A DNA stretch of 64,000 nucleotides, taken from positions 1 through 64,000 of IMG/VR virus record IMGVR_UViG_3300044643_002965, one strand, 5' to 3'. Position 1 is the first letter of the stretch. Every line of letters begins with the position of its first letter. The notes beneath the pieces are model-generated. The model did no database searches and was not told where the DNA came from. It saw only the letters and a program-made list of their open reading frames with translations. This document shows, in pieces, positions 1 to 64,000 of this stretch. The position numbers and the translations under genes are program-made. This stretch comes from a virus.

Positions 1-123
1 TTTTTCTTTGTAGCAAACTTCGGCAATTTCTTGGCAAGCTTGGTTAAAAACTTGCATCGTATCCAATAATGCTTTGGACTCTTCTTTGGATGCCAGAATT
101 TTTGCTTGTATCACAGTCTTCAT
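1..123 (-). CDS. tnpB: TnpB (IS200/IS605 OrfB-like) N-terminus, cut by window edge
   Basis: Reading leftward from ATG at 123, 41 codons stay open to the window edge. The peptide begins MKTVIQAKILASKEESKALL and continues with a FNQACQEIAEV segment. This matches the start of TnpB/OrfB proteins of IS200/IS605 elements (a basic beta strand, a 'K..LLxTM..FNxACxxIAEV' helix), the RNA-guided nucleases ancestral to Cas12. The RuvC catalytic residues would lie outside the window, so activity cannot be judged. The gene has its own sigma70-like promoter directly upstream (130-159) and a hairpin repeat (176-229) behind that. Family assignment rests on the short N-terminus only; a full-length or decayed copy are both possible. 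Confidence 0.72.
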   Translation of the reverse strand, partial: MKTVIQAKILASKEESKALLDTMQVFNQACQEIAEVCYKEK

Positions 124-129
124 GTTATT

Positions 130-159
130 ATTATATAGTAGGTTGAATGATTTTTTCAA
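130..159 (-). promoter_or_regulatory. sigma70-like promoter of tnpB
   Basis: On the minus strand TTGAAA (159-154) is followed after 18 bases by TATAAT (135-130), then six bases and the tnpB ATG at 123. No ribosome binding site fits between, so the transcript would be leaderless or nearly so. Confidence 0.5.
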
Positions 160-175
160 CTAAAATTTTATTTAT

Positions 176-229
176 GAGCCAATTCCTCCCCCGACTAAAG
201 TCAGGGGGGATTCCTTGGCTCGAAAATCT
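176..229 (-). repeat. Hairpin repeat, copy A (IS605 end-like)
   Basis: On the minus strand this reads TTTTCGAGCCAAG, then a C-rich/G-rich hairpin around TGACTTTAGTC, then GGGGGAGG. It shares this core with copies at 28767-28817, 32229-32279 and (decayed) 58813-58861. Copy A differs: its outer arms GAGCCAA (176-182) and TTGGCTC (215-221) also pair, and it lacks the terminal TCAA. It lies between the stop of the 234-533 gene and the tnpB promoter, pointing the same way as both genes. Confidence 0.7.
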
Positions 230-233
230 TGAA

Positions 234-533
234 TTAAACTACGTTTAACTGTCTTATTTGCATTCCTGCAGAGTCTATGAAACTATCTTCAAGAACTATT
301 GCTTTTTCTTTGTCCTCAAAGCTAATCCCAAGATTGTAACTGTCTAGGCAAGCTGCTCTGTTTTCTCTTTGAGCAATAACCCAGCAATATTCTTCGGATT
401 TTTTAAAATTACCTTGTTTGTCTTCTTCGGTAATCCCGATTTCTAAAACAACGTTATCTGGAAGATTAAGTTGTATGTGACCATATTTTTGAAGATGGTT
501 TATAAGAAGACACTGAATTTTATTAGATTTCAT
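234..533 (-). CDS. Hypothetical protein, 99 aa
   Basis: I do not recognise this protein. It is a small, acidic to neutral soluble protein with no membrane segment; alternating hydrophobic patterns (LNLPDNVVLEIGI, YCWVIAQ) suggest a beta-rich fold. The ATG at 533 is preceded by AGGGAC, a plausible ribosome binding site. It lies in a leftward run with the gene at 602 and the amidoligase, about 70 bases downstream of them, and ends just before hairpin repeat copy A. Confidence 0.6.
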   Translation of the reverse strand: MKSNKIQCLLINHLQKYGHIQLNLPDNVVLEIGITEEDKQGNFKKSEEYCWVIAQRENRAACLDSYNLGISFEDKEKAIVLEDSFIDSAGMQIRQLNVV

Positions 534-601
534 ACTGTCCCTTTATGTAAAAAGGTCCAACAGTATTTATGATCTTCGAGTTAATAAAAATATGTATAAT
601 T

Positions 602-1045
602 TTAGAATGATGTTATAACAGAAAATTGCTTTCCCATATACTCATGAAGCTCTGTTTGTTGTTTTTTTAATTCTATTTCATTTCCACTTAAATTTTCCAT
701 TCGACTCCAAGATATAACCTTTTTATTATCTTTAACAAATGAAAAATAAACTGTGGTAGGATCATTCCCCAATAATATTTGAGATATTTTAAATGAAACA
801 TGAAAAGGCAAAGAAAACAAATTTATAGAATAAATCTGTATATTTCTTAATATGTTTCCATTTAATATTATTTCTGTATACTGAATACAAACATCATATC
901 CATCTATATCAGTGCGCCAAGATCTAAAAGGCGTTAATTTATACTCTAAATTTATTGAAATATGAGGGTAGCTAAAAGGCCTAAGTATTTCACCCAAAAG
1001 TATAATCTTGTCTTTCCACTCAAACAAATTTGGGCATTTAAGCAT
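602..1045 (-). CDS. Hypothetical protein downstream of amidoligase, 147 aa
   Basis: I do not recognise this protein. I chose the ATG at 1045 (MLKCPNLFEW) because the minus strand has AGAGGAGAT seven bases before it; ATGs further upstream at 1066-1078 have no such site and would create a long overlap. With this start it overlaps the end of the amidoligase gene by eight bases, so the two are almost certainly translated from one message and may act together. The sequence is soluble, with several aromatic beta-like stretches and a Lys/Glu-rich C-terminus. Confidence 0.65.
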   Translation of the reverse strand: MLKCPNLFEWKDKIILLGEILRPFSYPHISINLEYKLTPFRSWRTDIDGYDVCIQYTEIILNGNILRNIQIYSINLFSLPFHVSFKISQILLGNDPTTVYFSFVKDNKKVISWSRMENLSGNEIELKKQQTELHEYMGKQFSVITSF

Positions 1046-1946
1046 TAAAATCTCCTCTTCTTTCATCATAATTCTCAATTATCTTTAGCCATGTCAAAAT
1101 ATTTAAATCAGCCGAATCTTTAAACATATCATATATAATTTTAACCCTTTCTTTTACCCAGAGTTTCATTTTGTTATTTCCAAAAAAATCATCCAAGTTC
1201 ATTAACATATCAAAGTCTTTAAAACTACCATAATTTATATCAGAATAATTTGGTTTTAAAGTATTTTTTTTACATTGTTCTACAAAGCATAATATTAATT
1301 TACACCAATTTAAAGCTAAATCGGGAGATAAACACGCTTCTCCACCCATTATTCGTATTTCTACAGTTCTTTTTTTCTTTTTTTTGTAGTTGCATAAATT
1401 TATTGCAAAATACTTGTTTTCCATCAAGCTATCTAAAATCGAATCAATAAAATCAGTATTACTAATATTAAAACTAAAAGATAGTGGTTTGCAATAATTG
1501 TTAATCCATCTGTTAGATGAGCAGCAAGCAAAAAATATAGGTTCAAAAATCAACCAATTGTAAACTATACTTTTTAAATTTTCATCATCAAAATCTTCAA
1601 TTTCAACATGAATATGAAAACTACACCTATTATCAGCTTCAATAAAATTATTTTTTGAAATCGCATTAATGCTATTGTATATTTGATCTAAAACATTATG
1701 ATGTATTTTTGGAGGGCTGCAAACTTCAATTCCACAACTAGAATCTGGCTTGACAACCCATAAATTGTTATTATTTGTATTGTGCCATCTATTAATTTCA
1801 ATTTCTTCTTTTAAAACATCGGACAAAATGTCTGCAATATTATAAATCCCGCTAGGCAATCCATTAAATCCGACAGATCTGCTTAATTTATCAAAAGAAT
1901 TATATTCGATTTCAACACCAAATCTTCTATAACATTTTGAAAACAT
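1038..1946 (-). CDS. Amidoligase-family enzyme (COOH-NH2 ligase)
   Basis: The 302-aa product carries the marks of the Amidoligase_2 family (glutamine synthetase/GCS-like fold), which joins a carboxylate to an amine using ATP. Visible motifs are RFGVEIEY near residue 8, W-VVKPDSSCGIEVCSPP near residues 63-79, CSFHIHVEI near residue 109 and WLIFEPIF near 130; the acidic and His residues in them are the expected metal/ATP ligands. The gene is followed in an eight-base overlap by the 147-aa gene at 602-1045. Related phage genes have been proposed to modify cell-wall or surface peptides. Its substrate cannot be read from the sequence. A class II glutamine amidotransferase that could supply ammonia is encoded at 27203-28201, though far away. 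Confidence 0.78.
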   Translation of the reverse strand: MFSKCYRRFGVEIEYNSFDKLSRSVGFNGLPSGIYNIADILSDVLKEEIEINRWHNTNNNNLWVVKPDSSCGIEVCSPPKIHHNVLDQIYNSINAISKNNFIEADNRCSFHIHVEIEDFDDENLKSIVYNWLIFEPIFFACCSSNRWINNYCKPLSFSFNISNTDFIDSILDSLMENKYFAINLCNYKKKKKRTVEIRIMGGEACLSPDLALNWCKLILCFVEQCKKNTLKPNYSDINYGSFKDFDMLMNLDDFFGNNKMKLWVKERVKIIYDMFKDSADLNILTWLKIIENYDERRGDFNA

Positions 1947-1991
1947 GAATTTTCTCCATATAATTATACAGTTCTTTATAGGTTTAATTCC

Positions 1992-2279
1992 ATGAATGAA
2001 TATATTTTTATAATGTTGCAGGACAGTACTGGTAGAAAGTACTTCTGTAATGAAAAATATTTAGAAGCGATTTCACAATTCGCAAAAAATTTCAATCTAC
2101 AAATGTTTTATGTCAAATCAAAAAAAATAAAAGCCCTCACCATGAATGGACTGGCAAAGGCTTTTTGTAATCAAAATTACATTGATTATACAGAAGAGTA
2201 CGAAGTTCTTTCCGCTATTAAACCTCCAGCAAAAAGACCAGAACTTTCTGTTAGAACAAAAAAGATTAAATCAGTTTAA
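1992..2279 (+). CDS. Hypothetical protein, 95 aa
   Basis: Unrecognised small basic protein, with a central helix-rich part (YLEAISQFAKNF) and a C-terminal Lys/Arg/Pro tail. The ATG at 1992 follows a weak TATAGGT site. It is transcribed rightward against its neighbours: it diverges from the amidoligase and its 3' end overlaps the acyl carrier protein gene by 14 bases, tail to tail. Confidence 0.55.
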   Translation: MNEYIFIMLQDSTGRKYFCNEKYLEAISQFAKNFNLQMFYVKSKKIKALTMNGLAKAFCNQNYIDYTEEYEVLSAIKPPAKRPELSVRTKKIKSV

Positions 2280-2529
2280 TCTTTTTGTCTATAGCATTCA
2301 AAACGCTATCTACAGACAAAACATCGCCAACATCGGAATGATCTAATTTTCTGCTTAAATCTAATTTGTCCTCCACTTGATATAAAAAATCTAAACAATC
2401 AATGCTATCCATTCCATATTCCAAAAAAGATTTTGATCTGTCTATGGTTTCAACATCGACATCAACCAAATCTTCTAAAGAAGAAAAAATAATATTTTCA
2501 ACTTCATATCTTTTTCTTGAAGCGTCCAT
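2266..2529 (-). CDS. Acyl carrier protein
   Basis: The 87-aa product has the size, acidity and four-helix pattern of acyl carrier proteins. The phosphopantetheine attachment motif is seen as YGMDSIDCLDFLYQVED at about residues 38-54, with the modifiable Ser in DSI (usual DSL). The gene lies just downstream of uvsX (12-base gap) in the same direction. A host phosphopantetheinyl transferase would have to charge it. No acyl-transfer or peptide-synthesis enzyme is adjacent, so the partner is unknown: it could intercept host fatty acid or lipid A synthesis, or serve the phage's surface-modification genes (inference). Confidence 0.75.
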   Translation of the reverse strand: MDASRKRYEVENIIFSSLEDLVDVDVETIDRSKSFLEYGMDSIDCLDFLYQVEDKLDLSRKLDHSDVGDVLSVDSVLNAIDKKIKLI

Positions 2530-2540
2530 GCCCAGCCTCC

Positions 2541-3758
2541 TTAACCAAGAATACCATCAATTTCTTCATCATCAGAATCACCTGCATCAAAGGCCTCAAC
2601 ATCAGGTGAATTGGTGGCATCAATAGCCGCTTTGAATGGCTCTAAATATTTTTCCACTTCATCTCTAGATGAGCCATCGATCAAAGCTGGACAATCCAAC
2701 AAAACTTCAATTGGAACATCATTCCTTTCCATAGATGATTTAAACTTATAGTCATCTTTTCCATCTGCGTATTCTGGCTTCACTTTGAAATTGCCAGCAC
2801 CAAGAGCAGAAATGCGGTCTGCATCCAACAAAGCGCCTAACAGGCCACCAAGAGGATGAATACCAGATTCAAAATACAACGGAATGTTTTCCACTTCAAT
2901 GAATGGACGAACACTACGGTTTTTCTTGTTTTGAATCTTAACATTTATTCCAATGGTTTTCTTTTTGGCCAAACCAGGAACTTTCTGTTCAATCTTCTTC
3001 TGAGTTTGTGTTCTGAACCTCAAAGATGCATAAAATGGCAAGGCATTTCCGCCACCTGCGGTAGTTTCTGGGTTCCCGTACATTATTCCAATTTTATCTC
3101 TAATTTGGTTCATTATAACAACAGAGACATTGTTTTCTTCCATTATAGTATTGAGTTTTCTCAACTCTTTACTACAAATTTTTGCTCTTTCGCCCGGTTG
3201 TTCGTTGCCACCAACAATTTTTTTGAATTGTTCTTTTGTGAAATCATCTGGAAGTTCTGTTTCCCTGAACTCTCTTGCACAAGGACTTACAGAAATAGAA
3301 TCATAAACTATAACAATTGGAGCTTCTGCGTACTTCTTGTTTGATCTAACATGTTCAATTGCACGATACATCACATGAAAGCACTTCTCAAGTGTTTCTG
3401 GTGTATATCTTACAATCTTCTTAAGATCTGCGTGTGATGCCTTCTGGATAAATTCTTTATTGATAGCATTTTCACTATCAATAAGGATCGGAACACCACC
3501 AAGCTTTTGGCATCCAAATAAAAGATTGGTGCCAAGAAGAGACTTAGAGCTTGCGCTTGGTCCATAAATCTCTGTTAGTCTTCCGCCCGGCACACCACCA
3601 GTCATAAACTTGCCAGAACAACAATAATTAATTGCTAGATTGCCAGTATCAATAAAATATTTAGAAGCCTTTTCGCCTTCACCAACTACTTCTCCACCAG
3701 TTTCACTGGCCAGAGAGGCAAAAATATCGTCATCAGCTTCTTTTTTGGAACGAGCCAT
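2541..3758 (-). CDS. uvsX: UvsX, RecA-like recombinase
   Basis: The 405-aa protein is the strand-exchange recombinase of T4-like recombination-dependent replication and repair. The ATP-binding loop is GPSASSKS (residues 66-73), where the usual Gly before Lys is replaced, as in T4 UvsX (GPSKSFKS). Other RecA-core marks are LIDSENA (about 92-98), IVIVYDSI (about 147-154) and SVVIMNQIR (about 212-220). The C-terminus is strongly acidic (DAGDSDDEEIDGILG), as usual for this family. It is transcribed after gp32, from which it is separated by an intrinsic terminator, so it probably has its own promoter as well. ATG is preceded by AAAGGAGAT. Confidence 0.93.
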   Translation of the reverse strand: MARSKKEADDDIFASLASETGGEVVGEGEKASKYFIDTGNLAINYCCSGKFMTGGVPGGRLTEIYGPSASSKSLLGTNLLFGCQKLGGVPILIDSENAINKEFIQKASHADLKKIVRYTPETLEKCFHVMYRAIEHVRSNKKYAEAPIVIVYDSISVSPCAREFRETELPDDFTKEQFKKIVGGNEQPGERAKICSKELRKLNTIMEENNVSVVIMNQIRDKIGIMYGNPETTAGGGNALPFYASLRFRTQTQKKIEQKVPGLAKKKTIGINVKIQNKKNRSVRPFIEVENIPLYFESGIHPLGGLLGALLDADRISALGAGNFKVKPEYADGKDDYKFKSSMERNDVPIEVLLDCPALIDGSSRDEVEKYLEPFKAAIDATNSPDVEAFDAGDSDDEEIDGILG

Positions 3759-3826
3759 ATCAGATCTCCTTTTCTATGAATTGTAGTTATTATTCAGTTC
3801 AATTCAATATTATTTTCAAAAAAAAA

Positions 3827-3852
3827 CAGGGGGGTCAAATTTGACCCCCCTG
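3827..3852 (-). terminator. Intrinsic terminator after the gp32-like gene
   Basis: A perfect 26-base palindrome, CAGGGGGGTCAAA paired with TTTGACCCCCCTG, followed on the minus strand by nine T residues. It lies 19 bases beyond the stop of the gp32-like gene and before uvsX. Confidence 0.9.
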
Positions 3853-3871
3853 TTAAAATGATTTCTAATTA

Positions 3872-4819
3872 TTAACCCAAATTATCAAGAACATTGCTCA
3901 AATCATCATCCATATCGATACCCATGCTCTCAATATCGGGCTGTTTAGGTGTGGAAGCGGACTTTTGAGCTGCTGGAGCAGCAGGCTTCGCTTGAACTGG
4001 AGCAGAAGATTGCTCCCACAAAGGAACGCCATCCGAACCACCAGTCTTAAACTCCCGCAAAGCTTCAATCAGTTGCTCTCTAGGACGAATATCCAGAAGA
4101 GATTCTAGATCGTGCAAATTGGCAAGCCACAGAGTGATTTCGTCTTCGCTTCCCAGAGGGCTAACATCCTCAAATACTGACTGGGCGTAATTAGGATACT
4201 CAAAGCCACCATTTCCTTTAGAAATGTTTTTTACAAGTCTAAAGTCCCTGCCAGTAGCAGGATGTAGAATGTTGCCCAGACGACGAATGCCAGTAGTGTC
4301 ATTACCAGCAATGTTGTCAGCAATAATGGTTTGCACCACTTTGCCACAACTGTAAATCAACGGACCAACATTCTTTTCGGTTACATTGTTGCGTGTGTAG
4401 GTACGAACAATGCAATTCCAGTAATAGCGTTCATTGGGCTTGAGCAATCGGGCCTCGTTCTGAGTCCTAACTTGCTCCTCGCCAGCCTGATTGTTGGAAA
4501 CTTTCCACAACCTGCCATATTCTTGGCAGATAGGACAATCGTCCTTGGGATTGCCACTAGCGTTGATCCACATGGGACCCTTGGGGGTCTTGGTACGAAC
4601 TCGACTGCAATGATAGCTAGCAGTACCTAGTCGATGGAGGCGGGTGGCTACAAAGTTGGCTTTGCCCTTAAGAGCAGGCAAAAGGCGCAGTAAAACAAAA
4701 CCTTTGCCTTCTGGCATCTTAACATATGAGTCCATTACCCGATTAGACTTTTGGTTGGAAGAAGAATCCTGAGCCATTTCCTCTTCATTAAAATCAGCAA
4801 TACCGTAATCTTTTGACAT
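3872..4819 (-). CDS. 32: gp32-like single-stranded DNA-binding protein
   Basis: This 315-aa protein coats single-stranded DNA at the replication fork and in recombination. It has the T4 gp32 layout: a short basic/polar N-terminus, a core with a probable zinc site (HRLG...YHCSRV near residue 65, then DDCPICQEY near residue 95), aromatic/basic OB-fold strands, and a Pro/Ala linker leading to an acidic tail ending DMDDDLSNVLDNLG that recruits partner proteins in T4. The start at 4819 (MSKDYGIADF) is chosen for the AAGGAG site just upstream; the longer reading frame to 4879 lacks one. Neighbouring uvsX supports the role. Confidence 0.88.
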   Translation of the reverse strand: MSKDYGIADFNEEEMAQDSSSNQKSNRVMDSYVKMPEGKGFVLLRLLPALKGKANFVATRLHRLGTASYHCSRVRTKTPKGPMWINASGNPKDDCPICQEYGRLWKVSNNQAGEEQVRTQNEARLLKPNERYYWNCIVRTYTRNNVTEKNVGPLIYSCGKVVQTIIADNIAGNDTTGIRRLGNILHPATGRDFRLVKNISKGNGGFEYPNYAQSVFEDVSPLGSEDEITLWLANLHDLESLLDIRPREQLIEALREFKTGGSDGVPLWEQSSAPVQAKPAAPAAQKSASTPKQPDIESMGIDMDDDLSNVLDNLG

Positions 4820-4918
4820 GATGTGTGACTCCTTGGTAAAAAAAGTAAATAAAGTAACAAAAGTTTGTCTAAGACACATTGTCTTCGACTATGTATGTAT
4901 TATACGGATGGAAGAAAA

Positions 4919-5314
4919 TTATTCCACCGGAGCATCGAGATTTTTTGGCTCTTCTTGGTTTTCCGGCTTTTTTTCTTCAGTTCGAGCTGCTTTTGCATCG
5001 ACTAATTTTTGTGCTTTTTCTAACTGTTCCTTTAGCTCTTGCAAAGCAGCAGCTTTTTTATAATCTTCGGCATCATGATGCTCATTAATAGCCTCTAGCA
5101 TTTTCCAGCTATCTGCTATCTTTTGTTTGACTTCTTCTTCCGAGAGACCATAATTTTGTTTTTGTGCAAATTCTCGTTCCAAAGCTTCCTCTCTCTCTCT
5201 TTCAAATCTTCTTTCTTTTCTAATAAAAACTCTAGATTCTGCTATCTTTTTCTTTACAGCCTTTTCTCTAGCTTTTCTTTTTTCAAAATGCTTCTTTGTA
5301 TTCTTCTTACTCAT
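4919..5314 (-). CDS. Highly charged coiled-coil protein, 131 aa
   Basis: Almost entirely Lys, Arg, Glu, Gln and Ala: the N-terminal two thirds are basic (KKHFEKRKAREKAVKKK) and the C-terminus is Glu/Pro-rich. Long alpha-helix or coiled coil is likely; no enzyme motif is visible. It lies between a hypothetical gene and gp32 in the leftward replication block, so a DNA- or helicase-associated scaffold is possible, but this is only context. Confidence 0.6.
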   Translation of the reverse strand: MSKKNTKKHFEKRKAREKAVKKKIAESRVFIRKERRFEREREEALEREFAQKQNYGLSEEEVKQKIADSWKMLEAINEHHDAEDYKKAAALQELKEQLEKAQKLVDAKAARTEEKKPENQEEPKNLDAPVE

Positions 5315-5356
5315 AAAAAACTCCTGAAACGACCGCTTCTAACACCTGATTCCTAC

Positions 5357-6121
5357 TCATCTCAAATTTGGAACATCGCCTTTTATTACACCGCTCCAAT
5401 TCAATGTTTTGTCTGACAAACCACTTCTCGATTCGCTAAATCCAGCTTCATTATCTCCAACAAGATTCATATCTTCAACTACAAAAAGCTCATCTAAAAC
5501 AGAAACCGAGTTGTTCAAATCATCAACGGTTTCAATTAACATGCCTATTCCACTGGGAGATATGCGTTCTTTATAAACAGGATACTTTTTTCCTGGTGTA
5601 AACTTATAAGGAAATTTAGCTCTTTCTTTGGGCGAAATTGGATCAAACATCACCATCTTTATTACTCTTCTTGGCTTTGAAGCAATATTTGTTAAATTTT
5701 GCTGTGAACGAATAGGCGGAGCCAAATTTACAGATTCCTGTGTACAAACTACAGGATTCGTCATAGCAGGTTGCTGTATAGCAAGATTCGTACAATTTGA
5801 AGAAGGCGGACCAACTTCTTCTTCAACATCTAAATCTTCAAGAGTTCCTGTTTTTGGCGAGAATTTTTTATTTTTAATAATAAGGTCTGTCTTGTTTTGC
5901 TTAAAATTTATTTTCTTTTTAGCAAACTCATAAATTTCCACATCGTAAATAAAAATATCTCTTCTTGCCATCTGCTGATATATGTTGAAAGCAAGTTTTT
6001 CTAGTGTGTAATCTTCGCTGGATTTCCCATACACTTTCTTGAAAGTAGATGGATTTTCCCTATCATAATCAAAAGAATCCTTTAGTTTTTCATAATATTT
6101 GTATACAACTTCAAAACTCAT
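5357..6121 (-). CDS. Hypothetical protein, 254 aa
   Basis: Unrecognised. The N-terminal ~90 residues are helical and charged (YKYYEKLKDSFDYDRENPS), the middle (about 95-150) is a Gln/Pro/Asn-rich probable linker, and the C-terminal ~100 residues (RVIKMVMFDPISPKERAKF...SGIGMLIETVDDLNNSVSVLDELFVVED) look like a small beta-barrel domain. Two-domain layout with a flexible linker. It is followed by gp32-block genes and preceded by dCMP deaminase, all leftward. Confidence 0.55.
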   Translation of the reverse strand: MSFEVVYKYYEKLKDSFDYDRENPSTFKKVYGKSSEDYTLEKLAFNIYQQMARRDIFIYDVEIYEFAKKKINFKQNKTDLIIKNKKFSPKTGTLEDLDVEEEVGPPSSNCTNLAIQQPAMTNPVVCTQESVNLAPPIRSQQNLTNIASKPRRVIKMVMFDPISPKERAKFPYKFTPGKKYPVYKERISPSGIGMLIETVDDLNNSVSVLDELFVVEDMNLVGDNEAGFSESRSGLSDKTLNWSGVIKGDVPNLR

Positions 6122-6138
6122 TTCGGTACCGCCAATGT

Positions 6139-6717
6139 TTAATTAAAATCTTCCTTATTATATTCTAGAATGTTTACTCCAGCTTTTGCAAAAAGATATC
6201 TACTTCCAACAGAATAATCTTGAGGCTCTTTAAAACAATGAACTTCTTTTATGCCAGCATTAATAATTATTTTTGTACATTCGATACATGGAAGAGGACA
6301 CCAGCAAAACATTGTGCATCCATATAGGTTTTGACTTGCATTTACGATACAATTTACTTCTGCGTGGGCACAACTACACAATTCTAACCTTTTTCCAGAT
6401 TCAGCCTTTATAAGTTTTCTTGGGCATGTTTGGCAATTTTCATATTTTTCGACAAATTTATCTTGTGTGTCAATATTTTCAGGCAACAAAGACTTTTCAT
6501 TTTCTGTTAATTGAGGCCAAACAATATTAATCAAATGATCTTTAGAATCACAATGCGGAGTTTTTCTTGGAGGGCCATTATACCCCGTTGCAACAATCTT
6601 ATTGATATTTGTATCAACAGCTATAGCGCCTATTTTCCTAGAATAACAAGGATTGTAATCCTCGCCAAATTGTTTGGCAAGACGCATGTACTTTGCTACA
6701 AATTTTTCACCTATCAT
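6139..6717 (-). CDS. cd: Deoxycytidylate (dCMP) deaminase
   Basis: The 192-aa enzyme converts dCMP to dUMP, feeding dTTP synthesis. The zinc/catalytic motifs are complete: HAE at 118-120 and PCIEC at 143-147; an extra Cys-rich stretch at residues 94-116 (CQTC...CSC) fits the second structural zinc site seen in T4-type enzymes. The substrate motif GYNGPPR lies at 45-51. Its ATG overlaps the stop of the upstream sigma-like gene (ATGA), so the two are translationally coupled. Together with NrdAB and CTP synthase it forms the nucleotide-supply set. Confidence 0.92.
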   Translation of the reverse strand: MIGEKFVAKYMRLAKQFGEDYNPCYSRKIGAIAVDTNINKIVATGYNGPPRKTPHCDSKDHLINIVWPQLTENEKSLLPENIDTQDKFVEKYENCQTCPRKLIKAESGKRLELCSCAHAEVNCIVNASQNLYGCTMFCWCPLPCIECTKIIINAGIKEVHCFKEPQDYSVGSRYLFAKAGVNILEYNKEDFN

Positions 6718-7589
6718 AAAACAACCTCAAATTCATTATATCTTCTTGTAAAAGAAACTTTCTTTATGTCAACATTATAGCCCAATCTTACAAGTGACAA
6801 GTATATCTTTCTTTGAATAGCCATCAACTTGTTATGAACTCCTTGTCTAGATATTGTATTTCCATTCTTACCAGTGTTTTTAAACTTATTCCTATAAATT
6901 GCATTCCAATTCTGGTTTAAATAATCTCTATTCATATACTCTGTAAGCAAGAAAAGCTCATCTTCTTGCAAGTTTGAGATGTCTATTGCTTTTGAAAACA
7001 AAGATTGAACTTCTTCCTCTTCAATCTTTTCATTTACATCATGGTTGAAAACACATATATTAGAAAAACCGTTATAATCTTCTTTTTTTATAATATCAGA
7101 CTCAAGCCTCTCTAGAACTCTCTTTTTTCTATTGTTATACATTGTCAACTTAGATCTTTCCCCACGCAATCTCATATTAATGCCATTATAGCAAAAAGTA
7201 ATAAATTTAACATTAGCTTCATGAGTTCTATAATTCCAAACAGATTGTCTCAAGGTATACATTCCAATTTCGATGTAATATTCTACTAAAGATTGCTCTA
7301 TTTTTAATTTTTTAATTATATGTATAATTACATGATAATACTGTTTAATAATTTCGTTTTCTACTTCAATAGCATAAAACATTTTTGTATAATCTTCTAA
7401 AAAAAGTTTACGATTATTCTTACTAAGTTTTGCACAAAAAAAACTTTTATTTTTGTACATTTTAATAACACTTGTCAAATACTTATTTGAAGAAAACTTA
7501 AAATGTTTAGCCCATTTGTAGGCTATGTCATTAGACTGCCTCAGCATATCCAAATTATATGCTGAATTATTATCATCTATAGATTTCAT
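6714..7589 (-). CDS. Divergent sigma-70-like protein
   Basis: The 291-aa product resembles a sigma factor in plan. A central region (GMYTLRQSVWNYRTHEANVK, then KFITFCYNGINMRLRG) recalls sigma region 2 ('G..L..A...F....KF.TYA...I'), and the C-terminus (GNTISRQGVHNKLMAIQRKI) looks like the helix-turn-helix of region 4. The start at 7589 (MKSIDDNN) has AGAGGATC upstream and avoids overlapping the preceding gene. If real it would redirect host RNA polymerase to a further promoter class. The match is weak by eye; a DNA-binding protein of another kind is possible. Confidence 0.45.
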   Translation of the reverse strand: MKSIDDNNSAYNLDMLRQSNDIAYKWAKHFKFSSNKYLTSVIKMYKNKSFFCAKLSKNNRKLFLEDYTKMFYAIEVENEIIKQYYHVIIHIIKKLKIEQSLVEYYIEIGMYTLRQSVWNYRTHEANVKFITFCYNGINMRLRGERSKLTMYNNRKKRVLERLESDIIKKEDYNGFSNICVFNHDVNEKIEEEEVQSLFSKAIDISNLQEDELFLLTEYMNRDYLNQNWNAIYRNKFKNTGKNGNTISRQGVHNKLMAIQRKIYLSLVRLGYNVDIKKVSFTRRYNEFEVVL

Positions 7590-7590
7590 T

Positions 7591-8091
7591 TTATGATCCT
7601 CTAAGAGACCGAAGTTGCTTTTCTTTACCGATAATTTTTTTAAATTTTTCTTTTGCATACCAAATTTCATTTCCATTATCGGAATTATATTTAAAAAAAA
7701 CTAACCCCAAAACAGGATCCAAATCACCTCTTCTCCAACGGCGCTCTAAATTGCTCATTTTTTCTTTTTTTAATACTTTCATTTTCTGAATGTAAACAAC
7801 TTTCATAGCTTTTCTTTTTTTTCTATATTCTAAAAGTTGTTCTTCAGTGCCCCAAATTGCAGTAAGGTTTCCTGATTTTCTAATAAAATACAATCCATTT
7901 TCTGGATTATATTGTCCAATTTTATATTTTTTATTTTCTGGCAAACTTCGATCCATGTTCCTTCTTTTTTCCATGTATTCTTTTCGCCATTTCTCCGTTC
8001 TCTCAAATTCTTGTTTGGTTCCCCAAATTTCCTTATCCCTATTCTTTCGAATATATATCATGCCATCTTCCCTAACAGTTCCACGCTTCAT
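7591..8091 (-). CDS. Protein with three short EDG-[I/F]-x-WGT-like repeats
   Basis: The 166-aa product contains three copies of a ~45-residue unit: a Gly/Asp turn followed by an aromatic beta hairpin and a 'WGT..' or 'WYA..' helix start (REDGMIYIRKNRDKEIWGT, NPENGLYFIRKSGNLTAIWGT, DPVLGLVFFKYNSDNGNEIWYA), with very basic linkers. Such units occur in phage proteins of uncertain role and suggest nucleic-acid binding. No HNH or GIY-YIG nuclease motif is seen. The ATG at 8091 is chosen because GAGGA lies eight bases before it; an upstream TTG at 8106 would overlap the UvsY-like gene. Confidence 0.55.
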   Translation of the reverse strand: MKRGTVREDGMIYIRKNRDKEIWGTKQEFERTEKWRKEYMEKRRNMDRSLPENKKYKIGQYNPENGLYFIRKSGNLTAIWGTEEQLLEYRKKRKAMKVVYIQKMKVLKKEKMSNLERRWRRGDLDPVLGLVFFKYNSDNGNEIWYAKEKFKKIIGKEKQLRSLRGS

Positions 8092-8102
8092 AGTTGTCTT
8101 CC

Positions 8103-8537
8103 TCAAAATCCATTTGACACAATGTCAATATTCAATTTGTCCATTTCTTTTCGTAACATATGACCACGATTATGAGCATCTTCTCTAGCACTATTCAATG
8201 CGTTTAAATGTGCGTAAATTCTATCTTTGTTATATTTGGCATTTATAATTTTTTCCTTTAATACTGAAACCTCTATATCTCCCTCGGCATACAACTCTGA
8301 TGTTTTATCACTTTTGCCCGCCTCTTTAAATTCTTTAAACTTCTCTATGTACTTTTGTTTGTAGGAGTGCTCTAACAAGGTGTATTGACGATTGGCTTCG
8401 GCATGTGCCACTCCAATATAATCAATAATACCCGAAACATTCTCAAAAAATTTGTTCAAAGTGGCATCAGTAAATTTTAGATTTTGTGGATCTAAAACAA
8501 ACTTTTGATCTCCGATTGAAAACTCTTCACTCTGCAT
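8103..8537 (-). CDS. uvsY: UvsY-like recombination mediator
   Basis: The 144-aa helical, charged product fits the size and pattern of T4 UvsY (137 aa), which loads UvsX on gp32-coated DNA. The best resemblance is the C-terminus, where a hydrophobic helix is followed by NRGHML, like the 'xNRGF/SRGF' end of UvsY proteins, and the central YAEG turn resembles the YYSG segment. It overlaps the replicative helicase gene by 11 bases, so is co-translated with it. Sequence similarity by eye is modest; context (uvsX, gp32, gp41 nearby) carries much of the weight. Confidence 0.5.
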   Translation of the reverse strand: MQSEEFSIGDQKFVLDPQNLKFTDATLNKFFENVSGIIDYIGVAHAEANRQYTLLEHSYKQKYIEKFKEFKEAGKSDKTSELYAEGDIEVSVLKEKIINAKYNKDRIYAHLNALNSAREDAHNRGHMLRKEMDKLNIDIVSNGF

Positions 8538-10032
8538 AATCCACGTCCTCCTCTTTAGGTTCTTTTTTCTTTGAATTCTTTCTTCCGTCTACATTGGCAA
8601 CATCTGCTTTTTGATTGTGTATATTGTGCAAAGCTATTCTATATTCTCCTTCAGAACATTCGTTGATGTCTAAAGTTTCTTTATCATATTTTATAGGAAA
8701 CGCAAACTTAGCCTTGCCATTTCTGTGCTTTACAACAAAAATTCTACCATATCCAGCAGTTGTCTCATCGTTGGTTTGATTTATGCTCCACAAACCATCT
8801 AAAGGCTTGACTTGATCAAACGACCCGCCAATGCTGTTTTCATCAATGTACTCTTCTAATGTGTGGCTTGCTGCAAGCTTATTTGGTTGAATTGCAACAT
8901 AAACACACATTTGATGAATTATGGCAAGGCCACGCAAGTCTCGCATAATACGATACTTTGATTCCCATGTAGAAATTCCAGGAACGTCTTTCATTTCCCC
9001 CGGATAATCTATAATTAACAAGTCTGGTCTAAAACCACTAATTATAATTTGCTCTAAATATGATCTAATTCCAGATATATCAAGAGTGCCAGAAGGAAAT
9101 TGTTTAATTATAAAACGATTTTTATCAATGAATTCTCGTGTATTTATATTAATAAGATCTTCAATTTCTCTCTTGTGCTTTGAAATGTGAGCATGAGGAA
9201 CCATAGCAAATTGACTAGTGAATCTTCTGGCTATGGACATGCAATCCATTTCCAAAGAAAGATACACAACCTTTTTGCCCACCTTGATATTTTCTACAGC
9301 GCTTTTCACCAAACACAAAGATTTACCTTTTCCAGGCAAACCTATAAAAGAATAAATCTCGCCTCTTCGGCATCCTCCAAAAGAAAGACTATCATCAATC
9401 TTGGAAAATCCAGAAGTAAACTTATCTTCTGGCTTGATGTCATTTTCAAGATCAGCAAAAATTTCTTGCAAGTTATTAAAATATTCAAAACCTATTTCAA
9501 AATTCTTATTGACATTTAAAGCGTTTTGAAATCTTTCACATATCGTAGTCCATGTAGATTCATCTTCAGGATTATTTGTTTTTAAATCTTTTTGTGATAA
9601 ATCCATAGCAATACGCAAGGCCTGCATCTTGGCAAATGCAAGTAGTTTGTCAAGCAAAGCTGGTTTTATTTCTGAAGGAGGAATAAAAGATTCGTAGATG
9701 TTTTCCAATTCATTTTTATAATAAAGCTTTATTGCATCCGATCTGCCTTTTATTTTTTCTGACACAAGGTGTTTCATGAACTCTTTGTCAGGCATTGTTT
9801 TATAAGTATCAAAATAAGCATACAAAACAGTAGCCACATCAACATGAGAATCGTTTGAAAAATACTCTGGCACTATCAAAGCTCTAGCCTGAATCAAAAA
9901 AAAGCTGTCGGTCAATATTAAAGCTAAAATTCTTCTTTGAAAATTATCATCCCACTTGAACTTAATCTTTTGAGAGTCTGTAGTTATAAGGGCTTTGAGT
10001 GTCTCTTTTTCCTGTTCGCTGAGATCACTCAC
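8527..10032 (-). CDS. 41: Replicative DNA helicase, DnaB/gp41 type
   Basis: The 501-aa protein is a RecA-fold hexameric helicase. A helical N-terminal domain (about 1-170) precedes the motor domain: GGCRRGEIYSFIGLPGKGKS (P-loop GLPGKGKS at 231-238), VVYLSLEMD (motif 1a), DLLIIDYPG (Walker B, about 343-351) and a VAIQPNK (motif 3) stretch. The C-terminus is acidic/basic low complexity (KKKEPKEEDVDYAE), a likely partner-binding tail. No separate gp61 primase is recognised in the window. Followed by the UvsY-like gene with an 11-base overlap and preceded by a sigma-like gene four bases away. Confidence 0.92.
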   Translation of the reverse strand: MSDLSEQEKETLKALITTDSQKIKFKWDDNFQRRILALILTDSFFLIQARALIVPEYFSNDSHVDVATVLYAYFDTYKTMPDKEFMKHLVSEKIKGRSDAIKLYYKNELENIYESFIPPSEIKPALLDKLLAFAKMQALRIAMDLSQKDLKTNNPEDESTWTTICERFQNALNVNKNFEIGFEYFNNLQEIFADLENDIKPEDKFTSGFSKIDDSLSFGGCRRGEIYSFIGLPGKGKSLCLVKSAVENIKVGKKVVYLSLEMDCMSIARRFTSQFAMVPHAHISKHKREIEDLININTREFIDKNRFIIKQFPSGTLDISGIRSYLEQIIISGFRPDLLIIDYPGEMKDVPGISTWESKYRIMRDLRGLAIIHQMCVYVAIQPNKLAASHTLEEYIDENSIGGSFDQVKPLDGLWSINQTNDETTAGYGRIFVVKHRNGKAKFAFPIKYDKETLDINECSEGEYRIALHNIHNQKADVANVDGRKNSKKKEPKEEDVDYAE

Positions 10033-10035
10033 TTT

Positions 10036-10596
10036 TCACCCATCTACTAAATAATCATGATCAGAAATACTGACCTGGCCACCTCTCAGTGGCTTTTCTC
10101 TTGTAATCTTTTTACCTAAATTTCTTTGGCAATTCCATACGATTTGTTTGCAGTATGTCGAAAATTTCAAATCAAATTGCAAAGACCTTTCTTTATCAGG
10201 TCGCTCATTGATTTTTAAAAAACTATTACATATTTTTTCAAGAACTAATTCTTGATAGTCGCCAAAAGTCTGCCTATTCGCACCGTGCCTAGTTCTGTTC
10301 TTCCACAAATTTATTAACTCTTCCAAAACTAACTTTGAAACTTTGTCTAATTTTTTATTAAGTAATAAAGTGTCAAAACAAGAATTCAAAAAAATCTGCC
10401 TCTTATAATAGCTTCCAGCTCTCAACACAGCTAACATCAATTCTTGTTGAAAATCATCTAAATCATATTGATGATTATTATTACAATTCTTCCTAGTTAA
10501 TTGCCAAGCCGCATAATAACAAAGTTTACCAAACTTTTTATCTAACTTTGTATACTCTTCCGAAGTAATTGGAAAGTTTTTATATATCGAACTCAT
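10036..10596 (-). CDS. Sigma-70 region 2-like protein
   Basis: The 186-aa product contains DLDDFQQELMLAVLRAGSYY (residues 44-63), much like the 'DL.QE..l.l..A...yd' of sigma region 2.1-2.2, and a second half FDLKFSTYCKQIVWNCQRNL resembling region 2.3-2.4 ('FsTYa...I...I'). Between the two a helical insert of ~80 residues separates the halves, which is unusual. No region 4 is evident. It starts inside the stop of the DNA polymerase gene (ATGA) and ends four bases before the helicase ATG, so it is part of the replication operon; a role in coupling transcription to replication is conceivable, not shown. Confidence 0.5.
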   Translation of the reverse strand: MSSIYKNFPITSEEYTKLDKKFGKLCYYAAWQLTRKNCNNNHQYDLDDFQQELMLAVLRAGSYYKRQIFLNSCFDTLLLNKKLDKVSKLVLEELINLWKNRTRHGANRQTFGDYQELVLEKICNSFLKINERPDKERSLQFDLKFSTYCKQIVWNCQRNLGKKITREKPLRGGQVSISDHDYLVDG

Positions 10597-11912
10597 TTTT
10601 TCCCTTTGTGTTTTTCAGTACTTTGCATATTGTCTAATCTTAGACCTATCTTGGAACTTACTTTTAATTTAAGGGATGGAATCAATTCGTTTTCACTCTC
10701 AAGTATATTTTTTGCAACTTTATAACCATCTTTCAAATTTTCTTTGGAAATAGCCATAAAGTAACCATCATGCACATGAAAAACTAAAGAAAACAAATTT
10801 TTAGCACCCTTGTATAATTTTACCAAATAATATAAACAAATCAATGATGCTGGAGATTGTACAACAAAATTTCTTGCTTTGTAATAAGTAGAATCATCGA
10901 AAATTCTTTTCCTACCAAAATAATCTAAACAAAAACCTTGAGATCTTGCTTCATTTGAACTCTTTTCAACAAAATGAAAAGATGCTGGGAACTGCTCCCT
11001 TAAATTGTTTATAAATTTTTCTGATTGATCTAATGAAATATCGAGAACTTTTGACAGACTGTTTGCTGTCTGTCCATATATAACCGGCAAAAACATTTTT
11101 TTGCCGAATTCCCTTGCATTTTCAAAATTAATATCACCAGTAACTTTGTAAAATATATCCGCATATACATCTTCGCTATTATTTACTATCTTAAGAAGAT
11201 TCTCGTCATTAGCTATTTCTGCCAAAACAGCTACTTCCATATTTTTGTAATCCATCTGCATAAAGTATGTGTATTTTTGAGGCAATGTAAGAGCCGATTT
11301 ATCACCCCCCAACGAGTGTGGGTTGTAAGAGTACTTTTTTTCGTTGTTACACAGCAATCTTCCGTTCTCTTGGCCTTCGACCACATAATTCGGATAAACC
11401 AGCACACACTTAAAATCGTGCCTTAAAATGAAAGATTCCAAAGCAGGAACAACCTGTTGAATTAATTGCATATAAATTAGTTTATATAATTTTATAGCGC
11501 TGGCATCTTTAGTAAAGGTAATAAAGTTTTTAGTCGCCATGCCGATGTTGCCTACTGAACTAGGCAGAGAATTGTAAGATTCATACCAATACAAATCATA
11601 AAAATACTTAAAGAAAATATTTTTACCACATAGCCTGCCAAATAATGTGTAAAGATTTTTAAAGTTATAACCAACAACCATAATATTTTTTTCATTTATA
11701 ACTGTCGTCAACATAGTAGCTACCAACAAAGCATTATCTGGATTTATATTAAATATTTGATTATAACCTTTAACCCCAAATATTTGTAATTTAATATTGC
11801 AATCAACCAAAGTTGTGGAATCTGGATCTGCTGGTGTCCAAACACAAAACAAAAACTTCTCAACTCCACAAGCCTCATAAAGATTGGAAGTCAAATCGCA
11901 AAGGTTTTTCAT
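10593..11912 (-). CDS. Compact family A DNA polymerase
   Basis: The 439-aa protein carries the PolA catalytic motifs: motif A MDYKNMEVAVLAEIAN (catalytic Asp), motif B AREFGKKMFLPVIYGQ (the O helix) and motif C FHVHDGYF (second catalytic Asp). Against the usual forms, motif B has Leu where Phe/Tyr selects the sugar (canonical KxxNFGxxYG, here KKMFLPVIYG), and motif C has HDG instead of HDE. At 439 aa it is much shorter than PolA or T7 polymerase: the N-terminal ~200 residues keep only a faint exonuclease-like segment (VVGYNFKNLYTLFG) without a clear DxE, so proofreading is probably absent. Whether it is the main replicase, or a T4-type gp43 lies elsewhere, cannot be told from this window. Confidence 0.82.
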   Translation of the reverse strand: MKNLCDLTSNLYEACGVEKFLFCVWTPADPDSTTLVDCNIKLQIFGVKGYNQIFNINPDNALLVATMLTTVINEKNIMVVGYNFKNLYTLFGRLCGKNIFFKYFYDLYWYESYNSLPSSVGNIGMATKNFITFTKDASAIKLYKLIYMQLIQQVVPALESFILRHDFKCVLVYPNYVVEGQENGRLLCNNEKKYSYNPHSLGGDKSALTLPQKYTYFMQMDYKNMEVAVLAEIANDENLLKIVNNSEDVYADIFYKVTGDINFENAREFGKKMFLPVIYGQTANSLSKVLDISLDQSEKFINNLREQFPASFHFVEKSSNEARSQGFCLDYFGRKRIFDDSTYYKARNFVVQSPASLICLYYLVKLYKGAKNLFSLVFHVHDGYFMAISKENLKDGYKVAKNILESENELIPSLKLKVSSKIGLRLDNMQSTEKHKGKK

Positions 11913-11949
11913 ACTTGAACTTTAACACTTCTAGAGGAATCAAACAAAC

Positions 11950-12495
11950 AGATTATATGATTACATTAAATGTAATTATCAGTCCGCACTGGGGGGCAGG
12001 CCAAGGGGGGTAAGACAAAAATAAAAGGATTAAGTAAAGATTACTTAAACCTTTTTAAAGTCTAATCCACTTGGTTTCGCCTAAGCTGTAAAAACAACTT
12101 AGATAAAACTAATGTGTCTTTTTGAACAGAATCTTAACCTTTACCCTGTTATGCATAAAACAAACTAACAAGAATCAAGATTCTTAAGTTTTTGTTCTTA
12201 GAAGAGATTTAGTTCTAAAAACTTTTCAGTTCTAAGATACTTTACTCTTCACATAACTGCCTGCCGAAATTAGGCAGGTAAAGGCTCACCTCATCTGCGT
12301 TGTTGAATCGTTAGGATCCCAGATTTCCTAACGGGCCTTGACAGGGGGTACCGTCTCAACATGGTTTTAGTCTCAAGTGTTTAAATAAATTTAACCACTT
12401 AAAACCGTCAAGCTAGTTCAGGCAGACACTTGGCCTTACTCCTTGACTTAATTGAAGTATAACCTCTTGCAAAAGAAGAATTCAAGCGTAGACTA
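11950..12495 (+). ncRNA. Candidate large structured RNA (gene-free, hairpin-rich)
   Basis: No open frame fits this ~590-base gap, but inverted repeats follow each other through its whole length. Seen pairs: 11960-11976, 11980-11991, 12032-12046 inside an outer pair 12027-12031/12064-12068, 12081-12102, 12170-12185 (seven perfect pairs), 12186-12193 with 12217-12224, 12260-12278 (CCTGCC/GGCAGG), 12309-12333 (CGTTAGGA/TCCTAACG) inside 12302-12306/12356-12360, 12363-12406 (two nested stems), and 12407-12412 with 12442-12447. The density and nesting suggest a folded RNA rather than a replication origin, though an origin is the main alternative. Strand is uncertain; plus is given because the next gene (12501) runs that way and the divergent polymerase gene starts at 11912. 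Confidence 0.5.
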
Positions 12496-12500
12496 GAAAA

Positions 12501-13190
12501 ATGCAATACGACCCCCAGATCGCTGTAGAAGGCAACTTCACTCCAGAAGAAACTCTGGCTTATCAACTCACTTGTCATTGGGTTGAATTAAGACACAAGA
12601 TATTTCCAAACTACAGACACCAAAAGATTAGTGGTAGAAAAGGAGATATTAGAAAAACATATTTGTTTAAGAATATTTTAAAGTTTGTAAGAGATAAAAA
12701 TAAAACCTTTAAAGGATTTCAATTTGTTTTATACATGAGAGCACAGCTTGAGATTCTTAAAAAAATACAAAATGATGGCCACCAAGTGGTAGTTGAAGCT
12801 AATTGTCTTCATGGAGAACAATCTGAAAAAAGATGGATGCTATGGAAGAAAAAAGTAGCTGTTGAAAACGCCACAACAAAAATTGAATATCATGTTGTTG
12901 AAAGCAATATTGAAATGGAATTAGATAAAACAAAAAAAACAATTTTATCAATACTAGGAAGTGATGTAACAAAAGAAAAATATATAAACTCAAGTCTTGA
13001 TATTTTAAAATTTGTTATATTGAAAAAAATAAGTCCTTTGTATATTTTGGTTTCAAAGTGGATAAAAATAATAAAACCAGAACTTCTTCAAGATATAAAA
13101 GATCTATCAAATACTAAAAAATATGATGACTATAACTTAGAAAAAGTACAAACTGTTTATAATAAAATGTTTGATTTTGAGTCTGCTTAG
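12501..13190 (+). CDS. Hypothetical protein, 229 aa
   Basis: Unrecognised, mainly helical and Lys-rich; no membrane segment. The N-terminus (YDPQIAVEGNFTPEETLAYQ) is less basic than the rest, and a middle part contains Trp/Lys-rich helices (EKRWMLWKKKVA). No clear ribosome binding site precedes the ATG at 12501. It follows directly on the hairpin-rich region, so that region might be its 5' leader. Its stop interlocks with the stop of the convergent gene at 13187 (TTAG). Confidence 0.6.
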   Translation: MQYDPQIAVEGNFTPEETLAYQLTCHWVELRHKIFPNYRHQKISGRKGDIRKTYLFKNILKFVRDKNKTFKGFQFVLYMRAQLEILKKIQNDGHQVVVEANCLHGEQSEKRWMLWKKKVAVENATTKIEYHVVESNIEMELDKTKKTILSILGSDVTKEKYINSSLDILKFVILKKISPLYILVSKWIKIIKPELLQDIKDLSNTKKYDDYNLEKVQTVYNKMFDFESA

Positions 13191-14017
13191 TAAGTTGAGA
13201 ATGCATTTCTTATTGTTTCTACAATTTCTTTATTGGGTTGAGATGGAGAATAATATTCATCCCACTCGCTTGGTTGAAGTTTCCACAATCTTTGTTTAGT
13301 AGGAGATAATATATCATTTCCCCAACATCTTATTAATCCTTTTTCTGGGTAATATGCCAAATTGATATTAAATTGTTCTGCTCTATTAGCACTTGGAGAT
13401 TCAACACCGTTTCCAGTAAATGAAAAATATATTGTGTAATTATTTTCATTATTTTCAATTGTTCCATTATAAATCATAACAGCCGGATGTCTAGCTCTTA
13501 CTTCAGAAGCTATGTCTAAAGTTAATTTTCTTAATCCAGTATATTTTGCATTTGGAGATTCTAATGGTGTTTTGTCTACAGATTCAAGATAGCTATTTAC
13601 ATTAACAGCAATTCTAAGTTCTTCTTCGATATCCATATCTCCTATATGATTGTAATCATTAATTAAAGGAAGTATATTCTTGCAAATGGCAACACTTTCA
13701 CCAGTTAAATCAGTTATTTCTCTTCTTATTATTATTTTCAAAGATCCAAAAGGAGAAACTTCTACAGTATAATTTCCTACTGGATTTATAGTTTCGCCAT
13801 AAACAACTTTGCTTTCAAATTTTCTAGAAGGTTTCTTATTTCCTATTTTTCCCAAATTAACAAGTTCGGTTAAAATTCCTGAAATTTTTAGTGGTTCCAG
13901 AGGTTCTTCTTCATATAAACTGGTAGTTGCTTTATGTGTTTTGGCATTTGATGGAAAACCAAATAAAGCTGCTGGGCTCGTTCCTAGCCATTCCTTAAAA
14001 TAAAGCTGTTTAAACAT
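13187..14017 (-). CDS. Putative internal head protein with capsid-targeting-like N-terminus
   Basis: I do not recognise the 276-aa body, which is mixed alpha/beta with a long strand-rich part (TVEVSPFGSLKIIIRR, YTIYFSFTGNG). The N-terminus MFKQLYFKEWLG fits the [F/Y]-x-[E/K]-[F/W]-[L/I] pattern shared with six other genes here and with T4 internal proteins (MKTYQEFI). I choose ATG at 14017 rather than 14032: a late-type octamer GATAAATA ends five bases before it, so the longer start would lie upstream of the transcript. It diverges from the 14031 gene, which has the same N-terminal pattern. Confidence 0.6.
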   Translation of the reverse strand: MFKQLYFKEWLGTSPAALFGFPSNAKTHKATTSLYEEEPLEPLKISGILTELVNLGKIGNKKPSRKFESKVVYGETINPVGNYTVEVSPFGSLKIIIRREITDLTGESVAICKNILPLINDYNHIGDMDIEEELRIAVNVNSYLESVDKTPLESPNAKYTGLRKLTLDIASEVRARHPAVMIYNGTIENNENNYTIYFSFTGNGVESPSANRAEQFNINLAYYPEKGLIRCWGNDILSPTKQRLWKLQPSEWDEYYSPSQPNKEIVETIRNAFSTY

Positions 14018-14030
14018 AAATATATTTATC
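14015..14030. promoter_or_regulatory. Back-to-back late-type promoters
   Basis: CATAAATA on the plus strand (14015-14022) abuts GATAAATA on the minus strand (14030-14023), giving a 16-base near-palindrome between two divergent genes. NATAAATA is the late promoter core used by gp55 sigma factors of T4-like phages; a gp55-like gene is at 33091. The start codons lie five (minus) and eight (plus) bases beyond the octamers, so both messages would begin at or very near the start codon. Confidence 0.6.
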
Positions 14031-14309
14031 ATGACTAGCTTTAAAATTTGGTTAGAAGAAAAAGATTACAAGCAAGCAAAGAAATCTTTGTTGGATTTAA
14101 TCCAACCTAAAATGAATATATCAAATAAAGATTTTAATTCAAAGCAATTAAAAGATTTTGATGAAAAGACTATAAAAATGATTGAAGAAATCATAAAAAG
14201 CAATTTTATGTATGACAAATTAGATGATTCTAAAAAAGATGAAATAGATATTTGCATAACATCTAAAAATTGTACTTTGTCTAATTTAGCAAGAAGTTTG
14301 GAAAATTAA
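14031..14309 (+). CDS. Putative small internal head protein, 92 aa
   Basis: A Lys-rich helical protein beginning MTSFKIWLEEKDY, the same pattern as T4 internal proteins, with a possible prohead-protease site at LEE near residue 10. The rest (KQAKKSLLDLIQPKMNI...) is unrecognised. Expressed from the late-type octamer at 14015-14022. Its stop interlocks with that of uvsW (TTAA at 14306-14309). Confidence 0.6.
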   Translation: MTSFKIWLEEKDYKQAKKSLLDLIQPKMNISNKDFNSKQLKDFDEKTIKMIEEIIKSNFMYDKLDDSKKDEIDICITSKNCTLSNLARSLEN

Positions 14310-15718
14310 TCTAAAACTTCAACATCATGACCCTCATCTTTTAGAATTTTAATTCTTTTTTTGCTATGCTTATACAAATAAGGATTAATATCAAATACAA
14401 AATCATGGTAGTTTAATATATTTTTATCATCTGCTGTTCTTAATCCTCTGCCCATTCTTTGAATAATAAGATGTTCTGCTTGCCCCCCGGCAGCATTGAC
14501 GAGGTTGTGAACAAATACGTTAATTCCTGTATTAAATATACCATGAGTAGCTATAGCTACACAATTTTCTGATTTTTGAAGTTTATCAATAACTTCTTTC
14601 CTGGTTTCATTGTTGTCCTCGCCTTTTACCCAATGAGCATGAGGCATTAAATTTTTCAATACATCACCATGAGCAATTCTCTCTACAAGGATAAGACTGC
14701 GACCTTTCATGTTCATTACTAATTCGACTACTTTTTGGTGAAAAATATCGTTTTCTACCAAGCCTTTTGTAACAGCATCGATATAAATTTCATAGTCAAG
14801 AGCTGGCTCTTTTATTGTGTGAAAATAGCACTTGCTTTTAGATAGTCTTCCTCTACTCTGTAGTTCTTTTGTCTTTAGAACCCCTCCTTCAGCAGATTGT
14901 ATTTTGAATACGGGTCCAAAAAACCCCTTAACATAAAATTTTTGTATCTTATCTTTTTCTCCGTGTTTAAACGGAGTTGCGCTAACTGCAATTCTAACAG
15001 AGCAATTTTTTAGTTTTCTGTAGATGTTTTTAGGTCCAGCGCTCATCATATCATGAATTTCATCAACTAGAAGAACTTCGGTATCTGCTAAAATATGTTC
15101 TGCTTTTTCAATTGATTGAACAGTTGATACGGTAAATATATTTGGTTCATTATAGCCTTGCCATATTCTTCCTACATTTTTCAACCCCCATTTTACATAT
15201 TCATCGTAATTTTGTGCAGCAAGTGTTTTTCTATTTTGCAATATAAGAGTTTTTGTATTTGGCGGTAAAGATTTTAGTATCGAAAGCATTGTTAGTGACT
15301 TCCCAGAACTTGTGGGAGCAAATATAATACCTCTTTTGTTTTTAATTGATTGATTAACTAATTCGACTTGATAATTTTCAAGTGTTATAACTTTTTCTTC
15401 TTTAGGAGTAAAAGGTTTTAAAAAGTCTTTGTCTATTTCCTTTATAGCGAAATCAATTTTTGTTCTATTGTCTTTGTAAGTTGGGTGCTCTCCAAAATGC
15501 TTGCAAGCGCCAATTACTTCTGGAAGTAAACCGCTTAAAAACTTGCCATTGTTTTTATTAAAAAAGTTTGTAAAGCCATCCCAAAGTTTTGCTTTGTATC
15601 TTGGGTTATGAAAATAAGATATGTCACGGAAACGAAGTTGCTCAAACAAGAACTTCAATAAATCTTGATTTTCTGTTTGCAAAATACTTATATCATTGTT
15701 TACAGTAATGTGCGCCAT
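14306..15718 (-). CDS. uvsW: UvsW helicase (superfamily 2)
   Basis: The 470-aa protein is a SF2 helicase that unwinds branched DNA and R-loops in T4. Motifs: APTSSGKS (Walker A, 134-141), VDEIHD (219-222, DEIH form of Walker B), VSATPF (motif III, about 245), and IIQRMGRGLR (motif VI, about 425). The N-terminal ~100 residues form a small domain seen in UvsW (WDGFTNFFNKNNGKF, LLPEV). Length is near T4 UvsW (~500 aa). ATG follows AGGAG. It is downstream of the Dda-like gene, ten bases apart. Confidence 0.9.
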   Translation of the reverse strand: MAHITVNNDISILQTENQDLLKFLFEQLRFRDISYFHNPRYKAKLWDGFTNFFNKNNGKFLSGLLPEVIGACKHFGEHPTYKDNRTKIDFAIKEIDKDFLKPFTPKEEKVITLENYQVELVNQSIKNKRGIIFAPTSSGKSLTMLSILKSLPPNTKTLILQNRKTLAAQNYDEYVKWGLKNVGRIWQGYNEPNIFTVSTVQSIEKAEHILADTEVLLVDEIHDMMSAGPKNIYRKLKNCSVRIAVSATPFKHGEKDKIQKFYVKGFFGPVFKIQSAEGGVLKTKELQSRGRLSKSKCYFHTIKEPALDYEIYIDAVTKGLVENDIFHQKVVELVMNMKGRSLILVERIAHGDVLKNLMPHAHWVKGEDNNETRKEVIDKLQKSENCVAIATHGIFNTGINVFVHNLVNAAGGQAEHLIIQRMGRGLRTADDKNILNYHDFVFDINPYLYKHSKKRIKILKDEGHDVEVLD

Positions 15719-15727
15719 TTTTTCTCC

Positions 15728-16783
15728 TCATACAGCCCATATTATACCCTCTCTTGCTCTAGATGCAGCAGTATAAGCCCATCTTTTGTGGTCCCATATG
15801 CTGCTTTTTTCTTCTAAAACAAGAATTTTATTCCATTCATCGCCTTGGCTTTTGTGGCAAGTTATACAAAAAGCATAATCAAAATATCCTTGTTCGCTAT
15901 CTCTATTAGCCGATTCAAGAAGTTTTTCGACTCCAAATTGGTTGGAGTCCACTAAAATATCAAACTTCTTGCCAAGATCATTTCTAAATATGAGTCTTCT
16001 GCCACGAATGGATTCAACAACTACTTGCATACCGTTGAATATACCAAGATTCCTGTTGTTTTTCAAGCAGATAATTTTCTCACCTGGATTTATTTTGTCT
16101 TCAAATTTATATTGTTTTCTCATAAAATTGTTAATAGAAAGTCTGGTCTTATTGTAAGCACAAATTATTTGATCAGAATTCTTCATTTCATCAACTGCAA
16201 TACTTCCTTTTTTCTTAATAATAACAGTATTGTCTGGAGATTCGTATTTAACGGCTTCTCCACCTTTTCTAAGGTAATCTGCAAACTTTGCAATATTGTT
16301 GGCATTTCGATGAATTGTCTCCAGTTTTATATCTGGATTTTTCATCAAATTAAAATCAGTTCCTATTGGCTCTAGCTGTCCATGATCTCCAATAAATATA
16401 ATTGGAAGACTATACCATAATAAGTTATCGAATATTTCTTCAGAAACCATACTTGATTCATCAACTATGAAACCGCCACAACCGATGTTATTTTTTCTTT
16501 TTAATGTAAAAACTGGATCATTATTTTCATCAGTTTTTACATCGTAAATAGTAGAATGTATTGTTTCTGCTGTGTAAACTCCTTTTCTTTTCAACACATT
16601 GCAAGCCTTGCCTGTGTATGCACATATTGCAAAGCTAGGGAAAAATTTAGCTATTTCTTTTAAACATGTACTTTTTCCAGTGCCAGCATATCCTCCCATG
16701 CTGATAAATTTTGATTTCTTATAATTTTCACGGATGAAAAGTATAGCGTTTTTTTGTTCTTCCGTTAATTCTATAGAAGACAT
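15728..16783 (-). CDS. dda: Dda-like 5'-3' DNA helicase (SF1B)
   Basis: The 351-aa protein has the RecD/Dda motor: GYAGTGKS (Walker A, 31-38), YTGKA (motif Ia, 56-60), VDESS (motif II, 107-111), GDHGQLEPIG (motif III), AYNKTR (motif IV) and FCITCHKSQGDEW plus YTAASRAREG (motifs V and VI) at the end. T4 Dda (439 aa) drives fork progression and template switching; here the protein is shorter, so the 'pin' and 'hook' insertions may be reduced. ATG is preceded by AAAGGAA. Confidence 0.88.
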   Translation of the reverse strand: MSSIELTEEQKNAILFIRENYKKSKFISMGGYAGTGKSTCLKEIAKFFPSFAICAYTGKACNVLKRKGVYTAETIHSTIYDVKTDENNDPVFTLKRKNNIGCGGFIVDESSMVSEEIFDNLLWYSLPIIFIGDHGQLEPIGTDFNLMKNPDIKLETIHRNANNIAKFADYLRKGGEAVKYESPDNTVIIKKKGSIAVDEMKNSDQIICAYNKTRLSINNFMRKQYKFEDKINPGEKIICLKNNRNLGIFNGMQVVVESIRGRRLIFRNDLGKKFDILVDSNQFGVEKLLESANRDSEQGYFDYAFCITCHKSQGDEWNKILVLEEKSSIWDHKRWAYTAASRAREGIIWAV

Positions 16784-16867
16784 GTAGGGTTCCTTTTGCT
16801 ACCAAAAGTACGAAATTCCATTTCCGTTTGCCATAAATACCTTTGTCGCTTTACCGAAGAGGATTTT

Positions 16868-17047
16868 ATGTCGAACGAAAAAATTGCCGAAGCGGTTAAG
16901 ATTCTAGGGATACTAGAAAAAAAATTCCAGCGCATTGAGGACAGCCAAAATTTATTACATGAAAAAATTAATAAAACAATTGAAAAAACTATAGAAATAA
17001 TAAGTTATAAAGAAAATGAAGAAAATGAAAATTTAATTATTTGTTAA
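16868..17047 (+). CDS. Small coiled-coil protein, 59 aa
   Basis: A short helical protein (MSNEKIAEAVKILGILEKKF...) with heptad-like hydrophobics and an acidic tail. The start at 16868 is set by GAAGAGGA a few bases upstream; the open frame extends back to 16796 without a site. Function unknown. Its stop interlocks with the convergent gene at 17044 (TTAA). Confidence 0.55.
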   Translation: MSNEKIAEAVKILGILEKKFQRIEDSQNLLHEKINKTIEKTIEIISYKENEENENLIIC

Positions 17048-17487
17048 TCTGTTTTTCCACGGTCTTTTACTTGAAGATAAAAACTATAGCTGTTTCTATT
17101 TCCTTTGGCAAAACTCTTTGGTGACTGTCTATATGAAACAACTAACTTTTCATTTGGGTTTTCAAAAGTTAAAAAGTCTTTTAGTCTTGATAAAACGCTC
17201 GTTATAAATTCTTTACTACCAGTAATTCTTATGCCATCTTCCTGAATTGTTGTTCCTTTGTGATCGGAAGGTATTGGTTTTAATGAGAGTGGCAAATTAC
17301 CAGCAATACTTTTCCAAAATCTTACAATTTCATCCTTTCCAGCCTTCCAAGGTTTTATTTTTGGCATTAAAGGCAAGGCTTTTTTAGTATCTGCTTCTGG
17401 ACTTACAGGTTCAACATTTTGTGGAACAGTTTGTTGTGTTGGCAAAACTTCTTCTGATATTTTTAGCCATTCATTGTAGTTTATCAT
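17044..17487 (-). CDS. Putative internal head protein, 147 aa
   Basis: Begins MINYNEWLKISEEVLP, fitting the T4 internal-protein pattern, with ISE at residues 10-12 as a candidate prohead-protease site (consensus [I/L]-x-E). A Pro/Gln/Glu-rich linker (residues 14-40) leads to an unrecognised ~100-residue domain (PWKAGKDEIVRFWKSIAG... to a beta-rich, Ser/Tyr-containing end). Preceded by an AATAAATA octamer six bases before the ATG. Diverges from the 17520 gene. Confidence 0.6.
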   Translation of the reverse strand: MINYNEWLKISEEVLPTQQTVPQNVEPVSPEADTKKALPLMPKIKPWKAGKDEIVRFWKSIAGNLPLSLKPIPSDHKGTTIQEDGIRITGSKEFITSVLSRLKDFLTFENPNEKLVVSYRQSPKSFAKGNRNSYSFYLQVKDRGKTD

Positions 17488-17493
17488 ATAAAT

Positions 17494-17515
17494 TATTTAT
17501 TGTTAAACATAAATA
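17494..17515. promoter_or_regulatory. Divergent late-type promoter pair
   Basis: AATAAATA on the minus strand (17501-17494) and CATAAATA on the plus strand (17508-17515) serve the two flanking genes. The minus ATG is six bases and the plus GTG four bases beyond the octamers, leaving no room for a ribosome binding site. Same design as at 14015-14030. Confidence 0.55.
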
Positions 17516-17519
17516 AAAT

Positions 17520-17843
17520 GTGATTACATTTAGAGAATTTATTCAACATGCGATATTAGAAGCGGATGCCGCTGGTGCTGCACCAGCGGGCGGAGCCGCA
17601 GGGTCTTCTCCTTCTGCCGGTGGCGCAGCACCAGTTGGTGGTGACTTAGGTGGTTTAGGTGGTGCTGGTGCTGCCCCGGCAGGAGGCGATATTGGAGGCG
17701 CAGGCGGCGGTGCCGATTTAGGCGGAGGCCTTGGAGGCGGATTGGGAGGAGCTACAGCATCTGTTCCAGCACCCAAAATAAAAGTTTTTAATGTGTGGCA
17801 AATGTTAAAAGATGAAAAAGACGAAGCTGAAGGAAAAAAATAA
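17520..17843 (+). CDS. Gly/Ala-rich putative internal head protein, 107 aa
   Basis: Starts with GTG: MITFREFIQHAILEADAAGA is nearly the T4 IPIII pattern (MKTYQEFIAEAS), and AILE-A at residues 11-15 is a textbook-like prohead-protease site. The middle is low complexity, almost only Gly, Ala, Pro and Asp, and the C-terminus is a short helix with a Lys/Glu end (NVWQMLKDEKDEAEGKK). The GTG is chosen because the ATG two bases earlier runs straight into TGA. An antisense Pro-rich frame is a shadow of this composition. Confidence 0.65.
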   Translation: MITFREFIQHAILEADAAGAAPAGGAAGSSPSAGGAAPVGGDLGGLGGAGAAPAGGDIGGAGGGADLGGGLGGGLGGATASVPAPKIKVFNVWQMLKDEKDEAEGKK

Positions 17844-17879
17844 CCTGAAAAAGAAGTCTAAGCCATCCTGAATATCTAG

Positions 17880-17907
17880 TTGTTTCTTTTTGCCGAAACC
17901 CTATAAT
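17880..17907 (+). promoter_or_regulatory. sigma70-like promoter of the gp47 gene
   Basis: TTGTTT (17880-17885), 16-base spacer, perfect TATAAT (17902-17907). The expected transcript start falls around 17914, so the second ATG at 17915, not the first at 17909, would be used, on an almost leaderless message. Confidence 0.45.
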
Positions 17908-17914
17908 CATGGGC

Positions 17915-18997
17915 ATGGCACGAATACTATTATTTTCTGATATCCATGTCCATCCTCACAAGAGGAAGGCTGAACGCTTGCATGATTGTTTGAAAGCACT
18001 TGATTGGGTGTTTTCAGTTGCAGTCAAGGAGCAAGTCGATGCCGTACTCTTCGGTGGAGATCTTTTGCATGAACGGCAAAAGATTGATTCTCTTACCTAC
18101 ACAGAAGTATTCAAGATTCTTGAATCCCATAGCAATCACAAGTTTAAAACTTGGCTTTTGCTTGGTAATCATGATATGTGGTTTTCCAACAATTGGAATG
18201 TTAACAGCATCTATCCATTTGGAGCACTTAATAATTTTGAAACAGTTACAGAAACAAAAGAATTAAAAATATGTGATTCTGTGTGGCACTTCATTCCATA
18301 TACACACAATCCTTTGGAAGAGCTTGAAAAACTTCCAAGAAACAATGTTGCAAATATATATTTGCTTGGGCACCTATCAATTGATGGGGCCAAATTAAAT
18401 AGCGCAGGTTCTATCGCAGACGTAAGTGTAGAACATGATGGCGACATGATAAAAATGGATAGGAAGGCATTTAAAGAATATAAACACGCCTTCTTTGGAC
18501 ACTATCATGGTGCACAAAAATTATCTTCCAATATGGAATATATTGGCAGCCCTCTTCAGCTTTCTTTTGGAGAAGCTGGAGAAGAAAAACATGTAATAAT
18601 CTTGGATACTTCCAACAATACTAAAGTTTATATAAAAAATGACTTTAGCCCAAAGCATCATTATATCAATCAAAGTGAATTACACAAGTTTACCAAGCAA
18701 GAGCTTGAAAGGTCTTTTGTTACTTTAATAGCAGACGTAGATGTTGGCAGTTTGGACAAAAAAGAAATAGAAAGCAAGATTGAAGAACTTGGAATTGATA
18801 CTGTTAAAGTACGACAAAAACCAAGAGAAATAAACGAACATGTTCTTGATGATGCAAAAGCAATATTATCTGATGAAGATAAACTTATAGAAAGGTATGT
18901 TCAACAAGTCAATCCAGAAGGCCTTGATAGGAATATTCTTGTTAGTCTAGGCCAATCAATAACTCAATACGAAGGATCGAACAATGAAAAAGATTAA
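17915..18997 (+). CDS. 47: gp47, SbcD/Mre11-like nuclease subunit
   Basis: The ~360-aa protein is the phosphoesterase partner of gp46 in DNA-end resection. Metallophosphatase motifs are in order: DIHVHPH (residues 9-15), GGDLLHER (about 46-53), LLGNHDMW (about 78-85), a later LLGHLS and GHYHG (about 190). The C-terminal part is the variable capping domain. I prefer ATG 17915 (MARILLF) over 17909 because of the promoter position; neither has a strong ribosome binding site. The stop overlaps the start of gp46 by 14 bases. Confidence 0.9.
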   Translation: MARILLFSDIHVHPHKRKAERLHDCLKALDWVFSVAVKEQVDAVLFGGDLLHERQKIDSLTYTEVFKILESHSNHKFKTWLLLGNHDMWFSNNWNVNSIYPFGALNNFETVTETKELKICDSVWHFIPYTHNPLEELEKLPRNNVANIYLLGHLSIDGAKLNSAGSIADVSVEHDGDMIKMDRKAFKEYKHAFFGHYHGAQKLSSNMEYIGSPLQLSFGEAGEEKHVIILDTSNNTKVYIKNDFSPKHHYINQSELHKFTKQELERSFVTLIADVDVGSLDKKEIESKIEELGIDTVKVRQKPREINEHVLDDAKAILSDEDKLIERYVQQVNPEGLDRNILVSLGQSITQYEGSNNEKD

Positions 18998-20996
18998 TTT
19001 TAAGAAGCTTACTGCAAAGAATTTTTTTTGCTATGGCAAGGATGGCATTTGTGTAAATTTTTCCAACTATGGAAATGTAGTTGTAATCAAAGGAAAAAAT
19101 CTAGATGTATCTCCAGATGAAAATGATGAAAAACACAGCAGTAACGGTGTTGGAAAATCAAGTATTATAGATGCTATTGTTTATGGATTGTTTGGAAAAA
19201 CCGTAAAAAATCCATCTAAGATTAAACAATCTGATGTAATTAACAATCAAGTTGGCAAAAACTTGGAAGTAGAAGTTGCATGGGATGATTACAGAGTTTT
19301 AAGAACAAGAAAACCAGATTCTTTGCGTCTTTGGAAAAGTTCAAACGGAGTGTGGGATGATACCACAGAAATAACACTCGGAGGAATGCCAGCAACGCAG
19401 AAAGAAATAGAAAATATACTTGGTCTTAATTATGAAACATTTATAAATATCGTTGTTTTTACAGATGATTCCACATCTTCATTTCTCGAATGTGATGCTG
19501 CCAACAAGAGGCAGATTGTTGAGAATTTGCTATCTCTTGAGAAGTACAGAAACTACAATGAAAATGCAAAAAAGATGTACAAAGAACATAAAGAAAAAAT
19601 AAAGTTCCAAGAAAAAGAATGTTCTTTCTCAGAAAGAAAAGTAGAAGAAGAAAATAAAAATGTTCAAAGTTTGGAGATTTCTAAAAAGAATTGGGTGAAA
19701 CAAAAAGAAGATGATATCAAAAAATTAAATGATTCTGTTTGTGTGCTAGAAACAGAAATAAAGAAACTTATTGAATCAGACAATGGTCTGGCTCAATATG
19801 AGTCAGAACAAGCAAAAATTCCTGACTTGGAAAACAAGATTCAGGAACAAATAGTTCTTTTAGAAAAAATAGAAAAGAAAATGGAAGAAATATATTCCAA
19901 GTTTGAAGATGAAAAAAAAATAAAATCAAGTTTGGATTCTGAATTGCTGACTTTTAATCAAAAGCAAACATATTTGAAAAACAAACAATCAGAGATAGCT
20001 CTTTCTATAAAAAAGCTCAACTCTTTAGAACCCGGAGTTAAGTGCGGTCATTGTCACTCGACAATTGATACTAGCAATTATCAGCAAACTATAGATTCAC
20101 ACAAAAAAGAGCAACAAGAGATTTTGGCATCAATTGAAGAAGTTGATATTTTTGTAAAAGATAAAGTTGTTGAAATTAAAGTAAAAAACGATGCAATGAC
20201 GGTCTTGTCAGATAATCATAAAAAATTGAAAGCAGGTTTGGCAAAAACACAGCAAGAAAAAGCAGTGAATTCCAATCAGATTGATGCCATTCGTAAAATG
20301 AAAAGGCCAGAGTCTGAAACAAAGCTGGCCGCACTTAATAGTCGCAAGGAAACTATAGTCGAGCAAATTAAGGAAAAAGAATTAGAAATGGCAGGGAGCA
20401 ATCCTTACGAGGATTTGCTTCAGTCATCTATTGAAAAGTATAAAAATACCTGTGAAGATCTTGGACAAAAGAAAAAAGATTACAGCAATCTTGTAAGTAT
20501 GAATGGTTATTTTGATTTTTGGATTGAAGCTTTTGGAGATTCTGGAATAAGAAAATATGTTATTGATGAAATAGTTCCTGCTTTGAATGAAAATATAAAT
20601 TACTGGATGCATTTCCTTATTGAAGGAAATATGAAAATACATTTTAACAATGAGTTTGAAGAGACAATAACAAAGTCTCCAAAATTTGAGAAAGATATAA
20701 AATATTATGCGTTGAGTAGCGGCCAAAAAGGCAGAATCAACTTGGCGCTTTCTCAAGCTTTTGCCCACATTATGTCTCTCAATTCTGGAAGAATCCCTAG
20801 CTTAGTATTTTTAGATGAAGTTACATCAAACATAGATGTTCAAGGTGTAAATGGAATCATTAATATGATTCAAGAACTTGCAAAAGACAAACAAGTATGG
20901 CTTGTTACTCACCACGATGACCTTCTTGATGCTTTGGCAGGATGTGATACAGTTAATTTAGTTTTAAAAGATGGAACAACAAAAATGGAAAACTAA
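18984..20996 (+). CDS. 46: gp46, SbcC/Rad50-like ATPase subunit
   Basis: The 670-aa protein has an ABC-type head split by a long coiled coil. Walker A is NGVGKSS (54-60); the coiled coil carries the zinc hook GVKCGHCHSTID about the middle (CxxC with Gly-His between); the signature LSSGQKGRINLALS and Walker B VFLDEVTSNID are near the C-terminus, with a final His switch in LVTHHD. With gp47 it processes DNA ends for UvsX-driven recombination. ATG follows GAAGGATCG inside the gp47 gene. Confidence 0.93.
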   Translation: MKKINFKKLTAKNFFCYGKDGICVNFSNYGNVVVIKGKNLDVSPDENDEKHSSNGVGKSSIIDAIVYGLFGKTVKNPSKIKQSDVINNQVGKNLEVEVAWDDYRVLRTRKPDSLRLWKSSNGVWDDTTEITLGGMPATQKEIENILGLNYETFINIVVFTDDSTSSFLECDAANKRQIVENLLSLEKYRNYNENAKKMYKEHKEKIKFQEKECSFSERKVEEENKNVQSLEISKKNWVKQKEDDIKKLNDSVCVLETEIKKLIESDNGLAQYESEQAKIPDLENKIQEQIVLLEKIEKKMEEIYSKFEDEKKIKSSLDSELLTFNQKQTYLKNKQSEIALSIKKLNSLEPGVKCGHCHSTIDTSNYQQTIDSHKKEQQEILASIEEVDIFVKDKVVEIKVKNDAMTVLSDNHKKLKAGLAKTQQEKAVNSNQIDAIRKMKRPESETKLAALNSRKETIVEQIKEKELEMAGSNPYEDLLQSSIEKYKNTCEDLGQKKKDYSNLVSMNGYFDFWIEAFGDSGIRKYVIDEIVPALNENINYWMHFLIEGNMKIHFNNEFEETITKSPKFEKDIKYYALSSGQKGRINLALSQAFAHIMSLNSGRIPSLVFLDEVTSNIDVQGVNGIINMIQELAKDKQVWLVTHHDDLLDALAGCDTVNLVLKDGTTKMEN

Positions 20997-21003
20997 ATTT
21001 CGT

Positions 21004-21032
21004 TTGAATGGAAAAATTTTTTGGAGTATAAT
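21004..21032 (+). promoter_or_regulatory. sigma70-type promoter of nrdB-nrdA
   Basis: TTGAAT (21004-21009), a 17-base spacer and TATAAT (21027-21032) give a close match to the host consensus. The transcript would start near 21039 and give a ~48-base leader with a small hairpin AGTCCCAAGACT before nrdB. Confidence 0.6.
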
Positions 21033-21086
21033 TTTAGTCCCAAGACTAGATATCTATCCCAGAAAATTTTGCCATTCGGAGGAATA

Positions 21087-22073
21087 ATGTCTTCTAAAAG
21101 AAATATATTTGAAAAAAGAGTAGCTTTCAAACCTTTTGAATACCCAGAAGTTACAGAATACAAAAACGCAATATCTCATAGCTATTGGCTTGTTAGCGAA
21201 TGGAACTTTATAGGTGATATTCAAGATTTCAATGTAAAATTAAACGATGTAGAAAAAAGCATTCTCAAGAATGCAATGCTTGCAATTTCCCAAATTGAAA
21301 TAAGCGTTAAGAAATTCTGGACTAAACTTGGCGAAAGGTTTCCAAAAGCTGAATTCGATCAAGTTGGTGTAACATTTGGTGAATCAGAAGTAAGGCATTC
21401 AGATGCATATTCTCATCTCCTAGAAGTTCTAGGAATGAATAATGAATTTGATCAACTATTACAAAATCCTGTTATTCAAGGTAGAGTTGATTACTTGACA
21501 AAATATTTGAAAGGCGCTTCTGATAATAGCGATGAAAATTATACTTTAACTTTAACTTTGTTTAGCATATTCATAGAAAATGTTAGTCTATTCTCTCAGT
21601 TTTTAGTTATAAAATCTTTTAACAAGTATATGAATTGTTTAAAAGATATTGATAATGTTGTTCAAGCGACTCAAAAAGAAGAGCAGATACATGCTCTTCT
21701 TGGTGTTTATTTAATAAAGACTATTCAAAAAGAATTTCCCGATTGGTTCAATGAAGACTTTTATAACAAACTGTATAGAGCTTGCAAAAAGGCATATGAA
21801 GCCGAAGCGAAAATTATTGATTGGATTTTCGAAGCTGGAGAACTTTCTTTCTTGTCAAAAGAAAATGTAAAAGAATATATCAAGCAAAGGTTTAATGAAA
21901 GCCTTGAAATGGTAGGAGGCAAAAAGGTTTTTGATGTTGATCCAGATAAGGTATCTGAGTTAAAATGGTTTGAAGATGAAATACATGCCGAAGTGAACAC
22001 AGACTTCTTCCATAAGAAGCCTGTGACATATTCCAAAAATGTAAAGCCAACAACAGCAGAGGACTTATTCTAA
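21087..22073 (+). CDS. nrdB: Ribonucleotide reductase beta subunit (NrdB)
   Basis: The 328-aa protein carries the di-iron/tyrosyl radical centre. Ligand motifs seen: SEWNFIGDIQDF near residue 35, GESEVRHSDAYSHLLE near 100-115 (E and H ligands), and EEQIHALLG near 200 (E..H). The C-terminal tail ends in an acidic/hydrophobic stretch (TTAEDLF) as expected for docking to NrdA. The start at 21087 follows CGGAGGAATA; the frame is open further back but without a site and across the promoter. The TAA overlaps the nrdA ATG by one base. Confidence 0.92.
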   Translation: MSSKRNIFEKRVAFKPFEYPEVTEYKNAISHSYWLVSEWNFIGDIQDFNVKLNDVEKSILKNAMLAISQIEISVKKFWTKLGERFPKAEFDQVGVTFGESEVRHSDAYSHLLEVLGMNNEFDQLLQNPVIQGRVDYLTKYLKGASDNSDENYTLTLTLFSIFIENVSLFSQFLVIKSFNKYMNCLKDIDNVVQATQKEEQIHALLGVYLIKTIQKEFPDWFNEDFYNKLYRACKKAYEAEAKIIDWIFEAGELSFLSKENVKEYIKQRFNESLEMVGGKKVFDVDPDKVSELKWFEDEIHAEVNTDFFHKKPVTYSKNVKPTTAEDLF

Positions 22074-24664
22074 TGAACAGCAACTACAGATGGCTTACTG
22101 AAATGTCTCAAGTGTTCCTTGAGAGAGACTATTTGGTCGATGGTCAAACTGTCGATCAAAGAGTTGATGAGATTTGTAATACTGCCGAAAAGCTGCTTAA
22201 CAAACCGGGATTTGCTGCCAAGTTTAAAGAAAACTTTCAAAAGGGTTGGTACAGCCTATCAACTCCTATTTGGACAAACTTTGGCAATGAAAGAGGATTG
22301 CCCATTAGTTGCTTTGGCAGCACTATAGGTGATTCTATGGAATCTATTGCATATACTTGGGCAGAAGTAGCAATGATGACCAAATATGGTGGAGGAACCT
22401 CTGCTACATTTGGAAACTTAAGACCTAGAGGAGCATCTATCAGAAACAACGGAGAAAGCTCTGGTGCTGTTCACTTTATGCAAGCGTTTGAAAACCTAAT
22501 TCAAATTGTTAGCCAAGGCAGTTGTTATATAGAAGGAACTGAAGTATTAACAAATAATGGATTTAAAGATTTTAGAGAAGTTTTGCCAACTGATAAATTG
22601 GCGCAGCTTGACGAATTTAATAATGTTTCATTTACTGAAAAATATGAAATGGTTGTAAATGATTTTGAAGGAAATTTAATTTGTCTTTCTGGCAAAAAGA
22701 CTGAAAATTCTGTTTCCATCAAGGTGACTCCTAACCATCGCATGGTTATTTGCCGCAGAAAAATGCAAGACAGGGAGCGTTATTGGCCATCCAATACTGA
22801 AATTGTAGAAGCACAGGATTTAAATCTCCATAGAGACAATAGAATTCCATTAGCTGGTTGGGCTGGCAAAGGAGATGGTCTAAGCAATTTTGATAGACTT
22901 AGGATTGCATATCAAGCGGATGGAAGAAAAGATGACGCAAATAGAAAAATTCGTTTTCATTTTGCTAAAGAAAGAAAGGTTCAACGCTTAGAAAAAATCC
23001 TAAACGATATTGGAATTAAATACGAAAAGAAAACCAATCCAGATAAAACAATTAGTATTAATTTTGAATATGAAGAATCTGTCAAAAAGAAAACATTTTC
23101 TGAATGGGTAAGAATTGAAGAAATAAATGGAATTTGGGCTCAAGAATTTATTGAGGAACTATCTTGTTGGGATGGAAGTGTATCTCATGGAGGATGCATT
23201 ACATATTCAAGCATAGATAAAACAAATATAGATATTGTTCAAGCAATTGCTGCATTGGCTGATTTAAAAACCAGAGTTAGAATTCGCCCTGCCTACGGCA
23301 ACAGGCGTGATTTGCATTGTATAAATATAAGCGAAAACTCCTACAGAGGGGGCGAGTCAATTAATAAAACTGAAGAATATTACAAAGGAAAAGTTTATTG
23401 TGCTATAGTACCAGAGGGTAGGCTTTTAGTTAGATATCAAGACAGAGTGATGGTGTGTGGAAACACTCGTCGTGGTAACTTCGCTGCTTATCTTCCTATT
23501 GACCATGCCGACATTATGGAATTCCTTCAGATAAGAACTGAAGGATTCCCAATTCAAGATCTTTCATTCGGAGTCTGTGTTCCAGACTATTGGATGGAAG
23601 AAATGATTAATGGAGATGCAGACAAAAGAAAGGTGTGGGCTAAAGTTCTCGAAATGAGAGCCAACTTTGGCTATCCATATATTTCATTTATTGACAATGC
23701 AAATAATAATACAGCAGATTGCTATAAAGATAAAGAATTAAAAATTACACATAGCAATCTATGTCAGGAAATTTTTTTGCCAGACAATGAATACGAATCA
23801 TTTGTCTGTGATTTAAGTAGTATGAATATTCTTTATTATGATGAATGGAAAGACACAGATGCCGTAGAGCTTCTTGTCTATCTTCTTGATGCTGTGATGA
23901 CAGAATTCATTGAAAAAGCCAAGAAGATTAAGTTTATGGAAAGGGCTGTTAAATTTGCCGAAAGGCATCGTGCTCTTGGTGTTGGCTGGCTTGGCTGGCA
24001 TAGCTACTTACAAAGCAAGATGATTCCTTGGGAGAGTATGGAAGCCAAGTTCCATAATACTCAAATTGCAAAAAACATCAAGGAAGCTGCATATAAAGCC
24101 AGTGCAAAGCTAGCAGAAGAATATGGTGAGCCAGAAGTATGCAAAGGATATGGCAGAAGAAACACTACTCTTCTTGCTATAGCCCCTACAAAATCTTCGG
24201 CGTTTATTTTAGGACAGGTTTCCGAAGGTATTGAACCTCATAGAACCAACTATTACATTAAGGATCTGCAAAAGGGTAAATTTACAATCAAGAATGCAGA
24301 GCTTGAGAAGCTTTTGAAAGCGAAGGGACATGATACTGAAGAAGTATGGAAGAGCATTCTTATGAATGGCGGAAGCGTCCAGCATTTGGAATGTCTTACC
24401 GAAGAAGAGAAGAATGTATTCAAAACTTTTGCCGAAATTAGTCCTAAAGAGATTATGATTCAGGCAGCACAAAGACAGAAGTATATTGATCAAGGTCAAA
24501 GTCTTAACCTTATGATTCATCCTTCTGTTCCTACTAAAGATGTTAATGCTTTGATTATTGAAGGCTGGAAAATGGGCATCAAGGGTCTTTATTACCAGAT
24601 ATCCGTTAATGCCGCCCAGGCTTTTTCAAGATCAATTCTGACTTGTACAAGTTGCGAGAGCTAA
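22073..24664 (+). CDS. nrdA: Ribonucleotide reductase alpha subunit (NrdA) with intein
   Basis: The 863-aa precursor is a 549-aa reductase interrupted by an intein (residues 151-464). The reductase part has the catalytic Cys in GLPISCFGS (residue 80), the radical-site motif SNLCQEI with a nearby DLSSMN, APTKSSAFILGQVSEGIEP in the substrate/phosphate-binding barrel, and the C-terminal redox pair TCTSCES. It lacks an N-terminal ATP-cone, so the usual dATP shut-off is probably missing. The intein sits at a conserved loop, before TRRGNFA. After splicing NrdA would pair with NrdB from the preceding gene. Confidence 0.93.
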   Translation: MNSNYRWLTEMSQVFLERDYLVDGQTVDQRVDEICNTAEKLLNKPGFAAKFKENFQKGWYSLSTPIWTNFGNERGLPISCFGSTIGDSMESIAYTWAEVAMMTKYGGGTSATFGNLRPRGASIRNNGESSGAVHFMQAFENLIQIVSQGSCYIEGTEVLTNNGFKDFREVLPTDKLAQLDEFNNVSFTEKYEMVVNDFEGNLICLSGKKTENSVSIKVTPNHRMVICRRKMQDRERYWPSNTEIVEAQDLNLHRDNRIPLAGWAGKGDGLSNFDRLRIAYQADGRKDDANRKIRFHFAKERKVQRLEKILNDIGIKYEKKTNPDKTISINFEYEESVKKKTFSEWVRIEEINGIWAQEFIEELSCWDGSVSHGGCITYSSIDKTNIDIVQAIAALADLKTRVRIRPAYGNRRDLHCINISENSYRGGESINKTEEYYKGKVYCAIVPEGRLLVRYQDRVMVCGNTRRGNFAAYLPIDHADIMEFLQIRTEGFPIQDLSFGVCVPDYWMEEMINGDADKRKVWAKVLEMRANFGYPYISFIDNANNNTADCYKDKELKITHSNLCQEIFLPDNEYESFVCDLSSMNILYYDEWKDTDAVELLVYLLDAVMTEFIEKAKKIKFMERAVKFAERHRALGVGWLGWHSYLQSKMIPWESMEAKFHNTQIAKNIKEAAYKASAKLAEEYGEPEVCKGYGRRNTTLLAIAPTKSSAFILGQVSEGIEPHRTNYYIKDLQKGKFTIKNAELEKLLKAKGHDTEEVWKSILMNGGSVQHLECLTEEEKNVFKTFAEISPKEIMIQAAQRQKYIDQGQSLNLMIHPSVPTKDVNALIIEGWKMGIKGLYYQISVNAAQAFSRSILTCTSCES
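22523..23464 (+). mobile_element. Intein in NrdA, LAGLIDADG type
   Basis: A 314-aa intein from Cys151 to Asn464. Block A is CYIEGTEVLTNNGF, block B SIKVTPNHRMVI (the T..H), and the C-terminal blocks are VYCAIVPEGRLLVRYQ and VMVCGN followed by Thr. The residue before the terminal Asn is Gly instead of the common His, a known but less efficient variant. The middle holds two motifs like those of LAGLIDADG endonucleases, LRIAYQADGR and FIEELSCWDGS, both with their Asp, so homing activity may be intact. Confidence 0.88.
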
Positions 24665-24665
24665 T

Positions 24666-24920
24666 ATGGAAAAGCGGAAACAATTAGATATGGTTTTAAT
24701 AAAGTTGGATTCAGATTTTCAGCCTTGGGGCAAAAGGTCTAGAGAAGAAGACTATGGTCCTGATTGCTCTTGTAATTGCAAACACTTTTTGAAATTGCAA
24801 GGTGATTTGGGTAAAGATTGGGGCGTTTGCAAAAACAGACATAGTCCAAGAAGAGGTCTTTTGACATTCGAGGATCAAGGTTGTAAGTTTTTTGAAGAAA
24901 CAGACGATTTTAGCGTTTGA
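24666..24920 (+). CDS. Small Cys-rich protein, 84 aa
   Basis: Follows nrdA by one base gap. It has CSCNCKHF at 34-41, then GVCKNRHSPRRGLLTFEDQGCKFFE, four or five Cys placed as in a small family of bacterial proteins of unknown role; a metal site is likely. Being tied to nrdA it might serve ribonucleotide reductase (for instance in redox or metal supply), which is inference. A strong terminator follows. Confidence 0.65.
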   Translation: MEKRKQLDMVLIKLDSDFQPWGKRSREEDYGPDCSCNCKHFLKLQGDLGKDWGVCKNRHSPRRGLLTFEDQGCKFFEETDDFSV

Positions 24921-24953
24921 TTTTTTTTAAAATAAAACAAACTAATTTAAATT

Positions 24954-24988
24954 AAGCGGAAGCTATTGAATGGCTTCCGCTTTTTTTG
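24954..24988 (+). terminator. Intrinsic terminator after the nrd genes
   Basis: AAGCGGAAGC, loop TATTGAATG, GCTTCCGCTT and then a run of T: a strong rho-independent terminator ending the nrdB-nrdA-84 aa unit, just before pyrG. Confidence 0.9.
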
Positions 24989-25018
24989 TATTTTATGGTA
25001 TCACTCAAGGATTAATAA

Positions 25019-26665
25019 ATGGCTAAATACATTGTAGTCTGTGGTGGGGTAATAAGCGGCACAGGTAAAGGCGTGTCTATAGCCAGCTTGGGTCTTCTTT
25101 TGAGTCTTAGAGGCTTAAAAATAGTCCCTATTAAGTTTGATCCTTACTTGAATACAAATGCTGGCATCCTTGCTCCTAGAGAGCATGGAGAGGTGTTTTT
25201 GTGCGACGATGGCAGTGAAACAGATCTTGATTTGGGAACCTATGAAAGAATCATTGGTTGTCAAGTTAGCTCTAAGAATATATTAACTTCTGGCACTGTA
25301 TATAAAGAGATAATACAAGAGCAAGAAGAAGGCAAGTATTTGGGACAGACTGTTCAAGTTGTTCCTCATGTTACTAACAAGATAATTGACAGGCTTAAAG
25401 ACTTAGGAAAAGACGCAGATATAGTTTTAGTTGAAATTGGAGGTACAGTAGGGGATTCAGAGGCTTATCCATTTTTAGAAGCAATACGGCAGTTTAAACA
25501 AAAGAATGCCAATGATGTAATTGTTTCTTTGGTGGCTCCTGTTCTTTGGATTCCAACAATAAAGGAATTCAAAACCAAGCCTTTACAACAAGCCGTTCAA
25601 AGTATGCAAAGCAGCGGTTTGCAACCTGAGATATTATTCTGTCGAACAGATAGGCAGATACCAAATCAGATTATGGAAAAGATTTCAAATATAACTAATG
25701 TTCCTCGTTCTGCGGTATTTGAAGCACCAGATGTTCCTACCGTTTATCAAGTTCCAATTGAATTTTACAACAGGCATGTTGACGATTTGATTATTGATAA
25801 GTTTCATTTGACTAGAAATGGTGTCAGGATTCACAAGTATCGTGACTTGGTAGAAAAATATATTGGAAATAAAGATTTGAAGACAATTAGGATTGGAATA
25901 TTAAACAAGTATGACAACTTTGATGAAGCTTATTTGAGTCTTAAAGAGGCTGTATTTCATGCTGCTGTAAATAAAAATGTAAAAGTTGATATATCATGGA
26001 TTAACGCTGCGCAGGTAGAAGATTGCAAGGATTCCAAGTGTCTTAAGGAATTTTTTAACGACATTGATGGCCTTATCGTTCCTGGAGGATTTGATAGTCG
26101 TGGTGTAGAAGGTAAAATAAGAGCAATCAAATATGTTCGAGAAAAGAAGATACCATTCTTGGGAATCTGTCTTGGATTGCAATGTGCTGTAATTGAATTT
26201 GCCAGAAGCATAGGCTGGGAAGACGCAAACTCTGAAGAATTTGACAAGAGCACAACGCATCCTGTTGTGCATTTTATTCCCGGTCAAGAATCTATTAAGA
26301 AAAAGTCTGGTACAATGCGACTTGGATCTTATTCTTGTGAGGTTGCAAAAGATTCCTTGGCAAGTGAATATTACAAGAAGAAGAACATATCCGAAAGACA
26401 TCGTCATCGTTATGAGGTTAATAGCGAATTGGTTAGTAGGTTGGAATTTGCTTCAAAAGGTTTTGTGGTATCAGGAAGGAATCCAGAATCGAATCTTATT
26501 GAAATTATGGAGATGGACAAATCTGTTCATCCATATTTTGTTGCTACTCAAGCTCACCCAGAATTCAAATCTAGATTGACCGCAGCTAGTCCTTTATTTG
26601 TTGGATTGGTAGAAAATGCTGCAAAGAAGAAAGGTGAAGCACTAAATACCAATATATCATATTAA
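25019..26665 (+). CDS. pyrG: CTP synthase
   Basis: The 548-aa enzyme makes CTP from UTP, ATP and glutamine. The N-terminal synthetase domain has VISGTGKGV (P-loop), FDPYLNTNAGILAPREHGEVF and VEIGGTVGDSEAYPF; the C-terminal glutamine amidotransferase domain has the nucleophile in PFLGICLGLQ and the His-Glu pair in AHPEFKSR. All expected catalytic residues are present and length matches bacterial PyrG (~545). ATG follows CAAGGATTA. Uncommon in phages; it would support pyrimidine supply together with dCMP deaminase and NrdAB. Confidence 0.95.
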   Translation: MAKYIVVCGGVISGTGKGVSIASLGLLLSLRGLKIVPIKFDPYLNTNAGILAPREHGEVFLCDDGSETDLDLGTYERIIGCQVSSKNILTSGTVYKEIIQEQEEGKYLGQTVQVVPHVTNKIIDRLKDLGKDADIVLVEIGGTVGDSEAYPFLEAIRQFKQKNANDVIVSLVAPVLWIPTIKEFKTKPLQQAVQSMQSSGLQPEILFCRTDRQIPNQIMEKISNITNVPRSAVFEAPDVPTVYQVPIEFYNRHVDDLIIDKFHLTRNGVRIHKYRDLVEKYIGNKDLKTIRIGILNKYDNFDEAYLSLKEAVFHAAVNKNVKVDISWINAAQVEDCKDSKCLKEFFNDIDGLIVPGGFDSRGVEGKIRAIKYVREKKIPFLGICLGLQCAVIEFARSIGWEDANSEEFDKSTTHPVVHFIPGQESIKKKSGTMRLGSYSCEVAKDSLASEYYKKKNISERHRHRYEVNSELVSRLEFASKGFVVSGRNPESNLIEIMEMDKSVHPYFVATQAHPEFKSRLTAASPLFVGLVENAAKKKGEALNTNISY

Positions 26666-26675
26666 AGAGTTTTTT

Positions 26676-27197
26676 ATGTACAATGAAATGTTAAATTTCA
26701 AAAAATTTATAATATTAGAAAATCTCCAACTATTAGGAGATAAAATTGGTAATTTGTTAAAAGATTTACAAGAATTGCAAGAAAATTATAAAGATATTGG
26801 AATGACAACAACTTGCAATACAATTGAAACAATTATTTCCAATATACAATCTATACTTAGAGGTCATTGGGACTCTAGTAATAAAAAATATTTTAAAAAT
26901 CTTCAAAAAGTAGGAATTGCATTATCTAAGCTGCTAGAAGAAAAAGATGATTTTGAAAAAGTTCTTTCCGATTCTGTTGAAGAAATCAAAAGTATAGCGA
27001 TGAAATTGAATGTTCCTTTGAATGATTTGGGAACTTCTGGAAAAGAATCTCAAACAAGTCAAACTCCTGATTCTGGAAATACCGAAAAACAACCTGTTGA
27101 TATAAATCCACAGGCTCAACCTATATCTGGATTTGATACATCTGGTGCTCCTCCTCTTGGAGAGCCATCTGAAATTCAAAATCCCAACGCTATTTAA
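26676..27197 (+). CDS. Putative internal head protein, 173 aa
   Basis: Starts MYNEMLNFKKFIILEN: after four residues comes MLNFKKFI, the T4 internal-protein pattern, and ILE is a candidate prohead-protease site. A helical core (LGDKIGNLLKDLQELQENYKD) is followed from about residue 115 by a Gln/Pro/Ser/Thr-rich disordered tail. AAAGAG precedes the ATG. Sits between pyrG and the amidotransferase, 10 and 5 bases away. Confidence 0.55.
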   Translation: MYNEMLNFKKFIILENLQLLGDKIGNLLKDLQELQENYKDIGMTTTCNTIETIISNIQSILRGHWDSSNKKYFKNLQKVGIALSKLLEEKDDFEKVLSDSVEEIKSIAMKLNVPLNDLGTSGKESQTSQTPDSGNTEKQPVDINPQAQPISGFDTSGAPPLGEPSEIQNPNAI

Positions 27198-27202
27198 TAT
27201 TA

Positions 27203-28201
27203 ATGTGTGGAATATTAGGATTTATAGGCGAAAGCACAGACCAAAACAAAAGTCGTATTCTGATTACAGAACTTTACGAAACCATGCAAGTTCGTGGCAT
27301 AGATGCTGCTGGTTTTTATTGCTGTTCAACAAATGGAAATGTTTATTATTACAAGCAACCAGGTCCAAGCAAAGATATTATAAAAACAAAACATTATCAA
27401 GATATTTGGGAAGAAAATTTAGATTTAGGAATATTTCATTGTCGAGCAGCATCTACAGGAGTTGGATTACCATCAGAAAATGAAAACAACCATCCTTTTG
27501 TTAGTGATGATTATAAAAAAGCAATTATACATAATGGTTTAATTAATTTTAAAGAATATCAAAATCTTAAAATATTAAATTCTGTAAAAACAGAATGCGA
27601 TTCTGAAATAATATTAAGAGTATTAGAAAAAGATAATAATATATTTAATAATATTAAGTATTTGTTTGATAATACAAAAAATAGTTATTTTTCTATAGCT
27701 TATGCTGAATCTAATTATAAAATTAAAAAATTAATATTAACAAGAAACAAACATAGACCATTATTCTTTTTAGATGTTAGAAAAGAATGTGGTCAAATTA
27801 TATTTTTTAGTAGTTTTGAAATATTTTTATCATCTATTAATACATTGAAATCTAAAGGTTTTGAATTTGATTTTTATAAAAACTTTTATAATATAAAACC
27901 ATATGAAATATTTTGTTTTGAACTAAATAATAGTGTTATAAACATTAAAAGTTATTTTGCAAAGGAGACAGAAATAATAAGCCCAGATTCTTCTAAAAAA
28001 CAAGTTAAAAATTTACAACACCAAAGTGTTTTAGATCACCTGTGTGCAGCAAAAGAGAAGCTTCTAGAAATAGAGTCTGGAATTAAAATATGCATTGAAA
28101 ACAATTCGATTTCAGATAAAGAAGTTGATGATATTATTACTTATCTAGATCAAATAAATATAATATCAGACTCTATTAAGCTTGAGTTTTTATCACAATA
28201 A
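27203..28201 (+). CDS. Class II glutamine amidotransferase
   Basis: The 332-aa product begins MCGILGFIG; after Met removal Cys2 is the N-terminal nucleophile of the Gn-AT_II (GlmS/PurF/AsnB) family. Further motifs: GIDAAGFY (the usual RGxDaaG), LGIFHCRAASTG (the HxRxxT loop), HPFV, AIIHNGLINF and TECDSEIILRVLE (S/C-D-t-E). The glutaminase domain is ~230 residues; the C-terminal ~100 are helical and match no synthase or isomerase domain I know, so ammonia must go to a separate acceptor, possibly the amidoligase at 1038-1946 (inference). Confidence 0.85.
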   Translation: MCGILGFIGESTDQNKSRILITELYETMQVRGIDAAGFYCCSTNGNVYYYKQPGPSKDIIKTKHYQDIWEENLDLGIFHCRAASTGVGLPSENENNHPFVSDDYKKAIIHNGLINFKEYQNLKILNSVKTECDSEIILRVLEKDNNIFNNIKYLFDNTKNSYFSIAYAESNYKIKKLILTRNKHRPLFFLDVRKECGQIIFFSSFEIFLSSINTLKSKGFEFDFYKNFYNIKPYEIFCFELNNSVINIKSYFAKETEIISPDSSKKQVKNLQHQSVLDHLCAAKEKLLEIESGIKICIENNSISDKEVDDIITYLDQINIISDSIKLEFLSQ

Positions 28202-28220
28202 TCTAGAATCTAGGATAATT

Positions 28221-28766
28221 ATGAATTTTGATGATTTAGATGATGCTTATCATGTTGAAAAATTTAAAAACAAAAAGAAAGGTGTAAATGGCAACCGTAA
28301 GGGCAAGCGTGTTGAAAGAGAGCTTGTTGCCGTTTTAAATGATAGATTCAAAGGATACGCAGAATCTTTTAGTCGTAGCGTTGGCTCTGGAAATAGATGG
28401 GGACAGGTTAAAAACTTGCCAACCCATGCAAAGGAAACATTTAGTGGCGACATATGCTGCCCAAAAGGATTTAAGTTTGTTTTAGAATCAAAAGGTGGTT
28501 ATAACAAAATTGATTTAAATTCTGTATTTGAAGATGGCATTTCAGATTTAGATTCTTTTTTAGAACAAGTGCAAGATGAAAGTAAAAGAACCGGAAAGAT
28601 GCCAATGCTACTTTGGAAAAAAGATAGAAAGCCTTGGATTGCTTTTGTAAAAACAAACAACATGCAAGGCGAATATAAGTATAAAATAATTTACAGAGAG
28701 TGGACTGCGATTAAGCTTGCTGAATTACTAAAGCTGGAAGATAATTATTTTTTCGAAAATCCTTAA
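28221..28766 (+). CDS. PD-(D/E)XK nuclease, Holliday-junction-resolvase-like
   Basis: The 181-aa basic protein shows a resolvase/restriction-like core: NGNRKGKRVERELVAVLND (helix with conserved E), RSVGSGNRWGQ, FSGDICC (the D) and FVLESKGG (the E-x-K), in proper order for a PD-(D/E)XK site. Probable role is DNA junction or end processing. The start 28221 (MNFDDLDDAYH) follows TAGGATAATT; upstream frame overlaps the previous gene. Its stop is directly followed by hairpin repeat copy B. Confidence 0.65.
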   Translation: MNFDDLDDAYHVEKFKNKKKGVNGNRKGKRVERELVAVLNDRFKGYAESFSRSVGSGNRWGQVKNLPTHAKETFSGDICCPKGFKFVLESKGGYNKIDLNSVFEDGISDLDSFLEQVQDESKRTGKMPMLLWKKDRKPWIAFVKTNNMQGEYKYKIIYREWTAIKLAELLKLEDNYFFENP

Positions 28767-28817
28767 GATCTTCGAGCCAAGAAATCCCCCCTGACTTTAG
28801 TCGGGGGAGTATGTCAA
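28767..28817 (+). repeat. Hairpin repeat, copy B (IS605 right-end-like)
   Basis: A 51-base element starting GATCTTCGAGCCAAGAAAT, with a C-run/G-run hairpin around TGACTTTAGTC, ending GTATGTCAA. It starts on the base after the nuclease stop codon and its terminal TCAA holds the stop (TGA on the minus strand) of the convergent gene at 28814. No T-run follows the stem, so it is not a classic terminator. TCAA is also the right cleavage tetranucleotide of IS608. Confidence 0.72.
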
Positions 28818-29557
28818 TTAAAAATTTGGATTTGATTTCTGTCAGATATGTAAACATTATCTCCAAGGTCTAATTCAAACCATATATCATAAATTCCTAT
28901 TTCCATATCTGTTGTATCAATTTGATAATATCCATACATCATTTCTCTAAAAGTTACTGGAACTTTTTCTGCTATCATTCTAAGATCTGTTTCTTCTGGC
29001 AAGCAAGCACCTGTTCTTTGCTCAATACTAACAAAAAGGTTCCCAACTACTGCCAAGTTTTCATAATATCTTTGTAAGTCTGTGCCTTTAGGAACATTCG
29101 GAGTAACTTGAATGATAATATATCTCTTAGAACCCTTTCTTATTTTTGCTGGCCTAAATTGAAAGTTAAAATCATAAACAACTGGAATTGGAGCGGTGTA
29201 CCACAAATTTGGATAAATTGTAAATACATTTGTTATTTGTTCGGTATCATTAAAGTCACCAGTAAAATTAACTGTCCAAACGTCAACGTAATTTCCTATT
29301 TCGAAATCAATAGAATCTAAAGCAACTTCAATATAATATTGCCCTGTGCCATCTTGAATTACACTTGCCCCCGTAATCGTTTTCTTTAAAGTTCTTGCTG
29401 ATGTATCACTAGCAGAACTTCCCTTCGCTACTAAAAACAACTCTACTTGATCAATGCTACTAACATTTGAAAAATTATTGCTGTTGTAAAAAAACAAACG
29501 AAGGATTACAGTATCACCTTGCACAGGATTTTGATATCGTTCTTTTATGGCACCCAT
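28814..29557 (-). CDS. Virion/baseplate-region protein, 247 aa
   Basis: Unrecognised beta-rich protein: repeated patterns of alternating hydrophobics (DTVILRLFFYN, YYIEVALDSIDFEIGNYVDVW, IYDIWFELDLGDNVYI) suggest two Ig- or jelly-roll-like domains, as in structural phage proteins that adopt 'deviation-like' folds. Position just downstream of the baseplate genes 26 and 51 supports a tail role. ATG is preceded by AAAGGTGATTAG, which contains the stop of the upstream gene. Confidence 0.55.
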   Translation of the reverse strand: MGAIKERYQNPVQGDTVILRLFFYNSNNFSNVSSIDQVELFLVAKGSSASDTSARTLKKTITGASVIQDGTGQYYIEVALDSIDFEIGNYVDVWTVNFTGDFNDTEQITNVFTIYPNLWYTAPIPVVYDFNFQFRPAKIRKGSKRYIIIQVTPNVPKGTDLQRYYENLAVVGNLFVSIEQRTGACLPEETDLRMIAEKVPVTFREMMYGYYQIDTTDMEIGIYDIWFELDLGDNVYISDRNQIQIFN

Positions 29558-29561
29558 CTAA

Positions 29562-29720
29562 TCACCTTTTTCTCTTAGATTCCTTTTCTAAATGCTTCTG
29601 TTCCATATCTTTTTGTTGAATATACTTATCTATTAGGTATTTTCTTTCTACTATAGCGTATTTTTGCCATGTGAACTTGTCAATCCTTAAATGATACTGA
29701 AAAAAGAAAATCTCATCCAT
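29562..29720 (-). CDS. 51: gp51-like small baseplate/tail assembly protein
   Basis: A 52-aa gene too short for routine calling, supported by GGAGAAATCTC before its ATG and by tight packing (17 bases after the T4-baseplate gene, 4 bases before the next ATG). The product MDEIFFFQYHLRIDKFTW, then YAIVERKYLIDKY and a basic helix, has the small 'helix - aromatic turn - ER.YLIDK' pattern of the short second reading frame that follows gp26-type genes in T4-like phages and other tail assembly chaperone pairs. Role by analogy: hub or tail assembly. Confidence 0.5.
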   Translation of the reverse strand: MDEIFFFQYHLRIDKFTWQKYAIVERKYLIDKYIQQKDMEQKHLEKESKRKR

Positions 29721-29737
29721 GAGATTTCTCCATAATA

Positions 29738-30856
29738 CTAAGCTTGGGTCTTCTCCTTTTTCCGATTGCGGGGGAAGAAAAAATTTGCTTCAAGTGGCAA
29801 TTCTATAGTAAATTCGTCTGATGTAACTGGAGAAATGATAGTTACTTTGGTATCAACTCCAAATGGAGGCTCTGTAACCAAGTTTCTTAAATAAGTCAAG
29901 TCTTGAATAGGAAGATTTCTAAGCAAGGTAACAATTTCTGTTTTGTTGGTAATTCCTTCAATTTGTTCAACTAATTGTGCTGTTCTATAAAGAAGGCTAT
30001 CATCTGATCCAGAGTCACCAGATATTTTGAGTCTTCTGTCTCTGTGATCTTGCAAATCTGTTTCGTCTTTTCCTTTTGAAAATCTGTAAGAAAATCTAAA
30101 TCCGCTTTTTGGCAATACCCCTGATAAATCTGATCCAAAATCTTCAGGGCATTTTTCAACTGGCAAGGTGTCAAGATCTATTACTGTTGTGAACTTACGG
30201 TCGGAATCTGGGTCTTTAATTTCCACTTCATATTCTGTTCCATAAGAAATACCTCGTAAGTAAATTAACAAAAATGTTCTATCTACTGAAAGTAAATCTG
30301 CAACTTTAATTTGTTCTTGAATACATCTTGAAAAAATCATGTTAATTGCTTGGCCTTTTTTGACAAATCGAGGCGTTGCCAAAATTTGTTCATCTTCCCC
30401 AGTCATTGGCCTAATGTGTAGAACACCATTGGTTGGACAATCGGTGCCATCGTAAAATTTACCTAAAGAAGGCAAAACAATTTCTTCATAGACATAATTT
30501 TGGCCCTTTAATTTTTCAAGAAGAGCGTTCAAATTGGAATTGCTATATGCAACATTTTGTGGTGTAGCATTAGAAGTTTGAGGAGCAGCTTGATATTGCG
30601 GCTGTTGAAAATTGTTGGGCTGCGGTTGCACTGGAGGCTGCTGCATTGGAGGAACAGGAGGTTGGACAGGAGGAACAGAATAGGGCTGTCCTTCTGCGCT
30701 ATTTTGCTGAGAATTTAAAACGGCTTGCAAGGCCGCTGGTATCTTTCCAGAAATTCGCACACCCTCTGCCGCAGTGTTATTTGCTGGCGAATTAACAGGT
30801 ATGTTATTTGGAACATTCTGCCCATGACCTTGCGGTCTAAAAGTATCATCGTTCAT
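29738..30856 (-). CDS. 26: T4 baseplate (gp26-type) protein with long disordered N-terminus
   Basis: Residues ~115-372 carry the T4_baseplate family pattern: LPSLGKFYDGTDCPTNGVLHIRPM-type start, EDEQILATPRFVKKGQ, CIQEQIKVADLLSVDRTFLLIYLR, and YEVEIKDPDSDRKF. A Pro/Gln/Asn-rich N-terminal extension of ~110 residues is unusual for the family. ATG follows AAAGGAGAT. With the gp51-like gene downstream it likely contributes to the baseplate hub. Confidence 0.75.
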   Translation of the reverse strand: MNDDTFRPQGHGQNVPNNIPVNSPANNTAAEGVRISGKIPAALQAVLNSQQNSAEGQPYSVPPVQPPVPPMQQPPVQPQPNNFQQPQYQAAPQTSNATPQNVAYSNSNLNALLEKLKGQNYVYEEIVLPSLGKFYDGTDCPTNGVLHIRPMTGEDEQILATPRFVKKGQAINMIFSRCIQEQIKVADLLSVDRTFLLIYLRGISYGTEYEVEIKDPDSDRKFTTVIDLDTLPVEKCPEDFGSDLSGVLPKSGFRFSYRFSKGKDETDLQDHRDRRLKISGDSGSDDSLLYRTAQLVEQIEGITNKTEIVTLLRNLPIQDLTYLRNLVTEPPFGVDTKVTIISPVTSDEFTIELPLEANFFFPRNRKKEKTQA

Positions 30857-30895
30857 TGATTAAATCTCCTTTGAATATACTACTAATATAGTGCT

Positions 30896-31264
30896 ATGGA
30901 AATAACTTTAAGTTTTGATAATATAGAGGAAATAATCTTTCAAAATAAACAGTTGTATAAAGAGCTAGATCATTATAAAGAAATATTTATAGATTATAAA
31001 CTTGGAATTGTGAATCCAAACTTTAAGCCTCTAATGAAAAGTGCAATTTCAAGATTATGTATGGTTTTAAATGAAAAAGATTTGCAAATTATTGAAAAAG
31101 TTATCGGAAAAAAAGTTAAATTTTCTATGGAATTTAAAAAAATGTTTACACATCTTTCATCTTGTGTGAAAAATTTGGAGAATGATTTGCCACAAGCATA
31201 TAATTTTATTGATATGTCAATATACAGACATAATGAAAAAATTGAGGTTACAATATGGAATTAA
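30896..31264 (+). CDS. Hypothetical helical protein, 122 aa
   Basis: Unrecognised; acidic-basic helical protein (NIEEIIFQNKQLYKELDHYKE). TAATAT ends six bases before the ATG and there is no ribosome binding site, so it may be read from a leaderless message. First of four overlapping rightward genes (30896-32232) running against the structural genes. Confidence 0.55.
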   Translation: MEITLSFDNIEEIIFQNKQLYKELDHYKEIFIDYKLGIVNPNFKPLMKSAISRLCMVLNEKDLQIIEKVIGKKVKFSMEFKKMFTHLSSCVKNLENDLPQAYNFIDMSIYRHNEKIEVTIWN

Positions 31265-31587
31265 ATAATTTGCTTCAAGTTGTTGTGTTTATTTTTGGAA
31301 GCATTGGTTTTACACAAATAGTTGTAGATAGCGAAATAATGAAACCTGTAAAAGGATTTTTAGGCAAGTTTATGCCTAATTTTTTTATGAAGCTTATTGA
31401 TTGTTATCAATGTTGTGGTTTTTGGTCTGGAATAATTTGTGGGCTATGTTGTATTGATTACAATATTTTTTTGAATGATTGGACATCTTTGAGATTTGTT
31501 TTTGTGTGTGGTTGTGCCGGATCATGCCTTTCATATTTTTGGGCATACTTTTTAACATTTTTGGAAGCAAATACTGTATTAAAATAA
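31255..31587 (+). CDS. Small membrane protein with Cys-rich loop, 110 aa
   Basis: Three hydrophobic segments are visible: LLQVVVFIFGSIGFTQIVV (7-25), CCGFWSGIICGLCC (about 52-66) and FVFVCGCAGSCLSYFWAYFL (about 81-100). The CYQCCGFWSG motif after an amphipathic stretch recalls the 'C..C.GFW.G' of DUF1360-type phage/bacterial membrane proteins. Function unknown. Overlaps both neighbours (10 bases and 1 base). Confidence 0.6.
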   Translation: MELNNLLQVVVFIFGSIGFTQIVVDSEIMKPVKGFLGKFMPNFFMKLIDCYQCCGFWSGIICGLCCIDYNIFLNDWTSLRFVFVCGCAGSCLSYFWAYFLTFLEANTVLK

Positions 31588-31826
31588 TGAGTTCTAATAT
31601 ATTTTTTTGGTGTGAGAAGTGCAATAAAAAGCACATAGTGGAAAGTTTAGAAGATGTTGCATATATAAAAAGAACAAAAATAATTAGAAACCTTCCATAT
31701 TTTGACAATGAAAATAAAAAAACCAAAAAAGCGTCTTTTCTACCAGAAAAGCTAATCTATAAATGCAAAGTTTGTGGCATGTTAATGAAGGAGATAAAAA
31801 ATGATGAAAGCAAGCAATCCTCTTAG
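31587..31826 (+). CDS. Zinc-ribbon protein, 79 aa
   Basis: Starts at ATG in TAATG, sharing a base with the stop of the membrane protein gene. Two CxxC pairs, WCEKCNKKH at residues 8-16 and YKCKVCGM near residue 60, form a typical zinc ribbon. Role unknown; translational coupling to the membrane protein suggests joint expression. Confidence 0.6.
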   Translation: MSSNIFFWCEKCNKKHIVESLEDVAYIKRTKIIRNLPYFDNENKKTKKASFLPEKLIYKCKVCGMLMKEIKNDESKQSS

Positions 31827-32232
31827 TCTTTTAGATATTAAAAACGCAATGAAGGATGATGCCTTCGTTTCTAAGCTTCCAGAAAGCCTATCTGTAGACG
31901 TTGCAAGAGTAAGATCGAATATTAATTGCGGCTGCAATATGAAGTTCTTTGAAAGATTAATTGCAGAAGCTTCAGATGTTTTGCAACAATATTTTCCCGA
32001 CAAAAATATTGTAAAGATTGAGCAGCAAGTGCCGCCACAACCGCAACCAGAAAATGTGGTTCAGCAACAATCTGAGCCACCAAGAATTGTTAATAATTGG
32101 CGTGTGATTAGCTGCAATATAATGGAGCTAGAGGCAAGATTGCAAGAATTTAGAGAAGGAAGAAAACAAGTAACATTATCAAGATATGAAGATCAAGTAA
32201 CTGTAGTTATAAATAGTCTTGACTTAATTTGA
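31801..32232 (+). CDS. Hypothetical protein, 143 aa
   Basis: Unrecognised. The N-terminal ~70 residues are helical with NCGCNM; a Gln/Pro/Glu linker (about 75-95) leads to a small C-terminal domain (NNWRVISCNIMELEARLQE... VTVVINSLDLI). Ribosome binding site AAGGAGAT lies before the ATG, inside the previous gene. The stop codon TGA is the inner part of the end tetranucleotide of repeat copy C. Confidence 0.6.
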   Translation: MMKASNPLSLLDIKNAMKDDAFVSKLPESLSVDVARVRSNINCGCNMKFFERLIAEASDVLQQYFPDKNIVKIEQQVPPQPQPENVVQQQSEPPRIVNNWRVISCNIMELEARLQEFREGRKQVTLSRYEDQVTVVINSLDLI

Positions 32233-32279
32233 CATCCTCCCCCGGCTGAAGTCAGGGGGGCTTTCTTGGCTCAAAGATC
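32229..32279 (-). repeat. Hairpin repeat, copy C (IS605 right-end-like), partly coding
   Basis: Same 51-base length as copy B; on the minus strand it reads GATCTTTGAGCCAAGAAAG, hairpin, GGATGTCAA. It supplies the last codons of the minus gene (I-F-E-P-R-K-P-P-stop) and, through its end tetranucleotide, the stop of the plus gene ending at 32232. It thus fills the whole convergent junction. Confidence 0.75.
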
Positions 32280-33028
32280 GTAACAATTTTTTTTGATTTT
32301 CCATATTTTGATTTTATTGCATCAATTTGATTTTTGCAATAATTTGTACTTCTAATTGATGAAAAAGGCAAAATGTCTCTTTTGTTTCTTATTTCATATT
32401 TTAAAATACTTTGCTCATAAGCATTTATTGCTAATGAATAGTTTTCATTTTTTAAATAAATATCACCAGCAATAGAATAAAATTCGCTAAAGTCGGGTTT
32501 TATTTCTAAAGCCTGTCTTATAAATTTGAGTGCTTCATTACTTTTGTTTTCTATTATTCCAAGAATTGTTGCACTATAAAAAAGAAGCATTATTGTTTGT
32601 TTTGTAACTCCATGTTTTAAAATAATTTTTTTACTTTCATTTAAAAAATAATTATAATTTTTTTCTATAAAAGATAATTTAAGATCAAATTGATCTTCTG
32701 ATAAAAAAGGATGGTTGTTATTTTTAGATGTTATTTGAATTGATTGACATTCTTCGCTTGAAGATTCGTGACCTAATAATCTATTTTGTTTATCTATCCA
32801 AGACCCAGAGCTTATCATAATGTAAGAATTTTTTAAAGGATTAAAACTAAAAGGCGGTCTAATTACTTCTCCATATTTTATTTTAATTATTGCATTTAAA
32901 TTGATTTCACTCATTAATTGCTTATAACTATTTGATCGCACTTCAGATTCGGTTAGCACTCTAACACTTTTATTATTTAAAATGTCTGAGGTAATATCTT
33001 GTTCGTTTTCAAAAATTATTCCTATCAT
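32252..33028 (-). CDS. TPR-like protein ending in a repeat-encoded tail, 258 aa
   Basis: The C-terminal half has at least two tetratricopeptide-like helical pairs (EALKFIRQALEIKPDFSE, FYSIAGDIYLKNENYSLAIN), suggesting a protein-binding scaffold. The N-terminal half (residues 1-110) is unrecognised. The final eight residues, IFEPRKPP, are encoded by hairpin repeat copy C, so the natural C-terminus may once have been different. No clear ribosome binding site at ATG 33028. Confidence 0.6.
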   Translation of the reverse strand: MIGIIFENEQDITSDILNNKSVRVLTESEVRSNSYKQLMSEINLNAIIKIKYGEVIRPPFSFNPLKNSYIMISSGSWIDKQNRLLGHESSSEECQSIQITSKNNNHPFLSEDQFDLKLSFIEKNYNYFLNESKKIILKHGVTKQTIMLLFYSATILGIIENKSNEALKFIRQALEIKPDFSEFYSIAGDIYLKNENYSLAINAYEQSILKYEIRNKRDILPFSSIRSTNYCKNQIDAIKSKYGKSKKIVTIFEPRKPP

Positions 33029-33090
33029 AAAATTAAAATAATAATTATCTAACTAATTTAAAGTATATTTTATTTTATTTTAGGAGATAA

Positions 33091-33636
33091 ATGTCTAGCG
33101 AATATCTTAATAATAAAGCATTTGAAAAAATTATTATGAAATATCAAAATGCCCAAAGAAAAAAGAAAAAAATACAAATACTTAAGAACGAAATAGAATG
33201 GCAAAAAAATAATAGTAAAAAACTTAAAAATCCTTTGAGTATATGCGATTCTATTTCAAACGAAGCAGAACAAGAATATAAAGATGCACAGATGATATTG
33301 GCAACAGCATTTTATACTCTTAGTAATAATATTGTTAGATATGCAAAATTTAGCCACATAGATGATGATGACGCAATACAAGAAGGTGTGTTAATTTGTT
33401 TCGAAAGAGCTGAAAAATTTGATCCTCAAAAAGGCAAAGCATTTAATTATTTGACAACCTGTATATTAAATCATTTTAGACAATTGTGGAGATCTGCTAG
33501 AAATTACAATGATTTAAAACGTCGTTATGGTGATATTATTAAAATAAAACTTGGCTTTGATGTTATAACTAGAAATAAAGAATCCCCTAATTCAGAATAT
33601 GATAATAACTTTGACAGTTTTTATCAAAAAAGATAG
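33091..33636 (+). CDS. 55: gp55-like late sigma factor
   Basis: The 181-aa product matches T4 gp55, which binds host RNA polymerase core and recognises the TATAAATA late promoter. The region-2-like core is clear: NNIVRYAKFSHIDDDDAIQE, GVLICFERAEKFDPQKGKAF, NYLTTCILNHFRQLWRSARN. The C-terminal ~35 residues would hold the clamp-binding tail in T4. ATG follows TTAGGAGATAA. A gp33-like gene comes next, and matching NATAAATA octamers are found before several genes in the window. Confidence 0.85.
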   Translation: MSSEYLNNKAFEKIIMKYQNAQRKKKKIQILKNEIEWQKNNSKKLKNPLSICDSISNEAEQEYKDAQMILATAFYTLSNNIVRYAKFSHIDDDDAIQEGVLICFERAEKFDPQKGKAFNYLTTCILNHFRQLWRSARNYNDLKRRYGDIIKIKLGFDVITRNKESPNSEYDNNFDSFYQKR

Positions 33637-33667
33637 TAATAATTAATTTATTTGTATATAATATATT

Positions 33668-33904
33668 ATGAGAAAAAGCTTTTTAGAAATTTTAGAAAAA
33701 CAAGAATTGCTTGATATTCTTGAGAGAAATGGACTTGGAAAAGAAATAGAAGCTTTGTTGCTTAACGAGACAAAAGCTTACACCAAAAAGGGTCGATTAA
33801 ATAAAAGTGGAGCCTGCAGAATACTAGAATGCAAGCCAAAAGAATTGGAAGATTTCTTAAAAAAGTGCAGAGATATTATAAAAGCTGAGCAATTCTTAGA
33901 CTAG
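33668..33904 (+). CDS. 33: gp33-like late transcription coactivator
   Basis: The 78-aa helical protein lies directly after gp55, as its T4 partner function would suggest. The motif KAYTKKGRLNKSGACRILEC (about residues 36-55) resembles the conserved core of gp33 homologues in T4-like cyanophages. T4 gp33 (112 aa) links RNA polymerase to the sliding clamp. TATAAT ends five bases before the ATG (33657-33662), so it may also have its own near-leaderless transcript. Convergent with, and overlapping by nine bases, the tail tube gene. Confidence 0.5.
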   Translation: MRKSFLEILEKQELLDILERNGLGKEIEALLLNETKAYTKKGRLNKSGACRILECKPKELEDFLKKCRDIIKAEQFLD

Positions 33905-34522
33905 TTTTAAGTCTGGCAAAGGCATATTACAACTTACTGTGTAAGCTCTATCATATCTCATTGTGCATGTTACACGACAAATATCTTGGTCGCCCATGTC
34001 CAAGTCTCCAAAGTCTATTTCTGTTGGGTAGCAATTAGCATACGCCCATCTTTCTATTTCATTTCCAGACCCATCAAAAACGTGTATTAGAATGTTTCTT
34101 TTTATTCTGCTAATGGATTGACCGTTTACCGACTGTAAATAAGGTGCAGGACTATTGTAAACTGGGTCATTATAAGATGTTTTTAAGTTACCACTAAAAG
34201 TATTATAATAATAATTTAACCATATCCACATAGGATGCGGAGTATTGGCATTACCTCCAGTAGGATATGGAACATAATCAAAAAATGTAAACTGTATTGG
34301 TTTCCACTCAGGTCTGCCGGGATAATAAATTGTTTCTGTTGTATGTTCGGCTTTCATTTCGTTAATTGAAATAGAAGGTCTGGCTGCTCTTTCTGGAATT
34401 ATTGGCAGCAAACTTGTTGGCGAAGCAAAGTTTTGTATTGATACAAAAAATCTAAATTTTCTCTTGAAAACCGCAGAGGCCGCCCAGCCTATGCCCATAT
34501 TAAAACCAGTTATTAAAGACAT
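33896..34522 (-). CDS. 19: Tail tube protein (gp19-type), paralogue 2
   Basis: The 208-aa product has the gp19 pattern: N-terminal GFNMGIGWAASAVFKRKFRFFVSI, AARPSISINEM, a 'YYPGRPEWKPIQFTFFD' strand pair and CYPTEIDFGDLDMGDQD...VTCTMRYDRA near the end. It is clearly related to the next gene upstream (34601). The start at 34522 follows AAAGGTATTC; the frame further upstream crosses a hairpin. One of the two may form the tube and the other a terminator, initiator or specialised ring. Confidence 0.82.
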   Translation of the reverse strand: MSLITGFNMGIGWAASAVFKRKFRFFVSIQNFASPTSLLPIIPERAARPSISINEMKAEHTTETIYYPGRPEWKPIQFTFFDYVPYPTGGNANTPHPMWIWLNYYYNTFSGNLKTSYNDPVYNSPAPYLQSVNGQSISRIKRNILIHVFDGSGNEIERWAYANCYPTEIDFGDLDMGDQDICRVTCTMRYDRAYTVSCNMPLPDLKLV

Positions 34523-34543
34523 TTGAATACCTTTATAATGAAA

Positions 34544-34577
34544 GTACTCCTGCACATTATTTAATGTGCAGGAGTAC
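34544..34577 (-). terminator. Perfect 15-bp hairpin between tail tube genes
   Basis: GTACTCCTGCACATT, loop ATTT, and its exact complement. On the minus strand only three T follow, so it may attenuate rather than stop transcription, or protect the 3' end of the upstream tube mRNA. Confidence 0.6.
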
Positions 34578-34600
34578 AAATTTTAAAAATAAATTAATTA

Positions 34601-35266
34601 TTAGATTCTTCCGCCATTTAGACCGGCTGGAGCATTGAGACCAGCAGGAAGATCTGCGCCGCAAGTAGAACCAAAGCAAGGGGCTGGCTGCGCTCCGCAG
34701 AAGTTCTGCCATTTGGCGAACTGATAACGAACAGTCAACTCAATTGTTGCTTCATCTTGTGTTGCATAATCTAGGTCACCAAAGTTAACTGATTGTGGCC
34801 AGCAGTCGTACAATGTCCAAGCTTCTAGGGCAAGTCCACCACCATCAAGCATGGTTAGAACGCCTCTGCCGCCGTAATGGGCTCTAGCACCAACATCATA
34901 TGCTCTTGCGTTCATACGAGGATTGGTAATGCCGCCAGTTGGACTTAAAAAGTCATAGACGTTTGCAATCCAGCTATATAATGGCACCAAGGGAGATGTT
35001 TGATCATTTGTAACATCATAGTATGTTACTGTAATGGATTCAAATGTTGCCTTGCCAGGAATATACATTTTGCCATGTAGGAAGTTGATTTCTGTTTCTT
35101 CGAAAGAAATATTAGGACGAGCAGCAGATTTCACGAATGATTCTGGAACTCTACTAATTCCTCCAGCAGAACAAATATCTTCTACGCTGAAAAGCCATCT
35201 AAATTTTCTCTTAAACATGATGCCTGTGGAGTTACCCAAGGCTCCGATACCCATATTATAAGACAT
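34601..35266 (-). CDS. 19: Tail tube protein (gp19-type), paralogue 1
   Basis: 221 aa: MSYNMGIGALGNSTGIMFKRKFRWLFSV, AARPNISFEETEI, YIPGKATFESITVTYYD, WPQSVNFGDLDYATQDEATIELTVRYQFA: the beta-sheet core of T4 gp19 family tube subunits. A Cys/Ala/Gly/Pro C-terminal tail (about 25 residues) is extra. It follows the sheath gene in the usual 18-19 order. ATG preceded by AGGAGATAA. Confidence 0.85.
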   Translation of the reverse strand: MSYNMGIGALGNSTGIMFKRKFRWLFSVEDICSAGGISRVPESFVKSAARPNISFEETEINFLHGKMYIPGKATFESITVTYYDVTNDQTSPLVPLYSWIANVYDFLSPTGGITNPRMNARAYDVGARAHYGGRGVLTMLDGGGLALEAWTLYDCWPQSVNFGDLDYATQDEATIELTVRYQFAKWQNFCGAQPAPCFGSTCGADLPAGLNAPAGLNGGRI

Positions 35267-35285
35267 GTTTATCTCCTATCTAAAA

Positions 35286-37763
35286 TCATGTGGTGCTCAA
35301 TGTGGTGCTTTCGGTGAAGCTGCCAGTTCTGTGTAGGGAGAATTCAATAAATATAAATTCAATTGCACGGGTAGGCTGAACACCGATTCTTGCTCTCAAT
35401 TCGTTTCTATCAATGACATCTGGAGGGTTTAATTCAGTGTCACACTTAATGAAGTAGTCATAAATGCCGTTGTTAATTTTTACGTTATTTAGTACACCAG
35501 CACAGAGAGATACGAAGTTTGTTCTAACTGCTTCTGTGTTTGGTTCGAAAAGAATGTTCTTAGCAAGAAGTCTAATTTCTTTTTCAACATAGAATAACAT
35601 TCTGCGAACATTGATGCGATCAAGAGCAGATTGTGCTCTTTGCAATGTTTTTTGTCCCCAAATAACGAAGCCAGTAACATTAGGATCTGGATAGATTACA
35701 ATCGGGTTGATTGCATTTCTATTTCCATACATAGCGTCTCTTTCTGGACCTGTTGGTATTGCAACGACATCCTTTATGCCAGGAACAATACCTCTTGTTA
35801 GACCAGCAGGAGCATACCAAGGGAAGCTAATGCTATCAGAATAGGCTATTGTTGCCAATACTGCACCGCTTGGAGGAACAGTTACGTCAACTTTGTTGTA
35901 ATAGTCTCTGATTACAACCCAAGGCCAATAAAGAGCACCATAATCACTGTTTAGTCTTTCTGTTTGATATGACATTTGGCCATTTGACCAAGCCACAACT
36001 TCTGTTGGAGTTAATCCAGATGGAGGATCAACAATTGCCAAACAGTCTTGTCTGTAGTTTTGCGCTAAATTAAACATGCCAACAATAACATTTGTTGAAG
36101 AGTTGCCAGGAACTGCTAATAAATCAATATCAACTTGCTCTGGATCAGAATAAGCAAAAAGACCAGATCCTGCTGTATAGCTTCCTACAATCAAAGTATC
36201 TTGATCATCAGGGTCTGTTGGAACGCCATCTTTTCCACCAGTTAGTGTATATGTGCCATTCGCAGGAGGTGTCGATACACCTGTAACATCTGTTATTCTA
36301 ATGTAATTACTTAAAGAATTTACATATGTTGAAACATAAAAATAAGATGTAGCGTCTTTTGTTAAATTTCCGAAAGCCTCTACTTGCTCTCCGTTAGAAT
36401 AAACAGACATGTTGAAAGCCCCGGCATCTCCACTTGTTATGACAACTTGAGTGTAGTTTCCTTCGATTCCAGCGCTATCTGCATTAATTGTAAATGTTTT
36501 TGTAGTAGTACCAGTTGAAGGGCCGGTAATTATTCCATATGTAGATGGTGCAGGAGGTCCAACATCATCTGAAGCTCCCGAAGTGCTGGTTCCACTATTT
36601 ATAAGTGTGTTTGGATCCCAGTTGTCAGTTTTTACTGTGCCTAGTGTTGCAGTATTATTAAATCCAAATATAGAAATTACTGTACTTGCAGTTCTAATAG
36701 AAAACTTGCAAGAAGCTCCGGCAACTGTTCCTGTGATTTTGATAGCATTTGCGCTAGTAGACCCAACAGAAACGGCTAAACCTTTTACGCCAGCAGCAGT
36801 AAAGTCTGTTTGTAATGCTGCTACTAAAAGTGCTGTTGTGGCATAAGTGGTACCAGCCATAGTTGTTGTTAGAGGAACAGTTTGTACAACATCATCGATT
36901 AATGTGTTGTTATATCCGCTAGCAACAAGAGAAAGAGATAAGTTTGTTAAGCCTGTGAAGTCCCATGTTCCTGCAAGCCCAGCTCCATACTTAACAGCGC
37001 TTCCTTCTTGTGATGCAGGCAACATTCCAGTGCCAAGTCCTAAAACGTTGGAACATACCATAGCAGAGCCACCAGTAAATAAAACTGGTCCACCAATTAA
37101 AGGATTTTCGGTGCTTAGTATTTCAAGCTTTGCTGATGGTCCATATGCCCAAGTTGTTTTTATTCCAATATAGTTTGTAGAGCTATAAAACTGTATGCCA
37201 TCTAAACTAGAATCAAGCTGAGAATTAAGTTCTGCTACTATCTCTGCAATAGTCCATCCCGCAGTACTTGTAGGAGATGACATGTCAGTATATTTTAGAA
37301 GTGTTAAAAGCCTTGTTGACTTTACTCCGTTTAAACTCCATGTAAAATACAAATCATTAGTATTTTTTACATTGGCGCTCAAGTCTTCGCTGCCCAAAAG
37401 TGTAATAACATTGCCAGCAGCATAGACATCATAGCTTGCAGTTGCAGAGCAAGTTGTGCTAAGTGGATCTGTATCGGCAACACGAACTATATACACAGAG
37501 TTAGCAGTTTGCAGAGCTGTCTGTGCAGCGTAAATCATGTAAGGGTTATAAGACTGATTTAAACGAGGATTGCCGAATGTTCTTGCCAATCCTCCCAAGT
37601 CTGTAACTTTTGTTGGTGTATTAACTGGACCTTTAGAAGCAAAGCCTACCAATCCAATATCGTTCGGAGATGGTTCTGCTGTAAGAAAAGTTAAGTCCCT
37701 TTCAGTATACTTTACTGAAGGGCTTATTGTATTAGAAGGTGGGAACCCCTTAAGTGTTGCCAT
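35286..37763 (-). CDS. 18: Contractile tail sheath protein
   Basis: The 825-aa protein has sheath marks at both ends. N-terminus: FPPSNTISPSVKYTERDLT, DIGLVGFASKGPVNTPTKVTDLG. C-terminus: NPIVIYPDPNVTGFVIWGQK, a helix-rich LDRINVRRMLFYVEKEIRLL, and IEFIFIEFSLHRTG. It is larger than T4 gp18 (659 aa); the extra length is a Thr/Gly/Ser-rich beta region around residues 150-520, probably surface-exposed domains. ATG is preceded by AGGAGAAAAAC. Followed by two gp19 paralogues. Confidence 0.9.
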   Translation of the reverse strand: MATLKGFPPSNTISPSVKYTERDLTFLTAEPSPNDIGLVGFASKGPVNTPTKVTDLGGLARTFGNPRLNQSYNPYMIYAAQTALQTANSVYIVRVADTDPLSTTCSATASYDVYAAGNVITLLGSEDLSANVKNTNDLYFTWSLNGVKSTRLLTLLKYTDMSSPTSTAGWTIAEIVAELNSQLDSSLDGIQFYSSTNYIGIKTTWAYGPSAKLEILSTENPLIGGPVLFTGGSAMVCSNVLGLGTGMLPASQEGSAVKYGAGLAGTWDFTGLTNLSLSLVASGYNNTLIDDVVQTVPLTTTMAGTTYATTALLVAALQTDFTAAGVKGLAVSVGSTSANAIKITGTVAGASCKFSIRTASTVISIFGFNNTATLGTVKTDNWDPNTLINSGTSTSGASDDVGPPAPSTYGIITGPSTGTTTKTFTINADSAGIEGNYTQVVITSGDAGAFNMSVYSNGEQVEAFGNLTKDATSYFYVSTYVNSLSNYIRITDVTGVSTPPANGTYTLTGGKDGVPTDPDDQDTLIVGSYTAGSGLFAYSDPEQVDIDLLAVPGNSSTNVIVGMFNLAQNYRQDCLAIVDPPSGLTPTEVVAWSNGQMSYQTERLNSDYGALYWPWVVIRDYYNKVDVTVPPSGAVLATIAYSDSISFPWYAPAGLTRGIVPGIKDVVAIPTGPERDAMYGNRNAINPIVIYPDPNVTGFVIWGQKTLQRAQSALDRINVRRMLFYVEKEIRLLAKNILFEPNTEAVRTNFVSLCAGVLNNVKINNGIYDYFIKCDTELNPPDVIDRNELRARIGVQPTRAIEFIFIEFSLHRTGSFTESTTLSTT

Positions 37764-37989
37764 GTTTTTCTCCTGTTCTCAATATATTACTATCTACAAA
37801 TCTAGTTTTAATATAACCAGATTGCTCTGCTCTATTTATATATTCAGTTGCTCTCTCTTCTTCTAAATAAAAAATATTTTTTTCTGCACCAATTCCAGGT
37901 ATTGTTAGTGATGTTCCGTGTCCGGGGGCTCTTTTTGATCTGATAAACAAAGAAATTGGTGTCTGTTGCAAGTTTGTAATTTCAATCAT
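37750..37989 (-). CDS. Small virion-region protein, 79 aa
   Basis: Unrecognised; starts MIEITNLQQTPISLFI and looks like a small beta-rich protein with a basic helix. Its ends overlap both the gp15-like gene (8 bases) and the sheath gene (14 bases), so it is part of the tail operon; a head-tail joining or tail-assembly role is possible. Confidence 0.6.
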   Translation of the reverse strand: MIEITNLQQTPISLFIRSKRAPGHGTSLTIPGIGAEKNIFYLEEERATEYINRAEQSGYIKTRFVDSNILRTGEKHGNT

Positions 37990-38980
37990 TTTTAAATTCC
38001 CTTGTGCTTTCTTCTATTCTACTTATTATTTCGCTTATTTCATTATCTATTGCTGAATTGCCAATCTCAACTCTAGTTTCCAATATTGCCTTCTCACGTC
38101 TAATGGGTTGTGCAACGTAAGTTTCAGCAGTTAAACCAAATTGAAATTTGATAACTCGCAAAGCTTGATCTCCAGGCTCTGTTTCTAAGTTATTAGCTAT
38201 AGAATTCATCTTTACGCCAGTTTCCCAAGTTACTCCCCTTACTTTTATATACGCCATAGGACTAAATTTAGTTACTATTTGTTCAATAATTTGATTCATA
38301 TCTTCTAATTGCATTGTCCATGCAATTAAATTATAACTAATATCAATTGGTATACCTCTAGCAACTCCAAAAACAGTATCTTTATTATATTTTTCTGATA
38401 CTGTAAAAGTTGGTTTTCCTTGAGTATCTGGTGCCCAGTTTAGAGCTTTGTGATAAGTATATCTTTCTTGATTAAAAGTAAAGTCTGTGCTGCTTATTGC
38501 AAGCATTGGTAATTTTATTCTATCTACAACTAGTGTATCGTCTTTTCTTACATTTTCTTGAACCACAGCGGCAACGGCTCTTTCTTGTGTGGCCCAAATA
38601 ACAGGAACTGGGTGTGCCTTTCCATCGTCATCAATTACAACTATGTTTCTAAATAAATCCATTACAGCTTCATCTGTTCCACGAATAGATTTTGCATAAC
38701 GATAAATTGTATTTCTATTTGGAACATTTAAATCATTTACAATTTGTCCCCGTTGAAATGGGTCCGCATTATTTTCTTGCCCATTTCCAGTTTTATTTAT
38801 AAATAAATCTTGCATCCAGTCATCTGGATTGTTTAAACCAACGTTGTTTTGATTATCGGGTGGCTGATCACAAAACCCTGGTGGCGGATCAATATTTTCA
38901 GAACGACTTTGGAAATCCAAGTCTTTTATGTCGTTTAAAGAACCACCATAACTATTAACATTTGGGCCAATAGGCTTCAT
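37982..38980 (-). CDS. 15: gp15-like tail completion / sheath-stabilising protein
   Basis: The 332-aa product has, after a disordered Asn/Pro-rich N-terminus of ~100 residues, NIVVIDDDGKAHPVPVIWAT, DRIKLPMLAISSTDFTFNQER and RVIKFQFGLTAETYVAQP. This order, a 'VPVxWxxxER' strand then a 'LPxxxI' stretch, is that of T4 gp15-like connector proteins that cap the tail and meet the neck. It lies directly before the sheath gene, as gp15 relatives often do. Assignment by pattern and place. Confidence 0.6.
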   Translation of the reverse strand: MKPIGPNVNSYGGSLNDIKDLDFQSRSENIDPPPGFCDQPPDNQNNVGLNNPDDWMQDLFINKTGNGQENNADPFQRGQIVNDLNVPNRNTIYRYAKSIRGTDEAVMDLFRNIVVIDDDGKAHPVPVIWATQERAVAAVVQENVRKDDTLVVDRIKLPMLAISSTDFTFNQERYTYHKALNWAPDTQGKPTFTVSEKYNKDTVFGVARGIPIDISYNLIAWTMQLEDMNQIIEQIVTKFSPMAYIKVRGVTWETGVKMNSIANNLETEPGDQALRVIKFQFGLTAETYVAQPIRREKAILETRVEIGNSAIDNEISEIISRIEESTREFKND

Positions 38981-39116
38981 TTTTTGCCTTCGATTTTTTT
39001 AACTGACTTCTTATTAATTGTAATCAATTCAGGAAAACTTCTTCTTATTAAAAATTCTTTGAAAGTAATATACGTTAATATACTAAGCTTTTGTTCCATA
39101 AAATATATATGAAAAA

Positions 39117-39145
39117 ACATGCAGAGATTAATTGTCTCTGCATGT
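39117..39145 (-). terminator. Intrinsic terminator
   Basis: ACATGCAGAGA paired with TCTCTGCATGT around a seven-base loop, followed on the minus strand by six T. Ends the leftward unit whose last gene stops at 39167. Confidence 0.85.
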
Positions 39146-39166
39146 TTATTTTAAATAAAAATTAAA

Positions 39167-39862
39167 TTATTTTTTTTTGCGGTTTTTTCGAGCTTTGAGA
39201 AAATATGATTCTGTTGCCATTCCACCTGGCATAGGCATTTGTGGCATACCTCCTGCTGCACCCATATCATTACCGCCAGCGCCACCTCCTCCAAACGATG
39301 GCACAGCTTGGTCACCCATAGGAGGTCCTTCTTCTCCCATAGCACCTAAAGATGGGGCAGCTCCCTCTTCTCCTTCCACACCTTCTTCTCCAACTTCGCC
39401 TTCCGCTTTTTCAATATTCTTCTTAATCATTTTAAGAAGATCATTGATAGTGTCAGCTCTTGCAGAAGCATCTTCTCCCTTACTTCTCAAGAAATCTAAT
39501 TGTGCTTCGATATCGCTAACAGCTTTTTGCATTACAGCTTCTGGCCCTTCGGCATCTTCGCCAACGCTGGCATCAACATTTTCTTCGCCTTCAGCTTCTG
39601 GAGGACCCATGCCCCCTTCTTCTTGGTCTGCTGTTTTTGGACCTTCATCCATAAATCCTTGTGGTGACATTCCACCACCAGTAGGCATTCCACCACCAGC
39701 AGGCATGCTTCCCATTCCACCCAAGGAAGGAGCAGAAGGCATTCCGCCTCCTGTTTGTCCAGCCATAGGAGGCATAGACATGCTTGGATTTACAGGCATG
39801 CCACCTTGTTCAAATAGTTTGTTAGCCTGTATCCTTCTATAAAATTCATAAAAATTTTTCAT
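39167..39862 (-). CDS. Gly/Met/Pro-rich putative internal head protein, 231 aa
   Basis: Starts MKNFYEFYRRIQANKLFEQGG: the same [F/Y]-x-E-[F/W] pattern as T4 internal proteins, with LFE as a possible cleavage site. The rest alternates Gly/Met/Pro/Ala-rich disordered stretches with a central acidic helix (QKAVSDIEAQLDFLRSKGEDA). The end is basic (KARKNRKKK). Could be an internal head protein or scaffold. AGGTGAA precedes the ATG. Confidence 0.6.
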   Translation of the reverse strand: MKNFYEFYRRIQANKLFEQGGMPVNPSMSMPPMAGQTGGGMPSAPSLGGMGSMPAGGGMPTGGGMSPQGFMDEGPKTADQEEGGMGPPEAEGEENVDASVGEDAEGPEAVMQKAVSDIEAQLDFLRSKGEDASARADTINDLLKMIKKNIEKAEGEVGEEGVEGEEGAAPSLGAMGEEGPPMGDQAVPSFGGGGAGGNDMGAAGGMPQMPMPGGMATESYFLKARKNRKKK

Positions 39863-39873
39863 TTTTTCACCTT

Positions 39874-40407
39874 TTAAACAATTTTAAAATCAACATTTTG
39901 GTTTTTACCAACCGAGGTTCCACTAACATCATCTTCTTGGAACCTCTGACATATGAGTTGCAATCTAACAACTCCATACATCTTGAATTCTCCTGTCTTT
40001 CTCTCTATTATAACCCAATTCTCTTTTAAAAATGGAGTAAATATCCTTGAGCCAATTTTTGGAGCATGGCCAACAGTATTCAAAACACTTTTATAATTCA
40101 ATTCAAATATCATTTCGTCTGGAGAATCAATACCAAATGCAGTTTGCATGTTCTGGGAAGGAACAGGCTCGTAAACAGCCCACAACTGCACAGGAACAGG
40201 ACTAAACATTTTAGTTCTAGTTTCCAAGTATATCGGATCTACATTATTTGTGTCTATAAATAATTCATAATAAAAAATTGGAGAGCCACCTTGTTTGATA
40301 GACTCTTGGTCCCAGTCATTAAATAAACTATGCTCTGGCAACCCATCATCGAATTGTTGCATTGATCCAGTTGGGCAATATGGCTTGCCATCATTTCTGT
40401 AAATCAA
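39874..40407 (-). CDS. Neck protein, possibly gp14-like
   Basis: 177 aa. Features reminiscent of T4 gp14: an acidic start with SLFNDWDQESIKQGG, FYYELFIDTNNVDPIYLETRT, a mid FGIDSPDEMIFELNY strand, and PKIGSRIFTPFLKENWVI ('P..GD.iy.P.....w.I'). Its place between a head-type gene and the tail operon fits a neck/completion role. Called tentatively. Confidence 0.45.
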   Translation of the reverse strand: MIYRNDGKPYCPTGSMQQFDDGLPEHSLFNDWDQESIKQGGSPIFYYELFIDTNNVDPIYLETRTKMFSPVPVQLWAVYEPVPSQNMQTAFGIDSPDEMIFELNYKSVLNTVGHAPKIGSRIFTPFLKENWVIIERKTGEFKMYGVVRLQLICQRFQEDDVSGTSVGKNQNVDFKIV

Positions 40408-42695
40408 ATTTTTCTCCTTGGATATTCGTCCTCATCCTCTCCAGTTCGATCAATTATGCGTCCTCCCATTATATCTTTAACTTCTGCATCGACTTGATAT
40501 GGATTTTCATCCTCATCTTGGTCTATCTGTTGATATTCAGGATTATTATTTTTATCATGGTCTATAATAAATGACATTAATTCTTTAATAATATATTGAA
40601 TAGCAGGTTTTGCATTAATTCCATATTCTGATGATACTTTAGTTGAAATATTTTGATCTATCAGAAGCTCTCTAAGGAAAATGCTTAAAGTACTTGGGTT
40701 AATAAACTTTTGTACTTCTTGCTTTTGTTTGATTGGATCTTTTTCTTTTAAAACTCTTTTGTAGTACCTGTCAACAATAAGTTTTTCTAGTCTGTCAATT
40801 ATCTTGTTTAAAGACTCTTGATCGTCAGCAGATAGTCCCCCAGAGAGCTTAAAAGCTACAGCTTTATGATGCTCTGGATCATGTTGATGTGTAAATCCAG
40901 TATCTTTTCTCTTAATAGCTAACTTTCCGCATTGTTCAATTGGAGGCGCTTCTTTACCTTGTCTTTTAGCATCCCATACATGGAATGCATGAAAAATTAC
41001 ATTCTTTAAATTGTCCATGTAAAAAGCGATAGATGTAGAATCTGGCCACATACTTGTAATCCAAATTTTGTCTGATAAATTTATAATCTTTTCATGATCT
41101 GTATCACCATTAATACAAAACTTACTACCAGAATCACATGCTTCTTTTAATAATATAAAATCATCAAATCCAAAAGATTCAACAAGCATGTCTTTTGTAA
41201 TATTAGATGGAAGCATTGATAAAGCATCTGCTGAGTTTACTTTATCATATGCGTTATAACAAATAGATGCTGAAACTCTTAATAATTCTATTTCTGGATT
41301 TTTTACAAATGAATCATACAAATCATTTACATTTAATATTGATTTAACACTAGGTCTTTTTCCTGCTATAATATCAGGCATTTCTTTTTCAACAAAGTTT
41401 GTTAAATCACTTACAAAATTATTTGTATCTTTTTCAATTCTTTCCAACAAATATCTAAAACAAAATGCTGCTTTCAAAATTGCAAGCTTCGCACTTAAAG
41501 AAACTTTTGAACTTAAAATGTTTTTAGCGTTTTCAAGATAGACAAGAATACAACGCTTTAATGTCAATATTAGAGAATTAGATTTGTTGGTTATGGCCGC
41601 TTCAATTTGACCACTTATCGACATACCTGATTCTGGAGCATCGGGCCTATCTGGTTCGCTGGCATGAATTCTGTGCGGCCCGCCAATCTTTTCTCCCCCT
41701 TTGACAACGGATTCTCCGTCACCGCTCACATCAAGGTCTTCTCCTTCGTCACCAGTTGCAGTATTTGGTGTCGATTTTGCACCAACATAATAATTCTTAT
41801 TTCTCATGTTGCCAAGTGTAGACTGCCTGATGCAATTTACTAAAAAATTAAACAAAGTATAAATTAAATCTGATTTGCCAGCATAATGCCTAACAAATTC
41901 TGAAGCAATATATTCAACTCTGTTTTCTTGTGATCCAGCATCTTGAGGTTCAAATGAACTAGCTATTCCCAAAGCATTTTTTTGATCGTCTTTTATTCTT
42001 TGAAGTCCTGCTTCATAATCAGATTGACTTATTTCGTCATTTTTCATCTTGTTGGCAAGATTTTCTGCTTCTTTATTCAGCTCGCCAAATTTCATAGCAT
42101 ATTTTTCTCTTGATTGCTTGTCACGCAAAGCAATGTTTCTATGACCAAGAGACAAGTAAGATTTAAATCCCGTGCCTCCATAATTAATCAATTTGTCAAT
42201 AAATTCTTCATAAGTTCCAGATTTTATTCTTGTTATAAATTCGTGTAATGCAGTATGGGATAACTTTGAGGCACTAAAACTTCGCTCTTCTCTAGATTTG
42301 GCCAAACGAGCAGCACTCATTTTTACATTGGCCCTTTTTGCCTTTTGTGCAATCTCAGGCTTGTATTCTTCGCCTTTGTCTAGACCACCTTTTATTCCAT
42401 AAATGCAAGAACTTGTTGCATCGGTAAAAGCTTCAAAACTAACTTTTTCTAGATTCATGTAAGGTATGAGAAATTTAATAATAAAATTGTCATCTAATCC
42501 AGAAGCCTCGATACTATTCAAAGCTGCTTTTTGTTCATCAGTAATAAATCCATCAATGCTATTGGATTTTTCCAATAACATTTTTGCAAACTTTTTAATA
42601 GATGTATCAACTATAGTTCTGTACTTTTCATAACTGTCAGAACCCAATTGACTTGCTTCACTTACTAAAAGCCACTTAATAAAATTAGAATTCAT
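40404..42695 (-). CDS. Large putative internal virion protein, 763 aa
   Basis: I do not recognise the body, which is long, helical and Lys/Glu-rich. The start MNSNFIKWLLVSEASQLGS fits the internal-protein pattern, with VSE-A as a possible prohead-protease site. A Gly/Asp/Glu/Ser-rich patch lies near residues 310-350. Size and N-terminus would suit a protein packed in the capsid and injected, like T4 Alt, but no ADP-ribosyltransferase motif is seen. ATG follows AGAGGAACC. It overlaps the next gene (ATGA). Confidence 0.55.
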   Translation of the reverse strand: MNSNFIKWLLVSEASQLGSDSYEKYRTIVDTSIKKFAKMLLEKSNSIDGFITDEQKAALNSIEASGLDDNFIIKFLIPYMNLEKVSFEAFTDATSSCIYGIKGGLDKGEEYKPEIAQKAKRANVKMSAARLAKSREERSFSASKLSHTALHEFITRIKSGTYEEFIDKLINYGGTGFKSYLSLGHRNIALRDKQSREKYAMKFGELNKEAENLANKMKNDEISQSDYEAGLQRIKDDQKNALGIASSFEPQDAGSQENRVEYIASEFVRHYAGKSDLIYTLFNFLVNCIRQSTLGNMRNKNYYVGAKSTPNTATGDEGEDLDVSGDGESVVKGGEKIGGPHRIHASEPDRPDAPESGMSISGQIEAAITNKSNSLILTLKRCILVYLENAKNILSSKVSLSAKLAILKAAFCFRYLLERIEKDTNNFVSDLTNFVEKEMPDIIAGKRPSVKSILNVNDLYDSFVKNPEIELLRVSASICYNAYDKVNSADALSMLPSNITKDMLVESFGFDDFILLKEACDSGSKFCINGDTDHEKIINLSDKIWITSMWPDSTSIAFYMDNLKNVIFHAFHVWDAKRQGKEAPPIEQCGKLAIKRKDTGFTHQHDPEHHKAVAFKLSGGLSADDQESLNKIIDRLEKLIVDRYYKRVLKEKDPIKQKQEVQKFINPSTLSIFLRELLIDQNISTKVSSEYGINAKPAIQYIIKELMSFIIDHDKNNNPEYQQIDQDEDENPYQVDAEVKDIMGGRIIDRTGEDEDEYPRRKI

Positions 42696-42703
42696 GGTTC
42701 CTC

Positions 42704-43105
42704 TTACTCTAGATTCATAGTTGGTGTTATAGCTATTTGGCCACCTGCTGCAGGAACAACGAATGGAGCGGAAGCAAATCTTTCAACCAACACAAGATTT
42801 GAACCATCTGTTATATAATAGCCATAAACAGTTGCGGCACCAGTAAAACTAAAAGTTTGTTGTGCATATGATGTAGAAGTTTGCCCAGATACGGTAATTG
42901 GTACCGCCCAGCTTGCTCCAGCAAGAGTTATCGATGCATAACCAGCAGCAGTACATTCAGTTAGCATTCCAACAGTTGTGTTTTCATCAATAGTAGGATC
43001 ATTTTCGTAAAGACGAAGAGTTAGACTGCCATTTGCTGTTCCGCCAATTCCAAGAAGTCTCTTTAAAAGTTGTACTTCGCCAACATCAGGCACTATAAAA
43101 GCCAT
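42704..43105 (-). CDS. Small phage structural protein, 133 aa
   Basis: Matches a recurring phage structural pattern: FIVPDVGEVQLLKRLLG, LTLRLYENDPTIDE, TECTAAGYASITLAGASW, then TVYGYYITDGSNLVLVERFA. These ~130-aa proteins occur in tail/fibre regions of many phages and are probably capsid decoration or fibre-attachment proteins; function unproven. GGAGGC precedes the ATG. Confidence 0.6.
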   Translation of the reverse strand: MAFIVPDVGEVQLLKRLLGIGGTANGSLTLRLYENDPTIDENTTVGMLTECTAAGYASITLAGASWAVPITVSGQTSTSYAQQTFSFTGAATVYGYYITDGSNLVLVERFASAPFVVPAAGGQIAITPTMNLE

Positions 43106-43146
43106 AAAGCCTCCAAATATAATTTATCTATTAATATATAATCAAA

Positions 43147-43821
43147 ATGGTGATAAAAAATAAAGATGGAACTGTATACAAAGTTAAAGGTCCAAATCCT
43201 ATTATGTTAGAACAAGACCTTTGGAATGATTTTGAATTGCACAATATGGAATTTCCTGACGATGTTGTCAATCAAAATATTGCCAAAAAACCTACAAGAA
43301 ATAAGATTAACCTAGGCCAAACAGTTGTTGCAAAACAAGATGAAATTAGGTCTGAAGTTAGCGTAAAAACACCTGCTTTTGTCGAAGAAAAACCACCACA
43401 AAAAAAACAAGAGTTTTCTTTTCAAGAAGCTCAAATAACTCAAGAAATCAAGCCGCCACAGCCAAAAATAGATGAAGAAGAAATAGTAGAAAAACCAAAA
43501 TCTGTAAATAGCAAGCTTTTAAATTACCCGAAAACTGTACTTTGCTGCCTTCCAACTGATGTTCAAGAAAAAAAAGATTTATTATATGGAGAAGTTACTA
43601 CAAAAATAACATATGGAAAGAAATTTACCTTTGAAGCAATTTTAATAGAAGAAACCGATATGCATCTGTTGTTTTGGACACATTTAGAAAAAATAAAAAG
43701 ATTTGCAATATTTTATCCAAAAAACCAAGAAAAAAGATGGTGGCAAGCAGATGCAATAAAATCAGCACCAGAAGGCTTTGTAGTAAAATGCATACCAAGT
43801 ATGCAACATCCTAATTTTTAA
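43147..43821 (+). CDS. Hypothetical protein with disordered centre, 224 aa
   Basis: Unrecognised. Residues 1-60 form a small domain (MVIKNKDGTVYKVKGPNP), 60-125 are Lys/Pro/Glu/Gln-rich and disordered, and 125-224 form a beta-rich, Trp-containing domain (FTFEAILIEETDMHLLFWTHL...). TATAAT (43137-43142) ends four bases before the ATG, so leaderless expression is likely. Convergent overlap of 11 bases with the next gene. Confidence 0.55.
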   Translation: MVIKNKDGTVYKVKGPNPIMLEQDLWNDFELHNMEFPDDVVNQNIAKKPTRNKINLGQTVVAKQDEIRSEVSVKTPAFVEEKPPQKKQEFSFQEAQITQEIKPPQPKIDEEEIVEKPKSVNSKLLNYPKTVLCCLPTDVQEKKDLLYGEVTTKITYGKKFTFEAILIEETDMHLLFWTHLEKIKRFAIFYPKNQEKRWWQADAIKSAPEGFVVKCIPSMQHPNF

Positions 43822-44062
43822 CTTTTGCAATTAATCCAAGCCTTTCAAGCGATTCTTTATGGGCTTCAACAGATTTATTAAATCCAACTTCATAAATTTT
43901 TGCCACCAAACTTACAAATCCTTGTATTTCATTTTCATTACTCATGTTCCCGACAACCTTGTAAAGTATAGGATAATAGACTTTTAAATCGTCTCCTAAT
44001 ATTTTTTCGAGATAACTAAGAACTTGCTGTGAGTTAACAAAATTTATATAATTATATTCCAT
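43811..44062 (-). CDS. Hypothetical helical protein, 83 aa
   Basis: Unrecognised small helical protein (QVLSYLEKILGDDLKVYYP). Preceded by ATAGGTGC, a good ribosome binding site, and nine bases after the stop of the large 44071 gene, so in one unit with it. Confidence 0.55.
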   Translation of the reverse strand: MEYNYINFVNSQQVLSYLEKILGDDLKVYYPILYKVVGNMSNENEIQGFVSLVAKIYEVGFNKSVEAHKESLERLGLIAKVKN

Positions 44063-44070
44063 TATAGCAC

Positions 44071-46965
44071 CTATTTGTTTTGTAATTCAAATCTATTGAG
44101 AGTATCATTTAGTTTTTTGGCTTCTTCTTCAGAAGCCCCAGCAATAGCTCCCTTTATCCTTCCTATTGCTGCAATTAAATCTGTTTTTGCTAATAGCTTT
44201 GGATTAACATTATTTATGCTGTTCATATTTTTGGCTGCGCTTGTATGAGAAGCAATTAGAGCTAGCAGCTTGTTAATTATTTGTTCAAGAATTCCACCCG
44301 AATTATCAATAAAACCATTTTTTACCATTTCATCATATTTTTTCTTTATGGCAATATAGTTGTGTGGATTTGCTTTTAATTCGGTTTTAAAATCTTCAAT
44401 ATACTCAGCAGATGTTTTTAACGGATATTTAGCAGGTCGATATTTATCTATTATTTCATCTTCAGGAGCCATAATCTGGCGGTCATTATCTACATATTCA
44501 TCTTCTATTGTGGATTCAATTTGTTTTATTTTGTTTTTAACTTCATTTGCAAACATGTTTGCATCAATAGTTCCGCCAGAAGACTCTGATCGCATAACCA
44601 AACTCTCAACAAATTCTCTTACTTTATATTCCGCATCAAGAATTTTGTTTATTCTAAAAGAATGATCGTCATAAGAGTCCTTGTTTGCAGAGGACTCAAA
44701 TTCAGATCTATAAAATACAATAGCTAAAGTCATCAACAAAGAAGAAAATTCTCTTCTTAAATCTTTAATTAAAAGCTCTTGTGTATTGCTGTTTTCTGTG
44801 TCATCTAATTCCCTGTCCAAAGAAAGAATAGATGCCGTGTTGGAATCAACACTCTTTATCAAATTGCCTATTCTATATTTGAATCCACATTTGGCCGCTC
44901 CAAGTCTTCTCATTTCTGGATCAATATTGCAGCTATAACTATTTGCGTAAGCTTGCAAGCTGGGAGAACCAACCGATCCCATTTGTCCTAAATTCTTTCT
45001 TCTTCTTCTGCTTCCCCTTACCAAATCTTGCTGCTCAATACTTTGCATCATTTTGCTAACTAAATCAGTAATTATGCTTGGACTTTCTTCTATTCCATCA
45101 AGTCCAAAATTTTCAATTACTCTTTGCATTCCCATTTCAACAAGCTGATCAAGGAAAAATAACAAAACAGATCTTTCTAATGCCAAGCTCATAGTGTCTT
45201 GCTTTTGTTCCTTAAATTTTTTACTTGCGAGCCTCTTGTAGATTATATTCCTGATAAACTGTTTTAAACTCATTCCATTAACAAACTCCTTGCCAAACAT
45301 TTTTGCAACTTTTTTAGCATATGCTTCATTTTGATATTTGTTAACAACTCCTTTTGAATCAATGTCTACATTGTATTTTCCAAGAGCAACTCTTTCAGGA
45401 CTTTCCGCTGCCGGGAATAATCCACCAGCCTTGTAATGCTCCGCTCCCTGTTTTTGCGATGATGGCTCATGCCAAGAATCTATGAATATTGGACGATTTG
45501 TATCGCTATCATAGTCATAGTGACTGCCTCTAAGATAGTTTATGTGGTTGCCAAGCTCTCCGAACATGGCTTTATATTCTGCTTCTTCGTTTTCACTCAA
45601 ACCTTCTCCAGACTCAACCTTTTTAATTAAATCAAGTTCTTTTTGTTTTAATCTACGAAATGTTGTGCCGGGAACAATTATTGGAGCATCATGTTCTTCT
45701 ATTTCTGGCTCTCCAACAGGAACAAGATTTCCATCTGCATTCTTTTTTAGTTTCTGCATTTTTACAAATATTTTTTTGTGCGGTAAAACTAAATCAGGAT
45801 GTATTACTTTTTTTAGATTGCCAGCAGTATCAAACTCGCCCTTTATTGCCGCCCTTTCTCTGCTCGGATCTTCAAAGCTTTCTGGAGATTTGATTTTGCC
45901 AAGCTTTATTAAACTTTCCAATCTTTGCTTTGCAAGCTTCTTGGCATCTGCATCTAATTGTGATCTGCCGCCAGGATAACCCTCTGAATCTAACATGTCT
46001 TTGTAGTCTTTAAGCAATCCACCTTTTGCTTTGATTTGTGCTTTTAAATCTTCAACTCTCTTTTGATCCGATTTTTCATGATTGCTTTTTAATTCGGCTT
46101 TTGCTCTTTTAAACAAATCGTCTTCCAAAAGCTCATAAGTCATTGTATCTTTAAATAAATTGCTCGACTTGTATTCTGCATTCCTTATCATTCTCTTTGA
46201 TTCATCAGGATTATTATCTTGATAAATTAAATCTTCGTCGTTGTAAGGAAGTATTTTGTGACCAAGCAATTTAATGTAGTCACGAATCATTGTCTGAATG
46301 TTCTTTTCTTCCGGCAAAAGAAACCCGTCAGTCTGCCTTCTTGTTTCCGGCTCTCCCTCTGCTGACGATGCCTTCTTTTCTATTTCAACAGGATTATGCA
46401 AATCAAATCCATCGTGCTTGCCTTTTGCTCCTTCTAATTTTTTATACAAATCTTCAACGTGCGGATTGGCATAAACCCTTATAAAATTATCTCTTCCAGT
46501 TCCAACAAAATCAAAAGGAGAACTTGGATTATCATTAAAAGGCATTTCAATCCTGTCAGAATATTGCTTTGCTATATGCCTTGCATTATCCATAGCAATT
46601 CTCTTCTTTGTTTTTTTGTCCAAAGAAGCATACACAGAATCAGTTTCAACACTTTTCATCTCATCTTCAAGCTCTTCCTTATATTTTGGCAAATATACCT
46701 TGTCACGCTCGTCTTGAAGTTTGCTTAAATAGTCCCACAAATAATTGTGATACCTTTGATATAAAGCCTGAGCCCAATATCTTGGAGGAAACTGATTAAG
46801 AAAATTTGCATCATTTCTATCCAAATATATTAAGCCCTTGTAAATGTTGTTAATCTGGGCTTCTGTTAATAAATCTAAGCTTTCTAACAGGACTTCATTC
46901 AAAGGTCTGTCTTTTGTTCTGTTGAACTTGTTGTAAATACTAAGAAGTTTATTGTCCGCTGACAT
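44071..46965 (-). CDS. Very large virion-region protein, 964 aa
   Basis: Unrecognised, highly charged and mostly helical (Lys/Glu/Asp/Gln). Visible parts: a helical N-terminus (NKLLSIYNKFNRT), a central SFxDPSRE region, an Arg-rich patch (GSRRRRKN near 645), and a C-terminal coiled-coil. Size, charge and place beside the neck gene suggest an internal or tail-associated virion protein, such as a component ejected with DNA; no catalytic motif is apparent. GGTGAAAAA precedes the ATG. Confidence 0.5.
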   Translation of the reverse strand: MSADNKLLSIYNKFNRTKDRPLNEVLLESLDLLTEAQINNIYKGLIYLDRNDANFLNQFPPRYWAQALYQRYHNYLWDYLSKLQDERDKVYLPKYKEELEDEMKSVETDSVYASLDKKTKKRIAMDNARHIAKQYSDRIEMPFNDNPSSPFDFVGTGRDNFIRVYANPHVEDLYKKLEGAKGKHDGFDLHNPVEIEKKASSAEGEPETRRQTDGFLLPEEKNIQTMIRDYIKLLGHKILPYNDEDLIYQDNNPDESKRMIRNAEYKSSNLFKDTMTYELLEDDLFKRAKAELKSNHEKSDQKRVEDLKAQIKAKGGLLKDYKDMLDSEGYPGGRSQLDADAKKLAKQRLESLIKLGKIKSPESFEDPSRERAAIKGEFDTAGNLKKVIHPDLVLPHKKIFVKMQKLKKNADGNLVPVGEPEIEEHDAPIIVPGTTFRRLKQKELDLIKKVESGEGLSENEEAEYKAMFGELGNHINYLRGSHYDYDSDTNRPIFIDSWHEPSSQKQGAEHYKAGGLFPAAESPERVALGKYNVDIDSKGVVNKYQNEAYAKKVAKMFGKEFVNGMSLKQFIRNIIYKRLASKKFKEQKQDTMSLALERSVLLFFLDQLVEMGMQRVIENFGLDGIEESPSIITDLVSKMMQSIEQQDLVRGSRRRRKNLGQMGSVGSPSLQAYANSYSCNIDPEMRRLGAAKCGFKYRIGNLIKSVDSNTASILSLDRELDDTENSNTQELLIKDLRREFSSLLMTLAIVFYRSEFESSANKDSYDDHSFRINKILDAEYKVREFVESLVMRSESSGGTIDANMFANEVKNKIKQIESTIEDEYVDNDRQIMAPEDEIIDKYRPAKYPLKTSAEYIEDFKTELKANPHNYIAIKKKYDEMVKNGFIDNSGGILEQIINKLLALIASHTSAAKNMNSINNVNPKLLAKTDLIAAIGRIKGAIAGASEEEAKKLNDTLNRFELQNK

Positions 46966-46977
46966 TTTTTCACCAAT

Positions 46978-46985
46978 TATAAATA
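46978..46985 (+). promoter_or_regulatory. Late promoter octamer TATAAATA
   Basis: Exact T4 late core TATAAATA, 24 bases before the ATG of the gp13-like gene at 47010, on the plus strand. Confidence 0.6.
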
Positions 46986-47009
46986 AAAAGTTCTATACAT
47001 ATATGTATT

Positions 47010-47894
47010 ATGAGTACCAATTCTTCAAATTTTATTTATCTTCAAAAACCTTCTGCAAACCAATGTTGCAATTTGGCGGGAGGCAGTAACCTTGGAGTCT
47101 CAGATCCCTTGGATATTTCCAAGCTGGGAGCCAGACCAAATAGAGGGAAGATTAGAGGGCAACTCAAGGACTACATCCTTTTGATGCTTGGTGCCCCTGT
47201 TATTAATATAGAACTTGACGAACAACAATTAGATGCAGCAGTAGATATATCACTTCAGATTATAGAAGAATGGGCTCCAAGAGAATATTTTCAATACTAT
47301 GTGTTTAATACAATACCAGGACAATCAATTTATACAATGCCTCCTGATATTGGATATATTAGAAATGTTTATTATAAAGAAACAGGAACATTCTCATTTC
47401 AATCTAGTGATTTAGGTGGTGCAATACCAACAGAATACTTTTATCCCGGCGGGGCATATGCATCTATTCAAGGCGGTTTAATTGATCCTGTGCAACCAAT
47501 ATGGGGAAGAGCTGGTGAGTGGCAATTATATAAAGGATATGAACAAACTTATTCACGCATGGCTAGTAATATAGGCGGGTGGGAGTTTTATGGAGGATAC
47601 CAAAATGTAAAAATTTATCCTATACCTTATAGAGCACATAGAGTAGTTGTACACTATTTGCAAAAGAATTATGATTGGGGAAGAGTTCAACAAGTTATGC
47701 AAGATGGAGCATTGGCGCATGCCAAAATAATGCTTGGTAGAATTAGAAGTAAAATTAAAAATCCTCCGGGTCCTAATGGAGGGGTTCAGCTTGACGGAGA
47801 TACTCTTTTACAAGAAGGAAGAGAAGATAGAGCCAAATGGCTAGAAGATTTAGTTAACAGATTTGGTGATGTTTTCGGTCCAAGTCTCGATTAA
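47010..47894 (+). CDS. 13: Neck/head-completion protein, gp13-like
   Basis: 294 aa. LKDYILLMLGAPVINIELDEQQLDAAVDISLQIIEEW is close to the 'LK..l...LG.PviniE..d.Q..daI..Al' N-terminus of T4-like gp13 proteins, which close the filled head. Then come YTMPPDIGYIRNVYY and a Tyr/Gly-rich middle, ending with a helix. It has a late promoter upstream and is followed, after 84 bases, by a homing endonuclease gene. Confidence 0.55.
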   Translation: MSTNSSNFIYLQKPSANQCCNLAGGSNLGVSDPLDISKLGARPNRGKIRGQLKDYILLMLGAPVINIELDEQQLDAAVDISLQIIEEWAPREYFQYYVFNTIPGQSIYTMPPDIGYIRNVYYKETGTFSFQSSDLGGAIPTEYFYPGGAYASIQGGLIDPVQPIWGRAGEWQLYKGYEQTYSRMASNIGGWEFYGGYQNVKIYPIPYRAHRVVVHYLQKNYDWGRVQQVMQDGALAHAKIMLGRIRSKIKNPPGPNGGVQLDGDTLLQEGREDRAKWLEDLVNRFGDVFGPSLD

Positions 47895-47978
47895 AAATTT
47901 TTAATTTTTCCATTTATCCTTGAAAAAAATAAACAAAATGTTAAAATAATTTTTATTTATTTTGTGAGGCCATAACAA

Positions 47979-49736
47979 ATGTTAATTAGTGAAAGACTTT
48001 CAATTCCTTTTGAGAAAATTCCCATTTCCCACAAAGTCTGGTGGAAATGTGATTATTGTGGAAAAGAATTTGAAAGAGAAATAAAAGTAATTAATCGTGC
48101 CTGCAAAAACAGCCCAACACATAGTTGTGGTTCTAAAGAATGTAAAGCAAAGAAAAAAGAAGATGGTTGCATGTCAAAATATGGTGTTAGCCATGTTTCA
48201 CAAATACCAGATGTCATTGCTAAAAAAATAGTAAAAATAAAAGAAAAGATGCCACAAACTTTGGAAAAAATGAAAAAAACAAATCTGGAAAGATATGGAA
48301 GCGAATTTGCATCTCAAGCAGATTCTGTTCAACAAAAAATGAAAGAAACATGTATTGAAAAATATGGAACAGAATGCTCATTGCAAAATGAAGAAGTCAA
48401 AGAAAAAACTAAAAAAACCAATTTAGAGAAACATGGCGTTGAATTTGCCATGCAATCAGAATTAGTACAAGAAAAAAGGAAACAAACAAATCTGGAAAGA
48501 TTTGGTTGTGAACATGCTTCTCAATCAGAAGAAGTTAAGCAAAAAATAATTGAATCAAATTTAGAAAATCATGGTGTTCCATATTCTGGTATGAGAGAAG
48601 ATGTGAAACAAAAAATTGTACAAACAAATATTGAAAAATATGGCGTTACTAATCCGTTGCAAAATGAAGAAATTAATAATAAAAGAAAACAAACAAATTT
48701 AGAAAGATATGGGTACGAGTGTCCATTTGCAAATCAAAATGTTATTGAAAAAATAGAAAAAACAAATATTGAAAGATATGGATATCCTAGAGCAAGCCAA
48801 AACCAACAAACAATTAGCAAAATGATTAAAACTAATATTCAAAAGTATGGCGTTCCAGCAGCTTGCATGCTTGAAGAAAATAAAAATTATGGCAAAACTC
48901 AAGCCGAAATAGAAAATTGGGTTAATTCATTTGGATTTAATTTTCATGTTGATCATGAAATTCTCAATGGAAAAGAACTTGATTTATATGATGAAAATAA
49001 AAAAATTGCTTTTGAATACTGCGGTTTATATTGGCATAATGAAATATCCCCAGAACCAAGATTAAGAAGATATCATCATGATAAATATAAAATTTGCAAA
49101 AATAAAGGGATTAGACTTATTACAATTTTTGAAGATGAGTGGATAAACAGAAACACACAATGCAGAAATTTTATTAAGTCAATTTTGAATAAAAATGACT
49201 TAAAGATATTTGCTAGAAATTGCGAAATTAAAGAAATTACTAAAGTTGATTTTAAATATTTTTGTGATGAATATCACATACAAGGATCTAATAATTTGTC
49301 CATAATTTCTTATGGTTTATTTTATGATAATAAACTTATAGGAGGAATGTCTTTTGGAAATCATCACAGAAATGTAGATGAGTTAATTTTAGATCGTTTA
49401 TGTTTTAAAGATAATATTTCAATAATAGGAGGATCATCTAGACTTTTCAAACGATGTTGTATATGGGCAAAATCTCAAGGCTTTGCTCAAGTAAGCTCAT
49501 GGAGTGATAATAGATGGAGCAGCGGTGGCGTGTATGAAAAACTCGGGTTTAGATTATTAAGAGAAAGCGGACCAGATTATTCCTATGTAGATTTAAATAA
49601 AAAAAATATTAGACTAAGTAAGCAATCGCAAAAAAAACAAGAACCTGATGCCAATACAGAAAGAGAAATCTGTTTGGAAAAAGGATTTGCAAGAATATGG
49701 GATTGTGGCAAAAAGAAATGGATATTTAATTTGTAA
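47979..49736 (+). CDS. Free-standing homing endonuclease with DUF723-like repeats
   Basis: 585 aa. Residues ~14-60 hold a zinc finger (CDYCGKEF ... CGSKEC). Then follow ten copies of a ~28-residue 'KYGVxxxxQ....V..K....TNLE' unit (DUF723-like helical repeats, DNA contact), then a nuclease core of the Vsr/EDxHD type: GKELDLYDENKKIAFEYCGLYWHNE and IRLITIFEDEW. The C-terminus contains a second domain with WSDNRWSSGGVYEKLGF (as in acyltransferase-like accessory parts of such enzymes). It is inserted in the virion gene region with GTGAGG before its ATG. Confidence 0.82.
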   Translation: MLISERLSIPFEKIPISHKVWWKCDYCGKEFEREIKVINRACKNSPTHSCGSKECKAKKKEDGCMSKYGVSHVSQIPDVIAKKIVKIKEKMPQTLEKMKKTNLERYGSEFASQADSVQQKMKETCIEKYGTECSLQNEEVKEKTKKTNLEKHGVEFAMQSELVQEKRKQTNLERFGCEHASQSEEVKQKIIESNLENHGVPYSGMREDVKQKIVQTNIEKYGVTNPLQNEEINNKRKQTNLERYGYECPFANQNVIEKIEKTNIERYGYPRASQNQQTISKMIKTNIQKYGVPAACMLEENKNYGKTQAEIENWVNSFGFNFHVDHEILNGKELDLYDENKKIAFEYCGLYWHNEISPEPRLRRYHHDKYKICKNKGIRLITIFEDEWINRNTQCRNFIKSILNKNDLKIFARNCEIKEITKVDFKYFCDEYHIQGSNNLSIISYGLFYDNKLIGGMSFGNHHRNVDELILDRLCFKDNISIIGGSSRLFKRCCIWAKSQGFAQVSSWSDNRWSSGGVYEKLGFRLLRESGPDYSYVDLNKKNIRLSKQSQKKQEPDANTEREICLEKGFARIWDCGKKKWIFNL

Positions 49737-49775
49737 ATACCTGAGTAGCCACATAAAAAGAAAGAAGACTAATTC

Positions 49776-50453
49776 TTGGCAAGTGAATTTATTCAAAGTA
49801 TAAGAAAAAAGCTGCTGCGTGAAGACACATACAGCGGCTTTAATTTTTCATCTTATCCATATGAAGTTTTTGGGTGGGGTGGAAACGATATTGTATTTGA
49901 AAATTTAATAAAAACAAATAGGCCAAGTTTAATTGCGGAAGTTGGAACATATAAGGGACAATCTGCAATTAATATGGCTAATGCTTTAAAAAAATACAAT
50001 ATAGACGGTCATATTTTTTGTATAGACACATGGCTTGGTTCGGTTGAGTTTTATACTTATCCCAGTCCGGACAGGCAGTTTAACACGGTAAACGGGTATC
50101 CTTCATTTTATTATAATTTTTTGGCAAATGTTTGTCATTCAAAATTAGAAAATTATATAACGCCTATTCCTTTGCCTTCTACATTAGCGGCGGACGTTCT
50201 TTCTTTTCATAATGTTAAATTTGATATGATTTATATTGATGGAGATCACACTTACAAAAGTGTAATGTCTGATTTAGAATCTTATTATCCTCTTTTAAAT
50301 GAGAATGGAGTATTCTTTGGGCATGATATTGATTGGACGGGTGTTAGAGACGCTGTGAATGATTTTTGTCGTAGATATAATAAGACTTACAATTCTACTC
50401 AATCTAATTTTTGGGTTATGAGGCAGCAAAATCCTGCTTTAAAAATATTTTAA
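49776..50453 (+). CDS. SAM-dependent methyltransferase (class I)
   Basis: 225 aa; motif I is LIAEVGTYKGQSAINMA (about 51-67) and motif II/III DMIYIDGDHTYKSVMSDL (about 147-164), typical of the Methyltransf_24-like class I fold. The start is a TTG at 49776 with no strong ribosome binding site; the next in-frame ATG would remove most of motif I. It likely methylates a sugar or other small group; the glycosyltransferase genes that follow support a glycan role. Confidence 0.75.
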   Translation: MASEFIQSIRKKLLREDTYSGFNFSSYPYEVFGWGGNDIVFENLIKTNRPSLIAEVGTYKGQSAINMANALKKYNIDGHIFCIDTWLGSVEFYTYPSPDRQFNTVNGYPSFYYNFLANVCHSKLENYITPIPLPSTLAADVLSFHNVKFDMIYIDGDHTYKSVMSDLESYYPLLNENGVFFGHDIDWTGVRDAVNDFCRRYNKTYNSTQSNFWVMRQQNPALKIF

Positions 50454-50458
50454 AAAAA

Positions 50459-50483
50459 TAGGGACGAGATTTTCTCGCCCCTA
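50459..50483. terminator. Bidirectional terminator
   Basis: TAGGGACGAG, loop ATTTT, CTCGCCCCTA with an A-run before and T-poor, A-rich flank after; lies between convergent genes 50453 and 50504. Confidence 0.65.
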
Positions 50484-50503
50484 AAATAGCATTTAATTTA
50501 AAA

Positions 50504-51355
50504 TTAACGAGTTGCGAAGTAAACTGCTGTTACTACCGCTGCTGCTGTTACGGTGAAGCAAAACCCCACAAGTCCTGCTATTATTAGCTTGTTTGTAGAA
50601 TTTTGATTGTTTGGTTGTTGCGTAACAAATACTGGTACAGGAGCGGGTTGTTCAACATGGGTATTATTAACAACGGGGGCATTGTTAGCAACTCCTGTAA
50701 AAGTGGTGCTCATTGATGTTCCTGTTACTGCCAATCCGCTTGGAGAGACGGGGATTCTTTCTAGGACGCACAAACCATTGCAGTTCTTGAAGAATTCCTT
50801 GACTCGCCATTCTGAGTTTTCTTCAACGAATTCTTTAATGGCAGTCATTACACCTTGCTTGTCTTGTAGATTATTAAATACATGCAGGGCTTCTCCATCT
50901 AACTTTTCTGACAAAACTGGTCCTTCATTTCTATTTCCATAAGTAACAGTATTTGTAATAATTATATATTTTCTTGCTTTATTTCCATGTAGGTAAAGTT
51001 CTAGTTTTAATTGCTTGTAGCTATGTAAAGTGTCTATAAATAACAAATCTGTTGGAACAATCTTATCAGTACAAAGTACATTTTCTTCAAAGAAATTAAA
51101 ATCAGTTCCTTGTTCTTTTGCGGCATCAATAATTTTATTGGGTGGAACTCCGTGATAAATATAATGAATTACGTCAAAAGAATTTAGTGTTTTTGGCTTT
51201 CCGGCAAGCAGTGCCCAAGTACTTATGACCCAGCGAACACCTAGTTCTGTAATGTGTTCGCATTTTTCCGCATACTTCTTAATTGTATAAAGGTGTTCTG
51301 ATAGATCTCCTTTAGCGTTAACTGATTCTGCCAAATATTTTTCTGATAGTAACAT
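50504..51355 (-). CDS. Membrane-anchored methyltransferase-like protein
   Basis: 283 aa. Motif I is ITELGVRWVISTWALLAG (about 35-52; the Gly-rich loop is weak) and DLLFIDTLHSYKQLKLEL at about 103-120 matches motif II/III of the neighbouring methyltransferase. From ~205 on comes a Pro/Asn/Gln/Val-rich linker and a single C-terminal hydrophobic helix (IAGLVGFCFTVTAAAVVTAV) with a short basic end. A tail-anchored methyltransferase is uncommon; the active site may be degenerate. Confidence 0.65.
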   Translation of the reverse strand: MLLSEKYLAESVNAKGDLSEHLYTIKKYAEKCEHITELGVRWVISTWALLAGKPKTLNSFDVIHYIYHGVPPNKIIDAAKEQGTDFNFFEENVLCTDKIVPTDLLFIDTLHSYKQLKLELYLHGNKARKYIIITNTVTYGNRNEGPVLSEKLDGEALHVFNNLQDKQGVMTAIKEFVEENSEWRVKEFFKNCNGLCVLERIPVSPSGLAVTGTSMSTTFTGVANNAPVVNNTHVEQPAPVPVFVTQQPNNQNSTNKLIIAGLVGFCFTVTAAAVVTAVYFATR

Positions 51356-51388
51356 TTTTTTACCTTTCTTTGGATGAAAATAATATAG

Positions 51389-52120
51389 TTATTCTTTTGG
51401 AAGATACTCATAAAAATTGTATCTTAATTTTGGCTCAAGTACAATTTTTCCAGTTTTTACATGGCCTTGTTCAATTTGCATTTCTACTATTTGTGCTGCT
51501 GAATCTGAAATGTTTTCATTTGAAGGTCCCCATCCTGAGCCGTGGTATGATCCAGCTCCTCCCCAAACATAAATATACCATCTATCTTTTACATCCATGT
51601 CTTGTTGATAGTGTCCAAGTTCTTTTCTGAATTTTTCCATAATAGAAACATCGATGCTACATTGATCGGCTTCTGTATATCGACCAACTTTATCAAACAA
51701 CTCTCTTGTGAACATGTGGGTGGAATGAAAAATGTTTTGAGATAATATGATGTCTTTTATGCCACGTTCAAAAAAAGCTTGTGGGGTATGAAAAATGCCA
51801 TTTTTCATATGTTCGAAGCTGTAAGAAAGCCTATTTTTGAGAAAAACATCATCATCTTCCCAGCAAGCTAATATATCATACTTGCAAAGTAATATATTAT
51901 CATTAAATTTTTTGCCTAGTGGTTTTATTCTTTCTGGATGATTTATTATTCTTACTTCTGGATGATCAAAAACAAGTTCTTGAACATTTAGGTCATTTAA
52001 TATAACTAATTCTTTTGGTCCGTCATAATCTTGATCTAAAAAGCATTGAATTGAGTTTTCTACTAAACCTACTGGTCTTCCAAAAGTGCTGCAATAACAA
52101 GAAATACCAGGCTTTGACAT
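51389..52120 (-). CDS. Family 2-like glycosyltransferase
   Basis: 243 aa. An N-terminal GT-A fold is seen: ISCYCSTFGRPVGLVENSI, ELVILNDLN, and the metal motif CWEDDDVFL (about 90-98). A Trp/Gly-rich end (YVWGGAGSYHGSGWGP) fits acceptor binding. Function: sugar transfer to host or virion surface glycan, or to DNA bases (T4-type), not decidable. Confidence 0.72.
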   Translation of the reverse strand: MSKPGISCYCSTFGRPVGLVENSIQCFLDQDYDGPKELVILNDLNVQELVFDHPEVRIINHPERIKPLGKKFNDNILLCKYDILACWEDDDVFLKNRLSYSFEHMKNGIFHTPQAFFERGIKDIILSQNIFHSTHMFTRELFDKVGRYTEADQCSIDVSIMEKFRKELGHYQQDMDVKDRWYIYVWGGAGSYHGSGWGPSNENISDSAAQIVEMQIEQGHVKTGKIVLEPKLRYNFYEYLPKE

Positions 52121-52178
52121 AATTATTTCCTTAAAATATATTTTTGTTGCTATAATGATTATAGTAAAGGAGCAAAAA

Positions 52179-53057
52179 ATGTCGCAATATAAATTAACTA
52201 TTGGTTGGGCTTGCCATGATGATATTGAGGGTGCTTTTTGGACAGCATCTTGCTTGAGAATGTATCATACTGGTAATTCGAGAACTTGTCCAGATATTCA
52301 GCTTTTGATGATTGATGATCTTCCAAAGAAGACAGAGTCTTTGGAAAATCTTTGTGCTTTGAGTGGAGCCAAGTATGTCCATGCTCCAAAGGAAAAGGGA
52401 CCAGCACATGCCAAGAACAGCGTTTTTGAACATGCTGATGGCGAATATGTATTATTGCTAGACAGCCATGTTATTTTGCAGGCTGGTGCAATTGATTACA
52501 TTATGAATGGAATCAATGGTGATTTTATTGGCAAGGACATGTGGTGTGGTCCTTTGTTGAATGAAAACAAGGATGTTATTGCCACCCATATGGACCCAAA
52601 GTGGCGTGGTGATTTCTTTGGAATTTGGAACACAAAGAATCCATTGCCTCCTGTTTCTGAGATTCCAATGCATGGAACTGCAATGTTTTTGATGAAGAAG
52701 GAGCATTGGCCAGGATTTAGTCCTAACTTCTCTGGCTTTGCTGGAGAAGAAGGTTATGTCCACGAACTTGTTCGCAAGAATGGTGGCAAGGTAAAGCTTC
52801 ATACGGCTTTGGGTTGGATTCACAGATTCTTGAGAAGCAAGCCTATCACATATCGTTTGGATATCATTGATAAGATTTACAATTATATGATTGCTTACTT
52901 TGAGACTGGAAAGAATCCAGAGACTGTAGCTAATTGGTTCTTGAAGAACCAACCAAAGGATTTTGTTGAAAGAGCTAAGGTAAGAGTGTTGGAAGTCCAT
53001 CCAGATGCTTTTGAAAAGTATAAGGATTTGACCGATGTTCCAGATGAAGCCAAATAG
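52179..53057 (+). CDS. Family 2 glycosyltransferase
   Basis: 292 aa from ATG 52179 (MSQYKLTIGWACHDD), chosen for AAAGGAG just before it. GT-A marks: LLMIDDLPKK, GPAHAKNSVFEHADGEYVLLLDSHVI (the DSH metal site), then MHGTAMFLMKKEHWPGF and FAGEEGYVHELVRKNGG (acceptor loop, E-E). Divergent from the other glycosyltransferase by ~60 bases, and closed by a strong terminator. A TATAAT (52151-52156) lies upstream. Confidence 0.82.
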   Translation: MSQYKLTIGWACHDDIEGAFWTASCLRMYHTGNSRTCPDIQLLMIDDLPKKTESLENLCALSGAKYVHAPKEKGPAHAKNSVFEHADGEYVLLLDSHVILQAGAIDYIMNGINGDFIGKDMWCGPLLNENKDVIATHMDPKWRGDFFGIWNTKNPLPPVSEIPMHGTAMFLMKKEHWPGFSPNFSGFAGEEGYVHELVRKNGGKVKLHTALGWIHRFLRSKPITYRLDIIDKIYNYMIAYFETGKNPETVANWFLKNQPKDFVERAKVRVLEVHPDAFEKYKDLTDVPDEAK

Positions 53058-53074
53058 AGTTTAAAAGTTTAAAC

Positions 53075-53108
53075 AAAAAAAGCCCCGTTATTAAACGGGG
53101 CTTTTTTT
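53075..53108. terminator. Strong bidirectional terminator
   Basis: AAAAAAAGCCCCGTT, loop ATTA, AACGGGGCTTTTTTT: works for both convergent genes ending at 53057 and 53111. Confidence 0.95.
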
Positions 53109-53110
53109 GT

Positions 53111-53794
53111 TTAATTGTCAATCCAAATATCAAATGCTATTCCAGTAAGTGCGGCATTATTAGCTTGAATTGAGAATTTTCCTGAAGTTGCTGCACTCAT
53201 ATCGAATCCGCTCAAAAGACTAGGTCCATTTGGCGAACTGCAAGCATCAAAAAAGCATGGGAAGGTTCCATCGGAACATCTACATACTTTTACACTGTCT
53301 GTGCCAGTGGAAATTGGAGTAGTTGGATCTCCTACAACCGACATATATAGTTTTTTAGTATCTACACCAGCATAGTAATAAGTCCACTCGGTAGTCGTAT
53401 CTGGGAATGTTACTTGGTATTTTGTATTATCTGAGGATGGCCAATTTGTATTATTGTCGCAATCTGCTCCGCCTGCTGGCAATGCATTTCCTGCAGGCGG
53501 TGTTGTAGTTGTTGTGGTTGTAGTCGGAGCAGGAGTGGTAGTTACAGAAGTAATATATTTAATTGTTCCAGTTAATTTATTAGCAGCAATAGTTGCGTCT
53601 TGAGCAGCAACAACTTTTACCCAATCTGAGCTTGTTAAATTATAATTTCTATAAACATCAGTTCCGGTGCTTGGAATAGATTCATTTACGCCTGTATTTG
53701 TTATAATGGTGCAAGGATAGCCGGTGTCATTATTTACTTTGACTTCTACTTGTCCATCACAGTCTATATTAGCATAAATTGTTGGTTGTGCCAT
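53111..53794 (-). CDS. Threonine-linker surface/fibre protein, 227 aa
   Basis: Start at 53794 (MAQPTIYANIDCDGQ) with AAAGGAAAAAA upstream. An N-terminal ~85-residue beta domain is followed by a short Thr-Pro linker (VTTTPAPTTTTTTTTPPAG, residues ~84-102), then a Cys-containing C-terminal domain (CDNNTNWPSS... CRCSDGTFPCFFDAC...) ending FDIWIDN. A similar C-terminal domain ends the next upstream gene (YELWIDD), so the two share modules. Probable fibre tip or decoration protein. Confidence 0.65.
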   Translation of the reverse strand: MAQPTIYANIDCDGQVEVKVNNDTGYPCTIITNTGVNESIPSTGTDVYRNYNLTSSDWVKVVAAQDATIAANKLTGTIKYITSVTTTPAPTTTTTTTTPPAGNALPAGGADCDNNTNWPSSDNTKYQVTFPDTTTEWTYYYAGVDTKKLYMSVVGDPTTPISTGTDSVKVCRCSDGTFPCFFDACSSPNGPSLLSGFDMSAATSGKFSIQANNAALTGIAFDIWIDN

Positions 53795-53805
53795 AATTTT
53801 TTCCT

Positions 53806-56800
53806 TTAATCGTCTATCCAAAGTTCATAAGAAGCTGCGCTAGCACCTGATGGTAACATTATCCAAATTTTAAATGTTCCATTGTTAGACAATGGATCAT
53901 CAATTGTCCAAGGCATAGTTGCAATTTCTACTCCGCTAGACCAAGTATTTGTACCATAATAGTCATTTTGATCTGTACAACTGTCGTTGCCGATCCATCC
54001 TAGATTTATTGTATCTGTTGTATTTATGTATATTTTTTTAACAGACCAAACAGCTTTGGATACATTAATATTATACCAGTATTGATTTGTATCATCTATA
54101 GATATTAAATATTTATTTGCTATACCAATTGAATTCATATCTGTCGCTGTCAAGCAACCTGCTCCACCACTTATTGGTGTTGCCCCACCAGCCGGTGTAG
54201 TTGTTGTTGTAGTTGTTGGAACGGGTGTTGTTGTAGTGGTTGTTCCTGCAACAGAGTTATTGCTGTAAGAGATACCATCTGCAGGGCTTGCAAGCTGTGC
54301 GTGAGTCATATCGCTTGTGTTACCTGTGTCTACAACTATGCAGCTAGGAGCAGGTGTAGTTGTCGTGGTTGTTGTAGTTGTTGTGGTAGTTGGAACTGGT
54401 GTGGTTGTAGTAGTTGTAGGTGCGGGTGTTGTTGTTGTGGTAGTTGGAACTGGTGTGGTTGTAGTTGTTGTAGGTGCGGGTGTGGTAGTTGTTGTGGTTG
54501 TAGGTGCGGGTGTGGTAGTTGTTGTGGTTGTAGGTGCGGGTGTGGTAGTTGTTGTGGTTGTAGGTGCGGGTGTGGTAGTTGTTGTGGTTGTAGGTGCGGG
54601 TGTGGTAGTTGTTGTGGTTGGAACAGGTGTGGTTGTGGTAGTAGTTGTTGTGGGTGTAGGCGTGGTTGTAGTAGTAGTTGTGGTAGTAGTTGTGGTAGTA
54701 GGTGCGGGTGTGGTAGTTGTTGTTGCTGCTGCTTGTACTGTTACTGTGTAAGCTTGGCTGCCTGTAGCTCCAACGGTATCGGTAGCTGTAATTGTGAAAG
54801 AAACGGCTCCTGTAGTTGTAGGAGTTCCACTTATAACACCAGATGCTCCTGCTAGGCTTAATCCTGCTGGCAAAGATCCAACAGTAACAGAGAATGTCTT
54901 AGCCCCAGTTCCTCCTGTTGCAGCAACAGTTTCGTTATAGGCAGTTCCAACAACGGGATTTGGAAGTGTTGCTGTTGTAATTGAAACTGCTGAATTTATA
55001 ACAACTGTGTAAGCTTGGTTTGCTGTTGCTCCAACGGTATCGGTAGCTGTTATTGTGAAGTTGTATGTTGCAGCACTTGTTGGTGTGCCACTTATAACGC
55101 CAGAAGCTCCTGTTAGGCTTAATCCTGTTGGTAGAGAACCAGAAGTTACGGAGAATGTCTTGGCTCCAGTTCCTCCTGTTGCAGAAACAGTTTGAGAATA
55201 AGCCGTGTTTATTGTTGTGTCTGGCAAAGTAGCTGTTGTAATTGAAACAGCACTATTAATAGTGACTGAGTAAGCTTGGCTTCCTGTTGCTCCAACGGTA
55301 TCGGTAGCTGTGATTGTGAAGTTTGATGTTCCTGTAGCAGTTGGAGTTCCGCTTATAACACCAGAAGCTCCTGTTAGGCTTAATCCTGTTGGTAGAGAAC
55401 CAGATGTTACAGAGTATGTCTTGGCTCCAGTACCATTGGAGGCTGTTACTGTCTGTGAGTAGGCAACATTTATTGTTGTGTCTGGTAGTGTTGCTGGCGA
55501 TACAGAAATAGCTGGGTTTATTGTGACTGAGTAAGCTTGGCTTGCTGTTGCCAAAGAAGCATCTGTAGCTGTAATTGTAAAGTTTGATGTCGCAGCACTT
55601 GTTGGAGTTCCGCTTATTACACCAGTATTGGCATCTAGGCTTAAGCCAGTTGGCAATGAACCAGCAGAAACAGAATAAGTAATAGGAGCTGTTCCACCTG
55701 ATGCTGTTATTGTCTGACTGTAAGCAGTATTTATTGTTGTGTCTGGTAATGTTGCAGGAGATATTGAAAGAGCTCCGCTTACAACAACGCTATAGGCTTG
55801 GCTTCCTGTTGCTCCTACTGTATCGGTAGCTGTGACTGTGAAGTTGTATGTTGCTGCAGCAGTAGAAGTTCCGCTTATAACACCAGAGGCGCCTGTTAAG
55901 GTTAATCCTGTTGGTAAGCTTCCAGAAGTTACTGAGAATGTCTTTGCTCCTGTACCACCTGTTGCAGCAACGGTTTGGTTGTAAGCAACATTTATTGTTG
56001 TATCTGGTAGAGTTGCAGTTGTAATTGAAACTGCTGGGTTTATAACAACGGTATAAGCTTGACTTCCTGTTGCTCCTACTGTATCTGTAGCTGTAATTGT
56101 GAAATTAGATGTTCCTGTAGCCGTTGGTGTTCCACTTATAACACCAGATGCACCGTTTAAGCTTAATCCTGTTGGTAGAGAACCAGAAGTTACTGAGAAT
56201 GTCTTAGCTCCTGTTCCATTAGAAGCGGATACTGTTTGACTGTATGCAACATTTATTGTTGTATCTGGTAGAGTTGCTGGAGATACTGTAACTGCAGCAT
56301 TAATTGTTACTGTATATGCTTGGCTTGCTGTCGCACCATTTGCGTCTGTTACAGTAATTGTGAAACTCGAAGCGCCTGTTGCAGTTGGAGTTCCAGTTAT
56401 TGCCCCCGTTGTGGCATTTATACTTAATCCTGCTGGCAAAGAACCAGCAGATACTGAATAAGCAAGAGGAGCAGTTCCACCTGTTCCTGTTATTGTTTGG
56501 CTGTAAGCAACATTTATTGTTGTATCTGGTAGAGTTGCAGGAGATATTGAAAGTGGAACATTTACTAATACTGTGTATGGCTGACTTACAGTTGCGCCTA
56601 CAGTATCTGTGGCTGTAATTGTAAAGTTGTAAGTAGCAGCAGCAGTTGCAGTTCCTGTTATTGCACCGCTTGAAGCATTTAGGCTTAGTCCTGTTGGTAA
56701 GCTTCCAGAGGTTACAGTATATGTCTTTGCTCCTGTGCCATTAGATGCTGTAACAGTTTGGTTATAAGCAACTCCTTGTGTTGTTGTTGGCAAAGAAGCT

Positions 56801-58410
56801 GGAGCCATAGTCATGGCTGCATTTATTGTTGTTGTGTAAGTTATTGTTCCTGTTGCCCCCACAGTATCTGTTGCTGTTATATCAAAAGTATAGCTTCCAG
56901 CAGCAGTAGGTGTGCCACTTATAACACCTGTTGCGGCGTTTAAGCTTAGTCCTGTTGGCAAAGAACCAGAAGATAATGTATATGTCTTTGTTCCAGTTCC
57001 GTTAGATGCTGTGACAGTTTGGCTATAAGCTACATTTTCTGTTGTTGCTGGTAGAGTTGCTGGAGCTAATGTTATGGCAGGATTAATATTTACATTATAA
57101 ATAGTATTTCCCGTTGCTCCTACTGTGTCGGTTGCTGTTATGGCAAAATTGTAAAGACCTGCAGTAATTGGAGTTCCGCTTACTAGTCCGGTAGCGGTAT
57201 TTAAGCTTAGTCCTGTTGGTAAAGATCCAAATGTTACTGCATATGTCTTTGTGCCTGTGCCGCCAGTCGCAGTTACTGTTTGTGAATATGGTATTGTTAT
57301 TGTTGTGTCTGGTAAAGTTGAGGGAGTAACCGCTACTGGTGGATTTATAACAACAGAGTAGGCTTTGTTTCCTGTTGCTCCTACTGTATCAGTTCCTGTT
57401 ATTGTGAAATTATAAGTTCCGGCTACAGTAACAGTTCCGCTTATTACTCCTGTTGCAGCATTTAGGCTTAGTCCTGTTGGCAAAGAACCAGAAGAAACGG
57501 AGAATGTTACAGCTCCTGTTCCTCCTGTTGAAGAAACAGTTTGGCTATATACTTCCCCTTCCGTTGTGTCTGGCAGTGTTGCTGTAGATATTAATACAGG
57601 ATTATTTATTGTTACTGTATATGCTTTGCTACCTATATCACTGTTTCCATCGGTTGCTTCTATAGTGAAATTATAAGTTCCTGGAGTTGTAGGAGTTCCA
57701 GTAATGGCTCCAGTTGCTGAATTTAGACTCAATCCAGTTGGCAATGATCCTGAAATAATACTGTATGCATATGGAGCAAGTCCGCCAGATGCTGTAACTG
57801 TTTGATTATAAGCAATAGATTGAGTTGTTGCTGGCAATGATGCGGGTGCAAATGCGATTAGAGGTTTTACTTTTATTCTATAAGTTTTTATTGCGCTGTT
57901 AATTCCATCACTTACTAAAATAGAAAATTCGTAAGACCCTGAAGCAGTCGGTGTTCCACTTATAACTCCAGTTGAAGAAATGGTTACACCAGGAGGAAAA
58001 ACTCCAGAATCAAGAGAATATGTATAAGGAGATTTGCCACCAGTAGCTGACATTGCTACCGATAAAGAGGTGCCAACCTGCTGAATATTTATGCTTGCTG
58101 GATCTGTTTGTATTAAGCATTTGCATGTGCAATCAGTTGTTGGTATGCCATAGTAACCTATTTCAAGTTTTCTTAGGTTTTCTTGTACGTCTGTTATATA
58201 AATTTTTTGAACTTCTAAAGCTTCTTTTCCATAAAGTGTAAAGCAATCTTCATGTCTTAATTCATATGGAACATATAAAATCCAAAATGTAGTTTGTTTT
58301 AATAGATTTATGACATTGTCATAATTTTGATCTACAGGAGGATATTTTAAAATTTCCTGCATATTTACATTGTTTACAACGAATGTTATTTGTGGATAAT
58401 CTTGTGCCAT
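53806..58410 (-). CDS. Giant Ig-repeat adhesin, 1534 aa
   Basis: ATG at 58410 (MAQDYPQITFVV), five bases after a GATAAATA late octamer; a TTG at 58428 is upstream of the likely transcript start and rejected. Residues ~1-95 form a domain shared with the 58478 gene (YPQITF...FTLYGxEAL...YYGxP). Then come thirteen ~90-residue putative-Ig (He_PIG) repeats, each with 'SLPTGLSL..ATGVISGTP......F.I.ATD..GA....Y.V' and 'LPDTTINVAYSQTV'. Next is a Thr/Pro-rich linker of ~130 residues and a C-terminal domain ending YELWIDD. Long rods like this usually reach from virion to cell surface. Confidence 0.82.
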   Translation of the reverse strand: MAQDYPQITFVVNNVNMQEILKYPPVDQNYDNVINLLKQTTFWILYVPYELRHEDCFTLYGKEALEVQKIYITDVQENLRKLEIGYYGIPTTDCTCKCLIQTDPASINIQQVGTSLSVAMSATGGKSPYTYSLDSGVFPPGVTISSTGVISGTPTASGSYEFSILVSDGINSAIKTYRIKVKPLIAFAPASLPATTQSIAYNQTVTASGGLAPYAYSIISGSLPTGLSLNSATGAITGTPTTPGTYNFTIEATDGNSDIGSKAYTVTINNPVLISTATLPDTTEGEVYSQTVSSTGGTGAVTFSVSSGSLPTGLSLNAATGVISGTVTVAGTYNFTITGTDTVGATGNKAYSVVINPPVAVTPSTLPDTTITIPYSQTVTATGGTGTKTYAVTFGSLPTGLSLNTATGLVSGTPITAGLYNFAITATDTVGATGNTIYNVNINPAITLAPATLPATTENVAYSQTVTASNGTGTKTYTLSSGSLPTGLSLNAATGVISGTPTAAGSYTFDITATDTVGATGTITYTTTINAAMTMAPASLPTTTQGVAYNQTVTASNGTGAKTYTVTSGSLPTGLSLNASSGAITGTATAAATYNFTITATDTVGATVSQPYTVLVNVPLSISPATLPDTTINVAYSQTITGTGGTAPLAYSVSAGSLPAGLSINATTGAITGTPTATGASSFTITVTDANGATASQAYTVTINAAVTVSPATLPDTTINVAYSQTVSASNGTGAKTFSVTSGSLPTGLSLNGASGVISGTPTATGTSNFTITATDTVGATGSQAYTVVINPAVSITTATLPDTTINVAYNQTVAATGGTGAKTFSVTSGSLPTGLTLTGASGVISGTSTAAATYNFTVTATDTVGATGSQAYSVVVSGALSISPATLPDTTINTAYSQTITASGGTAPITYSVSAGSLPTGLSLDANTGVISGTPTSAATSNFTITATDASLATASQAYSVTINPAISVSPATLPDTTINVAYSQTVTASNGTGAKTYSVTSGSLPTGLSLTGASGVISGTPTATGTSNFTITATDTVGATGSQAYSVTINSAVSITTATLPDTTINTAYSQTVSATGGTGAKTFSVTSGSLPTGLSLTGASGVISGTPTSAATYNFTITATDTVGATANQAYTVVINSAVSITTATLPNPVVGTAYNETVAATGGTGAKTFSVTVGSLPAGLSLAGASGVISGTPTTTGAVSFTITATDTVGATGSQAYTVTVQAAATTTTTPAPTTTTTTTTTTTTTPTPTTTTTTTTPVPTTTTTTPAPTTTTTTTPAPTTTTTTTPAPTTTTTTTPAPTTTTTTTPAPTTTTTTPVPTTTTTTPAPTTTTTTPVPTTTTTTTTTTTTPAPSCIVVDTGNTSDMTHAQLASPADGISYSNNSVAGTTTTTTPVPTTTTTTTPAGGATPISGGAGCLTATDMNSIGIANKYLISIDDTNQYWYNINVSKAVWSVKKIYINTTDTINLGWIGNDSCTDQNDYYGTNTWSSGVEIATMPWTIDDPLSNNGTFKIWIMLPSGASAASYELWIDD
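54340..54730 (-). repeat. Tandem repeat coding Thr-Pro linker
   Basis: Short degenerate tandem units, mainly variants of GTTGTWG and GTGCGGGTGTG on the plus strand, including five near-identical ~60-base blocks (around 54470-54620) that encode T-T-T-T-T-T-P-A-P units. Such sequence slips in replication, so copy number probably varies between isolates. Poly-Val and Cys-rich frames on the opposite strand are artefacts of this composition. Confidence 0.8.
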
Positions 58411-58423
58411 AATTTTATTTATC
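58403..58423 (-). promoter_or_regulatory. Late-type promoter of the Ig-repeat adhesin
   Basis: On the minus strand GATAAATA is followed by AAATT and the ATG at 58410. As at 14015 and 17494, the message would begin about at the start codon. Confidence 0.55.
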
Positions 58424-58477
58424 GACAAGAAGTAAAATTTTTAACAAGATTGAGTTAATTAATAGCTGATTAGAACT

Positions 58478-58750
58478 TTAAATTTCTGGAACACCATAAT
58501 ATGTTACTTTTAAAATATTTCCATTTGTATTGTTTTGTATATAATTTTTATAAACTCTTAGTGCTTCTTCTCCATACAATGTAAAAGAATCTCCTTTTTT
58601 TACACTATAAGAAAAATTTTCAATCCAATATATCTTTGAATTTAATTGATAAACAAGATTTTCTCTATTCACATCTGGCATTGAATAAGAATCAATTTCA
58701 GAAATATCTGGGTCTACTAAAAATGTAATTTGTGGATATGAATTTGACAT
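58478..58750 (-). CDS. Small fibre-associated protein, paralogue of adhesin N-terminus
   Basis: 90 aa from ATG 58750 (MSNSYPQITFLVD). It matches the N-terminal domain of the 1534-aa adhesin (YPQITF, F..FxLYGxEALxVxKxYI, YYGxP), so the same domain exists alone and fused. It may be the attachment base common to the fibres, or a stray duplicate. CATATATA lies before the ATG, a poor late octamer. Confidence 0.7.
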   Translation of the reverse strand: MSNSYPQITFLVDPDISEIDSYSMPDVNRENLVYQLNSKIYWIENFSYSVKKGDSFTLYGEEALRVYKNYIQNNTNGNILKVTYYGVPEI

Positions 58751-58770
58751 AAAATATATATGCTTTAAGC

Positions 58771-58805
58771 AAAAAACCCCCAGAGAACTATCTCTAGAGG
58801 TTTTT
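58771..58805. terminator. Bidirectional terminator
   Basis: AAAAACC ... AGAGA, loop ACTA, TCTCT ... GGTTTTT, with a CCC/AGA internal loop. It ends the RCC1 gene message (minus strand). Confidence 0.75.
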
Positions 58806-58812
58806 AGATTTT

Positions 58813-58861
58813 GATCCTTGAGCCAAGAAAACAACGGACTTCAGTTTTAGTTTAATATCAA
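58813..58861 (+). repeat. Decayed hairpin repeat, copy D
   Basis: GATCCTTGAGCCAAGAAAA ... GGACTTCAG ... ATATCAA follows copies B and C at both ends and in the middle, but the C-run and G-run that form the hairpin stem are lost (ACAACG, TTTTAG). TCAA again contains the stop of a convergent minus gene (58858). Confidence 0.6.
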
Positions 58862-61800
58862 TTAAACAATCCAAAGTTTGTATCTCTATTGGAGTAAATA
58901 TCTGACCAGCCGGTATAGTTTACCTGCACAGGACTATATGTAGATGCGTAGAATGGAACTATCTTGCCATTTCCAGCCAGTCCATACCTATTATATCCCC
59001 ATGTCCATGCTGTTCCATCTGATTTCAAAGCAATTGAACTATCATTAAAACCAAGTACTTTGGTCCATCCTGTTGATGAAAATAGTTGAATTGGAGAACT
59101 ATAACCTTGATATTGATAGAAACCACCATTGAAAGCTATAGCATTTATTATAGATTGTCCGTTGCCCCATCCCCATAATGTTCCATCAGATTTTACAGCC
59201 ATATATACACTATATCCATCTGATGAAACATATGTATAAGACCCGCTTATTTGTGTTGGAGAACTTCTGTTTATTGTATCATTTAATCCAAGTCGTCCAT
59301 AGGCATTGTATCCCCAAGACCATAATGTTCCATCTGTTTTTATTCCAAACATAGCATTGCCACCAACAATCATCTTCCAAGAACCAGTTATTGTTTGTGT
59401 CGGTATTAATTTAGATGAATTAGTTGCTGTATTGTCACCAAATAATCCATAAGATATATCGGATCCCCATAAATATGCAGTATCATCATTTTTAATTGCA
59501 GCAGAAACATATGAATTTCTAAACACATATTTCCAGTCTGTGTCTGTTCCAATTTGTGTTGGGCTAGAGTTATTACTGTTTCCTGGTAATTGTCCCCACG
59601 CCCACAATGTTCCATTAGACTTAACAGCATTAACTGAATAACCAGATATTGAAAAATCTGTCCATGTTCCACCTGTACTTATTTGTACAGGAGAAGACCT
59701 GTGAACAATAGAACCAGAATCCCAAATATATCCCCATGTCCAAAGAGTGCCATCTGTTTTTATTCCGCCCATGCCTACATAAGCGGAATAAAGATAGCTG
59801 CCACTTGGTAATTTTGACCATGATGAATTTGTAATTTCTTGTGTTGGGAAAGATTGTGAATTTGTTGTGTTATTCCCAATTTGACCATAAGAATTAACTC
59901 CCATTCCTAATAAACTTCCTGGTTGTGGAGTCGTTGTAGTAGTGCTAGTCGTAGGCGAAGGTGTAGTAGCTACATATCCAGCACTTCTAGTTGCATAAAC
60001 TCCATAACTATTACCAGATATATCAATCCATAAATTATCATTTGCTAATGTTTGTATTGGAGATGAAAGTGCGTATCCTGCATATGGGTTTCCAGTTTGG
60101 TTATAATAATTTGAACCCCATGCCCATAATGTGCCATCCGTTTTTGTTGCTGCGGATGAATAGTCTAGAGCAGTAGACTTTTTCCAATTTGTGTCTGTTC
60201 CTACTTGGATAGGAGAGCTAACCCCTGAATAAGGAGTATCTGTATTTAAACCTAAAATTCCATAGGCATTATAACCCCATGCCCATAATGTGCCATTGGT
60301 TTTTACAGCAAGTACATGATATTTGGTTGAGCTTACATAAGCCCAACCAGATGCTCCTATTTGTATAGGACTTGAATAACTTACATAACTAGTATTGTTT
60401 CCAATTTGCCCCCAAGAATTATTCCCCCAAGCCCATAAATTTGTATCAGATTTTATGGCATGAACAACCCCATCGCCACTAACATTAACAAAAATCCAAT
60501 TATTTCCTCCAGCAACTGTTTGTGTTGGAGAACTTTGCGTATTATATGATACCTGATTATTGCCAAGTTGTCCATTCTGATTGCCTCCCCAAAGCCACAA
60601 AGTACCATCTGTTTTTATTCCTGCCCCGGTTTGTCCTCCAGTATTAACATATCTCCATGTATCTGTTCCAATTTGTATGGGAGAGCTATAGCTAGTATTA
60701 GAATTGTTGGGCAGGAATGCTCCGCCTCCCCATCCCCACAATGTATTATCAGATTTTATAGCAAGAGTTGCAAGCGAACTTGAAGATACCATATTCCATG
60801 TATTTGAGGTGATTTGAATAGGTGAAGATCTATTTTCTAATGTTCCATCTCCAAGTGCTCCATAATAAGAGTTCAATCCCCAAGCCCATAATGTTCCATC
60901 TGGTTTTATGGCAAAACATGATCCGTATCCACTCGTGTTAGGTGGCAAATCTTGGTATTGACTTGCATCAATTATTTGTGTTGGAGACTGATATATTACA
61001 GTGTTATTATTATCCCCTGAAGATCCAAGATGTCTATAGCCCCATGTATATAGCGCACCAGGAGCCTGTGTTGTTGATGTAGTGGATGTTGTAGATGTAC
61101 TTGTAGTAGATGTAGTTGTAGTAGATGTGGTTGTAGCTCTAATTCCACCAAATCCAACAACATTTATCCAGTTTGTATCTGCAAGAGTTGTTTGCACTGG
61201 AGAGCTTCTATGTATCTTTGTGTTATCTCCTATGGTGCCATATGAGTTATGTCCCCAAGCCCATAAGCTTCCATCTGTTTTTAGTCCTATAACAGAACGG
61301 TTGTAGGTTACTTTGCTCCATGTACCAGTAATTTGAACAGGAGAGCTTATATCTGCTGTGTTATTTTGAGCTAATTGCCCACTGTTGTTTCCGCCCCAAC
61401 CCCAAAGAGAACCATCATTTTTAATTGCAAAAGCAGAGCTAGTTATTCCCGATGCTGTTTTTGGGACAAAAGCCCAATCTGTTCCTGTTCCAACTTGAAC
61501 AGGCGAGCTTCTGTTTATGATATTTCCTTGTCCTAACTGACCATTGTTATTATTTCCCCATATCCATAATGTATTGTCTTGTTTGATTGCAATTCCACCA
61601 GCATAAAGTGATCCAACCATTTTCCATGTTGTATCTGTTCCTACTTGAACTGGGGAAAACATGCCTCCATATCCTTGTCCGCCAACAAATCCAAGTCCAA
61701 GAGTTCCGCCTCCATTTGCGCCCCAAGCCCATAGTGTTCCATCAGTTTTTATTGCAAATACTTGACCATATCCACCAGCAACTTTGCTCCATGTGCTTCC

Positions 61801-64000
61801 GCCTAGAGTTGTTTGTACAGGCGAATAAATAAAGCTGTTGTAAGCTAGCCCATAGCGACCTATAGCTCCCCAATAGTTATCTCCCCATGTCCATAAAGTG
61901 CCATCTGATTTTACAGCCGCTCCGGTACGGTATGTTTGGGCGACATCAGTCCATGTGCCTCCGCCATATATTTGAACTGGAGAAGATTTATTGCCTACAT
62001 TTGAATTCTGTGCTATGTAATTGCCATTTCCCCATAACCACAAAGTGTTATCATTTTTAATGCCTGCATTAAATACTGATGTTGAATATCCATTATCTCC
62101 TAATATTTTCCATGCTCCTGAACCCAACACTTGAGTCGGAATGCTTCTGCTTATAGCAGTTCCATCTCCTATCTGACCGCTTCCATTCAATCCCATTAAA
62201 TATAAAGATCCAGAAGGTACATCGGTTGTAGTTGTTGTAGTAGATGTTGACGTGGTAGTTGTAGTAGTAGTTGTGGTAGTAGGTGCTGGTGTTGTTGTAG
62301 TGGTTGTTGTAGTAGTTGTTGTGGTAGTAGGTGCTGGTGTTGTTGTAGTAGTTGTGGTTGTAGTTGTTGTTGTGGTAGTAGGTGCTGGTGTTGTTGTAGT
62401 GGTTGTTGTAGTTGTGGTTGAAGTGGTTGTAGTTGTGGTTGTGGTAGTAGGTGCTGATGTTGTAGTGGTAGAAGTGGTTGTACTAGTAGTTGTAGGAGCT
62501 GGTGTTGTTGTAGTAGTTGTGGTTGTTGTGGTTGAAGTGGTTGTTGTGGTAGGTGCTGGCGTGGTGGTGGTTGAAGTAGTTGTGGTTGAAGTAGTTGTGG
62601 TTGTAGTGGTTGTTGTAGTAGGTGCGGGTGTTGTTGTGGTGGTTGTTGTGGTTGTTGTGGTGGTTGTTGTGGTAGTAGGTGAGGGCGTAGTTGTAGTAGT
62701 GGTTGTAGTTGGAACTGGTGTGGTTGTAGTAGTTGTGGTTGGAGACACACAATATGTTGTGAATGTTATATTGTCTTGGCCACCCATGTAGCCGTGATTC
62801 AAGCAAGCATAGCTTAATCTGCCAAAAGAACCTGTTACAGTTAAAGTTACAGTTCCAGAGTAGAAGTTATAAGTGTTTCCATCTGGGGCTATTCCAGATC
62901 CTGCAAGAACAGTTCCTGTGTAAGAAACATTTCCTATGGAGTTGTTTAAGAATGCTATTGGATGTGTAGAAGGTACGCTTGTAAATTGATAAACACCAGT
63001 ATTTACGCCAAAGAATCCAATTGTGCCACCAAATACATATGTGTTTTGTCCAGACCAGTTTATTACTATTACTGATTGAGTACTTGATAAGCATGAAGGA
63101 ATTGGCGTTGTTGTTGTGCTAGTTGTGCTACTGGTTGTTGTTGGAGCGCTAGTTGTAGTGCTGGTTGTTGGAGCGCTAGTTGTAGTGCTGGTTGTTGGGG
63201 CACTAGTTGTAGTAGTTGTTGGGGCAATAGTTGTAGTAGTTGTTGGAGCACTAGTTGTACTGGTTGTTGGAGCACTAGTTGTGCTAGTTGTTGTAGTTAC
63301 TGGAACTATTGTGGTGGTTGTTGTTGTAGTTACTGGAACAATAGTTGTAGTAGTTGTAGTAGTTGTTACTGGAACTATTGTAGTAGTTGTAGTTGTAGTT
63401 ACTGGAACAATAGTTGTAGTAGTGGTGGTGGTTACTGGAGATGCAGTGGTTGTGCTAGTGGTTGTTGCTGGAGATGCAGTAGTAGTAGTTGTGGTTGTAG
63501 TAGTAGTGGTTGTTGTGCTAGTAGTTGTAGTAGTTGTTGTGGTGGTTGTTGTAAATAAAGGATTTGGAGTTGTTGTGCTAGTTGTTGTAGTTGGTAAAAA
63601 TGTATTATTTATGCAAAAAGTTCCAGTATAAATTGTTCCAAAATAGTTAAATGAGAACTGCTGTCCGCTATAAATTACATCATTAGAAATAGTTAAAACA
63701 TTTATTCCACTAATTGAAGCTGTTGTTGTGCATGTAGATCCAGTTGTTGTGTTAATAGCTGTATATGTTAAAGTATTTGTTGCAATTCCTGTAACCGTTA
63801 AATTTCCTGGAGCACTCAAAGGAGTTCCAGTAGAAGTAATTACAAAAACTGTTGGGGCAGGAGTTGTTGTTGTTGTTACAACACCAAATACGTTTGCGGC
63901 TCCAAATGTACCAATATATGTTATTCCTTGGTGAACATATGTAAATGTTTGTCCGTTATAAGAATCAGAATGAGTTAAAGTTAATGCTAAATTTCCTAGA
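58858..64000 (-). CDS. Three-propeller RCC1 adhesin, 5' end outside window
   Basis: The frame runs open to the right edge (at least 1713 aa); a TTG at 63819 is not a real start since the same frame continues upstream. From the N-terminal side: small beta domains with 'LTxSxDxYxGQxFxY...G..YxGTF', long Thr-rich linkers (63585-63106 and 62745-62222), a His/Asn-rich domain between them, then three blocks of RCC1-like repeats. Each block has seven 'GTLWAWGxNxxGQLGxxxxxxxSSPxQ' units: ~62215-61135, ~61055-59975 and ~59925-58861, with Thr/Ser linkers between. Seven blades close one propeller, so three are predicted in tandem. Likely a receptor-binding fibre. Confidence 0.85.
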   Translation of the reverse strand, partial: LGNLALTLTHSDSYNGQTFTYVHQGITYIGTFGAANVFGVVTTTTTPAPTVFVITSTGTPLSAPGNLTVTGIATNTLTYTAINTTTGSTCTTTASISGINVLTISNDVIYSGQQFSFNYFGTIYTGTFCINNTFLPTTTTSTTTPNPLFTTTTTTTTTTTSTTTTTTTTTTTTTASPATTTSTTTASPVTTTTTTTIVPVTTTTTTTIVPVTTTTTTTTIVPVTTTTTTTIVPVTTTTSTTSAPTTSTTSAPTTTTTIAPTTTTTSAPTTSTTTSAPTTSTTTSAPTTTSSTTSTTTTPIPSCLSSTQSVIVINWSGQNTYVFGGTIGFFGVNTGVYQFTSVPSTHPIAFLNNSIGNVSYTGTVLAGSGIAPDGNTYNFYSGTVTLTVTGSFGRLSYACLNHGYMGGQDNITFTTYCVSPTTTTTTTPVPTTTTTTTTPSPTTTTTTTTTTTTTTTTPAPTTTTTTTTTTSTTTTSTTTTPAPTTTTTSTTTTTTTTTTPAPTTTSTTTSTTTTSAPTTTTTTTTTSTTTTTTTTTTPAPTTTTTTTTTTTTTTPAPTTTTTTTTTTTTTPAPTTTTTTTTTTSTSTTTTTTDVPSGSLYLMGLNGSGQIGDGTAISRSIPTQVLGSGAWKILGDNGYSTSVFNAGIKNDNTLWLWGNGNYIAQNSNVGNKSSPVQIYGGGTWTDVAQTYRTGAAVKSDGTLWTWGDNYWGAIGRYGLAYNSFIYSPVQTTLGGSTWSKVAGGYGQVFAIKTDGTLWAWGANGGGTLGLGFVGGQGYGGMFSPVQVGTDTTWKMVGSLYAGGIAIKQDNTLWIWGNNNNGQLGQGNIINRSSPVQVGTGTDWAFVPKTASGITSSAFAIKNDGSLWGWGGNNSGQLAQNNTADISSPVQITGTWSKVTYNRSVIGLKTDGSLWAWGHNSYGTIGDNTKIHRSSPVQTTLADTNWINVVGFGGIRATTTSTTTTSTTSTSTTSTTSTTQAPGALYTWGYRHLGSSGDNNNTVIYQSPTQIIDASQYQDLPPNTSGYGSCFAIKPDGTLWAWGLNSYYGALGDGTLENRSSPIQITSNTWNMVSSSSLATLAIKSDNTLWGWGGGAFLPNNSNTSYSSPIQIGTDTWRYVNTGGQTGAGIKTDGTLWLWGGNQNGQLGNNQVSYNTQSSPTQTVAGGNNWIFVNVSGDGVVHAIKSDTNLWAWGNNSWGQIGNNTSYVSYSSPIQIGASGWAYVSSTKYHVLAVKTNGTLWAWGYNAYGILGLNTDTPYSGVSSPIQVGTDTNWKKSTALDYSSAATKTDGTLWAWGSNYYNQTGNPYAGYALSSPIQTLANDNLWIDISGNSYGVYATRSAGYVATTPSPTTSTTTTTPQPGSLLGMGVNSYGQIGNNTTNSQSFPTQEITNSSWSKLPSGSYLYSAYVGMGGIKTDGTLWTWGYIWDSGSIVHRSSPVQISTGGTWTDFSISGYSVNAVKSNGTLWAWGQLPGNSNNSSPTQIGTDTDWKYVFRNSYVSAAIKNDDTAYLWGSDISYGLFGDNTATNSSKLIPTQTITGSWKMIVGGNAMFGIKTDGTLWSWGYNAYGRLGLNDTINRSSPTQISGSYTYVSSDGYSVYMAVKSDGTLWGWGNGQSIINAIAFNGGFYQYQGYSSPIQLFSSTGWTKVLGFNDSSIALKSDGTAWTWGYNRYGLAGNGKIVPFYASTYSPVQVNYTGWSDIYSNRDTNFGLFN
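62222..62745 (-). repeat. Thr-rich coding tandem repeat
   Basis: About 520 bases of GTTGTWGTRG-type units (plus strand) encoding almost only Thr with interspersed P-A-P-T. Slipped-strand length variation is expected. Confidence 0.8.
63106..63585 (-). repeat. Thr/Ser/Pro-rich coding tandem repeat
   Basis: A second such array encoding T-T-x-A-P-T, T-S-A-P-T-T and T-T-T-I-V-P-V units; six to seven ~30-40-base blocks are visible around 63120-63430. Confidence 0.75.

Follow-up and report, generated by a model that had tools for sequence, protein, structure and literature searches.

An apparently new class of large structured RNA encoded just upstream of the family-A DNA polymerase gene in large phages

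In this report we describe comparative analysis of a phage intergenic region which almost certainly encodes a structured RNA on its minus strand. The RNA, estimated at about 460 nt here and at roughly 365-570 nt across lineages, would represent a new class of large structured RNA located just upstream of a gene of family-A DNA polymerase (pol). Its predicted fold, in which a long-range helix (P6) ties a core junction (helix P1 with hairpins hpA and hpB) to a C(C/U)CGGU motif near the 3' end, is well supported. Judging from sequence signals only, synthesis of the RNA would start from its own promoter of the sigma70 type. We infer that the RNA may act in cis within the replication module, as a leader or regulator of pol on read-through transcripts or else as an origin-linked transcript. 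Taken as a whole, this explanation (new RNA class, own promoter, action in cis in the replication module) is the one we favour, with some reservation.

Locus and predicted transcript

The window, meaning the whole stretch of 64,000 nucleotides that was analysed, covers bases 1-64000 of a 132,223-bp IMG/VR virus record. Between the divergent pol and g12501 genes it contains a gap of 588 nt (11913-12500) with no open reading frame of at least 60 aa, in agreement with the roughly 590 gene-free bases described in an earlier, sequence-only reading of this DNA. Folding of the gap is stronger than that of its dinucleotide shuffles (z -4.8 on the plus and z -5.6 on the minus strand, 0 of 100 shuffles being as good), and excess folding of the syntenic gap was seen in almost all relatives (mean z of -5.1 on one strand and -5.0 on the other, for the window and 25 relatives). 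The features of the locus are, by position:

10593-11912, minus strand: gene of family-A DNA polymerase (pol, polA-like; Pfam DNA_pol_A, E=2.5e-30), on the same strand as the RNA and downstream of it
11975-12004, minus strand: candidate second promoter, TTGGCC-18-GATAAT, in the part from the RNA 3' end to pol, weak when taken alone
11986-12449, minus strand: structured RNA, estimated extent of about 460 nt, based on promoter position, core, P6 and the range of lengths
11988-11996, minus strand: conserved 3' motif CCCCCCAGU, C(C/U)CGGU in relatives
11995-12001, minus strand: 3' strand of P6, GCCUGCC
12002-12258, minus strand: variable, hairpin-rich domain enclosed by P6
12259-12265, minus strand: 5' strand of P6, GGCAGGC, pairing with 11995-12001, with sequence turnover across lineages
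12283-12290, minus strand: GGUGAGCC, following P1'
12283-12367, minus strand: core, consisting of AAACC, P1, hpA, hpB and then GGUGAGCC, supported by covariation and CM R1
12356-12361 paired with 12301-12306, minus strand: P1
12309-12333, minus strand: hpB
12340-12355, minus strand: hpA
12363-12406, minus strand: variable hairpin between the 5' hairpin and the core, conserved neither in sequence nor in length
12421-12435, minus strand: 5' hairpin GGC-CAAGUGUCU-GCC, with a conserved loop and a stem that covaries in group A
12456-12485, minus strand: putative RNA promoter, with -35 TTGAAT (12480-12485), an 18-nt spacer and -10 TATACT (12456-12461)
12501-13190, plus strand: g12501, divergent neighbour with no known function, conserved both in relatives that have the RNA and in those that do not

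All four hairpins named in the earlier reading exist. The one at 12302-12360 is the core helix P1 enclosing two hairpins, hpA and hpB, the one at 12407-12447 is the 5' hairpin region of the RNA, 12363-12406 is the variable hairpin listed above, and 12027-12068 falls inside the variable domain. The loop of the 5' hairpin, GUGUC (12425-12429), may pair with GACAC (12114-12118), a candidate pairing that becomes UUGUC/GACAA in one relative. A helix closing both ends of the RNA was suggested by the window MFE fold and was rejected as unsupported in relatives.

The start of the RNA was placed 7 nt after the -10 box (about 12449), and its uncertain 3' end was set at the conserved 3' motif; estimated lengths are 366-569 nt (24 lineages). 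The strongest sigma70-like site of the RNA strand precedes the core by 63-158 nt in 31 of the 33 lineages (p=7e-8 versus shuffles), and we regard a promoter of its own as probable, with no expression data at hand. A search of 33 lineages for an intrinsic terminator between the RNA and pol gave none (chance alone would give 0.7), so that the 3' end of the RNA is undefined and transcripts may run on into pol. Promoter-like sites between the RNA and pol are enriched as a set over lineages (p=3e-5). In L097, L165, L060, L011 and L067 the best of them stops only 6-9 nt short of the start codon of pol, a spacing that would suit a leaderless mRNA.

Several other features of the window were noted. Between pol and the helicase genes lies g10036 (10036-10596, minus strand), a very conserved protein of 186 aa for which only a marginal match to sigma-70 region 2 was obtained, in relatives (E 0.046); it could be a divergent sigma factor. 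Neither the AlphaFold model of g10036 nor that of g12501 had a PDB fold match. The plus strand carries a gene for ribonucleotide reductase that is split by an intein-like insert matching LAGLIDADG weakly (22073-24664), a complete-looking CTP synthase gene, here in a phage (25019-26665), and a protein in which DUF7487 is combined with a Mom-like domain for DNA modification (47979-49736). Strong local skew of G over C and of T over A was seen at 54000-55000 and 62000-63500, inside giant minus-strand ORFs (53806-58428 and 58858-63819), and these stretches are perhaps repetitive fibre-like domains.

Covariation among relatives and the strand of the RNA

No loci were obtained when only the pol and g12501 proteins served as queries; the DnaB-like helicase and the g10036 family (186 aa) yielded over 150 loci from related phages, and the 595-kb record LR756511 is also syntenic. 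The divergent g12501/pol arrangement is widespread among relatives, and phage contigs carrying the RNA reach 459 kb. Over conserved blocks the window can be aligned with five close relatives (group A: L003, L005, L007, L023 and L026). Across subgroups plain MAFFT alignment did not work, the group B gaps having different content, and it was abandoned. Model R1, built from four group A sequences, finds a single copy on the whole record (E=1.3e-26, the window sequence being included in the model) and matches beyond group A, at the syntenic place, in L165 (E 0.003) and L011 (E 0.013). Model R2, built from an alignment of 11 lineages (A11), independently matches L099 (8.6e-15), L049 (7e-8), L063 (3.5e-4) and L071 (7e-4), upstream of pol and on its strand. 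The two models agree on the matching stretch in L165, and all of their matches with E<0.1 sit upstream of pol. By model matches and motif order, the RNA can be recognised in 33 of the 78 non-redundant relatives.

Distant relatives share, on the minus strand, the motif order AAACC, P1, hpA, hpB and P1', often followed by GGUNNGCC; hpB has an ACGRG-type loop in many lineages, and a further hairpin stands beside hpA in some. The sequence of P1 turns over completely between lineages, from UGUUGA/UCAACA in the window to GUCGG/CCGAC (L005), UACUGG/CCAGUA (L026), AGGAG/CUCCU (L093), UUGGCA/UGCCAA (L138), GAGCA/UGCUC (L103) and UGUGAG/CUCACA (L054), and at two P1 positions all four Watson-Crick pairs are present. 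The 20 core pairs of A11 are 96.8% paired over its 11 lineages, double-change cells number 34 compared with 8.9 in shuffles (0/500), and the covariation score is 0.495 compared with 0.148; with pairing partners slid, pairing falls to 33-53%. For the sake of register the hpB-P1' junction of A11 was padded with N in six rows, its rows are not all independent, and covariation was judged by shuffles, without R-scape. Model-fitted alignments agree on the core covariation, but they lean to the model.

Helix P6 spans about 260 nt, pairing a segment that lies about 95-115 nt past the start of the core with one directly ahead of the C(C/U)CGGU motif, which in most lineages lies 74-170 nt before pol. 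Its turnover is likewise complete: GGCAGGC/GCCUGCC of the window is replaced in other lineages by GGCUGGUU/AACCAGCC, GAUGCUGACU/GGUCAGCAUC, GCCGACUU/AAGUCGGC, AGCAGACU/AGUCUGCU, ACUCUUGG/CCAAGAGU and AUGCUAUGGU/ACCAUAGCAU, and the comparison with shuffles gave a combined p of about 1e-21 over 28 lineages (p-values floored at 0.0025). The automatic search returned no convincing P6 helix in a few lineages (L138, L049, L065), and the 3' motif was unrecognised in 5 of 33. The strong covariation of the core and P6 among homologues supports the structured RNA that had been proposed from the window alone.

That proposal gave no strand, and the comparative evidence points to the minus strand. A plus-strand RNA, as in the first consensus fold, was dropped, since the helix exceptions of group A, which would be A-C on the plus strand, become G-U when the minus strand is read. 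Read on the minus strand, P1 and hpA of group A comprise 49 Watson-Crick, 3 G-U and no A-C pairs, and nine cells of A11 are G-U and none A-C. Because the wobbles are G-U there and never A-C, we assign the RNA to the minus strand, with pol downstream of it in the same direction.

Linkage to the polymerase gene

All viral contigs were scanned with a DNA pattern of one subtype, blind to neighbouring genes, and 36 contigs matched; bacterial and archaeal genome contigs gave no match to it. In every contig that could be tested, i.e. with room downstream (35/35, some near-duplicates), pol was found 411-550 bp downstream on the same strand. A group A pattern matched only the known group A loci. L054, L061, L098 and others carry an inserted ORF of about 295 aa, and since these ORFs occupy the g12501 side, the RNA stays with pol. 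Being on the same strand and directly upstream of pol, it meets the positional criterion for a cis-regulatory leader. It is also possible that the linkage reflects nothing more than a conserved gene block.

In group B and other relatives pol and its neighbours are kept with no detectable RNA, thus pol does not need the RNA everywhere. Nor was the RNA found with R2 on whole group B records and LR756511; its absence there is not proved, because the R2 search relies on a loose pre-filter and failed to recover the known copy in L063. Group B (L008, L010, L014, L015, L017, L018, L019) keeps the gap, and at the place of the RNA two convergent sigma54-like promoters (TTGGCAC-N5-TTGC) flank long hairpins with TTCG-type loops, which is striking for phage.

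Possible roles and comparison with known RNAs

A role in cis is inferred because the RNA tracks the polymerase gene; with function inferred only and no expression data, the case for action in cis in replication is evenly balanced. An obligatory leader is disfavoured by the putative second promoter between the RNA and pol, and our search showed no terminator-type attenuator. The main rival to a cis role is an ornate RNA that stands alone and acts in trans in the manner of GOLLD or ROOL, perhaps as an oligomer or RNP, and merely rides in the replication gene block. Such an RNA, which we consider possible though rather doubtful, would fit the size of 366-569 nt, the putative own promoter, the second promoter for pol and the elaborate, tertiary-looking design with conserved loops, and conserved gene order alone would explain the linkage to pol. 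It is less easily reconciled with the strictness of this linkage in all 35 testable contigs, held even with an ORF inserted on the other side, and there is no terminator to define a free RNA.

A sub-case of the cis role is an origin preprimer similar to ColE1 RNA II, where the transcript hybridises to the template near its 3' end and primes the leading strand. The position beside pol and near the helicase gene, the promoter, the long structured transcript, the AT-rich stretch after the 3' motif and the large hairpins with convergent promoters at the same place in group B could all be read in this way, yet we find it unlikely: GC skew follows gene direction and marks no origin here, the 3' block of the RNA is C-rich and not G-rich as in ColE1 RNA II, and the RNA is undetected in many relatives. 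Far less probable still is that no functional RNA exists and that the gap is an origin or regulatory region of DNA hairpins and protein-binding palindromes. The region is indeed intergenic, hairpin-rich and located between divergent genes, and its two strands fold about equally well. DNA hairpins alone fail, however, on the strand-specific wobbles (on one strand G-U pairs occur and A-C pairs do not), on the conserved single-stranded loops and on the directional promoter at a fixed place on the RNA strand, and P6 spans too great a distance (about 260 nt) to suit them. As for the replication origin that the sequence-only reading had offered as an alternative, one that uses this RNA as a transcript is not excluded. 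The reading we prefer, a new RNA class with its own promoter acting in cis in the replication module, can be carried further only tentatively: the RNA might be a working part of the phage replication machinery (origin transcript, RNA partner or regulator of the family-A polymerase), with fast-evolving sequence and held architecture, specific to this large-phage family.

Comparison of the window with 4227 Rfam families gave no match at the gathering score or at E up to 10, six relatives from five subgroups gave none at E up to 1, and the GOLLD, ROOL and OLE covariance models matched neither the window nor the six relatives. As no Rfam family fits either the window or these relatives, the RNA class appears to be new, and the "possible new" RNA of the earlier reading, which had asked for a search with GOLLD, ROOL and group I intron models, is supported; the novelty concerns the RNA class, and functional novelty is not claimed. 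The criteria for a group I or group II intron are not fulfilled, there being no Rfam match and the gap lying between two divergent complete genes. For ColE1-type origin RNA there was no match to a known Rfam family. We found no earlier description of such an RNA in the literature, with the reservation that coverage was incomplete and most subscription papers were outside it. To our knowledge, few RNAs this large and complex exist outside ribosomes, introns and RNase P.

Among autoregulatory leaders, T4 gp43 is known to bind its own mRNA. Like riboswitches or leaders of this kind, the present RNA lies upstream of and co-directional with a polymerase gene, with no terminator found between; it is much larger, is followed by a putative second promoter and shows no terminator-type expression platform. 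The packaging RNA of phi29, a structured phage RNA with its own promoter outside protein genes, serves packaging and is much shorter, and the present RNA has no Rfam match. ColE1 RNA II, a long and structured transcript with a part in replication by a family-A DNA polymerase, possibly shares a way of working with this RNA; sequence and structure differ, and there is no evidence of priming here. ROOL is similar in size to the RNA described here, and we know of no strict linkage of ROOL to a polymerase gene. Both are large structured RNAs, and strict polymerase-gene linkage is seen in the present one. GOLLD is also large, ornate and outside protein genes; its linker sometimes holds tRNAs, whereas this window has no tRNA, and it is the present RNA that is linked to pol. 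GOLLD and ROOL are large structured phage RNAs, ROOL coming from phages and bacteria, which form RNA-only homo-oligomeric nanocages and whose functions are poorly understood (PMC12286853). The RNA described here offers a strong clue in its constant place beside and in line with pol wherever the neighbour-blind scan detected it, and should it prove to have a role in replication, viral DNA synthesis would involve an RNA of a new kind.

Follow-up and report, generated by a model that had tools for sequence, protein, structure and literature searches.

Bacteriophage T4 packs a few proteins into its head by means of an N-terminal tag, and its Alt and IPI are packed proteins that act in host take-over and against restriction. 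For T4 IPIII, a review (PMC9026906) states that the first 10 residues alone are required, with targeting residing mainly in residues 4 and 7 and processing in residues 8 and 10; it also raises the idea that T4-like phages may load a variety of proteins through this tag. According to a second source (PMC5694885), T4 propeptides are 10-20 residues long, and foreign proteins have been packed with their help.

The window analyzed here is a 64,000-nucleotide stretch from the 132-kb record of a T4-like bacterial virus that is known from environmental DNA alone. The original prediction was that seven of its genes, here A to G, start with one N-terminal pattern, and this was borne out. The N-termini of all seven are present in the sequence as described, and the pattern occurs in exactly 7 of 106 called genes when start codons up to 40 codons away from the called one are counted, compared to 0.35 expected from its rate at internal positions (Poisson p 9e-8). 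Deeper inside genes, beyond 60 codons, 1 of 1161 in-frame start codons carries the pattern. With called starts alone, it is found at 3 of 106 (0.11 expected, p 2e-4); our gene caller is home-made, and for four of the seven (A, B, E, and F) it picked a different start. Since the pattern was derived from this record, we tested it unchanged on other sequences. It was present at 16 of 886 starts when the record was pooled with five relatives (0.7 expected) and, out of sample, at 25 of 629 non-redundant starts from 80 loci picked by capsid-protein similarity (0.47 expected, p 2e-34). A looser form of the pattern picks up T4 ipII and ipIII. With the same caller, no significant excess was detected in SPO1, nor in LIS04, S-PM2, and Slicko01, though the last three all have Peptidase_S77.

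Outside the window, gene H (record positions 125274-126092, + strand; start MLNYEKWKLLNE) is an eighth gene with the aromatic pair, though not the full pattern, and was included when N-termini were tabulated. Left uncounted were a gene at 43811-44062 (MEYNYINFV), which fits the loose pattern, though not all of its neighbors in relatives do; a gene at 109778-110440, which fits at an alternative start only; and a gene at 44071-46965, in which LxEA may be conserved around residue 35 but which has no clear tag.

Genes A and B form a divergent pair. Gene A (13187-14017, − strand) encodes 276 amino acids from its tag-bearing start. The frame is open from 14032, and we favor the start at 14017 because the relative in genome G008 has no room for a longer one. 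Its tag (13985-14017, MFKQLYFKEWL) occupies residues 1-11 and is not followed by phi-x-E within 30 residues in this record; a low-confidence stretch at about residues 26-38 and a folded body from about residue 45 are predicted. Gene A relatives occur in 35 IMG/VR loci, and 33 of these carry the tag once starts are corrected; in two family A loci, Leu replaces the first aromatic. In an alignment of 31 sequences, F7 and W10 are at least 90% invariant, although the bodies are as little as 23% identical. The family A structure model (31 sequences, mean pLDDT 83) gave no Foldseek match at E 0.001, its best VIA-align match (actin capping protein, Mediator) had a Z of 8.7, a level that this tool describes as common for unrelated models, and a PDB sequence search returned nothing better than E 0.32. 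Gene B (14031-14309, + strand; 92 amino acids) begins with a tag and putative cut site (14031-14060, MTSFKIWLEE) that match the T4 IPIII spacing exactly, and has relatives in G002 (44%) and G008 (29%). Judged by eye, 24 of 29 related loci have a tagged divergent partner beside gene A; under a lenient automatic rule, 25 of 29 do.

Genes C and D are likewise divergent, an arrangement that recurs in G002. Gene C (17044-17487, − strand; 147 amino acids) consists of the tag, a putative cut site, a variable linker, and a conserved domain from residue 43. The tag and cut site (17452-17487) read MINYNEWLKISE, with E following the cut. Its relatives are 73% and 63% identical, with one more in the phage LR756511, and its structure model is poor (pLDDT 56, four sequences). 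Gene D (17520-17843, + strand; 107 amino acids) has a GTG start and is rich in Gly, Ala, and Pro; its tag and cut site (17520-17561) read MITFREFIQHAILE, with A next. ATAAATA boxes, which we take to resemble a T4-type late-promoter box, lie no more than 16 bases from the starts of all four genes: back to back at 14016-14022 (+ strand, gene B) and 14023-14029 (− strand, gene A), and at 17494-17500 (− strand, gene C) and 17509-17515 (+ strand, gene D). At called starts in this record, ATAAATA was not significantly enriched 5′ of tagged genes (2 of 7 compared to 8 of 97), and none lay upstream of tagged starts in G003, G005, G006, G011, or G012.

Gene E (26676-27197, + strand) encodes 173 amino acids, or 169 from an internal Met at 26688, where its tag and cut site begin (26688-26720, MLNFKKFIILE, followed by N). 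It sits directly 3′ of a CTP synthase gene, recognized by eye, and its relative in LR756511 likewise follows a CTP-synthase-like frame. Gene E relatives, down to 26% identity, have N-termini of the form F..[FY][ILV]..E; in the G003 relative, the second aromatic is Tyr. Genes A to E are located among replication and metabolic genes.

Genes F and G are flanked by neck and tail genes. Gene F (39167-39862, − strand; 231 amino acids, rich in Gly, Met, and Pro) has relatives of 208 to about 1056 amino acids. In G008, 14 of 19 residues at its tag and cut site (39809-39862, MKNFYEFYRRIQANKLFE, followed by Q) are identical, and BLAST gave no further match at E 1e-3. Gene G (40404-42695, − strand; 763 amino acids) has syntenic genes in G002 (825 amino acids) and G008 (562 amino acids), both of which keep [VI]SE[AS]S from its tag and cut site (42657-42695, MNSNFIKWLLVSE, followed by A). 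In families F and G, the tag and cut site persist where the bodies hardly align. At E 0.01 the window bodies matched no PHROG, and none reached the cut-off of a Pfam family; gene E had weak matches to coiled-coil-type families (best E 0.0006), all below cut-off. The original proposal is supported in part: unrelated window bodies share one T4-type tag, while the proteins would be candidate effectors at most.

A phi-x-E motif had also been noted behind most of the seven tags, and six of the seven genes have one, gene A being the exception. With gene H, a protease-type cut site follows the tag in seven of eight families. We tabulated 31 N-termini from families A to H, for which the D and H relatives were partly chosen by the tag and the G003 relative of gene E was left out. 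All 31 contain the [FY]xx[FW] core, and 23 have phi-x-E at residues 10-22 (23 of 26 in families B to H, 0 of 5 in family A). Other A-family relatives, outside those five rows, have LSE, LLE, or LNE. In a non-redundant set of 58 tagged starts, [LIVM]xE ended 3, 4, and 5 residues past the F/W in 24, 10, and 17%, respectively, compared to 2.5, 1.9, and 6.7% of other starts, with no clear excess beyond offset 5. As the pattern itself favors an aliphatic residue at offset 1, the fairer figure for offset 3 is that for Glu alone, 26 versus 7%. Glu is equally enriched at offset 2 (28 versus 7%), which does not fit a phi-x-E cut unless F/W can be its first residue.

Relatives of the window proteins, about 23-70% identical, retain the tag. 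While the 132-kb record has about eight unrelated tagged bodies, two relatives of 144 and 151 kb have 13 and 16 tagged starts, with 1.5-1.6 expected. The phage collection contains one relative each of genes A, C, and E; all three are tagged and belong to LR756511 (595 kb). In this phage, 53 of 1090 starts are loosely tagged compared to 12.7 expected, about forty above chance. Some loosely tagged proteins are chance matches; 1.5-2.6 are expected in each of G005, G006, G011, and G012. Tagged bodies in relatives include GNAT, NUDIX, kinase, PolyA_pol, SNF2/DEAD helicase, and ArdC-N domains, which are of enzyme or anti-restriction type. One ArdC-N and one PARP-like protein type are tagged, and a PDB sequence search with one tagged ART-like-looking relative gave no match. 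Flavobacterium phage immuto, whose capsid protein is 42% identical over 68%, was rejected as a tagged relative: in the 41 of 52 annotated features covered, all in one 48-kb stretch, two starts had a loose aromatic pair, neither convincing.

The original proposal called for a prohead protease gene outside the window. In the virus's own 132-kb record, which looks incomplete, we found neither a gp21-type protease nor a capsid gene, and the protease partner is therefore seen in relatives only. A gp21-type protease (Peptidase_S77) was present in all 10 relatives that were examined and encode a full-length gp23-type capsid protein (G005, G010-G016, G023, and LR756511). G006 (176 kb) and G026 (381 kb) have tagged genes, but no protease and no full-length capsid gene was seen in either. 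Extending the record gained little: no contig matches its right end, and in the one that matches its left end the match lies 369 bases from the end of the contig.

From these sequence comparisons, we consider it likely that the common N-terminus serves as a capsid-targeting propeptide of T4 type, borne by far more cargo than in T4. The tag, with an aromatic residue at about position 4, Trp or Phe three positions later, and usually an aliphatic residue next, would dock its protein onto the prohead core. The gp21-type protease would then cut after phi-x-E a few residues further on, leaving the protein body inside the head. We infer these steps of packaging and cleavage, as well as injection and roles in host take-over or anti-defense. 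A wider proposal, to which we give an even chance, is that a large uncultured T4-like lineage uses the tag as a general packing signal. Each virion would carry some ten to fifty injected tagged proteins (anti-restriction, ADP-ribosylation, acetylation, and RNA and nucleotide enzymes), freely swapped behind one conserved propeptide, and the injected set could be read from the genome, up to 595-kb giants. No virion data for this lineage appeared among the literature matches.

It is possible, though we think it rather unlikely, that the tag instead marks scaffold-like parts of the prohead core, which would help build the head and be cut and expelled or kept as filler rather than injected. Seven head regions each have a tagged or tag-like gene between the portal-like and protease genes (the portal was identified by family search in G005 only, and by position and size in the others); this gene is on the opposite strand in five of the seven, and its second aromatic is often Tyr, outside the counted pattern. 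In T4, gp67/68 occupy the place between portal and protease genes. Moreover, protein H is very acidic, as core proteins are, and F and G have their place between neck and tail genes; all three may be head-core or assembly parts. The T4 prohead protease also cuts the core proteins gp67, gp68, and gp22 (PMC5694885). However, many of the tagged proteins of relatives have enzyme-like bodies, which makes a scaffold role unlikely for them, and genes A to E have replication and metabolic genes as neighbors.

We regard as improbable a reading in which the motif acts as a helix that docks onto a different partner, such as the tail or baseplate, host RNA polymerase, or a membrane, with its likeness to the T4 tag being convergent. 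The position of F and G next to tail genes, the several S77-bearing phages without tag excess, and the Glu enrichment at offset 2 are all consistent with it. In contrast, the aromatic pair and phi-x-E are spaced as in T4, the same loose pattern recovers T4 internal proteins, and capsid-protein N-termini of the lineage bear phi-N-E motifs. Chance or start-region bias, through small Lys/Phe-rich N-termini or mis-called starts, is hardly credible: although the motif is short and our caller moved four of seven starts, observed counts exceed the expected ones about 5- to 50-fold, the four control phages show no significant excess, and both family A aromatics stay conserved at 23-58% body identity.

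If the shared N-terminus is a packing propeptide, it would provide a rule for listing, from sequence, candidate packed and injected proteins of uncultured phages, most of them without an assigned function, and what large phages inject would become testable protein by protein. Here, uncultured relatives, the 595-kb phage among them, bear the tag on many unrelated bodies. Among the matches listed, open-access titles and abstract beginnings described no such tag in environmental or huge T4-like phages, which does not imply that it is unpublished.

The closest likeness is to T4 IPII and IPIII: an N-terminal 10-15 residues with, in exact cases, an aromatic at 4, F/W at 7, an aliphatic at 8, and Glu at 10; unrelated bodies; and a gp21-type protease in relatives. 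Unlike in IPII and IPIII, the second aromatic is mostly Trp in relatives (by eye), the cut site often comes one or two residues later and is often phi-N/S/T-E, and there are many more cargo families. The likeness to Alt and IPI is one of functional idea: enzymes and inhibitors that would be packed in the head and delivered with the DNA. SPN3US and phiKZ are giant phages that also pack many head proteins, their ejection or inner-body proteins, which a prohead protease cuts (PMC5694885, PMC13282480). However, several of their propeptides are described there as longer than 100 residues, with AxE-type sites, whereas the tags here span 10-20 residues with phi-x-E and are nearer to those of T4.

The original prediction grouped seven genes of the window by a short N-terminal tag, an aromatic pair ([FY]xx[FW]) likened to the T4 capsid-targeting propeptide, and all seven N-termini are present in the sequence as described: A (13187..14017, −), B (14031..14309, +), C (17044..17487, −), D (17520..17843, +), E (26676..27197, +), F (39167..39862, −), and G (40404..42695, −). 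The strict pattern, M-x(2-5)-[F/Y]-x-[E/K/I]-[F/W]-[L/I/Y], occurs in exactly 7 of 106 genes when starts up to 40 codons from the called one are allowed (0.35 expected) and in 3 of 106 at called starts only (0.11 expected); for four genes (A, B, E, and F), the gene caller had chosen a start other than the tag-bearing one. Since the pattern was derived from these genes, we applied it unchanged to other sequences. It matched 16 of 886 starts in the record plus five relatives (0.7 expected; G009, a copy of relative G008, was omitted). We also took 80 contigs, of 241 confirmed loci, from a search with the capsid protein of relative G005 (at least 73% identity, G005 itself included), and here the strict pattern matched 25 of 629 non-redundant starts (0.47 expected). 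A loose form, M-x(1-6)-[FY]-x-x-[FW]-[LIVYFM], matched 58 of these 629 (3.7 expected).

With an identical gene caller throughout, the loose form was found 4 times in this record and in G002 (0.9 expected in each), 4 times in G003 (0.8), 9 in G008 (1.7), 10 in G005 (2.1), 14 in G006 (2.6), 13 in G011 (1.6), and 16 in G012 (1.5). In the other phages compared, the counts were 6 in T4 (2.1 expected), 7 in KVP40 (3.4), 3 in S-PM2 (1.5), 1 in Slicko01 (2.1), 0 in LIS04 (2.0), and 1 in SPO1 (1.6). The six T4 matches include ipII and ipIII, as annotated in the T4 record, with gp61.1 and mrh.1 as third and fourth.

Conservation within families was assessed with an eighth family, H (125274-126092 of the record, +). 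The aromatic pair is present in 31 of 31 tabulated N-termini of families A–H, a selection of relatives that omits the G003 relative of E, whose second aromatic is Tyr. Sequence similarity identified the relatives of A, B, C, E, and F, with gene order also used for G and for the G008 member of F, so the tag played no part in these choices. For D and H, the tag was used in part to select relatives, which makes them weaker evidence, and the H match to G003 reaches only E 1.0. In family G, comparing the syntenic 763-aa and 825-aa proteins with each other gives no better than E 0.010, and a third, of 562 aa, is absent from the sequence-search matches, yet all three open with the tag and then [VI]SE[AS]S. 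Family F retains MK[NS]FYEFY...LFEQ while length ranges from 208 to ~1056 aa; across the F relatives in G002, L010, and G008, the N-terminus is kept and C-terminal parts are added.

A search with A yielded 35 loci on contigs of up to 381 kb. With starts corrected, 33 of the 35 carry the pair, and in the remaining two (a single protein type) Leu replaces the first aromatic; automatic start choice gave 25 of 30 non-redundant proteins, internal starts accounting for three of the five misses. In an alignment of 31 sequences, whose identity to the window protein goes as low as 23%, each of the two aromatics is at least 90% invariant. The divergent partner of A, at the position of gene B, was tagged in 25 of 29 cases by a lenient automatic rule and 24 of 29 by eye, where three of the rule's positives (L295, L301, and L310) look like chance and two that it missed (L297 and L299, MFKVWL) look tagged.

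Matches to A, C, and E in the phage collection, exactly one each, all fell in LR756511.1, a 595,163-base record from an uncultured phage; family F had no match in the collection. All three relatives are tagged (MKSFASWFNEY, MLSFREWCEQ, and MEFKKFLITEQ, respectively), the A relative again has a tagged divergent neighbour, and the E relative again follows a CTP-synthase-like frame (by eye). The loose tag begins 53 of 1090 called genes (12.7 expected), about forty above chance. This genome encodes a capsid protein 68% identical to that of G005 and has two matches to Peptidase_S77, the gp21-type prohead protease family.

The claim that a protease-type site follows the tag in most proteins was borne out, with phi-x-E at residues 10-22 in 23 of the 31 tabulated N-termini. 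Among the 58 loosely tagged starts, [LIVM]xE ended 3, 4, and 5 residues past the second aromatic in 24, 10, and 17% (2.5, 1.9, and 6.7% of other starts), the offset-3 figure being helped by the pattern's own requirement for an aliphatic or aromatic residue at offset 1; there was no clear excess beyond offset 5. Glu alone occupied these offsets in 26, 16, and 29% (7, 6, and 12% of others). Glu was also frequent at offset 2 (28% compared to 7%), a position that fits a phi-x-E cut only if the F/W can serve as the first residue of the site. In T4 IPIII, a published account (PMC9026906) assigns targeting mainly to residues 4 and 7 and processing to residues 8 and 10; offset 3 is the IPIII spacing of Glu behind the second aromatic. 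Capsid-protein N-termini of the lineage (43 distinct) carry a recurrent LNEA near the start and LLENQRL[IM]NE before the conserved core, which by analogy with T4 would be cut sites.

A prohead protease gene, expected outside the window, was not found in the record (132,223 bases, linear, with the window as bases 1-64000), nor was a related capsid gene. As searches with the relatives' capsid protein, portal, scaffold, and prohead protease all found nothing in the record, the head module probably lies outside it. Peptidase_S77 was present in G005 and not in eight other records of the same search, in 13 of 14 records of a second set (SPO1 was the exception), and, among 15 A-bearing contigs (of 35 loci), only in G023 (223 kb). 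Of 17 records searched for the capsid protein, again only G023 has it in full length (phrog_138, E 8.8e-86); G006 and G021 gave partial capsid-like matches only and no protease, and neither gene was found in G026 (381 kb). Thus, capsid gene and protease are present or absent together in the records examined, as expected for fragments. In seven of seven head regions (L085, L089, L100, L107, L114, L120, and L134), a tagged or tag-like gene lies between portal-like and protease genes, on the opposite strand in five.

The record is a T4-like myovirus, recognised by its tail sheath, two tail tubes, sheath stabilizer, baseplate-hub-type protein, and head-tail adaptor. Among the matches listed, the sheath is closest to Listeria phage LIS04 (37% identity over 59% of its length), and a 24-kb stretch of the window had no near DNA-level match in the phage collection. 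Other genes include a ribonucleotide reductase large subunit (22073-24664, +) with an intein-like insert within the barrel domain (weak LAGLIDADG_3 match, below family cut-off); a 585-aa protein (47979-49736, +) that carries DUF7487 repeats and whose C-terminus resembles Mom (Pfam Mom, E 9e-07), possibly a fusion of a DNA-modification gene with a repeat region; an acyl-carrier-like (PP-binding) protein (2266-2529, −) near a putative amidoligase (Amidoligase_2; 1038-1946, −); and a COOH.NH2 ligase (126847-127770 of the record). Very large fibre-like proteins, partly poly-Thr and up to 3061 aa, run from 53111 to 64000 and on to ~101880 of the record. The contig ends in Thr-repeat-type sequence, a likely cause of the assembly break.

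Genes A–D lie among replication genes, with ATAAATA, which we take to resemble the T4 late-promoter box, at most 16 bases from the start on the correct strand. This heptamer is not enriched in the window overall (40, 32 expected), and by called starts the record shows no significant excess (2 of 7 tagged, 8 of 97 others). Upstream of aromatic-pair starts, enrichment is seen in LR756511 (12 of 85 compared to 17 of 1005) and in eight relatives pooled (14 of 193 compared to 49 of 2027, p 0.0007), a pool that LR756511 dominates; G003, G005, G006, G011, and G012 have none. With all sets pooled (partly overlapping), ATAGATA was the most enriched heptamer (23 of 316 compared to 42 of 2533). We regard the boxes as supporting evidence only.

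The bodies proved as unfamiliar as predicted: searches with the window's tagged proteins gave no PHROG match at E 0.01 and no Pfam match above the family cut-off. The model of A shows a short helix at the N-terminus, then a stretch of low confidence and a folded body, and C appears as tag, variable linker, and conserved domain, layouts that would be expected of a removable tag. Among relatives, we searched 69 of 119 non-redundant loosely tagged proteins against Pfam, omitting mostly short proteins and some apparent chance matches or family repeats. At E ≤0.001, 24 families matched, several of them on one protein; a number of these 69 proteins will fit the tag pattern by chance. Domains included AAA_33 kinase (two proteins), GNAT (two), PolyA_pol, NUDIX, SNF2/DEAD helicase, tRNA-ligase phosphodiesterase, ArdC-N, AAT-type Ntn hydrolase, transglutaminase core, dioxygenase, and DUF5872; one tagged pair gave a PARP-like match (E 0.0011, below family cut-off). 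The tagged AAT-type protein (L118:4752-5606, −) starts MEFKEFLFNECVVAAVR. A cut after Glu would leave Cys as its N-terminal residue, which AAT-type Ntn hydrolases need, and maturation and activation may be coupled.

The biology of the T4 tag is itself already published; in the literature searched, we found no report of its expansion in uncultured T4-like and huge phages. The simplest account is that the T4 capsid-targeting propeptide is used in this lineage at a much larger scale. Each tagged protein may be a head-core part, like T4 gp67 and gp68, or may be injected, alternatives that sequence alone cannot tell apart. A–E are candidates, at lower confidence, for injected proteins, and F, G, and H are candidates for head-core parts like T4 gp67/68.
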